From positions 1 to 60,197 of the forward strand of contig WKLE02006678.1 of NCBI GenBank assembly GCA_014885115.2: DNA of 60,197 nt. The letters run 5' to 3'. Each line of letters opens with the position of its first letter. Position 1 is the first letter of the stretch. This DNA comes from Asterionellopsis glacialis. Taxonomy: Eukaryota > Bacillariophyta > Plagiogrammaphyceae > Rhaphoneidales > Asterionellopsidaceae. Positions 1 to 60,197 of the stretch are shown piece after piece. Made by a program: the position numbers and the translations under genes. Below the pieces are notes generated by a model. The model was not told the DNA's origin and did not search any database. It worked only from the letters and a program-made list of their open reading frames with translations.

Positions 1-320
1 AGACCTGTTCCTGGTGTACGAAAATCAGGTATTCCAGCACTAACGGATGCTCCTGCACCCATGACAACTACAATATTTTGAAATTTAGACTGTTGTAAAT
101 CTTCTGCTAATGAATCTAAGGTTGGATTTTTGACAGCCTTAGGAGCAAGCCGTGCAGAGTCACCATGAGAAATTCTTCTCTGGAAATTCTTTTTTGGGTG
201 AAATGCAACAAATGTCACTTGAGACGAAGATTTGATCGCTTGACCTTCGGTACAAGCAAGAAAAAAGTAACATCCAAATAAAACTGCAGTCTTTAATCTC
301 TTAGGCAAATCGCATCTCAT
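1..320 (-). CDS. Sirtuin (NAD-dependent deacylase), N-terminal part, cut by the window edge
   Basis: This is the 5' end of a second sirtuin gene; the rest lies beyond base 1. Reading leftward from the ATG at 320-318, the frame stays open to the edge. It starts with a basic stretch and a hydrophobic segment (TAVLFGCYFFLACTEG), which looks like a signal peptide. A linker of about 50 residues follows, then the Rossmann NAD-binding motif GAGASVSAGIPDF and the start of the conserved RTPGTG. Over bases 1-79 it is almost identical, including synonymous sites, to bases 3524-3602 of the complete sirtuin downstream, with one mismatch seen (a/c at base 42). Upstream of that block the two genes are clearly different. 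Known for the family: NAD-dependent removal of acyl groups from lysine. Inferred: a tandem paralogue entering the secretory or plastid route. The catalytic half is not visible, so activity cannot be judged. Confidence 0.85.
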   Translation of the reverse strand, partial: MRCDLPKRLKTAVLFGCYFFLACTEGQAIKSSSQVTFVAFHPKKNFQRRISHGDSARLAPKAVKNPTLDSLAEDLQQSKFQNIVVVMGAGASVSAGIPDFRTPGTG

Positions 321-843
321 GGTCTCTATAGAGTGACAATCCTGGAACCCAGACACTTGCGATGGCAACGACTTTTGTTCCGTCCTGCGGTGATATGTCA
401 AGTTGGATATTTTCTGTGGGCGGGAAAGGATTCCAGAGGATTCCTTCCTTGAGAGGGAAAATAAGCAATACGACCCAATGGATTCAGAAAAGGGTCAGAC
501 GGTGTCTTGATTGGAAAAACGGAGGGATACTGACTATCCCTTGTAAAAGATATTATACTCTCTACTAGAGAGGGGTAATAGTTTTGTACCAGATTTTACG
601 GATCGGCTCGCAGGCGTGATGGCATCTCAATCAATGCAGCCGCACGAAAAGAAAAAGAACAACGGATGAGGGATGAGCTACCCAAAAATTCTCAAAACAA
701 ACAGAATAAATCAATAGAACGAAGCCATTGTGATCTTCTTCTGTTCGTTTCTCCGCTACATCTCAGCGTCTGCCCTATTTCATTGCGTTTAGAACCTCTG
801 CACAGGCTGTACACGAAACAGTCTAATTTGAAAAAAAAAGAAA
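321..843. promoter_or_regulatory. Divergent intergenic region between partial sirtuin and cysteine protease
   Basis: No gene is seen here; short frames lack homology and codon character. The two flanking genes are transcribed away from each other, so both promoters should lie here. It contains the palindrome CTCTCTACTAGAGAG at 558-572, of the type that recurs 5' of other genes in this window. An A-rich run directly precedes the protease ATG (832-843). No convincing TATA box was recognised. Confidence 0.4.
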
Positions 844-2540
844 ATGAATATCTTTGGCTTTGTATCCTTTGCAATTATTGCAATTACGAACTTAGTAGGT
901 AATAAATATGTTGCTGCTGTAACTTTATCAAATAATGATATTGATGAAAACAAGAATGAGCATAGCGATTTACTGAAAGTACAATTTAATAGTTGGTTGT
1001 CTCGTCATGGTAAATCATATAATGGAAAAGTTGTGACTACAAGTAATGCTGATAATATTGACGCATTATCCGAGGACGACGATGAAAACAGCGAGGAATA
1101 TCGGTATCGATTATCTGTGTTTTCCAACAATTTTGAAACGGTACGGCGTCATAATGATGCCTATTACATGGGTTTCACATCGTATAGTATGTCTTTGGAG
1201 GGACCCTTCGCTGATCTTACCGACAAAGAATTTGAAACCATGTATTTGATGTCTAAACCACAAAATTGTTCTGCCACGCATACATCCTCCGGCTCCATCT
1301 ATTCGTCTACCCACTTACTTGACGGTGGAGCGAATTTGTTGTCATCTTCCTCTGCTACTCTAGATCTCCCTCAAGCAGTAGATTGGCGTACCAAAGGTGT
1401 TATTACTCCTATCAAATCACAGAAGCATTGTGGATCATGTTGGACATTTTCAACGACTGGTGCATTAGAAGCTCATCATTGTATTGCTGCTGCAAAGAAT
1501 TCGTCGAAAAAGAAATCGAGCGTTACCGACAAAAAGAACGGTGGCAAAGACTTTGTAGATTCCGATTTGGATTGTACGAAATGGAAAGGATTAGCAGAAC
1601 AACAGTTGGTAGATTGTGCTGGTAATTTCAATAATCATGGATGTGAGGGTGGATTACCAAGTCAAGCCTTTGAATATATACGTTACAATGGTGGTATTGT
1701 GACAGAAGATATGTATAACTACACTGCCAAGGATGATGGATATTGTAAACCCATAGATACATCGGCCGTTGGTGCACGAGTATCAGATGTTTTTAATATT
1801 ACATCCTACAATGAAGATGAAATAGTAGCAGCTGTAGCACATGTTGGACCTGTAAGTATTGCGTATCAAGTATCACCCGATTTTAGATTTTATAGCCATG
1901 GAGTGTATGATAGCTTTAACAGTACAACGAATCAAACCATGTGTTATAAAGATCCATCACATGTCAATCATGCAGTTGTAGTTGTCGGGTATGGAGATAC
2001 CATGACCGAGAGCAACAACAACAACATGAAAGAAACCGTCACGACTACTACCACCAATCATAATCATGACAAACCGAAGCCATCACCAATTCCATTTTAT
2101 ATTATAAGGTATGTTTGATTGTTCGTAATATGGGATGCATAGTTGTTGTGCAGTATGGACTACACCGTGAACATTTTTTTCCCTTCTTGGATGCAGAATA
2201 TACAACTATCTGAACTACAGTGCTGCACTCGTACACATCCATTAGTATCAATTCGAAGCACACTAACCCCTTCTGCACTTGCTAACCAACAACAATATTT
2301 AGGAATTCTTGGGGGAATACATGGGGTATGGAAGGATACTTTTGGATGATACGTGGCCAAAATATGTGTGGTATTAGTGATTGTGCATCCTTTCCAATTG
2401 TACCAAGACCATCTTCCTTCTCTCCAACATCTAGTGACACGTTGGACACTCTGCCAAAAGATCAACCGAATCAAAAAGGGCCTTCCAATTATTTGAGAAT
2501 CCAACCAATTCAAGAGACCTATATTTCCCCGAAGAAATGA
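844..2540 (+). CDS. Papain-family (C1A) cysteine protease preproenzyme, two exons
   Basis: Predicted exons are 844-2108 and 2303-2540, with a 194-bp GT..AG intron (2109-2302); the joined frame gives 500 aa. A signal peptide (residues 1 to about 25) is followed by an I29-type inhibitory propeptide ([12 protein letters not shown] onward), then the mature enzyme from about LPQAVDWR. The catalytic Cys is in CGSCWTFS and the His in [11 protein letters not shown]. The Asn is in RNSWGNTWG, which is only in frame after splicing and so supports the intron. QQLVDC and GCEGG are also typical of the family. Unusual features are a Lys/Ser-rich insert of about 40 residues after the active-site helix, an Asn/Thr/His-rich insert between the His and Asn motifs, and a C-terminal tail after [10 protein letters not shown]. 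Expected role: cathepsin-like proteolysis in vacuole, lysosome or outside the cell. It sits between two sirtuin genes with no evident functional link. Confidence 0.9.
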
Positions 2541-2766
2541 AACTCTTCCTTCGGAAAAAGCACCATAAATATTCAAGACAATATCGAGGGGGCCATAGGA
2601 CAAAAATAATAGCACACTGATTGTTTCTACCATTTGTTACATTCGTTAAAACCCAATCGTTTCCTGCTTTGACTCCTTGATGCACAACCGTCGGACTTTT
2701 CCAGATAAAGACTAATACAAAATATGGAATCATCAAGAACTATCGTTAAGATGTGATAGTTCTATT

Positions 2767-4707
2767 TCATAGTTGGTCACGAAAATGGCGTTTGGATGCA
2801 AATGAATATGCTTCCTCCAGGGCATCATTCCATCCTAGCAAATGACATAATTGTTGGACTCCATCATCGCAATCACCCTGTACTATGACATCTCGAGTGT
2901 AGAAAGCTTCGCCACCTTCTTTTGTTGATGTCCGTTGAACATGTCCAAAGTTCCCTACCTTTTCTCGATTCAAAAGTAAACGAGGACACGTCCGGCTTAC
3001 CCATTGAGGTATTCCAGCCACAGGCATGACACTTAGACTTGTGCCAATCACAATCAATAAATCACAATCTTCTGTATCATCATCCACAAAGCGTTCAAAT
3101 CGGTTTGGTAAATCTTCTCCAAAAAATACAATATCTGGTTTGACAAGCCCTCCACATTCACCACAGGTTGGAATTTGTTTGTTTAACATAGTTTGCATAC
3201 AGCCTTCAATATCAGCTTTTGTTCGACACTTTGTACAACTAGCTGATCGAAAGTCACCATGACACTCCACCAATTTGTCTGAATTAACTCCTGCAAAGAC
3301 TTCCAACCCATCAATATTTTGAGTGTACACACGTCGTAATATACCGCGATCTTGTAATACCTTGAGGAAGGCATGTGTTATGGTGGGGCGTGGTCCATCA
3401 ATTTGTCCCGGCAACAAATTGCTTGATAAATCAACAAATGGTTGTGCATTGACGGTGGTGTAGTATTCTAAATCAAATATAGCCTCCGGAAAAGGTAAAT
3501 TGTATTTGCTAAGAGAATCATACAGACCTGTTCCTGGTGTACGAAAATCAGGTATTCCAGCACTCACGGATGCTCCTGCACCCATGACAACTACAATATT
3601 TTCAAATTGGCATTGTGCTAATCTATATGCCAAGGATTCCAAAGTTGGTAGTGCTACTTCTGATGCTCTTGGTGTTCTTCTTCTTCTTCTTCTTTTCCTT
3701 GGTGTTATTATTGTCTTTTGGGGTCTCTTTTCAGGCGAAGAAATCATGGATGGCATTGTTTCATCATCATTCTTGTCCAATTTAGGTCTGCCACATTCAT
3801 TCTCTTTGTAATTCTTGCCCAAGTTAGAATTGTTACACTCATTTTCGTCGTTACTCTTGTCCAAGATATGGTTGTTACACTCACTTTCATCCTCATTCAT
3901 GTCCAAATTAGGGCTATTGTACTCATTATTTTGATTATGACTATAACCATCATTGTTATGATTATAAGTGTTCATAATATTGTCGCCATTGTTGCCGTCA
4001 TTGCAACTTGGTTCTTCTTTCTTGTTAGTGTTATTGATATTATTTCCCCGTGATGGACGGATTATAAAATTTGTAGAATATTCAATAGCTTTTTTCCCCG
4101 TCACAGCATGTTGAATTCGAGAATTTGTAGTTTGTGAGCTTTTTGCCATATCAAATTCTTGCTCCTCCAACATGCTTACACGGTCCGCATAGCAATCTAT
4201 AATATCATTATCGATGTCTTCCTCTTCAATTCTGAATTCATAGTCTTCTTCATGATAATAATTTTGTTGTTGTTGTTGTTGCTGTTTCTTATACTTATAG
4301 AATAATATCATTCCAATTGTCAAGAAAATCCCAAGAAAGAAACATAAACTTATTCCAAACCACGACCAGACATTGTTGTCCATATGATTCTTCATTGTTG
4401 TAGTAGTTGGAGCATTGCTTAACCATTGTTCTTCTCCTAAAAATATACAACATATTACACCACTATAATACAGATAATCCATATTTATACTGCAACTATT
4501 TATGATACTAGTATTGATTGTGATATCTTTATTAGAAATATTTGTTGCTGTATAGAACCCTCTTGTTGAAACAGCAGCAGCAGCAGCAGCAGCAACAGCG
4601 AAGACTGAAACTAAAAAACTTTTTTTCGTTCTTGGTATCATCCAGGTAGAACCAATACATTGGAAGGAAACCCTACGTATTCTAAAGTCTTCCTCATAGC
4701 ATGTCAT
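2767..4707 (-). CDS. Class I sirtuin with N-terminal signal/TM region and low-complexity linker
   Basis: This 646-aa protein starts at the ATG at 4707-4705; a second in-frame ATG at 4641 would give 624 aa and put the signal-like stretch (KKSFLVSVFAVAAAAAAAV) at the very N-terminus. A strong membrane segment follows at about residues 111-137, then poly-Gln, acidic and Asn-rich sequence with four copies of a 14-residue repeat. The sirtuin domain covers about residues 365-635: GAGASVSAGIPDFRTPGTG, TQNIDGLE, catalytic His in ECHGDFRS, zinc ligands CTKC and CGEC, then KPDIVFFGE and GTSLSVMPVAG. These match the class I (SIRT2/SIRT3-like) pattern, and the C-terminus resembles the SIRT2 tail (GDCDDG, LLGW). 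Known: NAD-dependent lysine deacylation. Inferred: membrane-tethered, which is unusual for this class. No intron is needed. It is convergent with the protease, 226 bp away. Confidence 0.88.
   Translation of the reverse strand: MTCYEEDFRIRRVSFQCIGSTWMIPRTKKSFLVSVFAVAAAAAAAVSTRGFYTATNISNKDITINTSIINSCSINMDYLYYSGVICCIFLGEEQWLSNAPTTTTMKNHMDNNVWSWFGISLCFFLGIFLTIGMILFYKYKKQQQQQQQNYYHEEDYEFRIEEEDIDNDIIDCYADRVSMLEEQEFDMAKSSQTTNSRIQHAVTGKKAIEYSTNFIIRPSRGNNINNTNKKEEPSCNDGNNGDNIMNTYNHNNDGYSHNQNNEYNSPNLDMNEDESECNNHILDKSNDENECNNSNLGKNYKENECGRPKLDKNDDETMPSMISSPEKRPQKTIITPRKRRRRRRTPRASEVALPTLESLAYRLAQCQFENIVVVMGAGASVSAGIPDFRTPGTGLYDSLSKYNLPFPEAIFDLEYYTTVNAQPFVDLSSNLLPGQIDGPRPTITHAFLKVLQDRGILRRVYTQNIDGLEVFAGVNSDKLVECHGDFRSASCTKCRTKADIEGCMQTMLNKQIPTCGECGGLVKPDIVFFGEDLPNRFERFVDDDTEDCDLLIVIGTSLSVMPVAGIPQWVSRTCPRLLLNREKVGNFGHVQRTSTKEGGEAFYTRDVIVQGDCDDGVQQLCHLLGWNDALEEAYSFASKRHFRDQL
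3753..3922 (-). repeat. Four imperfect 42-bp tandem repeats inside the sirtuin linker
   Basis: The 42-bp unit encodes about 14 residues. The four copies read EYNSPNLDMNEDES, ECNNHILDKSNDEN, ECNNSNLGKNYKEN and ECGRPKLDKNDDET. The reading frame is kept throughout, so this is an expanded acidic/Asn spacer between the membrane segment and the catalytic domain. Confidence 0.85.
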
Positions 4708-5575
4708 TATTAACGTTGGCTTTCTTTTTGAGGGGCAAGACGAAGACAAGTCTTATAATATAACACAGTGAGTAATTGCTTTTAGAATGTGTGTCTGTTC
4801 ATGCTCTAGGACAATATTCCAATCAATACACAAAAATGACGACAGATAATGTACAGTACGGGTGTTGGCATGTCTCTAGATCCTGGGCGATTGTTCCCTT
4901 CCTGCCTCCCTGCTCCTCCTTTCAAAGAACACAAAAAAGCCCGCGCCCATGACACACATACAGCAATTAGTCATAACTGGTAGGTCCAACTGTACCTGGT
5001 ACTCTACGTAATGGTACAACACATACCAGCAGATACGTTGCAGCGGTGCATAAAACGCAGGGGCGAGCCAAAAGCAAAAGTCGGGCAATTCGTCTTTGGA
5101 GAGCAAGCAAACCAGGGAGGAACAACCCAAAATGAACGCGATTTAGATGAGGAGTTCATGTAATCGAGTAAGTCAAACGATGTCAGCTTGTTGGTAACGG
5201 TATTGCTGACCCGTCGCACTTTGACACCGCTTCCTTCAGTCGTGAAGTATTAGTTGAGTCCCGTACGTAGGTTTATACGTGATATCAGTACTATGACGGT
5301 GGATTCTCTCGAAAATCAAGGGATTCTATTCTGAACGGAACAAGAGTGGGGGAGGGGCGCATCACAGCGAAGAGAAATCTTCTGGTTTTGATTTTACTTA
5401 TTCGTACATATCACAGTTCTTGTTGACACGGACTAGTCGCAGCAGCTGTCTCAATATTCTTTATCTCTCTGTTCTCATTCTCACGTTGACAATTACACTA
5501 ATACTCCCTTCATCGACCCAATACGGATTTCTTCTTGCTGTGCAGATTGTAATCGATTAGATACATAATTTATCC
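4708..5575. promoter_or_regulatory. Divergent intergenic region, sirtuin / MMSDH
   Basis: No gene is recognised. Both flanking genes start from this region. It contains TGTCTCTAGATC at about 4870-4881 and one TACCTGGTA palindrome at about 4993. A pyrimidine-rich stretch (5390-5575) runs up to the MMSDH ATG. Short frames on the minus strand here have no family resemblance. Confidence 0.35.
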
Positions 5576-7522
5576 ATGATGTTGTCCTCATTCACGTGTC
5601 ATAATGCCGTCAAGATTGGCCGTCAGCAAGGTCTAAGACAACATTTTCAACAAGTTTCTTCTTTTGCTAATCGATGGAAATCAACTACAGCGTTGGCAGT
5701 GGACGATGATTGGTTAGATGAAACTACACTTATCGGTGAAGTTCCAACGTATAAGAATTGGATTGATGGTAAATTTGTATCATCCTCTACGTCTACATGG
5801 ATGGATGTACGCAATCCTGCTACGAATCATATCGTTTCCAAGGTACCGCAAACAACACCTTCTGAATTAGACAGTGCCGTACAAAGTGCCAAGGATGCAT
5901 TTGCACATTGGAAGAATGTTCCTGTCCAACAACGACAACGAATTATGATTCGGTATCAAGGTTTAATCCAAACACATACAGATGATCTTGCCAAGTTAAT
6001 TACATTGGAGAATGGTAAAACATTGGCAGATGCCAGGGGTGATATATTCCGTGGATTGGAAGTTGTTGAAACTGCATGTAATATTGCAGATAAACTCATG
6101 GGCGAAACTTTAGGTGGGATTGGTACAAATATGGATTGTGTTACTTATAGACAACCCTTGGGTGTATGCGCAGGAATTGCACCTTTTAACTTTCCTGCGG
6201 TACGTATGCTTCTCTTGCACACTTTGAGGTTTGCTGCTCATTTTTTTTTCAGGTCCAACAATTGATGAAATGTGTTCTAACTTTTTCATGTTTTTGCATT
6301 TCTAAATGTTCGCTCATCTTTTCAATGATTTTTGAAACAAATATTTGTAGATGATTCCCCTCTGGATGTTCCCTGTAGCCTGTACCGCAGGAAATACATT
6401 TGTTATGAAACCGAGTGAAAAAACACCTGGAGCGTACGTATTGTGTTTCTATTGAACTTCGTTTTTCTCTCACACACCCCCTTTCATTTTTTGGTCTGCC
6501 TGGTGTACAAACTAACATACCTTCGTCTCCCCTTCTCGACTTGGCATCTATCATCTCCACATTACAGCACAATGTTGTTGGCGAAACTTGCACAAGAAGC
6601 TGGGCTTCCTGATGGTGTTTTAAACATCGTTCATGGTGGGAAAGATAGTGTGGATGGTATATGCGATCATGACAATATCCGTGCCATTTCCTTTGTAGGG
6701 TCTAATCCAGTAGGTGAATATATTCATGCCAGAGGAAGCGCCAACGGGAAGCGTGTACAGGCCAATTTGGGTGCCAAAAACCATGCAGTTATCTTACCTG
6801 ATGCTAATCGAGAAGCTACCGTCAAGGCATTGGCGGGGGCTGCTTTTGGTGCTGCCGGACAACGGTGTATGGCATTGAGTGCAGTTGTCTTGGTAGGTGA
6901 AACCAAGGAATGGGTAGCCGACTTGGTAGCAGAAGGACAAAAACTCAAGGTAGGGTCTGGTTTTGCAGAAGGAGTTGATGTTGGACCACTTATCAGTCGT
7001 GAATCGAAAATGCGTGTGGAGGGGATTGTAGATCAAGCAGTTGAACAGGGTGCTACACTAGCTTTAGATGGACGAGGTGTAGAAGTACCAGGATTTGAAG
7101 ATGGTAATTTTGTTGGTCCAACCTTGTTATCTAATATCAAAACAGACAATGCAGCATACACCAATGAAATTTTCGGACCAGTCCTCGTTTGTCTGGAAGC
7201 CGATACACTGGAAGATGCAATGGGAATTATCAATAGTAACCCCTATGGTAATGGGTGTGCCATATTCACTTCATCAGGAGCTGCAGCACGAAAATTTCAA
7301 CAAGAGATTGATGTAGGGCAAGTGGGAATCAATGTTCCAATTCCTGTCCCATTACCCATGTTTAGCTTTACGGGTAGTCGTGGTTCGATTCGAGGTGATG
7401 TCCACTTTTATGGCAAACAGGGAGTCCAATTTTACACACAAATTAAAACAATTACCAGCAACTGGACATACCAACCGACTGATTTAGGCGGTGTTGCAAT
7501 GCCCATCGTAGGGCAGAAATGA
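5576..7522 (+). CDS. ALDH6A1: Methylmalonate-semialdehyde dehydrogenase (acylating), mitochondrial, three exons
   Basis: Exons 5576-6199, 6351-6433 and 6568-7522 join in frame to 553 aa; the introns are 151 and 134 bp with GTACGT donors. The enzyme converts methylmalonate and malonate semialdehydes to propionyl-CoA and acetyl-CoA in valine, thymine and inositol breakdown. The first 40 or so residues are Arg/Gln/Ser-rich and lack acids, as in a mitochondrial targeting peptide. Aldehyde dehydrogenase landmarks follow: PFNFPA directly joined by splicing to [30 protein letters not shown], the NAD-site FVGSNPVG, the catalytic Cys in [18 protein letters not shown], and the family-specific end [17 protein letters not shown] and [17 protein letters not shown]. 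Both introns fall inside conserved motifs that read through only when spliced. All key residues are intact and the length is normal for the family. Confidence 0.95.
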
Positions 7523-7651
7523 ATAAGAGCAGTCGATATCTGTTAAAGAACTTTTAGAGGGTAGCGAAGAACTAAGTCAAGTCTTATACAAGTTTATTTA
7601 TTGATTATTTATTTCTATATAGCTATTGCCATTTCTATTGTAGCTGCTTTA

Positions 7652-9304
7652 TTAATCTGTAATCGTGAAGAAAGAGCTCGAATAAGTCTTCACACTGATT
7701 TCATTAGTTGCCCTCACTCGAATGGTATAATCTGATCCCGCACGAACAGAGCTTGGAATTGACCACGAATAGGACCCTGCGTCTCCTGCAATCGTAGACT
7801 TAATTGTCTTGTGATAGCTATAACCAGAACCTTTGTGAAGGGAAAGTTTAACCTCTGTGATTCCTGGAGCATTCCACTCCACCTGCAAAGGTGACCCTTT
7901 TGATACTTCTTCTCCACCATTTGGATAAACCACTTCAATCGGATTCACAATTTTGAACGGACTATCCGAATAGTCTTTGAGGCTAGTTTCACTCACACTG
8001 CGAATCCGAACAAGCATATTGCTTCCTGTAGTGGTTGATCCAGGAACTTCGGGCCATGTATATGTTCCAGTGTTTAAAGTTGATTCTACAATGTTTTTCA
8101 CCCATGTCTTATCTTCATCGTTCTCGTGAATGGAAAGCTTGACACTGTCATTTTCGGAAATACCTTCCGAATCCCAAGTGATATCGATATTTTCAGTTCC
8201 AAGACCAATAGTTTCTCCTCCATTATGAGAAGTAATAGTAAAACTTCGTGGAGGTGCAGCATTGGCAAAGTCAACTCCATTGATAGTATCAATCCAATGC
8301 TGGTGATAGTCAGAACCACGAATAGCATACTTTTGTTCGATATGAATAAACCTTCCGGAGTAACCATCGGCAGATGTTCCACATACATAATCTTCATGAA
8401 CTCCGTTGATCAGTCTACCTTGCGTGTTCGAGGTTCCTATTTTATCACAGTCCGAGTCTCCGGTCATCGATACACTAATAGCAATAGTGTTGTTGGCCAC
8501 CACTGATTGGAATGTATTGCGGAGAAGATGGATCTTTTCGTCTGCTTGAGGCACAATACTGGTTCCGTGGGTAATGAAAACATCATCATTTAGACAAGAA
8601 GATGTTCCCATCCCGTGAAATTGAATAGCAGTATAATCTAAGGACTGTCCTTCATAGTAGGACATGATTGCCTTTGCACTTGCCTGAAAGGTATGTTGGT
8701 CGTTGTGAGCAGCATCAGCAATCTTATATGAAGCGCCTTGGCAGCTGTCAGCTGCATTGGTTTTGCGATGTCCTCCAGAAAGGACGAAACTTCGAGCATC
8801 AGTGCCCTTGAAGACAGCAATACCTTGTTCACCAGTATTGGCATCATTGAGAGGGTGGACGATATCAATCGATATATCTTTTATATCTACGTTTGGATCA
8901 GGGGACTGATTGACAATGACGGTACCGAGTGGAGAGTCAATGATATCATTTGCATCATTGTCCTGGAAGGTGGCAAGAACACAATATGTCTTGGAATCTT
9001 CAGTCAAAATTCCCATTGAGTATCCTTCGTCGATGAGCGATTGAGGAAGACCACTGCAACTTCCGTCCATCATATCACCTACAACTTGTTCCCAATCTTC
9101 AAGGAGATCAGCTGATGGCACGGCGTAGACCTCATCATCTGCACGAGGCATTTTGCACTTGATGAAATCGAACAAGTCTTCGAGCGTTGTGCAGTCATTT
9201 GTGCTACTACAGGAGGGGCATGCAACCACAGTTTGTGTCGCGATCACAGCAATTGAAACAGAAAGAATTGTGCTTCGGATTATTGTGGTTGATTTCACTT
9301 TCAT
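7652..9304 (-). CDS. Secreted protein with two Kre9/Knh1-like Ig-fold domains
   Basis: A 550-aa protein, ATG at 9304-9302, no intron. Residues 1 to about 28 form a clear signal peptide ending near VVACPSC. The C-terminal 200 residues hold two tandem Ig-like modules of the Kre9/Knh1 (Ser/Thr-rich, GPI-anchored family) type: NGGETIGLG..ITWDSEG..GTYTWPEVP at about 355-445 and NGGEEVSKGSPLQVEWNAPG..GSYSWSIP at about 455-548. No hydrophobic GPI-attachment tail is seen, so it should be secreted or wall-associated. The middle region (about 140-340) is not recognised. It holds spaced histidines (IVHPLND, GGHRKTN, HNDQH, FHGMG), several cysteines and an HIEQK motif, which could be a metal-dependent hydrolase fold; that is only inference. 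It is convergent with MMSDH, 129 bp apart. Confidence 0.75.
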   Translation of the reverse strand: MKVKSTTIIRSTILSVSIAVIATQTVVACPSCSSTNDCTTLEDLFDFIKCKMPRADDEVYAVPSADLLEDWEQVVGDMMDGSCSGLPQSLIDEGYSMGILTEDSKTYCVLATFQDNDANDIIDSPLGTVIVNQSPDPNVDIKDISIDIVHPLNDANTGEQGIAVFKGTDARSFVLSGGHRKTNAADSCQGASYKIADAAHNDQHTFQASAKAIMSYYEGQSLDYTAIQFHGMGTSSCLNDDVFITHGTSIVPQADEKIHLLRNTFQSVVANNTIAISVSMTGDSDCDKIGTSNTQGRLINGVHEDYVCGTSADGYSGRFIHIEQKYAIRGSDYHQHWIDTINGVDFANAAPPRSFTITSHNGGETIGLGTENIDITWDSEGISENDSVKLSIHENDEDKTWVKNIVESTLNTGTYTWPEVPGSTTTGSNMLVRIRSVSETSLKDYSDSPFKIVNPIEVVYPNGGEEVSKGSPLQVEWNAPGITEVKLSLHKGSGYSYHKTIKSTIAGDAGSYSWSIPSSVRAGSDYTIRVRATNEISVKTYSSSFFTITD

Positions 9305-10368
9305 GTTGAGTAGCCGTCGTTACTAAGTTTGTTTTCTTGGTCTTGTGCCTATTGTGCGTACTGGTAATTGCAAAAACTAGACTATTGATTTTTAAATGGT
9401 ACTGGCATGATTGTTTTTCACGCAATTGTAATTTTCGATCGAGAACATATCCAAGTACCTATAATACCTGTACGGGTCACATGGTATACCTGATATATGT
9501 TCTGTCGGATCAATATTTTTAGCTTGAGGCATTTTGTTGATACCAGGTACGTACGATTAAAAACAATGACCCATTCTACGTATTCCGTTTCTGAGAACAC
9601 GATTCTTCCATGACCTCAATTATATATATGGTACTCATATCATAACTAATATCAGTACTTAAACACTTCAAAGTTCGCTTACAGCCTGAGCATTATGACC
9701 GATCATAACGAGTACCTGGTATCCAGTTTGAGTACCGTTATTCAGTGTTGTGAGTTGTGAGCCCTTGATATCAATTATCGCTTCTCTCTCCATCTGGAAA
9801 GACGAATGACAATTAACACAATTCTTACTTCGAGAAAACGGAAACTTTTTTGGGGCATATTCTATCATGAAACTATTGCCTCCGGTCCATGCAGTGCCAC
9901 AAGTGCCTCTTAGAATACGATAAACGGTACCTGGGGATTGAGCGCTACCAATCCCCCTCGATTTCTATCGTATATTCTGGGTCCGAGTTCTTGCACTCAG
10001 TAGTTAATTTCTGCCATTCAGTATCATTGAAAGTGCGTGTTGGGTTACTGATATTGATGCCATTCACTTCCATTTGACCATTGAACGTAGGGCTCTATAA
10101 AATGCAGGACCCTCTAGCGCATGCATACTGGTAGGTCCTAGTCAGATCGCGTACAACAGATTAGGAAGGGAATCATCTTTCATATTATCGAAAGTAACAA
10201 GTCCGATCATTGCCATTTAAAATCTACCACTGCATTAGCTCTAGGACTAGTACTCTGGAAGTCTTTTGCTTCGACAACAAAAAAAAACCGTTATAATGAA
10301 TCGAGCAGCATTTTATAAAAAAATAAAGTTCTATAGGAATATTTTGTGCTACTTCTAAACATATTTCT
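9305..10368. other. Intergenic region with TACCTGGTA palindromes and a decayed ORF trace
   Basis: No intact gene is seen. TACCAGGTA/TACCTGGTA-type sites occur at about 9541, 9712 and 9926. On the minus strand around 10085-9940 a frame reads MEVNGINISNPTRTFN and continues to a TAG. A separate frame (9868-9668) carries CVNCHSSF. Together they look like debris of an old gene or element, but no family could be assigned. The promoter of the secreted protein gene should lie near 9305-9500. Confidence 0.35.
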
Positions 10369-13300
10369 TTAATCGCTTAGCATGAGGCCTTTCTGCAATT
10401 CTTCAACGATTCTCTCTTGATCGAGTCCAATGTTTGCTTTTTGCAAAAGTTCATGTATAGTCTTGCAGCGTTGGCATGCTTCAACTGTTTTTACAAGTTG
10501 CGATACACTATCTTCGATTTTTTCATCCGCCATTTCTACAACAAAACCTGCTGATAGCTGATCCAAAATAGCATACAGTGTAATCATGGGTCGAAGGGCA
10601 CTTGCGTATTCATCGATTTGAGGGAGACCACGCTTTCCAAGAATCGAAGGTGGATTTCGTTTGGTTGGCGATGATCCCGTTCCACTCACAGAATTTTCAG
10701 GAGCATCATTTCCATCCTCCACCATATCCCACTCCGAAAAAGAACTCGATCGTACTCGAGCCTTTGCACCACCCCGGGGTGTCATGCAACCGCTATCTTC
10801 AACACCAAGTGCATGCCGACGACCAGCGCAGATAATTAGTGCACATAAAAATTTCTCTTTTTGTAGCACCCACCTCCTTTGTGGTGAAGGAGACGACGAA
10901 GATGCCGGATTTCCAGAATCTGCGTTGCTATCATCCTTCTCATTATGAAATAGGATGCAGCACAACGCTGCCATAGGAGCAGCATCTGAGAGACCACGAA
11001 GCATGGATGCTGCAGCAGAAGATCCTGCGCGGTCAAAATCCTCAGCCTCAAGGATTTCGTAGGCAGCAACAAGACCGCCACTGAGAGAGCGAGCATGTTT
11101 GGCAGTTTCCGGAGAGTCGTGTTCAGCATCTCTAGCGAACATGTCAGCCATAAACATCTCATGGAAGAGTAGCATGGCATTGGACGACAATGAACCTCCT
11201 GCACAGTCAGTATTGAGTGCTTCGCCATAAGCCATACGAAGTAAGAGCAATCGCATGTCATGAAGTACAGACCATAACATGGACTTTGGCCTCGCACCCA
11301 GCATATTAGAGATTATTGTCTGGTAGTCTGTCAACGCGATTTCAACTGCCATCAGGGGAACTTTGGAGCTGCGTGACGATACTAGTGGCATGATAGCATT
11401 GCAAGCTACTCTGCTATTCCGAAGACTGGCTCCTTCCCATTCACTTTTCGGGGCCTTCGGGTGGTTCCGATCAGCTGTTCGTGCCGTAGCGTGACAGCTA
11501 CAATGGATAGCATTTCCAGCGGTCACGGTGGTCACAAAATGGCTGGGTCTTCGGCTTTGAGCGATAGATGCCAACGATGCTGCCGCATATGATGAATTTC
11601 GTAGAGCATTCGCAGCCTCCTTTGCAAATGAAAAGTATTCCTCATCCAGGTCCGTTCCTAGAAGAGAGTCGGGAAGATTTGATGGCAATGAAAGGAGCAT
11701 TCGAGTACCATCCACTTGAGTTCGACCGCCACAGTGGTTATGTGGAATCGAAACCTTTTTGATGTAGGCGTAGAGTCCAAGGAGTTCGGTCGGTTGAAGT
11801 GTCCTTCCTTCTTGACAAACGCTGCATGTTAGGCCAGTTTCGTCTTCCATTGCTTCCATTTCTGCCATCCATGACGGCTTCTCAGACGTCGATTGAGCCT
11901 CACCTTGCTGTTTCTCGTTACGCTTTGCCTGGTCAGTTTCAATTGACCGTGAGCTTGCAGAGGCATTTGTTGCAGCAGCAGCAGCAGCACTACTTTGAGC
12001 TCCAAAGAGTCCAAAAACTGGTGCCAACATGGATGCAGCCACATCACGGACACCCCCAGACGAAGCAACAGCTGTATCAGATGAGGCGGATGTATCCGTC
12101 CGCGTTTGAGTCTCTTCAAGCTTTCTGGCTCCAGCAAGGGTACCGAAGGCACTCATACTCACAAGAGCTTTACTACGCCGTTCTTCTGCAATTTCTTTCT
12201 TTCGAGCTCGTGTTTTTCTACGTATCGTACCGATTTGCTTTGCAACAGCTGCATTGTCCTCCTTCAGTTCATCTAACAAAGTTTCTGCCAAAATTCCAAT
12301 TCCATTCAGATTGATCTTGAAGGTAGAATTATCTGATGTAGATTCAATCCAGTGGCATGCAGTGAGAAATTGTATCGGACAGCCATTCTTACTCTTATCA
12401 CCATCAGAGGAATCAGATCCACCGACATTGGCAAGCATGGATTGTGTCGGACCATGTCCCATGACTAAGCCGGTGAGCATGCGGTAAGCAGTTCGAACTC
12501 CCGAACGTGCAAAATATACGCGCCAAGCATCTGCCAACTCTTGATGTTTCGTACTATTCTTTGACTTTTCAAGAGCCTGATCTCTTGACCAAAGGGCAGG
12601 AGACCATGGCGGAGGTTGAGAAGGAATGTGCTTCAATGCAAACATGGCAATCCGGTCAACAAAGCCACAATTGATTAGTTCCATACGAAGAGTGTTGCAA
12701 ACCTCACATGGCGGCAAGTTGATAGCAGCTTGAACAAATGTGTCCATTAGAACCGAAGAACCACTAGGGCTTGACGACGACGATGATTCATCGGAATCTT
12801 CTCCATCCTTTAAATCGTCAACAATGATATGTTTATGAATATCAAGTGCAAGTTCTCTTGATAGAGTAACTTGTCCATACGTTAAGTAGGGCAGTAGTTT
12901 GGCAATTACCTTTCGTAGTGGTGGGCTGAGGAATGTTGTTCGAAGAGACGACAATAAAAGTGGAAGAGTTCCAGATTCCTGCTCTGCGTCCGATTCAAAA
13001 CTTTCCTGCGAAGCAAATGTGCGAGCTGATTTAGTCATGGTACCATCTGAGTCTGACGAAATGTCTGATGCAAGTGCTTCAATAAGTTCCTTGAGAACAT
13101 TGGCAGTTGGGTTGGTACTATTTTCCGATCCACTTGATTTTGTGCCGCCGCTCGTTTCTCCATTATTTTCTTCCAATGAATTCAATACATCCAACAAAAG
13201 TCTCAAAAGTACTGTTGGTGCTCGAGCTTCCAATAGCTTCTTACGGTTGTGAGCAAGGTTTGCACAATGTCGTAGCAAGATGAGTCCCGAACATGGGGGA

Positions 13301-16300
13301 CTTGTAAGGAAGTTCACTTGCGATGGGTTCCGTAGTGTCAACGATGAAGATGATATCTCGTTACCTGCGGCAGCTGCAGCTTTCTTTTTGAATCGAAGAG
13401 AAACATTGTCACGTCGTATACGACGTAAGGTATCTAGAATGTTGGACTCAATCGAACGGAGCAAGACAAAGATACCGCGTCCTTCTGTTATGAATCTTGT
13501 AATACCATATTCTTTCTCCATGAGTTTTTCTCTTGCTTCAGCAGATTGCATTTCAGATGGTGCCTCTGGATCTGCCAAACTCCCTTCATCGACATGATCT
13601 TCTGTTGCCTCTCCATCTACACCAGCTAACCGATAGGTAACCACCATTGGCGGGAGTGCCGTAACAGGTGTATCAGATGTGATATTGCGACTTGCTGCGC
13701 TAGACCCACTACCGCCACCTCCAGAACTAAATACCATGGATAAACCAGATCCAGATGCAAACAAGGAATGCCCTGATTGTCCTGATAAGATGGATGATGC
13801 GAATGAACTTGTTGAATGTTCAACTAAATGATTCTTCCATAAGACTTGTTGGACGACACGTAACTTGAGATTCATATCTAAAATTTTGTTTGCCACAAGT
13901 AATTCTAATAGTTCTGCACTGTCTGACATTTGTAAATCATTCGCAATATATTGACGGAGATCCCGAACAGTGGGTTCACTCGTAGATGAATCTCCACCCC
14001 CACCACTCCCTCCACCAGATGTACTAGCACTAGCTGCTGCATTCGATGACGACGATGATGCATTGTTTAAAAGTGTTAAAGGAATTGGATTCCGTGACAG
14101 AGACCCACGGAAGAATTCTTCTTGTGTGGGTGCACGTTTCATAAAGACTTTGAGGTTCAATGGTTTCTTGGGTGGCTTGACAACATTGCATATCGATTTG
14201 AGTAAGGATTGTTCTGCAGAATGACTCATTGGTGGTAACAAGGAACAGGATGAGTGCTGCTGCTGATTATTATTATGGTGATCTTGTTGTTGTACATTGG
14301 CTTGGACTGTACCAGTATTATTGCTACCCCCGCCATAACTTGAAGAAGAACTATGAATATGAGGATATTGTGCTGCCAAAACTTGCATTCCTGCACAAAT
14401 ATATGCTTGTTTACGATCATTTTCTGTTGGCAGGGAAGGACAGACAGGAGTTGTTGATGATATTGTTGTAGCAGTTCCAGATTGTGTTGCTGCTGTTCCT
14501 GTGGACGACGATCTTTGTCTTGAAGATGAGACTTCATTGTTGTGAATATCTAACATGTCAACACCCGCTACTTCATCAATTACAATATCATGTTCATCTT
14601 CTTCCTCGTCCTCGTCCTCTTCAATATCTAAGTCAAAATGAAAGTCACGGGAGAACAAGAAAAATGAGTTTACCCTTGTACGCAAAAATGATGTATACAT
14701 ATTTAAAAAAGTCTTACCTTCATCCTCTTCATCCCCCTCCTCACATTCAACTACTTCTTCCTCTTCCATAGGTTCTTCTGTAGCTTCATCATCTACTTCC
14801 TCTTCTTCTATCTCTTCATCCTCATCTTCTATATCTTCATGATGTTGCCCTTCTGCTTCCTCCTCATCAATCTCTTCATTGTCCTCATCTTCATCTTCTT
14901 CCTCATCATCATCATGCTCTTCATCCTCATCGGCATCAGTAGCCATATCAAATACATTGACACCACCTTCTTCTTCTTCTTCGCCATCATTGTCCTCCTC
15001 ATCTTCATCATCGTCTTCATCGTCATCGTCGTCATCATGATGAAATTGAAGACGATGGTGATGTGCATCATCAAGATTTGTACTACCACCGTGTTCTTCC
15101 ATGGCCTCCATGGCAGCTGATACAGCTCGTGCCATGGCAGCTGCAGCAGATGTAGGTTGTCCACCACCCGCACCAGCACCACTACTACTAGGATCACTAC
15201 CACCTAATACTTCACCACCAGGAAATAAAAATGAGGATACCATACCACTAGTTGTTCTTGGTTTTTTACGTCGTCGACGACGATTACTACTTATAGCAGC
15301 ACCTCCTGCTCCTTGACTTGCTTGATTTCTCCTTTTCCGTTTCGTTGTAGTTTGGTTATTATTATTCGTACTACTTTGTCCTTGTCGCTTTTTAGCATTT
15401 TGTCTATTGGAAGATGAAAGAGGTGATGACGATGATGATTGCTTTTTCTTTCGTTTCATCGAATTGTTACTACCACTCTTATTGTACTTTTCCTGTGGTA
15501 TAGATGCCGTTGACACTGTAGCTTGTGCTGTAGGATCTACTAATTTCGATAACATGGCAAGACATGAATCCATACCACGAATTTTAGCTGCTAATGGATG
15601 ACTATCCTTCAAGGCTTCATAGACGTAGACAAGACATGCCAAGGGTGATAATCCAATTTCCTTGGTAGTTGCAGTGGTGGCTGTGGGAGATACCATTCCA
15701 TTCTCGTCCTCCTCCTCTTGATGCATCCCGTCCTCCTGTACTGATTGCTGTTGCGGTTGTTGTTGCATAGAAGGAGATGGATTTAAATATACTGAAGGTA
15801 TTTGAGATGACCATAGCAATCCATGTACACGTCGAAGAAGTACAAGTCGTTTTGATACTTCTGCATTATGACGACGTTTGTCATCCTCCTTTGGTTGTGA
15901 AGATGATACAGATGCATTGGAAGACGAACGACTCCTTTTTCGATTTATGGTTGTGGTTGTGGTTGAACTAACAGTCGTACCTGTACTAGATGAACTAGGA
16001 TTCTCTGCTGTAGTCGTAGTATTACCCTTGGTTGATTCTTCATTCTTTTTCTTTTTAGTGCAAGACACTGATTTGGCAGTATTATTGCTGGAATGATACG
16101 GCATGGATGCAAATAGCACAAGATGATAACATAAATCCACTAGAAGAACCAATCGTTTTTGAAGTGATAATTGTTCTTCCAAGGATGGTTCTTCTTGTTG
16201 TTCTACTGTTCCGTCCATGCCAGACCAAAATGGTAACAATGATGACGACGACGACGATGATGTTGCTGTTCCTACATGACTCATAAGAGGTTGATCATTG

Positions 16301-16971
16301 ACAGTAGCATTCGTAGCAGTGATTTTGTCTTGGTTGTAACAGGGGAACAATTGTATGACCAATCCTAAAATATGTTTGGTGGTCCATCGTAATCCACCAT
16401 TGGCACAAAAGGATTGTAAATCAGTTGTATGTTGAACTAAAAAATGAGATAACAAACCAACTAATTGGATCGATGATTCTCCTCCTCCTCCTCCTTCACT
16501 AGACCTACTCCCACCACCAAAGACATGGGATTGCACCAAGGTCATAATGACATCCCGCAATACACTTCGTTGATTCAATGGTGTACCATGTAATAAAATT
16601 CTACAGGAGGCTTGTCGTACTAATAAACTGGAGGATACCAAGGATCGGAATATCCAATGTTCCCATGATGCAACTGAAGAAGAAGGAAAGGGTGACAAGG
16701 AATTCAGGGTTCGATTATTCGTTTCCTCCTTTTTACTTTTACGTTTGATGACACGATTTGATTCAGTCATGGTTGTTCTTGTTGTCTGTGATGCTTCTAA
16801 TTGTTTTTGTTGTTTACATTTTTTTTGTCGTTGCAAGTGCGCCGATATCCAACGACTAATTTGTAATCCTGCTTTATACCGACGCAAGGCATGTTTGGCA
16901 ATTGTAGAAGGTGCACCAGGACGACGATACAAACCTTCTAACAATGGAAGAGACACAGCCGCATCATTCAT
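10369..16971 (-). CDS. UBR4 (C-terminal half): UBR4/BIG-type E3 ubiquitin ligase, C-terminal (hemi-RING) part as a separate gene
   Basis: From the ATG at 16971-16969 the protein is about 2170 aa after removal of a 90-bp in-frame intron (14717-14628). The frame is open further up to 17136, but with no ATG. The order of conserved blocks follows the C-terminal third of animal UBR4 and plant BIG: HWIFRSLVSSSLLVRQASC (near residue 105), then Ser-rich, basic and Asp/Glu-rich low complexity to about 775. Next come a block with VRDLRQYIANDL and ELLVANKILDMNL, then LPYLTYGQVTL. The hemi-RING region starts near 1680 (LTCSVCQEG, GLYAYIKKV, HCSCH, SEWEGASLRNS, ACNAIMP) and is followed by helical sequence (DMRLLLLRMAYGEALN). 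Role: ubiquitin transfer in N-degron and protein-quality control. The substrate-binding half is encoded separately at 29612-45204. Flanking genes are unrelated. Confidence 0.85.
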   Translation of the reverse strand: MNDAAVSLPLLEGLYRRPGAPSTIAKHALRRYKAGLQISRWISAHLQRQKKCKQQKQLEASQTTRTTMTESNRVIKRKSKKEETNNRTLNSLSPFPSSSVASWEHWIFRSLVSSSLLVRQASCRILLHGTPLNQRSVLRDVIMTLVQSHVFGGGSRSSEGGGGGESSIQLVGLLSHFLVQHTTDLQSFCANGGLRWTTKHILGLVIQLFPCYNQDKITATNATVNDQPLMSHVGTATSSSSSSSLLPFWSGMDGTVEQQEEPSLEEQLSLQKRLVLLVDLCYHLVLFASMPYHSSNNTAKSVSCTKKKKNEESTKGNTTTTAENPSSSSTGTTVSSTTTTTINRKRSRSSSNASVSSSQPKEDDKRRHNAEVSKRLVLLRRVHGLLWSSQIPSVYLNPSPSMQQQPQQQSVQEDGMHQEEEDENGMVSPTATTATTKEIGLSPLACLVYVYEALKDSHPLAAKIRGMDSCLAMLSKLVDPTAQATVSTASIPQEKYNKSGSNNSMKRKKKQSSSSSPLSSSNRQNAKKRQGQSSTNNNNQTTTKRKRRNQASQGAGGAAISSNRRRRRKKPRTTSGMVSSFLFPGGEVLGGSDPSSSGAGAGGGQPTSAAAAMARAVSAAMEAMEEHGGSTNLDDAHHHRLQFHHDDDDDDEDDDEDEEDNDGEEEEEGGVNVFDMATDADEDEEHDDDEEEDEDEDNEEIDEEEAEGQHHEDIEDEDEEIEEEEVDDEATEEPMEEEEVVECEEGDEEDEGKTFLNMYTSFLRTRVNSFFLFSRDFHFDLDIEEDEDEEEDEHDIVIDEVAGVDMLDIHNNEVSSSRQRSSSTGTAATQSGTATTISSTTPVCPSLPTENDRKQAYICAGMQVLAAQYPHIHSSSSSYGGGSNNTGTVQANVQQQDHHNNNQQQHSSCSLLPPMSHSAEQSLLKSICNVVKPPKKPLNLKVFMKRAPTQEEFFRGSLSRNPIPLTLLNNASSSSSNAAASASTSGGGSGGGGDSSTSEPTVRDLRQYIANDLQMSDSAELLELLVANKILDMNLKLRVVQQVLWKNHLVEHSTSSFASSILSGQSGHSLFASGSGLSMVFSSGGGGSGSSAASRNITSDTPVTALPPMVVTYRLAGVDGEATEDHVDEGSLADPEAPSEMQSAEAREKLMEKEYGITRFITEGRGIFVLLRSIESNILDTLRRIRRDNVSLRFKKKAAAAAGNEISSSSLTLRNPSQVNFLTSPPCSGLILLRHCANLAHNRKKLLEARAPTVLLRLLLDVLNSLEENNGETSGGTKSSGSENSTNPTANVLKELIEALASDISSDSDGTMTKSARTFASQESFESDAEQESGTLPLLLSSLRTTFLSPPLRKVIAKLLPYLTYGQVTLSRELALDIHKHIIVDDLKDGEDSDESSSSSSPSGSSVLMDTFVQAAINLPPCEVCNTLRMELINCGFVDRIAMFALKHIPSQPPPWSPALWSRDQALEKSKNSTKHQELADAWRVYFARSGVRTAYRMLTGLVMGHGPTQSMLANVGGSDSSDGDKSKNGCPIQFLTACHWIESTSDNSTFKINLNGIGILAETLLDELKEDNAAVAKQIGTIRRKTRARKKEIAEERRSKALVSMSAFGTLAGARKLEETQTRTDTSASSDTAVASSGGVRDVAASMLAPVFGLFGAQSSAAAAAATNASASSRSIETDQAKRNEKQQGEAQSTSEKPSWMAEMEAMEDETGLTCSVCQEGRTLQPTELLGLYAYIKKVSIPHNHCGGRTQVDGTRMLLSLPSNLPDSLLGTDLDEEYFSFAKEAANALRNSSYAAASLASIAQSRRPSHFVTTVTAGNAIHCSCHATARTADRNHPKAPKSEWEGASLRNSRVACNAIMPLVSSRSSKVPLMAVEIALTDYQTIISNMLGARPKSMLWSVLHDMRLLLLRMAYGEALNTDCAGGSLSSNAMLLFHEMFMADMFARDAEHDSPETAKHARSLSGGLVAAYEILEAEDFDRAGSSAAASMLRGLSDAAPMAALCCILFHNEKDDSNADSGNPASSSSPSPQRRWVLQKEKFLCALIICAGRRHALGVEDSGCMTPRGGAKARVRSSSFSEWDMVEDGNDAPENSVSGTGSSPTKRNPPSILGKRGLPQIDEYASALRPMITLYAILDQLSAGFVVEMADEKIEDSVSQLVKTVEACQRCKTIHELLQKANIGLDQERIVEELQKGLMLSD
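14628..14717 (-). other. Probable 90-bp intron that keeps the reading frame
   Basis: On the minus strand the segment begins GTAAGACTTTTT and ends TTTTGACTTAG. It is a multiple of three, has no in-frame stop, and encodes 30 hydrophobic/aromatic residues in the middle of an otherwise pure Asp/Glu tract. Removing it joins ..EEDE to DIEEDED.. without a break. Retention would give a 2200-aa form, so RNA evidence is needed to know which form is used. Confidence 0.75.
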
Positions 16972-17872
16972 TGTCTTTGTTTTCTTTCTTTCGTTTTTCT
17001 CGTTTCTTATAGCCCTTTCTATTCTATGAAATTTGGATTTATTTGACTTGACACACGCAGCAATGACGGGATAGCAATGTTCTATAAGGACACGGAGAGG
17101 ACAGTATCGTGAACGAGACTTCTCAAAAAAGTCCACGGACTAGAAATTAGCACAGCAAGACTGAATGTGAAAGATAAGATCTATAGAAAGCAAAGAGTTG
17201 TATAGAATCAGAAACAGAGTGTCTATCGAGAATTATGATTTGTGGTGTTGTTTTCCGAGAACGCCTTTCACAATGACGATGGGTTGTAACACAGCAAAGC
17301 CTTCACGGATGGAATGAAAATGGAAACGGGGCTGATTGTTGGTGGTAGTCCCAAGCCAAGGGCGCGGTCCCGTGCCAGCAACTGTAGAATCTCTCCTGGT
17401 TTTGCTAGGTCTACTAGAGAGTCTAGTCTCTCTAGTAGCGATAGTCACGAGATTTTGTTTTTTGATTTTGTTCTGATGTCCGTCTTCCGTGTCGCGCGTC
17501 TTTGCTTTTTTCTTCTCTTGTGTTTCCAAGTTTTTCAAGTTTCCTCGTTTTCTGGATACTCACGCATGCACGCGCAGTGCAATAACTACATGGCGTCAGT
17601 ACTTCACTCTGCTCGCTTTCGCGCTTTAGAGTTCCGACCGAATTCTGATTGGTCAGAAGCTTCAGCGCGACTGGAGTTCTGACATATCGTCTGTCATTCA
17701 TCATTCACAAAACACAGACGACGGGGAACAGGCGTTTTTTCAGGCTTGATGATCGATTGGAGGGAGATAGATCGATGGGTGAGATGATGTCAGTCGTCAG
17801 ATCTGTTCCCGCAAATCTTTTTAGGGGTTCTTGTTGTCGTGTCTCGTGTCATCAGTCTTGCCATCCCATCAC
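16972..17872. promoter_or_regulatory. Divergent intergenic region with an 11-bp perfect inverted repeat
   Basis: The region lies between the UBR4 C-half (-) and the cupin gene (+). The arms CTACTAGAGAG (17411-17421) and CTCTCTAGTAG (17428-17438) are perfect inverse complements around a 6-nt spacer, a hairpin or dyad binding site. The first 165 bp (16972-17136) are an open extension of the UBR4 frame without ATG. Short frames on either strand resemble nothing known. Confidence 0.45.
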
Positions 17873-18766
17873 ATGAAAGTTCTCCATCGCATCCATCACC
17901 ATCCCGTCCATGAAAAACAACACATAACTTTCCATTCCACTTTCACTCTTTGCGGATTGACCATGACAACAACGCCAACTACTAATACTACTACTGCTAG
18001 TTATAGTAAAGTTCTCTTTGAGAATGATCGCATGCGACTATCGGATATGCGTTTACCACCTGGAATCAAAGGTGGATGTGAGTCACATGAATTTCCTACC
18101 TTGCGATGGCAAGTTAATGCTGGTCATGTTTCCATTTCTAAAACAGATATGAGCAAACGAATCAAAACGCCATTAGATGATTATAATGGCAGCAGCTCGG
18201 AAGAAAACAATCAAGAGCACCTGCAAAACGAAAAAGAGACACAACAAATAATAACGATTCTTCAAGATACACCCGATAAGGCAATGTTTTGGATTGATCG
18301 CAAGGATTCCTTCTTTGTAACGAACGCCAACAAGACCAATGCGGACACGGAGTATCGACAAATTGTCTGGGAATTCAAACAAGAACCGAAACATACAGAA
18401 GCACAAGTGCAAGCCTTGTTGGACCAGGCAGTGTACCCCACAAATGTAGGAACCACATTCTTGTATCAAAATCAGTATTGTCGTGTATGGGATTTTTATT
18501 TAGAACCTGGACAAGGTGATTTAACTGACGTACACCATCATGTCTTGGATTATTGTTTTATTTATGTGGCCAAGGGACGACTTTTAGGTGGACACGCACC
18601 TGATGGGAAACCAGGATTATTTGATTCACAAAATGAAGATGGTGCTGTCAAATGGTTTGATATACCGGACCATGCACCCCTCGATGCATCGTCCAACTAT
18701 GCTCATAGTGGAGTAAATGGATATGACCATTTACCCATGAGAGAATACCTTGTAGAATTAAAGTAG
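17873..18766 (+). CDS. Bicupin-like small-molecule or metal-binding protein
   Basis: From the first ATG (17873) the product is 297 aa; an ATG in better context at 17963 (ACCATGACAACA) gives 267 aa, removes a His-rich leader, and may be the true start. Two copies of a cupin-like beta-barrel pattern are visible. The first reads VLFENDRMRLSDMRLPPG with SHEFPTLRWQV. The second reads FLYQNQYCRVWDFYLEPGQ with DVHHHVLDYCFIYVAKGR. In the second copy the HHH and downstream residues could hold a metal; the first copy has a single H-E pair. A Thr-rich N-terminus and an acidic/Asn linker separate the parts. No precise enzyme can be named. The gene is divergent from UBR4-C and convergent with the coiled-coil gene at 19029. 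Confidence 0.65.
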   Translation: MKVLHRIHHHPVHEKQHITFHSTFTLCGLTMTTTPTTNTTTASYSKVLFENDRMRLSDMRLPPGIKGGCESHEFPTLRWQVNAGHVSISKTDMSKRIKTPLDDYNGSSSEENNQEHLQNEKETQQIITILQDTPDKAMFWIDRKDSFFVTNANKTNADTEYRQIVWEFKQEPKHTEAQVQALLDQAVYPTNVGTTFLYQNQYCRVWDFYLEPGQGDLTDVHHHVLDYCFIYVAKGRLLGGHAPDGKPGLFDSQNEDGAVKWFDIPDHAPLDASSNYAHSGVNGYDHLPMREYLVELK

Positions 18767-19028
18767 TTTGTCACACATTTTTGAAAAACAAACAGGGATT
18801 TCTTCTCTCACATGCGAGAAAGTGATAACTGGACTTTTTTAAAAAAGTTTACACCATGCTCTATAGTTATGGTCGACGTCAGAACACTTTGTCATTTCAA
18901 TGCAAGATATACCGTACAACAGACAACTACTATCTTGTCTCAAAGTTCATAACAGTATTAATCACATCTAATCTTCTATACTAAAGAACACGTTCCATGA
19001 ATCAAAACGAATCTTTCATGCTTTTACA

Positions 19029-21389
19029 CTATCGTGGGGGCAATCTTGGAGTAGCAGAATTCTGGCGTTTTTTCGATGCTGCTATTTCACGTTGTTTTTG
19101 AGCTGCCTTTTGTGCACTACGTGCCTTCACTTCTCTATAAAAACTTTCATATTTTCGTAAGGCAGCATCCTTTTTACTACTGTCTTCCTTTTCTTTCTTT
19201 AAATCCATCGTAAGTCGACGAATTAGATTTTCTTTTTCTTGTGCTTCTCGAGATTGTGATGCTGTACGAACATACTGACTATCTGTGACAGGATTGACTG
19301 TGCCATTACCACCAGGATTATTACCACCTTTAAATTTTTCCAAAGCCTTGCGTAATTCCGCAAATCGTTGTTCATATTGGGCCTTGAACCGTCTCATGGT
19401 TTCCTTGGCTGCCTTGGCTTCTGCACGTGCAGCTTCTGCACTTTCCAATTCACGCAACAAGGTTGCATTTTCTTCACTCAAGGTACGGAGTGAATCTAAC
19501 AAATTCATAACTTGTTTGTTATTTGTCACTTGCTGCTGCTGTTGTTGTTGCTGCTGACCACCATGAGGATGGTGAGATGAATGTCCACCATCTAGTGTAG
19601 TACCAGAATGAGCATGAGGATGACTATGCAATGGTTCTATAGTAGCAGATGAAAGGATAGATGATGATAATATTTGTGATGCAGCAATAGTACTAGTATG
19701 TCCCCACCAACTTGATTCTAACCCATTTGTGGTTGGTGGTGATGGAGGAAAAGGGGCAGATGCATGTTGCTGTTGTTGTTGCTGCTGCTGTAATAATGTG
19801 CGATGGGAAGGATGTGTCGTGGATGGTTGAACACGATTCGCACGTGCACGAATATTTTGATGCTGCTGTTGATGGGACGGTAGATTTGGTCCTCCTCCTC
19901 CAATACCGGATGATCCTGGTGCCCATGAGGAAGTTGGTACAACACAGAAACTTCCATCTTCCAGCTGATGAGATTTCGTGTTGTTAGGACGAGGATGATG
20001 ATGATGACTGGTTGCCAAGGATGCAATTGAACTGCCAAGTTCTAATGCCATATCCATATTACGTAATTCCTTTTCTAATTCCATCATTTCGTCTACAGGA
20101 TTAATGTAGGTATTTGGTGTTGTTGTGGTTGTTCCTGTCTTTTGATTAGTTGTATCAGTAGAATCACTTCTAGTAGTAATAGATGGAGATTGTTGTTGTC
20201 TTTGTGGACTTTTGTTGTTGTTGTTTGCAGTTCTGGTTCTGGTTGTTGATGTAGCTCTACCGAGAAATTGTGATTCTGATAAATCTTCTTCATTACGTTT
20301 CCACAAAGCTCCACGAACTGTGGCACGGATACGATCATTATGATTATCTTTATTGGTAGGATGATTCCCTTGTGAATGTTTTCTATTGGCATCATTATTA
20401 GATATGGATGTTCCTCCTTGTTGTTGTCGCTGTTGTTGGCCTGTGGTACTAGTTGTTGTCTTATTCGTAGGTGATGACGACGAATTCTTATTCTCCTCAT
20501 GATTTGCAACAGTTACATCAAACGGTCGTTTAATCACACGTTTTAAAGCTAATGCTGCACGTGCTTGTGACTGACTTGACATGAGTAAAGATTTTTGTAA
20601 TGCCATGGATGATTTGGCAGTAACTACATTGTGATTGTGGCTGGTGGCGTTAATACTAATACTACTACTAGTATCCTGTCGTACAGATTCAGATGCTTGT
20701 AAGAATAATTTAGCAGCTTCTGAATGTGCTTGTAATGCAGCTTCTAAATTCCCTTGTTCTTTCGAATGAAGTGCTTGTTGTGCAGCGTTATTTGCAGCTT
20801 CACATTGATGAATGTACAAAGATGACGATGATTCGTTATTCAAATCTGTTTCCGGTGGCATTCCCATACCCATTGTCATTAATGTCGATGTTTCAGATCG
20901 TAACAATACAGATAACATATTACCTTGAGGCATTTTAGTGCTATTGTTATTCGTATCTTCTAATGCTGTTGTTGGATCACCATAATAGTAGCCATTTTCA
21001 CTCGCTTGACCATTTCCTCCAGCACCAATAGTGTGGGGTCGTAGTTCACCACCAATTACAACATCTACTTCATCTGAATCAACTTCACCCACAGTAACAT
21101 AAGTAAAATCAATTTGTTCTGTAATATCAGTTTTAGGTTGCACTTGTTGTCCCGATGTAGAAGCATATCCATCATTATTATTGTTGTTTGCATGATTATT
21201 GTTTGTTGGATTCACGGACGATGACATGAATAAACTCCCTTGAGAGGATGCAGTTTCTAACGAAGATACATTGGATGAATGTAAATTATTGTTGGTATTG
21301 TGATTCGTAGCAGTGTCACCATGATGATGATGATGATGATTGTTCGAATTGGATCGATCTGGACTATCTACAGCAAAAGGCAATTCCAT
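19029..21389 (-). CDS. MIT-like plus coiled-coil protein, candidate Atg38/NRBF2 relative
   Basis: A 786-aa intronless protein (ATG 21389-21387). Much of it is Asn, Gln, His, Ser and Thr-rich low complexity, with poly-His near the N-terminus and poly-Gln at several points. Residues about 191-235 (HQCEAANNAAQQALHSKEQG, then LEAALQAHSEAAKLFLQA) look like a three-helix MIT/TPR-type module. Residues about 620-690 form a strong coiled coil (NLLDSLRTLSEENATLLREL, then Ala/Glu/Lys heptads), and a second basic coiled coil follows at about 720-780. An MIT module followed by a coiled coil is the arrangement of NRBF2/Atg38, a subunit of the autophagy PI3-kinase complex I. This assignment is an inference from architecture only. 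The gene is divergent from the DUF1350 gene. Confidence 0.6.
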   Translation of the reverse strand: MELPFAVDSPDRSNSNNHHHHHHGDTATNHNTNNNLHSSNVSSLETASSQGSLFMSSSVNPTNNNHANNNNNDGYASTSGQQVQPKTDITEQIDFTYVTVGEVDSDEVDVVIGGELRPHTIGAGGNGQASENGYYYGDPTTALEDTNNNSTKMPQGNMLSVLLRSETSTLMTMGMGMPPETDLNNESSSSLYIHQCEAANNAAQQALHSKEQGNLEAALQAHSEAAKLFLQASESVRQDTSSSISINATSHNHNVVTAKSSMALQKSLLMSSQSQARAALALKRVIKRPFDVTVANHEENKNSSSSPTNKTTTSTTGQQQRQQQGGTSISNNDANRKHSQGNHPTNKDNHNDRIRATVRGALWKRNEEDLSESQFLGRATSTTRTRTANNNNKSPQRQQQSPSITTRSDSTDTTNQKTGTTTTTPNTYINPVDEMMELEKELRNMDMALELGSSIASLATSHHHHPRPNNTKSHQLEDGSFCVVPTSSWAPGSSGIGGGGPNLPSHQQQHQNIRARANRVQPSTTHPSHRTLLQQQQQQQQHASAPFPPSPPTTNGLESSWWGHTSTIAASQILSSSILSSATIEPLHSHPHAHSGTTLDGGHSSHHPHGGQQQQQQQQQVTNNKQVMNLLDSLRTLSEENATLLRELESAEAARAEAKAAKETMRRFKAQYEQRFAELRKALEKFKGGNNPGGNGTVNPVTDSQYVRTASQSREAQEKENLIRRLTMDLKKEKEDSSKKDAALRKYESFYREVKARSAQKAAQKQREIAASKKRQNSATPRLPPR

Positions 21390-22316
21390 TTTCTATTATT
21401 TTGTTGCGTGTCTCTCAAATTAGTCTAAACGAACAATCAAAAATACTTCTCTGACAACACGTTGTGTGAACTTTTTGCTTTCAACAAAACGATCGTCAAG
21501 ATTTTGGGATCAAAAGGCTACCAACGCACTATTTTAACTAGCCAGAATGTTGATCTCTTGTGTTAATGAAAATAGAAACAAACAAACAAGAGGGAGAGAA
21601 GGGAGAGAATGGAAAGGACGCGACTGACTACTTTTGTCTGTGATCACTCTACTCTTTCTCTCTAGAGGACTGGCTTGCTAGTAGAGAAGCTTCGAGCTTC
21701 GAACAAGAATTTTCGAAGGAAGCGTGTCTGTGTGTTTGATAGAGACAAAACAAGAAGCCCTGTTTTCCTTCTGTTCATTCGATTTATGTTTAGACGTACG
21801 TAGATACGAGGAGTGTTTTTGTTCGAACGAAATTTCCAGTCGTTTGGCACTCCAAACCCGACTGGATGCTCCTGACATTATTTATCAGTGTTTGCGCGAG
21901 ATGCGCAATTTCGTACTCACCGCTGACGTACCGCTGAGCAAGAACCGATCGACTCTAGAGTAGCCTACAAGTAGAGAGACTAGCTATTCGCGCATAACGC
22001 ATATCCAGTAGACTCCAAGATTTTATAATTATTCGTCATGCTGACATCATGGTGAGGATAACATCATTGATACAGACCCCATCATCAACTCATTTTTTTT
22101 TGTGGCTCTCAACGACAAGACGGACGCGTGGAGAGAGACACAGCGAGAGACGGAGACGGAGACGCAACAGAACAACTTTCCGAACTTGCGAACAACTATT
22201 TAAAAACTCAGTCTAGAGAAGAGCACGAGATAGTTGCCAACTGGCTTCCTCCTCTTGTCGGTGACGACGCGACAGAAACATAGTCTGCTCTTCAGATTTA
22301 AATCATATCTTCCGTC
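21390..22316. promoter_or_regulatory. Divergent intergenic region with CTCTAGAG motifs
   Basis: No gene is seen. Copies of the recurrent motif lie at 21657-21668 (CTCTCTAGAGG) and 21953-21963 (CTCTAGAGTAG), with partner-like GTAGAGAGACTAG at 21971-21983 and GTCTAGAG at about 22211. A GAGA-rich stretch lies at 22130-22170. The two flanking genes start from opposite ends. Confidence 0.4.
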
Positions 22317-24176
22317 ATGTCATCATTCCCTTCCATGATAAATGCCTTCGTCTTTTTTGCACTTTTCATTCAGAAAACAAGTCATGGTTGGTCGTTGTCG
22401 TCATTATCAGCACAACCGTCATCATACACAGTATCTCGGATGCCATTTGCTAGGATTAGGAGTTGTAATAGTTACCCTTTGACTACTACATTACAACAAA
22501 GACCACTTAAAACAACAATAATACCAATGGTTTCACCAACTATTCTATATGCTCAATCACGATCAAGACGAAGACAACGAGATGTATATGACGACAATGA
22601 CGATGATTACGATAATGACATCTACAGTCGTAGCAGCAGAGACAACAACAACAATATGGATGATAAAGAATATTGGGATGATGGGGACGATGACTTTGAT
22701 GATCAAACTAGTCGTAGTCGTAGCCGAAATAATGGCAGTGACAATCCATCTCGTCGTTCCCAACGATGGGTGGATGATTTTAAGTACAATGATGACAACG
22801 ATAACGATGATGATAATAGGATGTATTACGATGATGATGATAATAGGATGTATTACGATGATAATGATGATAGGATGTATTACGATGATGATGATGAAGA
22901 AAATTTTGATGGAAAAAGTAGTAAATCATCCTCGTCACCTGGTGCCTATAATGTATACTTTAAGGGGAGTCGTTTTGAAGATGAAGAAGAACCCATTGAA
23001 TGGGAATTATGTGATGATGGATCAACCTGGGTTATATTTCCACCTTCTTATGTGACATGTCCTACCGCCATTGTACATTTTGTGGGTGGGACTTTCTTTG
23101 GATCAACACCCAAATTATGGTATCGTACTTTGATTGAAGAATTAGTCAGAGCTACACAATGTACAGTCGTTGCTACATCCATACCCGTCACATTGTTTAA
23201 AAATCCATTACGACATGTCTCACTCTCTCGCAAATTACAACGTCAGTTTCAGACAGCATGGATCAATATATTAGCAGATGAATACGATGAAGATGAATTG
23301 TTAAAACTACCAATTGTTGGCTTAGGTCATTCGCTAGGTGCACGGTTATTAACCGTTTTGGCAACATTATCACCAGAATCGTCATTATCCAAATCCAAAC
23401 GTTCGTCTAGACTGATACAAATGATCCCACCTTACAAATCATATATCCTTATAAGTTTCAACAACTTTGGTGCATCTGCAAGTGTTCCCGGTATTGCGTC
23501 TCTACTCAAAGAAAGTCAATCCTTGGAAGAAGATAAGAATATGAGCAAAAATCGAAGTCGACGTCCATCGTCGTCTTCTAGTAGACAACGTCAAAGTTCT
23601 AGAAGACGATATGATGATTATGACTATGATGACCGGGATGAAGAAGATGAAGAATGGGAAGAATTCGTAGATGAAATACAAAGGGCTGTGAAGCAAAAGA
23701 CATCGCAAGTAAAAAGTGCATTAACACCTGAATCAAAAGAATTAGAATTCCATCCCACACCTGATCAATTATGGGAGGCCCTCAAGGATGACAAAAGGTA
23801 CCAAATACCGCAAACATTGGTCATACAATTTCAATACGATGAAGTAGATCAAAGTCCAAGATTAGCAGATTGTTTAGTTCAAACAAATTCGTCCGATGTC
23901 AAGTATGCATGGTTACATGGAAATCATTTGACACCTGTATCAGGTACTGGTGACGGCGATAACGAAGAAGGACGACAAGGATCATCATCATTATCGTGGC
24001 AACAATGGATAACGCAAATACCAACTGAAGCATCCAAAGCTATATCGTCTCTGACACGTAGTAGTGGAAGTTCATCACGCAATGGTCAACGTGGTTCATC
24101 GTCATCCAATGATATGAGAGATTTGAGACAAAGTATTGCAAGATATATTACAGATGTCGTGACGAAGGAAAGTTAA
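22317..24176 (+). CDS. DUF1350-family alpha/beta-hydrolase-like protein, probably plastid-targeted
   Basis: A 619-aa intronless protein. The N-terminus (FPSMINAFVFFALFIQKTSH followed by GWSLSS) looks like a signal peptide with an aromatic residue just after the likely cleavage point, as in heterokont bipartite plastid presequences. Residues about 80-215 are Asp/Arg/Asn-rich with three NRMYYDDDD-like units. The conserved domain runs from about 222: WELCDDGSTWVIFPPS, AIVHFVGGTFFGSTPKLWYR, VVATSIPVTLFKNPLRH, the nucleophile-elbow-like GLGHSLGARLL, and ILISFNNFGA. A Ser/Arg plus acidic insert interrupts it near 400-460. The C-terminal part (FQYDEVDQSPRLADCLV, WLHGNHLTPV) restores the fold and offers an acid and a His. 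The family is found in cyanobacteria, plants and algae; its function is unknown to me. Catalytic activity is inferred from the elbow only. Confidence 0.85.
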   Translation: MSSFPSMINAFVFFALFIQKTSHGWSLSSLSAQPSSYTVSRMPFARIRSCNSYPLTTTLQQRPLKTTIIPMVSPTILYAQSRSRRRQRDVYDDNDDDYDNDIYSRSSRDNNNNMDDKEYWDDGDDDFDDQTSRSRSRNNGSDNPSRRSQRWVDDFKYNDDNDNDDDNRMYYDDDDNRMYYDDNDDRMYYDDDDEENFDGKSSKSSSSPGAYNVYFKGSRFEDEEEPIEWELCDDGSTWVIFPPSYVTCPTAIVHFVGGTFFGSTPKLWYRTLIEELVRATQCTVVATSIPVTLFKNPLRHVSLSRKLQRQFQTAWINILADEYDEDELLKLPIVGLGHSLGARLLTVLATLSPESSLSKSKRSSRLIQMIPPYKSYILISFNNFGASASVPGIASLLKESQSLEEDKNMSKNRSRRPSSSSSRQRQSSRRRYDDYDYDDRDEEDEEWEEFVDEIQRAVKQKTSQVKSALTPESKELEFHPTPDQLWEALKDDKRYQIPQTLVIQFQYDEVDQSPRLADCLVQTNSSDVKYAWLHGNHLTPVSGTGDGDNEEGRQGSSSLSWQQWITQIPTEASKAISSLTRSSGSSSRNGQRGSSSSNDMRDLRQSIARYITDVVTKES

Positions 24177-24457
24177 AATTTATAAATGTTTACAGTTTTC
24201 TCTGACATGGTATTTATTTTTTGACATATTCGTTGTACGCTGCCTTTTAAACAGTGTTTCAGTAGGAGCTGTTGTTGTGTGAAGGAGGGTCCTCCAATAG
24301 TGAAAATTAATACCGCCACCAATGCCATCTTGGTTGTACTCTTTTTGCCAAACATTTCAGCTTCACAGCATTTGATTAGCCAAAATGTCGGCTTTGGCAG
24401 CATTCTTTATCAAGAGGCCCAAATGCATTAACCATATTACAGGATTGTAGGTGATGC

Positions 24458-24737
24458 NNNNNNNNNNNNNNNNNNNNNNNNNNNNNNNNNNNNNNNNNNN
24501 NNNNNNNNNNNNNNNNNNNNNNNNNNNNNNNNNNNNNNNNNNNNNNNNNNNNNNNNNNNNNNNNNNNNNNNNNNNNNNNNNNNNNNNNNNNNNNNNNNNN
24601 NNNNNNNNNNNNNNNNNNNNNNNNNNNNNNNNNNNNNNNNNNNNNNNNNNNNNNNNNNNNNNNNNNNNNNNNNNNNNNNNNNNNNNNNNNNNNNNNNNNN
24701 NNNNNNNNNNNNNNNNNNNNNNNNNNNNNNNNNNNNN
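24458..24737. other. Assembly gap (280 N)
   Basis: An uninterrupted run of N. Linkage of sequence on the two sides depends on scaffolding, and its true length may differ. The 281 bases before it (24177-24457) contain no supported gene. Confidence 1.
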
Positions 24738-26717
24738 TCAGACAAGACTGACTTATTCAGATACTAAAATCATTAGATTATTGTCATACAAATCTATCGA
24801 TTACCGTAGGTTCTATGCAGTTTTCACACATGCACCTGTAGTAGTTCATGTACTGCAATCCCATTTATCAAAAAAATTACCCAATATTGTATGCAGTATT
24901 CATTTTTTTTCCTTCAACAATGCCCCTCCTAATGCAATCTAGAGAATTCAGTACCAAATAAAGGCAACAGGCGAGGGCAAAAAAGGAGTGCAAGCAGGTC
25001 ACTCGAGAAAGAAAAATAATTTAGTATAATTATTAATCAGTAGATTCATAAGTATCTGTATATGTATTAATTATGCCCCAGTGACTTCTAGTATTCTACT
25101 ACTCTGTACCAGGTAAGCAGTACAAGCAGTAAAACGAATTCTTATCAATCGTACTTCTTATTTAAATTCAAATATTCGTACTTCCTATTTAAATTCAATC
25201 CTACCCAACAGCAATTCTTGAAGAGGGAACCGCCAATATTCCAATACAAGGCCTGGTATTGGAATTTCCTAGGAAATCCGGTACTAAATATCACAAATAA
25301 ATACCTGGTATATCATAAAAGCTGACTATACAGGTACTGGATGCTATGACGTCAGTATCATCATTGGTAGGATTTTTTTTTACAAAAAAGAGACACACCT
25401 GGTACACATCTTGCGTACCGCTGTACGGTACTCGTACGTAGAAATATACATATTTTGAAACTACTTGTATAGCACGGTCCACATACTTTTTCGTACAGAC
25501 AGTACGTGTACCTGGTACCAGATATGTACCAGGTACCGTACCTGGTGCATCTGAACGGTCATACATGTACCGGTAGGTGCTGATCACAGGTTCTGTACCT
25601 GACTATCTCAAAGAATGAACATCTAGTCATACAGGTACCTGGTTCATGCATGCGTATGTACCAGGTACTATAATACGTGGTACCAGGTAAGACCATCACC
25701 GTTAAAGGACCTGATACTGTTGAGAAGTTGAATTCATCATAGGTTGAGTCCACTTACCAAGGAATTGAACTTGACGGAAGGAACCTACTGGTGCTACCTA
25801 AAGGGCCTTCAAGGTACATGAAACCGTCATATAGGGGCTGAGAAAAGATAGTATCCTGAAATGTCAATCTCTGAAAAAATGTATCATCCGCCTATGATGT
25901 GATCTTGATCAAGTGTAGTAGCTTCTAAAGAAGTGTACCAGGTATTAATAATTCCATTTTCTGCTTCATATATTGATTAGCTAGAAGATATCACCAATTA
26001 TTTTACTACTGCATTCAAGATCATAAATTGCAAAAACCACGATTATTGGATGTATAGAGTGTTATTTTTATATTATGAAATTATATGATGTAAAAAAACC
26101 AGAAGCCTTAAGTTTTGTCATATTTATCGAAGAAGTAGATTGGACCATTTGGTCGAAATTCCTCCCGTTTCTAATACTTAAAATATTCTTAAAAATATAT
26201 AACCGTATACAGTGGATGACGCACACAGTCAGAGCCTCTTCTAAACATACTGGGAGAACATCAAAAACTTCTTTCTTTTTATGCCCTCTTTTCATTTAAT
26301 TTACCCAAGAGTTTTCACGTGGTATGATTTATACCAAGGCAGCTGTACAAAAATACGTACCACAGGTACCTTGTAGCACTCTACAGCCCAACCGTGCACT
26401 AAAGGGTTACCTGGTACTTCGCAAAAACAGCAAAAACTCCGCGGTAAAAAGGTGGCTGTGGTATAATTTTCAGGTGGAAATCTACAGGGATAGCCACATT
26501 TTGCATGGTGTGTCTCCGTAAGAGCCTTATCACAGGCAACTCCAACATCGAACATATCTTAGTTCACCAGGAATACATCGGACTAGGACCTTCCTAGTCC
26601 TAGCTTAGAGAGCAGGACAGGAGAACCGTGGCTACAGCGTACTCCTTTTCATTAACATAAAAGAGCAAATCGCGAGAAGATATCGTCCCGAAAGGAGAGA
26701 TCACTCCAGTGGCTACT
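24738..26717. repeat. Non-coding region dense in TACCAGGTA/TACCTGGTA palindromes
   Basis: No gene is recognised. Copies of GTACCAGGTAC-like palindromes appear at about 25105, 25303, 25396, 25508-25547 (four overlapping), 25631, 25657, 25681, 25936, 26366 and 26409. The last few hundred bases should contain the HSF-like gene promoter; GACTAGGACCTTCCTAGTC (26581-26599) is a dyad located there. Confidence 0.6.
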
Positions 26718-28882
26718 ATGAGTAACGAACATGCAATCAACTTCCTTGATACGGAATTCCCTGAAATTGTATGTGATGACACTGTGCTGGCCACTATCAA
26801 ATTCTCTAACTCTGATCTTACTGCTTCCTTTCTTGTCTCTTAACTCTGATCTTACTCCTTCCTTTCTTGTCTCTTCCTTTCATATTGATCACCTATATAT
26901 AGCTGATGGAACTTCTCAATCAAAATAAAACAACGCCAGTATGTGGATGGAACGAGGACGGAAAGTCATTTTACATTAGGGATTCGAGAAGGTTCTTCAG
27001 AAAAATTCTCGAGATGCGGCTTGGATCCCTACCTCCTAAAAGCTTTAGAAACTTTCTTGACCTCTCAACCTTTCTCACTGTTGCGGGTGAGTGGGGGTTT
27101 ATTTATCGCAGAGGAGTGAATGAAGATATTCTTCAGCATCCATTATTTCAGCGAGATCTACCGGAACTGATTTATCATATGAAGAAGCAAAGGAATGCCG
27201 TTACAATAAAGGAACAAGAGAAGCGGGGTACTTCTTCTAAAAAACGCAATAAAAGGCAAATCCCGCCTCCGGTGAAGCTCGATGAAGAACGTTCTAGAAA
27301 GAAACGAAAGACGGCCAATCCGAATTTGCCGGTTGTTGCTGTACCTCCTGTTTCTGTATCCAACTCCCTGTTAGCTGAAAACTCATTTGGGAGACTTCCG
27401 AACAGGGCCAGCATCCCAGGTTCTGCCACTTTTGATGACATGGTGGAATCAGAAGTTTCTGCACGTCTTAGCAAAGTCAAAGATCATTTTGAAAATATCG
27501 CGCATCATAACGCTGTCCAACGTTCACGGCAAGTTCCGCCACCAAGCTTAATGATGGATGATCTAAACTTTCAACACCGAGCTAAATTGGCTCATCTCGA
27601 CTCTATGCCTTCTGCGATTGGCCCGAGTTTGCTTGGACCACGACGGGACTTTCCACTACCCCCGGCAATGATGAGAAGTGAATTACCTAGCCTACAGAAC
27701 AGGGTGTACTCGAGACATCTCGAAGACTACATCATGCAAACAGAACACGAAATGAGGCCACCCCACGTAGCAGGGCTAAGTCGCCGTGCAACACTTGACT
27801 GTAGTGCACCAATTAGTGGCATGTACCATCAGCAAGGATCCTCTTGGATGAAGGGTAATGTTTCTGTTACTCCTGATGCTGACCATTTTATTAGAAAGAT
27901 GCCCCCAGCACCACGATTGTCTCTACCAACCCCACAACCGAGTGAAAGAGCGCTTCCTTTTGCGTCAAGAAATACTGAAGCACAAGATTATTTCAACCGC
28001 CAGAAAAAAATGCAAGATATCCTTGAAGAAGTAAACTGTAAAAGTGCACAAATAATGGTATCGATACAAACCAAGGAAAAACTTCTAGATGAAATGAGAC
28101 GTGATTCAAGATGTTTCGATATAGAAACCATGAAATCACTCATGAAAGGCATCCAGAGAGATAAAGATTTAATGAAGGATCTTGACAAAGAACTACTTGC
28201 CAAAAAAGTAGATTATCTAGAAGATGAGATTTCGGGATCTATTGCGGAAGAAGAATCTCATCGGCAAGTCCTCACTCATGCTGCTGAAGTGCAACGTGGG
28301 AAGAAAGAAATAAGTGCAGTCATGGTAGAACGAGCCAGGGCATTGGCAAGAATTCCAGGTCCATCTCGACATCTGGAGAAACTTCAATTAGAGCGTTCCA
28401 TGAATGAGCAAGCAGAAGAAATGGCAGTAATTGAACAAGAACTTCGAGAAATGAGGGAAAGAAGTGCGGTTTTGTCTACAATAACTGCATCAAAGAAAGT
28501 TGAATTGACAAAGACTAAAAAGGCCTTGACACAGATGAGGAGTGCTACCTCCAAACTTCGATTGGTAGAAGAATATGAATTGACCCAAAGGATCGAAGCG
28601 GAAGAAGAAGAAATAAAGAAAAAGAAACGAATTCACGAAAGTAAAGAAGCGCGTTTACGTCGTGAAAATGAAGAATTGCGTTTACGTCGTGAAAATGAAG
28701 AATTACTTTCACGTCGTAAGAAGATTGAGGACCTACAACGGGAACAGGAACTGCTTGAAAAGACACTACAAGAAAAGAAGGATAGTGACAAGCAGAAATC
28801 TACCCTGGAAAACCAACACGCACTTGAAGAAATAGTAGCTGCCAAAATGGCTGTCATGATGGTGAGAGCAACAAGGAAATAA
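26718..28882 (+). CDS. Divergent heat-shock-factor-like DNA-binding protein with long coiled coil, two exons
   Basis: Exons 26718-26768 and 26903-28882 (134-bp intron) give 676 aa. The tiny first exon supplies the expected HSF start: NFLDTEFPEI joins LMELLNQNK, then CGWNEDGKSFYIRDSRRFF, corresponding to the helix-1 and W..DG..F.I parts of HSF domains. EWGFIYRRG and LQHPLFQRDLPELIYHMKK match the end of the domain. The recognition-helix consensus (SF.RQLN..GF) is missing; it is replaced by KSFRNFLDLSTFLTVAGEWGF, so DNA specificity may be altered or lost. A basic linker (NLS-like KKRNKRQ, RSRKKRKT) follows. The last 300 residues are a long charged coiled coil with duplicated LRRENEEL units. Role inferred: transcription factor or a derived structural protein. 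Confidence 0.65.
26807..26874 (+). repeat. 34-bp tandem duplication within the HSF-like intron
   Basis: Two copies (26807-26840 and 26841-26874), differing by one base, of a unit that begins TAACTCTGATCTTAC and ends CTTGTCTCT. They form the pyrimidine-rich stretch before the acceptor at 26902, so the duplication extends the polypyrimidine tract. Confidence 0.85.
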
Positions 28883-29611
28883 GCACACCACAAGCAACGG
28901 TTAGTTCTTTTATATTTTATAAACTTGGGGGAAATAATGATGATAGTATATTAGTAATAATGCACATTTTTATCTGCGATTAAAAAAAATACGCTCTATG
29001 CGACTTATCTACCTGGGACTGAACGGAAAGTCAGAAGGCTCAGCTGAGGACCAGGACAGTTGGCACTTGAACACTCTAGAGAAGTAGGTCCTTCCGGTAG
29101 TCTAGTAAGTAGGACCTCTCTCTCTACTGTAGAAACCTATAGAGTTTTGAACAAAGAAGAGAACGACATCATCTGGCATCTAGAGTAGAACAGCATTGTC
29201 CTGTAAGTAGAATTCTCAAGGGAGTTGGCACGCTCTATGCCAGACAACGTAAATCCTGCCTGCGTGTTCACAAATTTTTTTTTACTCCTTCGCACAACTA
29301 TATTAAGACTAGAGATAGACTCCTATCCTTACCCCTTCCAAGACCTGCCACCAAGAGATTTTTCTCTTGGCGGCCGGCAGCGCAGCCACGGCTCATGAAA
29401 ATAATGCGAAGCAAGACCGCGCATGGGTCTATGGATATTTTTTACCGCTAGAATTCGTTCTTCTTGTTATTTGCCCACACTCTACAAGTAGCTCAAGGAC
29501 TAGTTATTCTGGGACACATCAAGACATCTCTCGTTCACAAAACTTGACGAGTGAAGCGAAAGCCATTGAGACGAAAAGACACATATCGAGATAGATATAT
29601 AAGGCGGAAAA
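28883..29611. promoter_or_regulatory. Intergenic region upstream of UBR4 N-half with CTCTAGAG and AGTAGGACC repeats
   Basis: No gene is seen. Motif copies cluster at 29074-29150: ACTCTAGAGAAGTAGGTCC, then TAGTAAGTAGGACC and CTCTCTCTCTACTGTAG. Another is at about 29170 (CATCTAGAGTAG). This matches the motif found 5' of other genes in this window. A short frame at 29367-29594 has no homology that I recognise. Confidence 0.4.
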
Positions 29612-32600
29612 ATGCCTCCCAAGCGTAGGCGAGGTGGTGAGAGTAAAGAGTAAGTAGATGAAATACTACCTTCTTCTTTTTCTGCTTCCATGCTACACTT
29701 TTTTTCCCTCCGTGGAATCTGCTGTTTTGAAGCTGTTGAAACGTGTCTATGATTGGCAAAGAACGGTATAGAGTTCCAGCCTCTGGGAGCGATGCAATTT
29801 GATATGCAAAGTATCTATTAAATGGCACGAATTTCGAACCTCACTGTTTGTCCTTCCGCATGTTTTTATCGTTTATGATAACAACCCAAACAAAAACAGT
29901 GATACTACCATCAGTAGCGGTAAAGGAAAAGCCTCATCTGCGTCATCGCCAAAACCCTCCATGAAAATTTTGCTGGAACAAATACAATTACTTTCTACTG
30001 ACAAACTTCGATGTTCTGAAGCACTGCAAGCTCTTATAGACGGGAAATGTACTTTGGAGGAACAACCAACGAAAAAGGAACACCCCGATTCATACTGGTT
30101 CATACTGGCTACGCATGGAATTCACCGTTTAACAAATTACTTGTCCACGACTACAACTACTTCTTTGCAACACAAAAATGAAACAGCCGTTGTTTTAGCA
30201 CTTCTCTGTCATGACCTGACGGTAGCTCTTTTTGCAGATCAAACAAAGTTAGAACGATGTGGACATGCTGCGACTACAGCATCAGCTACTGGAACACGGA
30301 CGGTCCGTGGTATTGTTGGTAGAGCTATAGTAGGTATTACAATCGGTTGTACGACAGCACTTCATCATTTGATCACAACAGCTTCCCACGATGATAAGAA
30401 AGCTTCATCTTTTGCCTTTGCCACGGCCCATACCAAACATAGAAATGATAGTGACGGTACATCACTTTTACAACGATCCATCTGGTCGGTTTTGCATGCC
30501 TTGGAAATGGTTGTACATATGTCGTCATCGTCTTCGTCGTCATCTCTATCCTCAAAAAATAATGTGCATGATATTCTTGCAAACAGTGCTAGCATAGGAT
30601 CATCAGATATTCGCTGGCATATGGCACAAATGCGTTTGTACCAAGATGCACCCTTTCGACGTGAGAAGGGTGATACACACGAATTGGATGTTATGGCAGC
30701 CTGTCGTTCCGTGACCAAAGTCGTACATTTTGATCATCCTGCTGAAATCACCTGCCTAAATACTCTCATGATTCATGGAGTTTCTAACGCAACAGCTGGG
30801 GTCAGTCCAAATACAGCAACAAAGAAGTCACCTAGTAAAACACCATCAAAGCGTTTGCCAAGAAGCCGTGGTGCTGCTGCTGTGTCGAAAGAAGATTCTG
30901 TGGAAGTATCATCACCAATATCCCCATCGTCGTCGGCATCTCCTGTATTTGAAGCATTTCAACAGTTGAAGGAATACTTTCCGTCGTCTACTTCTATAAT
31001 GGTGGAAGGAAGGGTATCAATTCGACGATGGGCATCAATGACATTTGTTTGGTTGTGCCAAGGACAACAGAAAGGTCTTGAAATGGCGAAGACTTTGTTG
31101 GACTATCATGAATATTGGGAAGAAATCTTGGATTGCTCACCAAAGAAAAGAGAAAAAGGTGTGTCCAAATCGCCCAACAAAAAGATAAGTCCACGTGGTT
31201 CGAAAGCAAAGCAATTGCGCAAGACAGCTGCAGCATCCACCAGTGCAAATAGTGACATCGCAGTAGGTGTCCCAGGCAATGTAGCACTTATTACCATGGC
31301 TGCACGACTGATTGACATCTCAAGTGATAGTGGGAATGCTTGTGGTGTCCGAGCTCCTACGGGTGGTATGGATACATACGCTGAATCTGTGCTGTCGTCC
31401 GAAACTTCGTCCTCGTCACCCGTGAGCAAACGAACAGCTCGGTCACCTGGTGGCAACAGCAATAGTTCCACTCCAAGCTCTAACAACAACACGCGACCTG
31501 ATATTCGACACTTGGCCACTGTTGTTCTCTACAGATTGTTGCACACTCATGCTGCTTGTATAGAACATAATACAAACAATATTCTCACAAACAATGCTGG
31601 TGGTAGCCCTGTTGAGTACCTACTCTTGAACGAAGATCCTCGTCCAAATACACAACCAATTCGTAATGAAGATGCTTCTAACGTAGGGCGCTCTTTGGTT
31701 AGGGTTACATCGTCAGTTTCATCGCAAGATGTTGGCGAAGATGATGCTGGCGAAGTTTTCGTAGCACAGTATTATCCTTTTGTTCATAAGAGTGTGGATT
31801 CACTTTGTAGAGCAGCAGCAGCAAGTGTTGGAAATGCTGGACGTGTAGACTCCTCTGAATCTTTACGCAAACTTTTGGGACTTGCAGCTGCCTTTGCACT
31901 CGGCTCGGTATCTACTGTCCCAGAAGAGCAGCGGTTAGAGCAAACTTCAAGACTAAGAGGAGCAAAGGCCTCCTCTACCCCTGCATCCACCATTTGTATG
32001 GTGAAGGTTGACGCAAAATTGTGTGCTTTTGCAGTCAACCAGCTTGCAGAGAGCTTGAGAAATATTTTGAATGAAGATGAAAGTATCGGTGGTACTTTAT
32101 CTGGATTCAGTCGAACCAATAACAAAGATGACGACGGAGATGATGAATATCCGCAGCTTGTAGAAAAATTTAGCCTTGACAAGCCTCTCCCCATCCCTGA
32201 GCTACCAATTGATATTGCTGAAACTACAAGCGTCCCGAAATCCACACGGAGAAAGCGCACAAAGTCGGACATCAAAAATACCTCATTGGATTCATTCTGT
32301 ACATTTGGAGGAGTGTTTGACGTCCCAGCAAAATCATCCCCGGAAGAGAATGCAGAAGAAAGTAAAGCAAGTCAAATTTCAGATGAGATGTTGCTTTCAC
32401 TATTCCTTCGCGCAATGCCTATAAGCCCGACTTCATTGACAGATAAGAATCCTGGCGAACTATTGCTGTCCAAATTATTTTCCGTTGTACGCTGTTGTTA
32501 TGTCATGCAACAGGAGGAAAGTGTAAGCTCTCCAACACCGAAGAGTTCTTCACCTCTCGCCAGACCGGGATCTAGGAAACGAGGAGCTACTGTCAGTGGC

Positions 32601-35600
32601 GGGAAAAAGAAACGCCAAAAGACAAAAAAAGGAGAAGAGCGCAAGCAAGAAGAATCCGCATTATCATCATCGTCTTCATCGTCGAGTAAACGGCCAATGA
32701 ATTCTGTACGAGCTGGACTCGCCACTGATGTTATGAATGCTCTCCGTATGTGTTTGATCCATCCACCTGTACATGCTGCATCAAGTTCATCTATACATCG
32801 ACTTCGTCTGTCACTTCGTAAAGCGCTTTGTACAACTCACATTTGCGATTTTGTAAAGCTTGGTAACATGCTGAATAACATTTTTATTAAGACGCGCCAA
32901 TCGAAGGAAGCCGCTCCTGTAACTGTGGCATCTTCATTCTTTGCCAATGCAAGTAACAGTGACTTTACTCATTTTGAAAAATGCCTATGGTAAGTTGTCG
33001 CTTTTAATTTACATGGATACCGATTGAATGATTCCTCGTGCTCACCACCATGATGCTTTTTTCACTACTTTTCACGACTATTGCAGGACTGCCCACATCA
33101 ATTTATGCCTAACACTAGGACGAGGCCAGACGTCATATGATCCACGAAAGCAAACTTCAGTATCAGAACCCATTATGGGTGATGCTGAAAGGCGTTTGGC
33201 TGTGTTTCGTTCCATAGTTGAGGCTGAGAAAAGAGGTGATAGAGCAGAGATGAGTTGGCCTTTATCGCTTCCAAATGTACATCATGCTTTGGTAGCTTCG
33301 AATCTAACTGGTGAACCATTCCCATCAAATGATGAGGAAGCTGCACCTGAACGATTTGTTTGTCACTCTTACATTGCCAGTATTGAGTTTGCATTGCAAA
33401 ATCTTGCAATCATTGGGAAAGGCAAACGTGACCCATCGTCCTATCAGGAGACGAATAAAGCCTCGTTTGATTCCGATGACGAAAACAGTTCAGATGACAT
33501 TCCCCTATCGCTTCGAGACTCCAGGTTATTTGTGCTTGCAATGAGCCGTCTACCACTATCTGAACAACTGATTTGTCTACCGAAGCTCATTGGTATTGCT
33601 GCAGATGGCTTTTCAGCCGTAAAGTCAAATGAAGACGTCTACAGCTTAGTCGTATCGAACAGCGATGTGTCTTTTTTCCTTGCCCGGCTTATCACAGTTT
33701 GTACCACTATCATGAACATTATTTCGGTCGGCCCTAGCCTTCGCGAGGCCCTTTTCCTGCAAGTCGGGCCTACGCAATATCAATTGCCATCAAGAAAAAA
33801 CATTGACATGGAATCCGTGGAAGGGGATAATAGTTGGTACCGCCGAGAGAGATGCTTTATGGGCCTTTTTTCTGATTGGGAATCACCAACAATCCCTGAC
33901 GTAAGCATGGCCCCTGACAGTCTAAACGGCTTTCCTGAAGCTGTCACAGCTCAGATTACTTTTCTTCTCGAGACTGCCTTAGGTGTTGGATTTTCCTCGG
34001 CAAAAAATGACAAATGCCACCTTTTGTATGCATCATGGAATGCGCTTGGAAAGCGAAGTTCGTGGGAAAAACCAGACTTAAGAACCATCACTACCTCTGC
34101 TGAGCTCTCCTTTGGGAAAGAAACTTTGCCTCGTTTACTTGCTGAGCTCCGGGATGACATCTGCCAGGTTTACAGGGCAATATATGGAAGTTCACGAGCA
34201 GTGACCGACTCATTGCTCTCGAGAATGTTACAATCCCAGGAAATGAAGCAGAGAGCTAACAGACCGAAGGTGGAGCATTCGCTGAGAGCTATGTTGTCCA
34301 AGGCCGAATCTATTGTGGACGCCCTTCTAGAGGAAAGTGCATCTGACCCATCACCATCGGATATCCCATTGGAAGTGTTTGCCCTCATGGAAATGCTCAC
34401 GACCTACATTGCTTTCATTGTTTCAGAGCACACTAAATGCGATGAAGATTTCTTTTCGCCGAAACCGCGACAGTCGAAGTCGAAGAAGCGAGGAGGTATT
34501 TCAACAGATTCATTGGAGGATGATGGTGATCTGCTTGCCAGAGCTAGAGCCGAGCTAAATTCAGATGACTCTGATGACTCCGATGGCGAGTACAATGAAT
34601 TCTTAGACAGTGTAGATGACGATGCAAGAATAGACGCAATATCAAGGTTGCATGAGGCATGTGGTGTTTATGGTGCTGCACCGTGTCACCCTGATTGGTT
34701 GGACAATGGCGCCCGCCTCCGTGACGGGATTTCACCGGAAGATGCGGCCAAGGTTGCAGAAACTGCGTTGAATTGCGTCACGAAGTTGGGCGAACTAGCT
34801 TTCAAGAGGCATATGCAGTCTCTACACCGTACGCTGGCTTTGTATGGAAAAACAGACGAGGTAGATGACCAGCGGGTCACTTTAGCATTGCAACTCTTCG
34901 TTGCTGTGCGAGAGGATGAAGGAAATGATGTATCTAGTGTATTGCACGACGAGTCGGACGCTGTACTTGACGATTGGATGCAAAAGATTTCTTCTCTCTG
35001 CCAAATTACTGGAGAAGGACTAGATCTCTTATCTGAAAATGACTGTAATAATTTGGTATCGGCGAGAGAAGCGTGGTGCCCCAATTCAGCTCAAAAGATT
35101 CTAGGGAAACTGCAAGATAGAAGTATTACGATTGAGGGTTGGGGAGCAACACGAGCTGAGCTCCGAGCAGCTGGAGAATGGGAATTGCTAGTCTCGGAAA
35201 CACTGCTTGGTTCTTGTCTAGAATTTGATAATTCAAAAGTTTCCATGGGCGATAGCAAAAAGCAAACAAGATCTACCCGCCAGGAAGAAGGGCATGGTGT
35301 GTTTGTTCACGCTCAAAGGTGGCGTCTGGTTTACGAAAGTGCCATTAGTAATCTAATGCCATGCAGTGCCTTACTTCGATTTGCGCTAAGTGAAGGCTCG
35401 GGTCGTAATGTGCATCCATTCAACAAAAGAGAACCTATAGTGCATAAGCGGTTATCATTCAATGAACCTTTGCCTGTAGATGGGCACAGAATGTCAGAAG
35501 AAACAAAATCACGAGTATCCAGCTGCCTTTCTTTCTTATCGTTGGCTGGTTCAGCATATTTGCCAAATAGCATAGTAAATCGGTCTTGCCATGCTGTTGC

Positions 35601-38600
35601 TACTAATCTTCTTGTTGACTCGAGGTCTTTTGTTGACCTTGAAGGTATGCAGATTATCGTGACAGCTTTTTCGGGCCTGATGACCCTTATGGAGCTAAAT
35701 TCCAGTCGACTTCTAGACGCTGAAGAGGTTGTAGCTTGTCAAAGCGCGACTGATAAGCTTCTTGTTTCTATTGAGAATGAGGCAAACGCAGCTGACGATG
35801 GGGCTTTGCTCAAGAAGAGACTTGAGCACGGCCCCTTTTCTTGTGGGCCGACAAGTTTGAAGTTTGCAAAATTACTCGCCTTGCTTGGTTTTGAAGCGGC
35901 ATTAGCGATTGATTCAATCGTGCCCATGGATTTTAAATCAGCTGTGGCAGGATTTCAATTAAAGGTTCTGCGACCAGAATGGAAATGTGAGTCCTCAGAA
36001 TATAAGGCAGTATCATCACTAATGTCGCTGCTCTTCTTTGCTGATATGGAGGTCTCTGAAGAGTCAAGGTGCCGTCTTGCTCGCATGATTGCTGGAGCAA
36101 CTGAGCTCGAGTTTGGTCTTATCAGTCTGTCAGGCTCGTTGTCCAAGTATTCAATATTTTTACCTTCAATCACCTACTGCTGTAATTCCTTTGACCAGGA
36201 TAAGCTGAAAATGATCATCCGTGATGACATTATCGTGTCCTCGACTTCGTCAATAATGAAATTGGAAGCTAGCAAGAACCTCTGTGCAATCTTTTCACTC
36301 TTGCTAACCCCGTCAGATGGTAGTGGCCGCATTTCTGTTTTACGTGAATTTGAAAAAGGAGCCCAATTTTTTCGGGCTCTTTTTGAATGCGATGAAATAT
36401 ATGCTTCTAAACACGTAGTTGACCTACTATTTCTTTTGGGCAGTCGGTTGGATACCTTGAAAGATATTGGTTCCAATCTCATGAAGACTTGTATTGATAA
36501 GAGTTTGGAGGATTCCGAACAAAGTCTCGCAGCACTCGAGCGTTTCTTCCTTTTTGTCCGAGAAATGGATGATACTCTACAAAAAGTGTCAGACTCTCCT
36601 GCTTCCTCTGATTCGTGGTGTGCAATCTTGCCCAAGACTAGTGGAAATAAAGATCCACCTATGATTGATGAGGGATCTAAAGATGCTGCCTGTACTTACG
36701 TTCTCAGAAACGGGCAATTCCATGAGCAACATTGGTACAACTGCTATTCCTGTGGGCTCCTGTGGGATAAAGGTTGCTGCTCTCTTTGTGCGCGAGTTTG
36801 CCATAAAGGACACGAAGTAGCTTATTCCCGGTTTAGCTCATTCTTCTGCGACTGCGGAGCCGAGTCTGCCAATGCTGAGGAGCAAAATCGCTCACCGTGT
36901 AAATGCCTCACTCCCGTTTCAAGTCGAGATCTTGCCACAACTTATAGTGACGGCAATCCAGAACATTTCTACCGAAACCTTCAGACTGGCAAGCCGTCCG
37001 GGGAAATTGCAGATGAAGCGACGTCGCTATCTTCAATTGATCATAAAATAACACAGATCGGTGCCCTTGCTTTTCCAACCGCTGCGACGACGTCGATTGA
37101 TAGCATCAAGATAGAGGCAAAGAGAGCATCTTGGATTGCGTCATTATTCAAGCTTATCCATCGACATTTCGAAGCCTGGGGTGGCACAGATTTCATGGCA
37201 TTAGTTTTGCGCCAAAAATACACTGACCCAAAGTCAAATGGAATCGAAGCATATTCTCTTATGAGAAATGCATTGCGTTCCTCACTGGGTACTCGGAAAG
37301 GAAAACCCCTCCGACTTGAGCTACTTTTAGAAAAAGCCATGGTGCCCGCTAGGGCAGCAAGAGCAAACTCCTTCAAATTGCAGCTGTCCCCTGATGCCAC
37401 CACAGATCGCCTCAAACGTGCAATGCTGGCGAAAAATGAGATACAGAGAGTAGCACTGGTGTCTGACAGTCGAGGGCGCCTGATTGTGGCTGAGCCAGGT
37501 TCGTTGCTGTTTTGCAGCGGCATCCCTGCTGTGAATACAAGATACGTACCAAATGCTTCCGAGAAACCTCTCTCGCGTGCACAAATGTGTCTCTTGGGCT
37601 CATCTACGCTTAAATTCAATATTGTTGGTATGCAATTATGTCAAAGCAACGAACGGCACCTTGTAGTGTGGGGATCCTCTGAAGCGTGTGTCGCTGTGCT
37701 ATCAACACAATGCGATAGAGTGGAAAAGACAATTGAGCTTGTATTTGACTTAGAACCTCATGAGTGTGAAACAGACTATCTTCTGAAGTGTCAATGGCTT
37801 CCTGGATCTGAAACGATCGTCGCAGTCGCATGTGGGCCATTTGTCAAGCTTTTCGATGTCAAACGTACGGAAAAAGAAGGCCGATCGCATGAATCGATAT
37901 GTTACAGTCTTGCCTACGAGGCGATGTTGCGTGATATTGCCTTTGTTTCAAGTAGCAATGCCGATTGCATGCCTGTTGACAGAAATCGCCAACTTCATAG
38001 AAGGGGTACCAAGCACAATCTTGTGCGAATGTACCTTCTTCTTGACTCAGGATGTGTAAATATGATCGATCTGGAACTTAACAATAAGGGCGAACTTAAG
38101 GAAAAAGGAGAAAAATACCTCGAACCTGGAGAAGGCGTGTCGCTTCCCACTTCCGGGGTGCGAGTTTTTGGAACGTCGCCAGGTACCTCAGATTCAACAT
38201 CAAGAAGCTTCGGTGAAGCGTCTAGCTTAACTTACTTGTCTCAAAGTCGCATTCTATTATACAAGTGTGTATCTTCGTGTGTTTTAGCACTACTGCTAGA
38301 TAGCGAAGGTAAAGTTTGCGGAAGTTTTGAAATGCTGCCTCACTCTGTATCCTCAGAATTACTGGGAACAGGATCTGATGGCTACGACATTAAGGGGCCA
38401 TATACACATTGGACTGAGCTAGGCGTGTCTGGAGATTCATCTTCGCCGTTTTTCCGAGCTGCTTGCGTCGGAAAGTCGTCAAAGACTAACCAACCAAAAT
38501 TACTTTGTGTTGAATACAATGAAAGTTCAGTCCGAGTCAAAGAGTTGATCTGGGCATCAGGGGCGTCAATGGGACTTGGACTTAGTTTAAGTTCCTCCTT

Positions 38601-41600
38601 TGATGGTATGGCTGCATTTTCGGTACCTGTTGTTGTCAATAGAGGAAGTGGTGAGGAAAGCCAACTTTACCAAGAACGTGCATACTTGGTAGCAGTGACA
38701 TCCAAAGGCTGTATGTTGGTTTATGGGGAAGCACTATCCTCTACAAATAAATCTCAGGGCAAAGAGGCTCGCTCTGCATCTCTCCGCAGACCAGTATTTA
38801 GTGATTCGGCCATATCTAGAGCTAGCGAGGATGACGGAAAAGACGACAGGTCTAGAGAGAAGCCTTCTTTTCCTCTCACAATTTTTGAGACTTTGGTAAA
38901 TGCAAGTGATTTTGAAAATCTCACTTTTGGCGGAGATGGAGTCGGATCGTAAGTCTTGTGATTCACAATGTCCTTTCATTTTTTGCTTTTTCTCATTGAA
39001 ATTAATTGCATTCTCTTGTCGCTAAAGGGATTCTAGTCGGAGAAACAAGCCATCCGGTAGTTCTGTGTTTGTCATGAGTCCTTCCACTGGTGGGTGCACC
39101 ATAACGGTGCATTTAGGCAGAAGTGAAAAGGGGCAAGATGAAAGCTCTGGTAATAAACGCAAGCAAGAATCTTCGAAAGAAACAGAAAACTCTCGCGATA
39201 AGTTGGTAATTGTTGCTATGCGAGTTCTAGTAGGATCAACTTCAACAGATTTTATACCAAAACAGATATTCATAGAAGGTCGTCCAGTAGATCTCAAACC
39301 CGGAGCAAAGCGTTGGTATGATCTTCCTCTCACGAGAGAGGAAGTCGTCCTTGGTGTTCGAAATGGCTTTGTCTCAATAGCGATTGGTCCCTCTTTCGAT
39401 GAGGGCAATAACCCGCTTATTGACGCTGTAGAGGTATACACACTGAAGAGAGAAGATTTAGGCTGGCTGCCAGAAGCGTTATCGAGCAGACTTTGCTCAG
39501 CTTCGAAAAAATGTATGTCCTTGGGATATGAATCCGGTTTTGAACATAATTTTTTGAGTCGGCAGAATCAGCTGGTATCGAGTATGCAAGCAACTACTCA
39601 CATTTGCCAAACTCTTGGAGTTGGCGAACATGTTGCTGATGCCAGAGCTACGCTACAACAACTCATTCAGGCAACTGCTATAGACACAGCGAAAAAGGGC
39701 AGTATTCGAGAATGCACAATTGGGCTTTTGAAACAGGTAATCGACCCGAGTGCCATTCAAGTCTTTTTAGATGAGGGGACTTTGTTTGGTGTAGCGCGGG
39801 CTCTTGTCAACGCAGATCGTATATTTGAGGAGGATCCTGGAGATTCCGATCTTATGGCTATCGATAAGCCTCAGTCCAAAGAGAACTTGTCCCCCGGATC
39901 AGCAGCCACGTGGGCGCAGATTCGGAAAATCATTGAGGAAGGCCTTGCCTCCGCGACACGTATTGCTCGTGCTCACCCAGAAAATTACGCTCGGTCTAAT
40001 GAGAAAATAGTTGCGGAAGGAGTTTCATCGGCTTCAATTTCGGTGGTAGTGAACACATTGTTGCAGAAGGCACTGGAGTGCTCATTAGATTGTACCAGTC
40101 TTGTATGTGGTGTAGTAGATTTGGCACTTCTTGAGCTTGCGATTACTAGTAGCTCAGATGATATCGATAAGCAGCATTTTGCTGGATTTGATGCAATCTC
40201 ACAACTACTTCGTTCGTCGAATTCAGGAGTTGTCGAAGATTGTTGTTCAGCAATATCATCTTTCGTAAAGTCTGCTGCGAGCCCGCAGGATAGCGAGGAT
40301 CAGTGCCAGCCTCCATCAACAGCAACCGATAAGAACGACCAGACCGCCCCAATCGCATATCAATGTGACTCGTGTTCTCTTTTCCCGATAACTGACTCGA
40401 GGTATACGCGTAAGTTGGGTTCTTCCCTCATGTCTTTTTTTCAAGCAAACAATTATTAAATTTAGTTCTTTTTTCCTTTTTTAGTTCTCGAGGGTGATCA
40501 TGACATCGACTTATGCAAGCAATGTTATCGCGTCGGACGAGGATATGCGGAGTTGCAAGATTATGATCCAAATGTAGACGTAATGATTAGAGGGAAGACT
40601 CTTCGTTTAGATGGGAATACACAGCTGAGTTGCCAACAAATTAAACAAATGCAACCTGTTCCAATTGCAAATGCAATTGTTGAACAAGTTGAGCAAGCAC
40701 GGAGAGCCGTGCAAACATCGGATAGTCAAGCTCCATCTAATCTACCACAGGCTATGGCCGAGGATAGCGAAGCTGAAACGCTACAGAAAGCCCTCTGGAT
40801 GAGCTTAGGCGAAAACGCCGATGAAATTGAAAATAGACAGCAAGACGTCCCCGATGAGCGAGCGAAGCACGAGGACTTCATCAGTTCGCTCTTCTGCGAT
40901 ATTCTCAGTGCCGTCCTGACTTCAGATGGAACGAATTCTAATATGACCCATCCCGTCCCACTCTTCAAAGTTCTTTTAGGCGTAGTCTTTAATTCAGAGC
41001 GCGAAGAGCAGCAGATATCTCGGGCGAAGCAACTCGCAGAACATTTAACGCGCCAGATTTCTCATTATGCGCAGTCTTACGAAGGGAGTAAGAAGGAGAC
41101 TTCGTCGCGTGAAAGTGGCGTTTACATGCACTTGTGTCTAAAATCTCTTACCAACCTACTACTTCGCAATGAAGATATTATGGGAGAGACTCATTCTGAC
41201 AGATCTACAAATGATGTTGCTCGCGGTCCCAACCCTCCCCTTGATAGTGAGGGAAATCAAACAGCGAAAACCAAAGAGAAAACAGACCCAAGATTTGTTT
41301 GTGACGTTCACGGCGTTCCAGCGGTTCGCCGTCGATGCTCTAACGGCGTGCATAAGAATCGAAGATTCTATGTTTGTGGTCTGAAGCGTAATCTACGGTG
41401 TCGTTACTTCAAATGGGCCGACGCTGATGCAAAGACAGTGGAACAAGCGCCGAGAGTGGAAAAATCCCTACCTAAAACAAATTATTGCAAAGAGCTTGAG
41501 CCATATCTTTGGCAACTGTTTATGGAATGTGGTGAGGATAGGATTTCCCCCCTACAATCCCAATTATGCAACATGCTTGAAAAAAATTACCTCGCTTTTG

Positions 41601-44600
41601 AAACGTCCAGTGAGTCTAAGGAATGTCTTCCTTCAGAGGTGAAATCAAGCAATGGTAAGGGTGAGCTTGAGCCATTGGGGCGTGATCAAGGTCTCATTTT
41701 GCAAAGCATGTATGCTTTTGATTCTTCTTTGACCGATCTAAATGATGGTGTTCTCTGTAGCAAGGAGAAACTGGGTAATACGGACGGACAAACATTTCTG
41801 AAAGATAAGCCCAGGAGAAGCGCATCTGCAACAATTGAAGATTGCATCAGCACCACGACGGAGAAATCGTTGATCGAGGCATCTTTAGAACTGCTCTCCT
41901 TCATAGGGTCCAGTTCGCTTCAAAGTGAGAATGAGAGCGAGTCGCTTTCAAGCTGGTATCCTGTGCTTTGTGAAATCATCAGCTCCAGCACGGTAGTGAA
42001 GTTCAGAGTATTAGCAAAGTCAGTGTTGAAACGTCTTTGTGGAGGAAGAAAAGCGTATCATAGTGTTCGTGATCATTATGTATTTGGGTTCCAATTTAGG
42101 AATCTACTTATAAATTCTCGTGGGCCGTTAGCTGCGGCTCTCATTGTCAAAGAACAGGCCAGGCAGTGTGGTAATGATTGGAGAAGAGGACAAGAATTCT
42201 GCTGGGAGAATCTAAGAGCGGGAGATTTATTGGGCACCCAAGAGTTGATAGCAGAAGATGCATTGACAGTCGAATGCAGGGTGAAAATATCTGCCGTTCT
42301 GGATGAACTCATGTCAGTGACAAGAAACCGTGGCGGAAATTGGAGACAATTCTGTGGCCTTTCCAATCTTCCACGCTCTCATCGTAAACCCACGTCGAAA
42401 AATACAGGAACAGAAGAGAACAGTAGAAGTTCGGACGAGCTGCTTGCTTCCTTTGATGTACCACCCATCATATCGTTGATGTGGATCGCGTGCTCTCTTT
42501 CAGGGGCTGATCAAGTAAAGGCATTCGAGCTTATGGATGTTGCTCTAAATGCAAGTGAAATTGCAACACCATCCAACGGTGACGAAGACCAAGACCTGGC
42601 AGACGATAGTGGGGTGGTAAGTTCAGATGAAGGAACAGATATTGAATCTCCAAATAGTAAGGCGCACTTCTTTTCTGTGGGGAAAGTGCTGCCAGTGGAT
42701 TCGCCAGAAGATGCACTACTCGGTGGAAAGCGATCTCTTAATGCGTATCAAGTGAATGCTTTCATAATACAATTTGTACTTCGAGGCCAAACATCTGATT
42801 TGAGAAAGGTGACTAGCGGTGTCGCACGGAGCCTTTGCCAGAAACTTGCTGGTAAGGACTTAAACAATATTTTCATGCGACTTCTCGGTGCCCCGTTCAA
42901 AGAAATTGGCATGCTTGGCCGGGATTGCGTTGAGTTTTTGGATCTTTTACACGCTATTGTGAGAAATTGTGACTTGTCAGAGTCGTTTCAGCTGGCTAAT
43001 GCAGCTCAAATAGTCGTCGGATGTTTCACCAGTCAAATGAGAGTTGCGCAACAGTCAGGCGACGGCGTACTACTAGACACTGTTGAAGAAGGAGAAATAT
43101 CTCAAAAGTTTTTAGACTTCTCTTTCTGTGCACATTGCCATAGAAAGATCTCAGCTGGGCCAAGCTCGAACGCGCCACAAGAACGATCTTCTCAAGGTTC
43201 TAGTGAAAATAATCGAACTAATAGATTTCGGGCGGTCGAACGAAGTCAAAGAGCTGCACCAGAAAGGGAGACTCCTAGTCAGAGGCCGTGGTTGCCAGAT
43301 CAAGTCAGACCATTCGTACGAGGTCCTCTAGATGAAATTGCAGAATCCTCTGTTAGTTCAGAATTTGCTACTTACGTGAAACTCAAATTCCGCCTAGCTG
43401 TTTCGGAGGTTCATCTCATTGTCAATGATCCCCGGGGTCGATTTGTGAAAACTGTAGCTGTTTACTTTACACCTAGACAAGTCAATGATGGCAGTACGCT
43501 GAAGAGTGAGCAGTATGCCTCAATGTGGCAGAGATGTGGGACGCTGACTTTGCCTCGCGGCGGCGCACAGATCACCTGTAATCTTTCAACTCCTGTTATT
43601 GCTGCGAACTTAAAATTCGAGTATCTTGACTTTTATGAAAGGCCGGGAGGATCAAGATCTGCTGATGGTGGTCTCATTTTGCACTGTCCGAGATGCACTA
43701 GAGTCGTTAACCATGCCCATGGTGTGTGTGGCCATTGCGGAGAGGTTGCGTTTCAGTGTAGGAAATGTCGCCACATAAACTATGATCGATTAGGTGAGTC
43801 AGGCGAAAAGCAATCATGCATGTAGCACCACAGATGATTCCTGGACACCAACTGATATTTCTTTCTTATCTCCTTTGTGATTGTTCGGTAGATGCATTTT
43901 TGTGTGTTGAATGTGGATACTGCTCGTCTGGTAGTTTTTCTTATGAGCTTACTGCAGGAATTGCCTCCAATGCAGTTGCAATAGTTGATGAAGATGGTTA
44001 TAGTAGAGCCGTCAAAGTTCTTCGTGTTGCTACTAAACTTCACGAAGATCTGAAAGTTGCTGTGACAGAAACAGGTCGGGCACTTGTAAGCAGAAAACGC
44101 GCTCGGTCGGGAGATGATTTTTCTGCTGTTGATGAGCTATCGTTACACGGTCCCCACTTGAAGCGTGCCTTCCTCGGCAAATTACCTCGGCCTGGAGGAG
44201 GTAGGGGAGATGGCGCTGCTGGTGGCAATTCCGCAATTCATAGCTTCCGAGGCTCTGCAATTGCCTCGATTGCAAGACGAGGTGAACCAAGTGGTCGAAC
44301 ACCTACCAGCAAGGCTAGGTCTCTACTGCGATTGGCAAGACAAATGCGTCGTGATCCCGGAGGCGCTAACCGAGCTCAAGGTAGAGATTTTCTTGTTAGG
44401 CAGGCTTTTCTTGGTTCGGGTCGCCGTGATTGGTCTAGCGATAATATTGACGACGCTAACGGCGAAATGTTGGGTATTTTGGACTCATCTGGTGGCATGG
44501 AAATGTTGACAGTTGATTCATCTGACCCTTTAAGCCGCCTTGTAGCAAGTATTCAGGCGCGCGTCCGGGACAGTTCAGGGCGTGATGGAGAAGGTAGTGA

Positions 44601-45204
44601 CGACGATGAAGAGGGAGGTGACAGTGGTGGTGGTGGTGGTGGAGGTCGGGGTCAAGCTGCTGAAAAGTCCGACTCATCCCCTAAGGCAGTCTTTGAAGAG
44701 TGCGATCGTTTGTACCAATTAATGAGGGAAGCTGAGAGGGAATGTTTCGAGCTACAAAGAAGAATCAATGCATGGAAACATCTCGAACATGATACGCTTG
44801 CAGCCGTCGGGTCTTTGAGACCTACTGGTTCTCCTTTTTTACCTTCACAATGTTCGGTATGTGGTGGTTCCGCTGTACTGCACCTTCTCCTCCTTGCAAT
44901 GGAAATTGTCCGGGTCGGTATGAAGGAGGCTGATGCTGCTATCACGAAGGACTTTGTCAGAGCTCTTTTCGTCGAACCTGTCGATATGGAGAGCGAACTA
45001 CTTGATCTGAAGCGGCTGGCATTGGCCACACTGGCGACAAAGTCAGAGCGTGGAAGTAAGCTAGTTTTAGCAGAGCTTCGAGCGAGGTTGCATGCAACCC
45101 GAGATGTAGCGAGTGCCGAAATATTGGGCAAAATCTTGCAGATAGATTTTGACAATGTTGACGAGTATGTCAATCTAGCCATGGAAACAATGGAACACAT
45201 TTAA
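29612..45204 (+). CDS. UBR4 (N-terminal half): UBR4/BIG-type ubiquitin ligase, N-terminal and middle part with UBR box, six exons
   Basis: Predicted exons: 29612-29649, 29900-32989, 33087-38948, 39028-40409, 40485-43793, 43892-45204; all borders are GT..AG and the joined frame is 4997 aa. Exon 1 is the least certain. Order of parts: long helical-repeat scaffold; UBR-box zinc finger at about 2251-2316 (EQHWYNCYSCG, CSLCARVCHKGHE, FFCDCGA), the site that reads N-degrons; WD-like region at about 2490-2930 (LVVWGSS, VKLFDV); ZZ finger at about 3441-3481 (YQCDSCSLFP, DLCKQCY), split by intron 4; GRF finger at about 3727-3772 (NRRFYVCG, CRYFKWAD); zinc ribbon at about 4522-4577 (CPRCTR, GVCGHCGE, CRKCRHINYD, FLCVECGYC), split by intron 5; and a C-terminal helical block with QCSVCGG. 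It stops before the hemi-RING, which is encoded at 10369-16971. Confidence 0.9.
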
Positions 45205-46057
45205 AATATTATGTATATTAGAAATTAGTGCGTATTTGAAGTACCTAACTATAAAATCAGTACGATTTGAGTGAACGTTAGCTTTTCAATATAAGATGAC
45301 ATGATTTGTAGGTAGTCCTGTGTTCAGTAGAATGTGAAGTTTCTGGGTGGCATAAATCACAACCAAAAAGCAGCAGTTGGTTTGTTCAACCCCTTTCTAG
45401 GGCTACATTATGTCCTGCGGCAAAGTATGAGGAATGTGTAGAGACTGTCAAGGGTAGTCTCTAGATGTATTCAATCATAGGGTGCGGGGATAATATAAGA
45501 AACGAAAACTTCACAACGGTGCAAGCAACTTTAGAAAACTACAGATATCCCTACCTGCTACCGATATCTCTTGTGGTTCTCCTTTCTCTCCTTTTCGTTT
45601 TTTAATCGTACAGCAGCGTAGTTCTGTCCTAAAGCTACGTATCGACACACACCCCAGCGTTCGATAGTTCCAACTCTATCCCTTCGGCCAAGATGAGCAA
45701 ATTGCGCTGCGACCATTGGCAAGGAGCGGAAGGTGCAGAATTTCGTTTTTCAGTTCTTGGCGGCCAAACTGCATAATTCTTTTTTTCAAGTCGTCCCGGT
45801 AAGTTACGTTAGGATCTTGGGCATTTATTTCAGTCCCGCCCTGTACCGGTATTACTCGTATGGGTAACCGTCGTCAACTGAGCGGTATTCATAGCGATTT
45901 CAAGAGCTGTCTCTAGAGTAGAGAGCGGCCCTACCGGTTTCTCTAACTTCTCGAGGACTGAACGAATCGCGGTTGTTTGATGGAGTTTCGTTTCTTTTCG
46001 TTTCCTTGTACAAATCATTCAATCGTTCCTTGACGATAAAAATCTTAGAGTACGGCA
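45205..46057. promoter_or_regulatory. Intergenic region with inverted repeats upstream of the WASHC3-like repeat gene
   Basis: No gene is seen. Arms AGAGACT (45440-45446) and AGTCTCT (45456-45462) form a dyad, and TCTCTAGAGTAGAGAG lies at 45910-45925, about 135 bp before the next ATG. Both belong to the recurrent motif class. A TC-rich stretch lies at 45575-45600. Confidence 0.4.
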
Positions 46058-49000
46058 ATGTCTTCAAAGTCGCCAGGCACAAAAATGACACCATTTACAG
46101 CTTCTCGACCTCGACAGAATTCTGACGGTGATTTGAAACCAATTACACCAAAGCATCAACCAAGTAGATTCCCTGCACCAGGGTCATCATCTTTAAACAG
46201 AGATGAAATTGTATTTGCACCGTTCAAGGCGGGAACGCCATCAAAGTCTCATGGTCAAACAACACACGGCACACCATCCGGCAATAAGAAAGCTGCAAAG
46301 TCGTCTCACAGTAAAAAGGATGACATGGATGAAATCATGTTCAATCCTGCATCTTTGAGTACTACAAAAGGAACATTGAAAGAAAAAAAGGGAGGAAAAT
46401 ATGAAATAAATCCTCCTTCATTGACGCAAGAAACCACAATCGTGTTTGATCCAACAGCAGCTAGAGTGCAACACCAAAAAAAGAAGCAGCAGCAGCAGCA
46501 GGCACCTCAACTCAAACAAGATACAACAATTTATTTTGATCCGAAAAGTCATCCTGCACAATTAAAACCACAAACAACAATCCTTTTTGATCCCAACAAT
46601 TATCGTTCAAAGACAAAAAAAGAACGTCCAAAACTTGATCCTCAAACAACCATAGTTTTTGATCCCAACAGCAGAAACAAAGGAGGAAGACAAGCAGGTC
46701 AAATCGCAACACCAGCAGGAGCAAGTATTCCCAACAAGGGTGTCGGACCAACCAAGAGTGGTAGAAATAAATTTGTTCAATCTACACAAGTTGATGATAA
46801 ATTACGTGGTCCGCCAGATATTGATTTTGTTGCACAACAACAACCTCCTTATAGTGGAGATTACCTGCCACAAGAGACGGACGGTGTACCAACACAAATT
46901 ATTGGTGATGTTAATCCTGTACCTTTAGAAGAACAAATTACAGAATGTACCTTTGCTACATTTACTGGGAATAATAATCCGGATGATGAATATCCTAATC
47001 ATGGAGATGGTGGTTTGTTAGGTGATTCCCATGACGAACATCTATTGCCATCACCACCACCACAACCCCCAATAAGCACAACAAAATTACTATTTCAACC
47101 AAATGAAGCAACTATTGAAGAAGATGAAGATGAAGATGTAGTAACTGCTGCTTCTTCGGTGAAAAAGAAACAAACAGCACCAGTCACCAGCACTACTACT
47201 TTTACTCCATTGGTAGATACAATCAAGTCCAATGGTAACGAAAATAACAATGGCGACTATCATCCTCATGATCATCGGAGACTCCATGCAGATTATTCTA
47301 CACGACGACATGAAAATCAAACGGCTGTAGGATCAACTATACCACTCACACCTGCTGTTGCTAATGGTACTAAGCCTCCACTGAAACAAGACAGGGAAGA
47401 AGACCAACAGCAACTGCAAGAGAAAGATGAATTTAGTGATATTCCTAAAGGCTACTTTGAACCAAGTTTGCTTCAATCATCGGCACGCCCTTCAGCCACA
47501 CCAGCTGATATACCACATGCTGCTGTTACTACTGATGAAGATGAATATGAAAAGGTAAAGTATGCAATTGTCAGTTGTTCAATTGTTCATGTGTGGTTCT
47601 TGTTTTTGAATTCTCGGGTTTAGACTTCTCGTTTTCATGATATAAATCAATCTTACATGATCTGTATTGTTTTTGTTTTTGTTTTTTTCTCCCTGCACAT
47701 GTACTATCATAGTTTTTCAAAATGCTTGATGTAGGTGTTCCTATGCGGTTAGTAAAACAAAGAATGGAATCAGAAGGTTATGATCGTACATATCTTGATA
47801 ACTTTAAATATCGACGTGTGAAATGGAAACAAGATTTGGTTGTTCGAAGGGATGACATTTGGGATGGTGAACATGCCAAGGTAAGTATTCACGTGTATAT
47901 CTCTCCACGCTCATGTTTGAATAGATTTACTTGGTCATGGTTGGTGCTCTAACTTTGAATCCTGTGTTTTGTTTGGCTACCTTGTTGTATTCATGTTTTC
48001 ATATATCTATATCTATCTATATAGTATTACAAAATGTTAAGTGTTGGTGTCCCTTTAGAGGGTGTCAAACGTCAAATGATATTTGATGGTGAACCACCTT
48101 CGTCTCTTGACTTGGAAAAGTATAAGAATGCCAAGAAAAGAGCAATAGCTGCGACTAGGAATGATAATAGTGAAAGTATCAATGACGAACGATATACAGA
48201 GGTGAGTCCCCTATTGTGCATCGAACATTGTCACTACAAGTGTACTCGTACGTCATTGTGAGCTAATTCCAATGTGTGTTTGTTGTTGCGTGTTTAAACT
48301 ACAATCAGTACTTTAATCTGCTGAGTGTCGGATTAGCATTGAAGGACGTTAAGCAGCATATGAAGGAAGATGGATTAGAACCAGATATACTTGACGATTA
48401 TCAATACAAACGAATCAGAGATGATGATGATAAGAGTGGTGCTGGTAACTTTCCAAATACTTTTAGCACTGAACATCAACTTTTTTCGGACGTGCAAGGG
48501 GGGGTAGGAGAAAGCCTGAAACAAGGAGACGAAGAAGTGGAAGAAAGTGAATACTCAAAGGTACGTCGACTTTTCAACAACGCATAATTTCTGCATGTTT
48601 GTATTAAAACACCTGAAAGAAATTCTCAATGTATTATTTTTGCTTTCTTTCAATATAAATGTTTTTAGTATTTCAAATTGATCAAGGTTGGTATTCCTTT
48701 GCATACTGTTAAAGCTACTCTACAGCAAGATGGGCTTGATCCTACAATTCTTGACACGTATGCCATGAACCAATCTAGATCAGCAAATACTTCATCATTA
48801 GATGTTGATAAACCTAGTGCAACATTAAAAGTGGAGGAAAACCCTCCCCGATTCAAGCCATTCGCAGATATACCTGATGGAATTCCCTCTTCAGCAAAGT
48901 ATGAAGCAGGGGCTTCCCTTCCAACTGCAGATACCCATACTGAGATTCATGAAGATCAATATGAAAAGGTACGTGCATTACAAAAAAAATGAAAGGACCG

Positions 49001-50046
49001 CATATAGAATTCCATTGTTGCTCTGAGTGGCGCACTAAATTTTCACGTTTCTTGCTTTCTTGGGGAATACGTTGAATCAAACAGTATTTCAAAATGCTGG
49101 GAGCTGGTGTTCAATTGCGAGCTGTGCGAAATAGAATGGAACATGAGGGATTTGACCCAAACGATTTAGACAATTTCCAATACGAACGGGTGAGGTGGAA
49201 GCAAAGCATTTTGTACCAGCCTACAAGGGAGGAAGAGGAAATTTCAAGAGGAGAACATGCCAAGGTATGTAAATTGGATAAATCTCTATTGAACACGCGC
49301 ACGGCATATCCCTCGCCACTAAATGCAATGTATTCACCATAAAACCTTTTTTCTTTGGCTTCTCAGTATTACAAAATGCTTAGTGCAGGTGTGCCTTTGG
49401 CGGCTGTTCAACAGAGACTGGAGCTAGAAGGCTGGGACCCGTATGTACTCGATTTAGATTTATATAATAAAGCAAAGGCAAGAGAGAGAGCTGGTGCTAG
49501 GGCAGATTATGAAGGAGGCGGGAAAGATCTGGAGTATTCCAAGGTGAGTTAAAATTGTGTCAGCGGACTTGAAACAGATCGAAAGCTCTTTATCGACTTA
49601 AATCTTATGCTTTGTTTGCAGTACTTCCAACTTTTGAGTAATGGAGTCATCTTAAGAGATGTTAAAAAGAAGATGGAGCAGGATGGAGCGGATCCTGAGA
49701 TTCTCGAGATGTACCAGTACAAGAGAATACACATATCAGAGGAAGATATGGTTTTGCGGGGAGAGCATGCTAAGGTAAGAACAGTTCGAATGCCTTATGT
49801 AAAGCCTACTACATGAAATGAATTACTTTTTTCGAAAAAAAACTCATATGCAACTTCGTGAAAAATATTCTTCAGTATTTTCAAATGCTTGATGCAGGCG
49901 TGCCCGTAGGAGCTGTTTATCAGAGAATGAAGATCAATGGATTGGATCCATCAGAACTTGATGTAGACTTGTACGAGAGGGTGAAGGCAAAAGGAAATGT
50001 TAAAACGTTATTAAACGACCCGCTTCCTTCGTTACAGGAGACGTAA
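46058..50046 (+). CDS. Repeat protein with eight WASHC3/CCDC53-like motifs, one per exon
   Basis: Nine exons: 46058-47554, 47713-47880, 48025-48201, 48309-48560, 48669-48968, 49085-49264, 49367-49543, 49622-49774 and 49876-50046, 1024 aa. Every intron is phase 0. Each of exons 2-9 starts exactly at a Y[FY]KML-like sequence (FFKMLDVGVP, YYKMLSVGVP, YFNLLSVGLA, YFKLIKVGIP, YFKMLGAGVQ, YYKMLSAGVP, YFQLLSNGVI, YFQMLDAGVP). It then continues V..[RK]M..[ED]G.[DE]P..L[DE] and usually ends with a spacer finishing EHAK, EYSK or QYEK. This is the helical motif seen once in the WASH-complex subunit CCDC53/WASHC3. Exon 1 is disordered and carries four T-T-I-x-F-D-P units (TTIVFDP, TTIYFDP, TTILFDP, TTIVFDP) plus related DEIVFAP and DEIMFNP. 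Function is unknown; a scaffold for actin or endosome factors is inferred. Confidence 0.82.
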
Positions 50047-50207
50047 GCGAGCACAATTAATTCGAAACAAGTTTTCATGTTAAAGAATAAGATAATTTGG
50101 ATTAACAGTCGCTCGTTTTAAATAGCATACAAAATTATAGTACTGAACCTCAAACGAACTGCTTCTTCAGTTGGAATACATTGATGCTCCTTGGCGCGTG
50201 GAATACT

Positions 50208-50681
50208 TCAAATTCCCTCGCCACCTAGCGACTCAAATTTTGAGGCCCACTTGGCTTGTTCACGCTTCAAGTGGGCCAAAACCTGTTCTCCTCTAGGGTT
50301 CTCGTTCATGTGTTCATCGTGCCATTCTTCAACCCTTCGATACTTCTGCAGGGCAGGTTTATTCTCACTTTTGGTTAAATCTTCTCCATCGGTATATACG
50401 GTATATTCATGTTGAGAAACATCATCGTCGTCACTAGGCTTCATAGAAAAAGAGGCAGGAGGATACAAAAGCCTCTTCGCACTATTTATATCGAAATAGC
50501 TGTAAATCGGTGTCACACCTCTTGGTGTTGCAGTTTTTGTACTCTTACCATCAGCAATGAAAGCTGCATCACCTCTTGCTATAATGACAAATGGAAAACA
50601 CTCACATTTCCAATGGTGCAAGAGAATGGTCGCCAACATTATTTTTTTGCCGCTACATCGGACTGGATGCAATATCGCCAT
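50208..50681 (-). CDS. Small protein of unknown function (157 aa)
   Basis: The ATG is at 50681-50679; the frame is open six codons further but with no ATG. The N-terminus has a short mixed hydrophobic stretch (MLATILLHHW, FPFVII) that could be targeting or a strand-rich core. The C-terminus is charged and helical (YRRVEEWHDEHMNEN, REQAKWASKFESLGG). I do not recognise the family. Coding character is better than for nearby frames, and the gene lies tail-to-tail with the WASHC3-like repeat gene, 161 bp apart. A GTGAGT..TATAG segment of 27 nt near the N-terminus looks like splice signals but is too short to be an intron, so the start and first exon are uncertain. Confidence 0.5.
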   Translation of the reverse strand: MAILHPVRCSGKKIMLATILLHHWKCECFPFVIIARGDAAFIADGKSTKTATPRGVTPIYSYFDINSAKRLLYPPASFSMKPSDDDDVSQHEYTVYTDGEDLTKSENKPALQKYRRVEEWHDEHMNENPRGEQVLAHLKREQAKWASKFESLGGEGI

Positions 50682-52194
50682 TTTTTCGTGGTGCAAACAG
50701 AAGAAAAAAGAAGAACGGAAGGCAAAGAAATCAATCGATCAGATTCAGTATGACACTGGCAGTATGAGCTTGTACCTGGTATTTCTGGGGTTACAGGCAC
50801 ATTATTAATACTTACTAACTAGAGATGTCCTTACCAGGTACAGGTAGGACCTACAGTACATCAACTTTCGTGGCAAATGAATTTGAAAGTACATACCAAC
50901 AATCTACCGGTAAAAGAAACCCATATAAGTACTTGTTTTCAGGACATTTTATCGCGAATTGACTCTTTTTATTGTCTATATTTAAAAATATATCCACTCT
51001 ACGCAGTTGTAAAGAGTGATGTAGTGAAAACCTCGAGTCGAAATCGCATGAGCACAAGAATTTGCGACGATGACGATGAAGATGTGAATAAACAGCAGCA
51101 TATGAGTCAATGAATGTACCTGGTGCATCATGACTTACTTGTTGCCTCTGATTCATTCGAATTTTTATTGCTGTTGCTTGCTATATCCAAATTGCTTCAG
51201 TCACTTTTCCACGAAAACCATGTAAAATTATCGATGCTGGGGAGTGCGTGTAGTTGTGTTTACCTGGGCAAACTATTATGCGGAATATCACGCATTATTT
51301 TATTGCTAAGGAGTGCTAATTTATGACATCATCCAAACACATGTCAAACACACAATTACAAAATGAACTGACTACAGGCTACCTAACAACAATATTTGAT
51401 GGAAGTGAATGATTGATTGTTGTTTTTATAAACTGATTTTCAAGTTTTTATGGTATAAGTCAAGGCATTGTTGTACAATTTGACAATCCACCCCATGTTT
51501 GATTGATTTTCTATAAATTGGTACTAGTGTCAAATAGAAAATTATGCCCACCGACCATTCCTTTGGTAATTACTAGATTTTACAATTGCATCACTTGGAA
51601 TAGGTTGGTTGTTGTTGGTTCTTGGGGAAGAAAAGTGATGCTACCTGTGTTGTTTGTGTTTTAGTGAAATATTTTCAGAGTATTGGAATTGAACAAGACC
51701 ATGGTTGTCAAGTCCTCAAGGCAACTAAGCATGATAGTGCAGAGTCAAAAGAGTAACTGACTTTCAAGGTCTATGAACTGATATGATATAGTTGACAATA
51801 GCATTATGACTGTTTGACAAATCCTAAATGCGCCAAACTAAAAAAAGCAGAACCATCGGCTAAAACAGTTCTAGCAAAGGCAGGCACCAAGAGCAGAGTA
51901 CACCAGGGTCAGAGAGCACACAGTGTATCAAACAATGCAGGCTCTACTTGTTCTTATGATAAGTATTATGAAAAATATTAAGCAAGGAGAAGGAGGAGAA
52001 AACAGAAACTGGGGAGAGCAAAGATTCTAGGATTGAGTCTGAAGCCACCCAGGAGAAAACTCAGAAACAGATGTCATAGTGCGGCTTACAGACTTGGGAC
52101 CTAGTCTGATATCCTGACTATTTTTATGACTATTTGATGATTGTTTCTCTGACCAGTAATGGTAAAAACTTTTACGTTAGTTATATGAATACTT

Positions 52195-52606
52195 GATTCT
52201 TGTGCAAAATGTACCACAAGGTGATTAATATTGTCTTGCTGTGCTTTTTATGTAAAAAAGTAAAAATTAGCAAATTTTAGTAATAAGCAACAAATATATG
52301 TCTACAGTCTGCACCCACCAATAAGCAACAATTCATTGCTCAGTTCCTAAATAAGCAATTCCAAGCTTTAAAAATTGCTCTATTGTTTGTTTGTCATATT
52401 TTAGGGTTGGGATTATTAAAATTTATTAAATAAATTTCATTGTTATCACATGATCACTATGTCATTCAACAAGCAATGCTGCTTATTGCAAACTTGGATT
52501 TTTGGATGAATATAAGCAATTCCAAGCTTGGCAAAATGGTTAGCATTGCTTAGTGGTAGGTATGGACTGTATTCTGATCACCTTGCGGTACATTTAGACA
52601 ATAATC
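52195..52606. mobile_element. Small non-autonomous element (MITE-like), ~412 bp
   Basis: The ends are inverted copies. AAATGTACCACAAGGTGAT (52207-52225) pairs with ATCACCTTGCGGTACATTT (52577-52595), with one mismatch. Outside it GATTCTTGT pairs with ACAATAATC. A second block further in, TACAGTCTGCACCCACCAAT (52303-52322), pairs loosely with the inverse of the 52540s-52570s. The core has a direct repeat, ATAAGCAATTCCAAGCTT, at 52351 and 52512, and no coding frame. Size, AT content and TIRs fit a MITE. Target-site duplications were not identified. Confidence 0.6.
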
Positions 52607-53273
52607 AAACCAATGTGTAACATGCGAGGACATTCCTAATGTGTTTTTAACCCAGAAGATAACTGTTGGATGTTCCTTCTTAAGAGGTTGGGATAGACAA
52701 CAACAAATTTAATTTAATAAAAATCTAGAATTTTTGTGTAGAAAAAAAGTGTGAATTATTGGGAGGGCACACCGGGAAGTATGTGAGCTGTAAACTATGA
52801 CCTTAGGGTTAAACCCAGATGGACTAGGTAGCCCTACCTACGAATTCCCATACCTGGTAACTGGAACTCTAGTCTGGAGGACATTTGAATAAGAAAAGTC
52901 CAATACAGTATGACCAGTGACCAGGAACCCACTCTTCTTCCAGTGATTACCCTTAATAAATAGGGTATCTCTGGCAATCTAGCAATGGAAGAAGAGAAAA
53001 TTACAATCATAATTTTTGTACATTCAGTAAAAATTTGACATAGAATCTATTTGGAAAAAGTTTATGATTGATCATAATTCCCTTCTTCCAGTCACAGATC
53101 ACCAGAGATTATGTTGAAATATCCCATTCATTTTGTACTGCAGATCAAGTTAAATTATCTCAAGTCATCAAAAAAATCTGTTTTGCAAAGCCACAGAATA
53201 GATCACAACAAAAAAATTGATTGCTGCTGGTACTGCAGGACTCTACCTTGTAAGGCTACCTGCAGATATAGCA

Positions 53274-53370
53274 GATATATCAACTATCAAATCTAGTCAA
53301 TTCTAAACATAACCTATTACAAAAAAAATTGACTAGACTGTTTTTTTGTCTACAAATGTAGTTGATATAT
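53274..53370. repeat. Nested fold-back inverted repeat
   Basis: Outer arms ATATATCAACTA (53275-53286) and TAGTTGATATAT (53359-53370) are perfect complements. Inner arms TCTAGTCAATT (53292-53302) and AATTGACTAGA (53327-53337) are also perfect. The unit would fold into a two-step hairpin. It could be a very small fold-back element; no coding content. Confidence 0.7.
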
Positions 53371-54341
53371 TGACTACCTTATCTATGAGCTATTTAAAAA
53401 AAAGTTTGAACAGAGATGGTTCAAAACTGGCTGGTGTGTGCCATGCAAATTTTTGAATTTTGTTCCAGAACATCATGCTGGCAAATTGCCAGTTGGTCAC
53501 GATAACACAATGAGCAACAATTGACAAGAACACTATTGTCTAGGATCATTGTCAATTTTTGAAGTAATAAGATGAGCATAATTAGAAATAATGTTACAAT
53601 ATAACACTGGTGTGCTTCTGGTTGTCCTATTGGTTGTGTTTCTTGTTGTCAAATGCACTTGTTGTTGTCCTGTTGTCATCTGTGTGTTTTGAAGCATCTC
53701 AGAGGGAGAGTGCAGGCAGACATACAAAACAGACAATTTGCTTACAATTGTAAGCAGATCATGTGTTTGGCCAAAGCAACTAGATGTTGATTTCAAATCA
53801 ACTACAGGCCCATCTAGTTGATTTAAGGATTGTCTAGATTTATTAACTATGTCTACAGGTAGTCTAACAGGGTACTAAACGTTCCTATACAATTCAAGTA
53901 ATAGAGCTACAGAGGCATGCCAGGACACCCAAAGCCTGCACAACAATCAAACCTTGCAAACCTTTTGGGACAGAGAAATTTTGATCGACATTGTCACAAT
54001 GATGATCATGTTCCTGGTCAACACAGTCTCCTCTACAAGTGGAAATAGTCCTTCTATTATTAATTTTATGATTGATTGTTGTTTAGCAGTAACTCTTATC
54101 TCATGGTTAGAGATATAAAAAATTAAAATTTATAAGAAAAAACAAATTTCACATTTTCTTGTTATTTTGAAGTAGCTTGCTGAATAGAGAAAAAATACAC
54201 TTATATATTTGTTTTTTGCTAACAACCTATCATCTTCTTACCTTTGTTTGTATTTTAAAATCATAGATAAAAAGATATGGTACCAGGAAATTCTGCACTG
54301 GAGACAAAGAGATGCTGTGGCAGTACTATCACAAATATATC

Positions 54342-54514
54342 TATCATGTGCAGAAATGATGCTAATGGGTTTACGTTTTGGCAAATGAATCTAACCTGAT
54401 AGTGTCATTTTGCTACTATGGAGTTTTACTAGTAAAAATGAATCTAATGTGTTAGAATCATTTTACTAGTGAAATTCGCGTACTACTATTGAATATTTTC
54501 TACTAGTAAGTAAC
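54342..54514 (+). repeat. Left terminal inverted repeat
   Basis: Inverse of 59875-60040. It contains an imperfect internal palindrome around 54422-54475 (GTTTTACTAGTAAAAATGAA with its partner ending TCATTTTACTAGTGAAAT). Differences from the right copy suggest that the element is not recent. Confidence 0.75.
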
Positions 54515-54700
54515 ATGTACATTTCTTCCACCGAGAGAGCTGTTTTTACAAAATTAGGAATAAAGTTAGGTAAAAAATCAAAAATACTTAAGGAATATCA
54601 AATGTAAACTTCTTTTTAATGGTCAGGACAGTACTTTTCCCGTCACAATACTATTCTTTTCTTCTCTCTTTTTGTACAAAAATTGAATGAAAATCAACCA

Positions 54701-55812
54701 ATGATGCTGCCATTGGAACTAAACAAAGATGGTGAAAGCTTCCATGACAATGAAGACATGGAAGCAGAAACTACTAATGAATTTGATCAACCATCCTCTG
54801 ACAGACAAGGGGGTGTTTGTTGGATTTTGAAAGAGGAAGAAGACGAGCTTTTATGGTCATATGTGAATCTAGACCTTCCAATAGTTTTGGATAGGATTGA
54901 TGATGAGGGTTAACATGATATAATCTCTCTTCATTTTGATAAAGGACAAACCATCCTTTGGAATCATGCAAAAGAAGAGATAAAAGTTGCTAGAGAAAAA
55001 CTTGGTCCAAGCCCTAACATTGACAAAGTCTTTGAAAAGATTTTTGGCAAGTTGAGTGCTGTCTTTTAAATTTTTGAAAAGGATCTTGACATGAACTATG
55101 AAACATTTTGCAGATTCATTGTAACACTTCTGCTATCCAGCCAATACAAAGTTGCATATGGCAATCTTAAGACAGATGACTGTGTCTCTACCAATGCTGC
55201 TGAATCTGGAAACAAATTGCAAGCTGTGGCAAATCAAGAAATCAAAAGTATTTTGGATAAAGATGGAGGATGCTTTTAACCAAGACATGAAATACTTGTT
55301 TGTCTCAGATTTGGATTCATTTTTTTTTTAATTTACATTTGATGATGACAAACTGCACTATAATTGGGGAAGGAACACCATGAGCAAAGGTTTCAAAAAA
55401 GTGTATCACACCAGAGACAACAGACACAGATTTACAATTCACACCACAGCATTCACAGCAACAGGAGTGCCAATCCAAATAGCATTGTCAATCATGTTTT
55501 GAAAGGTCAGCAAGATCTGTGTTTGGTCAGGAAAGTGGTGGCAAATTGCTGGACTTAGCAAACACTTTATTTATAGCAGACCAGGGTTATTGGAATATGA
55601 ACATTCTATACAACTTTGTACTGCAAGCTGGTGGTGTTGTTCATGGGACCATAAAAAGATGTGCATGGTTCCCATACACATATGATCATAAAGAAGGTGA
55701 TGCTGACAAAAACAAGCCAAGAATCATAGACTCAAATGGTTTTAAGTCAGCATACCACAAGAAGTTGAAGTACAAAGTAAAATATGCAAATGTTCCAATG
55801 GTAGCTTTGTAA
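54701..55812 (+). pseudogene. DDE-type transposase remnant
   Basis: From the ATG at 54701 a frame runs to about 55345 with several in-frame TAA stops (54911, about 55070, about 55277); pieces include ELLWSYVNLDLPIVLD and DMNYETFCRFIVTLLLSSQY. The frame then carries TFDDDKLHYNWG and HTTAFTATGVPIQIAL. A shift near 55495 leads to GKLLDLANTLFIADQGYW, GGVVHGTIKRCAWFPYTYD and GFKSAYHKKLKY, ending at TAA 55812. The FDDD, ADQGY and GTIKR landmarks in that order fit a DDE transposase related to piggyBac-like enzymes; the exact superfamily is not certain. At least three stops and one frameshift make it inactive. Confidence 0.65.
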
Positions 55813-56099
55813 TTTCATGAAGGTGAATTGTCAGCTACAGCTTACAGATCCAGAACCAGTTCAGTTGTTTCAATGGTTCTGTCTTCCACTGTCTTTGGTC
55901 AGTAGTGGGATTTTAAGACAAGACACCCCAAAGATTCAAAATGGTACCTTGGAGACACTTCCGATGGAGACAGAAACAAAAAATTGTTCCAACTGATTGT
56001 TGGAAATGATTTAGATGAGGATGATGCAGAAGATACTTACATTGCCCTCAAATACAATATAATTCCAAGAACAGTTTCTTGAGGCACAGCAGAATGGTG

Positions 56100-57540
56100 T
56101 CTTGATTGCAGATCTCATTGACATCATCAACAACTGATGCTATGATAAGAGCTTTGTCAAAATGGATCAATGTTCAACATGAAGTTCGGTCACAATTCAA
56201 AATTGTTCTTGGCTATGCCGGCATCTTTCATTTGTTGCCAGACCAACAAGAAGACAACATGATTGAAGAATTTGATGTTGGTGGTGATGATAGCATTGAT
56301 GATGCAGACAATGAACAAGAAGATGACCATGAACTAATCAAAGATGAAGATAAAGAAGCTGCTGAAACATGGATCATTTTGCGTTTGAACAAGCTAAGCT
56401 TGACTTCAAAACTGATGTTCCAGATTGAAACATTTTAGAAGCAATGCTATTGAAACTAAACACAGCCATCCCTAAGACAATTGTTGCCATTGAAAAGAAG
56501 GTCCTTTTATGGCTTGATTGTCTAATCCATGATAGAGATTTTCATTTATGAAAGTTAGTGAGTTGAGAAAGGTTGCAAAGGACATTGAAATTTGAATTCC
56601 ACCTGGGACACATCAAAATCATTTACTAAAACTTGCAAGCAGCAAATGCAATTCAGACACCAATACTGCTGACAACAACAATCTAGCAGCACCTCCTCTT
56701 GATCCAATTGTTGTTTCTCTTTTGAAATCAACATTCATGAAGCCTCAGGAGAAAGGAAATTTGGAAGGACAGCTACAGTATGCACAACTTGGACATGAAC
56801 TTGAAGATGTTTTCATAAACAAATTTTATAATCATGATGGAGGTGAACAAGGAGTTGGAATCAAGGCTATTTTTGGAAGAGGAATAGTCATGCATCAAGA
56901 GAAACCTTATCTCAAAGACTCTCCTGATGCACTTCCTATCATTGATGATGATGCAAAGATACCTGTTGAAGTCAAGGTGCAAGTCTCTGTGAACACATTT
57001 TGGTCTGAAAGGAGCAATTTTGAAGAGCACTTTAGTCAGCAACAACAAAGTCAATATGCAAGCACAATTGTTGATGAAACAAAGTACATTCCTGTTGATG
57101 CAATGGATGATGATCTTCTGAAGTATATATCTTGGAATCATGAAGATCTGCAACTGCTTCATCATGTTTATACTCATGATACAAGAACTGGTGTCTTGCT
57201 TGTTGGGAATACAAAAAAATTGATGCATGGTGTTTACGTTGACTATCCTGGTGAATTTTTGAGTGCTTATGGTGACATTATTGATTATTTATACAATAGT
57301 AACCTTAGTTGGGCTTATGGACCGTTGAAAGATGTTCCTATTAACACTATTATGGTGGTTTTGGGGGAGTCTACTGAGATGAGTTCCTACAAAGTTGATG
57401 AGGAAGCATTTTGAAAACATTTTAAATTGTGGAGATCCATCAATGGACCTGACATGAAGGCTAAGTTTCTGTTACCACCCTGTGACTGCCTAATACCTTA
57501 TCAACATTCCCTTTAGAATGCATCCAAAGGAGGGGGCAAC
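56100..57540 (+). pseudogene. PD-(D/E)XK (YqaJ-like) nuclease frame, decayed
   Basis: The best-preserved piece is 56722-57414. It shows GHELEDVFINKF, then KPYLKDSPDALPII and IPVEVKVQVS. The S-P-D and E-V-K pair is the signature of PD-(D/E)XK nucleases, closest in spacing to the YqaJ exonuclease type. The frame extends upstream across a TGA (SELRKVAKDIEI, stop, IPPGTHQNHLLKLA) and downstream across a TGA into HFKLWRSINGPDMKAKFLLP. A further piece at 56106-56438 (acidic, WINVQHEV) is in another frame, with a TGA-interrupted link (AKLDFKTDVPD, stop, NILEAMLLKLN). It probably belonged to the same transposon; whether it was a separate gene or a transposase domain is unknown. Confidence 0.55.
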
Positions 57541-58085
57541 ACGACACTATCACAAAACTAATTGACAGCAATGAAGAAAACCTTGGCATTTGATCTCCAC
57601 AAACAATAGCAACAAGTCAAATTTTGATGTTATATGGTGTTGCATATCATTGTGAGTTACAGATGCTCACTGTCAAGGATGATGTTGATTGTTATGATGA
57701 TCTTTATGATTTCCAAGATGCATGCAATACTAGATGGTCTTTTCTTCCTCAATCATTGCATTACCTTTGAGACTTATTTTTGATTGAAACTGAAAAAGCT
57801 GCAAGAGAATCTGAATTAATTTCTTAAATGAATTCTGGGAAAGAGCAAGAGCTACACTATTGCCTCCAGCAACTCCAAATATAACACATATGATAACACA
57901 TGGTGTTCCTGTTTCAAGAACAGTCCCAATCGCCCCTACTCCAAGTTAAGGTGGTACTCCCAAAAGAGGTAGATCATCACATTGGGAATCAAATTTGTAT
58001 TGGATTCACTCATTGAGAGTATCTGAATGTCTTGGCCTGTACTCTGGGGTAAAGAAAGAAAAAAACAGACAAGCATGTTAGAAAA

Positions 58086-58321
58086 AATTTGTTGCAGGGG
58101 TGTTTTTATTATGCAAAATGGCAACTTTCAAATACTGTTTTGGTTGTCCTTGTTATCTTTCTTATGATCAAGACCAAAGTGACAAGACTCACAAAGCCCC
58201 GAGTTATAAGATGAAAACTCTACAAATGGATGGACGCAGAAAGCCTAAATTGAACATCACAGGTGACCCCATATACATCACCGAATATGGGGTGAGGTCT
58301 TGTCATCAGAGAACCCATTAG
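58086..58321 (+). pseudogene. Cys-rich C-terminal fragment of the transposon protein
   Basis: A short frame holds CKMATFKYCFGCPCYLS followed by a basic stretch. The C-x-n-C-x2-C spacing resembles the terminal zinc ribbon of DDE transposases. It has no start of its own and follows stop-ridden sequence, so it is a fragment. Confidence 0.4.
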
Positions 58322-58381
58322 ATGGCATGGGGCAATCACATCTTGTCATCGGATACTCCAAACAATAATTTTTGTGAATGA

Positions 58382-58655
58382 ATTTTCCAGAGATTGGAGG
58401 AACAAGAGGAACAAGATATCTTGATGACACCAGAACCAATGTAGGAATATTTATATTTATTATTGGAATGTCTTGTATTTATTATCATTGTATAGTACAA
58501 AGTAAAGGAAAATTTTGTTGAACAATTTTTCCAGAGATTGGAGGAACAAGATGAGGAACAAGATATCTTGATGAATCCAGAACCAATGTAGGAATATTAA
58601 TATTTTTTATTGGAATATCTTGTATTTATTATCATGATAGTATAGTACTAAGTAA
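58382..58655 (+). repeat. Imperfect direct duplication of ~125 bp
   Basis: Copies at 58382-58505 and 58525-58655 share CCAGAGATTGGAGGAACAAG, GAACAAGATATCTTGATGA and CAGAACCAATGTAGGAATAT, with small indels. It lies just after the Cys-rich transposon fragment and encodes LEEQ-like debris. Confidence 0.8.
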
Positions 58656-59874
58656 TTCTAATAGTTGAAATAGTAGTTAGACTAGAGTATGGTACTTTTG
58701 CAAAATCCAAACATACCTTTTCATACTTATAGCTTATTCTAACCAAGTGCTGATAATCCAATGACCATTGGTGAGTATACAGTGGATCAACATTCATTAA
58801 GAGAAAAGAACAGAAGTGTATTACTTTAAGCCAAAATGAATCCCATCCAGTACAAAATCCCGTAGAATCTACAGAAAAGTCTCCAAAAAAAAACAGAAAA
58901 AGCAGTGTCACCCTTGAGTTACTGCACACTTTCAGCACTGTCCACCCAAGAAAGATTGATGACAACAATGAGCAAGGAACAGTTCAAAATCAATTTTTTT
59001 TACTAAAGACAACAATCAAACATGTAACAAAATAAATATTGAAAGTGGATTATGCCTTGTTGATGGAGGAGATCATGTTGCAGTAAAAAAAAACACCACA
59101 AACCACCAATCAACCTCAAATTGATCTATCCTTTTGCACATAGAAAACATGTAAAGGTACATTGGGTGATGATGGAATGGAAATGCCTTTTGTTGTGTAA
59201 CATAACAAATATTGGTCAATGTCTACTGCACTATTGTGCTTTATTGTTGTGTTGTGAAAAAAGTTTGATGCCAGGACATCTATTTTGACTTTGTTATGAG
59301 ATGAAATCTTGCCAGCCATCACTGTCATGGTGTGTCAAGTATTTGCCGTGCTTTTTCATGTACTTGTTCCTCCGGTCACATGAAAAAAAATGCCGGCTCC
59401 AAGATTCAAAAATGGCGTACAATGAGAATCTCAACTATAACTCATTGGCATTGGGAGGTAAAACAATACTCATGATACAAAACACAAACTTGACAATATT
59501 TAGAATAACACTGTATAAACTGATCCTGTGTTTATCCATTCACAATTACTTTTATAAGCATCTGAATATTGAGAGACAGGAGTGTGACACAGTTTGAACA
59601 CCTTTTTTTCTTGATACAAATTTCGAGACTCTCAATTGAAACCTAAATATTTAAAGGAATTCAAATAGTTACTATTGCTTTAATGTTGTACATGCCTTCT
59701 TTTATAGTTTATCTAACATATTGTAACTTCTCCAAACAAAAGACTTGAGTTAAGATAGGTGTTGGAGGGCCGTAAGTAGAACCATCGTGGAGGAGGAAAA
59801 GAGGGAAAATTTTTTGTGACACACATGAAATGCCAAAAAACGCATGGGATTTAGTTCGGCTTAAACTAGTACCT

Positions 59875-60040
59875 GTTAATTACTAGTAGTAAAAAATAGT
59901 ACATGAGTTTTACTAGTAAAATGAATCTAACCCATTAGATTCATTTTACTAGTAAAACTCCATAGTAGCAAAATGATGCTAAGCCGTTAGATTCATCCTG
60001 AAAATAGTGCAAAATAATGTGACATTTCTGCGCATGGATA
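59875..60040 (-). repeat. Right terminal inverted repeat with a perfect 26-bp hairpin
   Basis: Inverse of 54342-54514. Bases 59905-59930 and 59935-59960 are perfect inverse complements, 26 bp each, around a 4-nt loop (CCCA). The arm begins GAGTTTTACTAGTAAAAT. Each transposon end thus carries its own palindrome nested in the TIR. Confidence 0.85.
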
Positions 60041-60197
60041 TTGCCCCTTCAGCCTTAAAAAACTTTTTGGCCTTTTTTGTTTCTTAGTGGGTGCATAACT
60101 TAAGATCGTATTGACCGCAAAAAGGGCAATACCAAAATCGCGTGGATTTCCATGTCTTTTTACTCCATATATTGTCTGTTGAGGCTGATTTTTTCAA
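60041..60197. other. Window end, no recognised feature
   Basis: Sequence outside the right transposon end; no gene or repeat was recognised in this short stretch. Confidence 0.4.

Follow-up and report, generated by a model that had tools for sequence, protein, structure and literature searches.

The window analysed here is a 60,197-nucleotide stretch of Asterionellopsis glacialis DNA, which is the whole contig WKLE02006678.1 of a 40.3-Mb draft assembly (1,503 contigs). In this window, one UBR4/BIG ubiquitin ligase is encoded by two genes. The N-half gene is located on the plus strand (29612–45204), covers the N-terminal two thirds of UBR4/BIG, and corresponds to the residues of Arabidopsis BIG up to about 3788. 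The C-half gene is located on the minus strand (10369–16971), and corresponds to BIG from about residue 3790 to the end. Two UBR4/BIG genes on opposite strands had been proposed in the first-pass annotation, and both sets of coordinates hold. The start codons of the two halves are 12.6 kb apart and divergent, and other genes are present in between (17831–28882). A single run of N is found in the window (24458–24737, 280 bases). This assembly gap sits between the two genes, far from either broken end; the gap, and an ATG and a stop for each half, had been noted earlier and are seen in the sequence.

UBR4 is regarded as a conserved giant ligase of protein quality control, and the human, worm and plant structures each show one unbroken chain. 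The parts contained in one polypeptide in single-chain UBR4/BIG are distributed here over two genes on opposite strands. The UBR4/BIG family itself is known, and the split is a variation on a known enzyme.

Gene models and domains of the two halves

The N-half gene has six exons (29612–29649, 29900–32989, 33087–38948, 39028–40409, 40485–43793 and 43892–45204). The exon joins were picked by the best fit to the relatives P0001, P0003 and P0005, and all of them are GT–AG. The introns are 75–250 bases long, and the donor is GTAAGT in four of the five and GTGAGT in the other. The spliced frame encodes 4,997 residues with no internal stop and one terminal stop, and the residues 1–4994 are aligned with P0001 at 34.6% identity. 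The C-half is contained in a minus-strand open reading frame (17139–10369), whose first ATG is at 16971 with an in-frame stop upstream. The open frame from this ATG encodes 2,200 residues. As judged by inspection only, one 90-nt in-frame intron (14717–14628, GT...AG) is probably present within an acidic stretch, and the frame is 2,170 residues when the putative intron is taken out.

The UBR box of the N-half is located at 36691–36864 (residues 2245–2302; PF02207, 30.7 bits against a cut-off of 25.2), and its region is aligned with BIG 1558–1662 and with human UBR4 from residue 1658. The beta-propeller (WD-like) region at 37324–38082 (residues about 2456–2708) matches BIG 1750–1914 and UBR4 up to residue 2029. 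The ZZ zinc finger at 40358–40537 is interrupted by the intron 40410–40484, and once spliced it passes the Pfam cut-off (PF00569, 23.7 bits against 21.4). The finger is internal, as is described for plant BIG, while human UBR4 obtains its ZZ from KCMF1 (PMC7618180). A GRF zinc ribbon follows at 41297–41425 (PF06839, 27 bits; cut-off 25.9). The ribbon is also listed for P0001 and P0002 and is below the cut-off in P0003, and it is absent from the domain listings of the plant and animal matches in the N-half and C-half protein searches. The beta-sandwich 2 with zinc ribbons at 43373–43789 corresponds to BIG 3329–3479 (E 2.1e-20) and UBR4 3562–3694. The last armadillo helices of the N-half are encoded at 44863–45201, and were predicted by AlphaFold2 as helices within residues 324–435 of a 436-residue model (pLDDT 62–90 in blocks of ten). 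According to this model, which is poor for the N-half end, the C-terminus of the protein coincides with a helix end at the seam. No PF13764 match was detected in the N-half protein by the Pfam profile scan. By profile and alignment matches, the UBR box, propeller, armadillo block, ZZ and beta-sandwich 2 with zinc ribbons follow the BIG/UBR4 order, in agreement with the first-pass annotation.

The C-half protein matches PF13764 (E3_UbLigase_R4) with 275.8 bits against a cut-off of 23. Three matches of this profile (142, 81.2 and 47 bits) lie at 11122–13977 on the minus strand, and they are the sole ones in the assembled genome. The C-half is aligned with Arabidopsis BIG in six pieces, some of them weak, over residues 4121–4843 (E 1.8e-26 overall), and with the human catalytic module at E 2.7e-22. 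The C-half had been reported earlier to start at WIFRSLVSSS. This start is wrong, since a conserved head with LPLLEGL and a long helix (residues 7–65) precedes it. The head is encoded at 16777–16971 on the minus strand, and its predicted structure consists of helix 8–16 (LPLLEGLYR) and the long helix 20–65. The pLDDT is 91–97 over residues 11–60, and similar heads are present in many relatives. An LPLLEGL-type heptad occurs within the first 200 residues of 55 of the 91 C-half relatives by a strict pattern and of 59 by a looser one, counts which carry no chance control. The first 480 residues (15532–16971, minus strand) form the armadillo scaffold past the seam.

Further along the minus strand, the segment at 13579–13977 matches BIG 4167–4267 in weak alignment blocks (2.5 and 11 bits) and is a probable UBL region; no UBL domain match was found in the C-half, and the label is given by position. 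The hemiRING zinc site is located at 11494–11826 (minus strand) with C1716, C1719, H1823 and C1826. The zinc ligands were defined in human UBR4 (PMC10873205). The four C2HC ligands are kept in 90 of the 92 aligned rows, and the remaining two rows have gaps there. In the UZI subdomain region, the best stretch of PF13764 reaches position 757 of 809, and the best stretch against the structure 8b5w ends at 267 of 459.

According to the BIG/UBR4 alignments, Pfam and the structure mapping, both halves together span the family with neither an evident gap nor a doubling, as had been claimed. Arabidopsis BIG (AtUBR4; PDB 9qt9) is like the window in domain order, UBR box, internal ZZ, beta-sandwich 2 and C-terminal catalytic region, and the hemiRING ligands of the window are as in the plant rows. 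BIG is, however, one chain of 5,141 residues, whereas the chain of the window is interrupted at about BIG 3788/3790, and a GRF zinc ribbon is present in its N-half. Human UBR4 (SIFI complex; PDB 9nwd, 9qws, 9d9z and 8b5w) has the same scaffold in the seam region and the same C2HC hemiRING, but it is a single chain of 5,183 residues in contrast to the two chains of the window. C. elegans UBR4 (PDB 9qx1) is likewise a single chain, and is described as being without calmodulin (PMC7618180).

Relatives and age of the split

A second full-length UBR4, which would speak against the split, was looked for in the assembled genome and was not found. PF13764 was not detected elsewhere by the profile search of the assembled contigs, and no further copy of either half was found in the assembled genome. 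The C-half protein matches itself only. The N-half block matches itself and one 60-residue UBR-box-like sequence, which is located on a leucine-rich-repeat open reading frame (C91:10742–10927).

Relatives of the N-half were searched for using the UBR-box part as the query (lengths of about 2,230–7,100 residues; the 1,884 candidates sharing most words were scored). Among the 22 matches, six (P0001–P0006) appear by sequence to be split N-half proteins of the window type, and PF13764 is listed in none of them. The other 16 (4,083–5,356 residues) all have PF13764 listed, and are from plants where the organism is named. The terminal sequence block of the window N-half is also found at the end of five of the six; P0004 is truncated, apparently at an exon end, and is uninformative on the split. 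None of the six N-halves scored positively with the catalytic profile.

Relatives of the C-half were searched for using the catalytic part (about 1,680–5,355 residues; 7,969 candidates sharing most words scored), and 112 matches were obtained. An unbroken diatom UBR4 outside the scored candidates or the length ranges would escape both searches. Half-length proteins account for 91 of the matches (P0024–P0114; 1,687–2,802 residues, median 1,909). Most of the 91 are gene calls. A methionine is present at the start in 85 and not in six, and this first methionine is possibly internal in others. The N-half-end profile matched none of the 91 (one scored 5.3 bits), whereas the unbroken P0115 scored 173.5 bits. 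Whether other diatoms have a single or a split UBR4 had been raised as a check on the split, and these half-length C-halves bear it out, with 11 of the 91 relatives from named diatoms: Seminavis robusta, Conticribra weissflogii, Cyclotella cryptica, Thalassiosira profunda, T. exigua, Nitzschia sp., N. inconspicua, Epithemia clementina, Fistulifera solaris, Minutocellus polymorphus and Pseudo-nitzschia arenysensis. We take Seminavis, Conticribra, Cyclotella, Thalassiosira, Nitzschia, Epithemia and Fistulifera to be diatoms. The relatives presumably also use two genes; what was seen in them is the half-proteins rather than the loci, and a search for their loci in genome and viral contigs found no relative.

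A maximum-likelihood tree was constructed from 46 rows, including the window and 33 of the 91 C-half relatives, with a midpoint root. All 33 sampled relatives group with the window in one clade with support of 100/100. P0115 and P0116–P0118 are the nearest sequences to this split clade and adjoin it; unlike the split clade, they are continuous over the split site. The tree program warns of long branches where P0116–P0118 join. P0115, P0116 and P0118, which start midway along the family, are possibly incomplete. Plants and animals are outside. The window groups with P0024, P0029 and 15 further rows in a clade supported at 100/99, in which the inner order is not resolved. Seminavis, Nitzschia, Pseudo-nitzschia, Epithemia and Fistulifera are among these 15 rows, a position that points to a pennate diatom as the probable source of the window. 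P0108, P0111 and P0114 are the first branches inside the split clade. Thus, the age of the split is at least that of the sampled diatoms. The UBR4/BIG split is old and common to the sampled diatoms, which the earlier reading of this DNA had missed. Wherever the end is visible, the split relatives break the chain at one seam, and the split C-half persists through the sampled diatoms.

Origin of the split

If one end of a single inversion lay inside the ancestral gene and the other end upstream of it, the two halves would become divergent, and the genes once upstream would come to lie between them. One such inversion is the probable cause of the break, because this is the arrangement seen here. 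The inversion is put forward as a hypothesis, since no break-point repeat is left and no relative was found among the contigs searched for linkage.

An alternative is that the fission took another route, such as duplication with complementary loss or transposition, and that the halves are now close to each other by chance or through later rearrangement. We give this alternative slightly less than an even chance. No long inverted repeat was found at the two break points; two weak inverted pairs were detected, neither of them at the break ends. The linkage in other diatoms is not readable from the contigs searched, and gene order is expected to scramble over the age of the diatoms. These points are in line with another route. 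Against it, the two ATGs are 12.6 kb apart and divergent, which is the layout left by one inversion. For two random genes in a genome of 40.3 Mb, the chance that their starts are no more than 12.6 kb apart is about 0.06% by simple arithmetic, a figure calculated post hoc.

The 280-base gap between the halves and the draft state of the assembly could suggest that one continuous UBR4 gene was disrupted by a mis-join or a gene-model error, perhaps at the gap. However, the gap is far from both broken ends, and the halves cannot be joined by reversing either piece. In addition, five independent N-halves have the same end point, and the 91 C-half relatives are of half length and lack the end of the N-half. 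A mis-join at the gap is highly improbable, and was rejected because the split is common to the N-half and C-half relatives, the 33 sampled ones of the latter being in the one 100/100 clade.

The seam and the probable docking of the two halves

According to the structure mapping, the last residue of the N-half is aligned with residue 4000 of human UBR4 and 3788 of BIG, and the start of the C-half maps to UBR4 3999–4005, varying by entry, and to BIG 3790. The mapping suggests that the chain break falls between two helices of the armadillo scaffold, and that nothing evident is missing. Foldseek alone gave no significant match. The profile comparison between the C-half head and single chains was weak; it left out the single chains P0012, P0129, P0123 and P0126, in which the pattern did not locate the start. 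The position of the C-half start therefore rests mainly on the structure mapping.

In human UBR4, the C-terminal armadillo region is described as the larger dimer interface, to which KCMF1 and calmodulin are bound, and a hinge near residue 4301 links this region to the catalytic arm (PMC7618180, PMC12286842). The C-lobe of calmodulin surrounds Trp4105, atop a lid that holds the KCMF1 helix (PMC12286842). By alignment, Trp4105 falls in YLTEKYVWRWKQF, about 100 residues beyond the seam. Thus, the diatom seam should lie inside the interface. As compared by eye, the long helix 20–65 of the C-half may be the counterpart of the calmodulin-binding helix around Trp4105.

In the simplest reading, the two halves would dock in trans along the armadillo stack and form a two-subunit E4 ligase. 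The N-half would provide the substrate side, with the N-terminal scaffold, UBR box, propeller, ZZ and beta-sandwich 2. Some 300 residues of the interface scaffold would come from the C-half, together with the probable UBL region and with the hemiRING end, which would bind E2 and extend ubiquitin chains. We consider it likely that this UBR4/BIG, made from two genes and broken between two armadillo helices, is rebuilt into one enzyme by docking at the seam. E4 activity, trans docking and a cofactor clamp are inferred for the diatom halves. By analogy with human UBR4, calmodulin could hold the joint if helix 20–65 is the counterpart of the human helix, and the clamp could also involve a KCMF1/DI19-like cofactor. 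KCMF1, which supplies ZZ to human UBR4, was not recognised in the diatom genome. The zf-Di19 profile was without a match in a six-frame search of the genome; this search is blind to intron-split fingers, and it missed the intron-split ZZ of the window itself. Three ZZ loci of the genome resemble p62/NBR1 and CBP/p300. A clamp by KCMF1/DI19 is therefore unsupported. The interface can change its cofactors, since C. elegans UBR4 is reported to do without calmodulin (PMC7618180).

Alternatively, the two proteins might act separately, the C-half as a free E3/E4 with the UBL region and hemiRING, and the N-half as a free degron receptor or scaffold. The human UBR4 fragments 4360–5183 and 4730–5183 are reported to autoubiquitinate alone in vitro (PMC10873205). 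As the fragment 4730–5183 is active by itself, a C-half working alone is a legitimate rival. The failure to recognise KCMF1/DI19 points in the same direction. In addition, a UBA-like domain is listed in 11 of the 91 C-half relatives (located in the head in the three that were rescanned), as expected of a protein that gains its own recruitment. The C-half, however, still carries an armadillo scaffold of about 300 residues that begins at the seam, a region which is part of the dimer interface in human UBR4, and the N-half retains its end helices. Separate action is therefore regarded as unlikely. It is very improbable that the halves are joined into one chain by trans-splicing of RNA or by protein splicing, because an ATG and a stop are present in each half, and the transcript-derived records of the relatives P0001, P0040, P0069 and P0090 hold one half only (P0001 is a transcript open reading frame recorded as a complete N-half). 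Nothing positive was found for joining at the RNA or protein level.

Docking in trans can be extended to a wider proposal, which we regard as doubtful. An inversion before the radiation of the diatoms would have halved UBR4/BIG, and the diatoms would run a two-subunit E4 consisting of a receptor ring and a detachable catalytic arm, the genes of the window being a relic of that event. The arm would plug in at the calmodulin-binding seam, and calcium or the supply of the arm would switch chain extension on and off. If the halves assemble, the diatoms are a natural experiment on whether the receptor ring and catalytic arm need to be one molecule, and the seam is a cut point that evolution has tested for producing the 574-kDa protein in pieces.

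No report of a split UBR4 or of a diatom UBR4 was found among the matches listed in open-access full text, a collection in which subscription journals are mostly missing. According to titles and abstracts, the open-access papers matching UBR4 and diatom concern mouse infection and brain injury. The databases already label the diatom C-half as UBR4 or BIG, and such entries describe about a third of the enzyme.

Domains annotated on the two halves

Within the N-half gene, a GRF zinc ribbon is located at 41297-41425 on the plus strand. The same domain is annotated for the N-half relatives P0001 and P0002, and a third relative, P0003, gave a match scoring under the cut-off in the domain scan. Among the plant and animal UBR4 matches in the protein search listing, none is annotated with a GRF zinc ribbon. 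P0002 also carries annotated ankyrin domains alongside UBR and GRF.

The UBA-like domain PF14555 is annotated in 11 of the 91 half-length C-half relatives, including P0052, P0064 and P0068. In all three C-half relatives that were rescanned, the domain is positioned at the head, upstream of the catalytic part. The named sources of the PF14555-bearing proteins are Cyclotella cryptica and two Thalassiosira. The domain is possibly a new ubiquitin-binding module on the detached catalytic arm.

Relatives that start midway

The nearest relatives with no break at the split site, P0116-P0118, begin midway in the family; for P0116 and P0118 the first match falls at N-half profile position ~2,700. These three may be truncated models or chains cut at a different place. 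Two further proteins, P0119 and P0125, the latter representing 127 sequences, start near beta-sandwich 2; each may be a fragment from a single exon or the product of a different split.

UBR-box-like and ZZ loci elsewhere in the genome

On another contig of the draft genome, a UBR-box-like match (L006, G000:C91:10742-10927) lies on a leucine-rich-repeat ORF. The UBR box is present in FBXO11-type proteins, too. A six-frame search of the genome gave three ZZ loci (L007, L008 and L009), none of them recognised as KCMF1. Judged by eye, one resembles a p62/NBR1-type protein, and the other two resemble acetyltransferases of the CBP/p300 type.

Neighbouring genes

Directly upstream, the N-half gene is adjoined by a gene for a heat-shock-factor-type DNA-binding protein (26903-28882, plus strand; PF00447, 28.9 bits). 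A DUF1350 protein is encoded at 22317-24176, and 844-9304 contains a papain-type protease, a sirtuin, an aldehyde dehydrogenase in two pieces and a Kre9/KNH protein.
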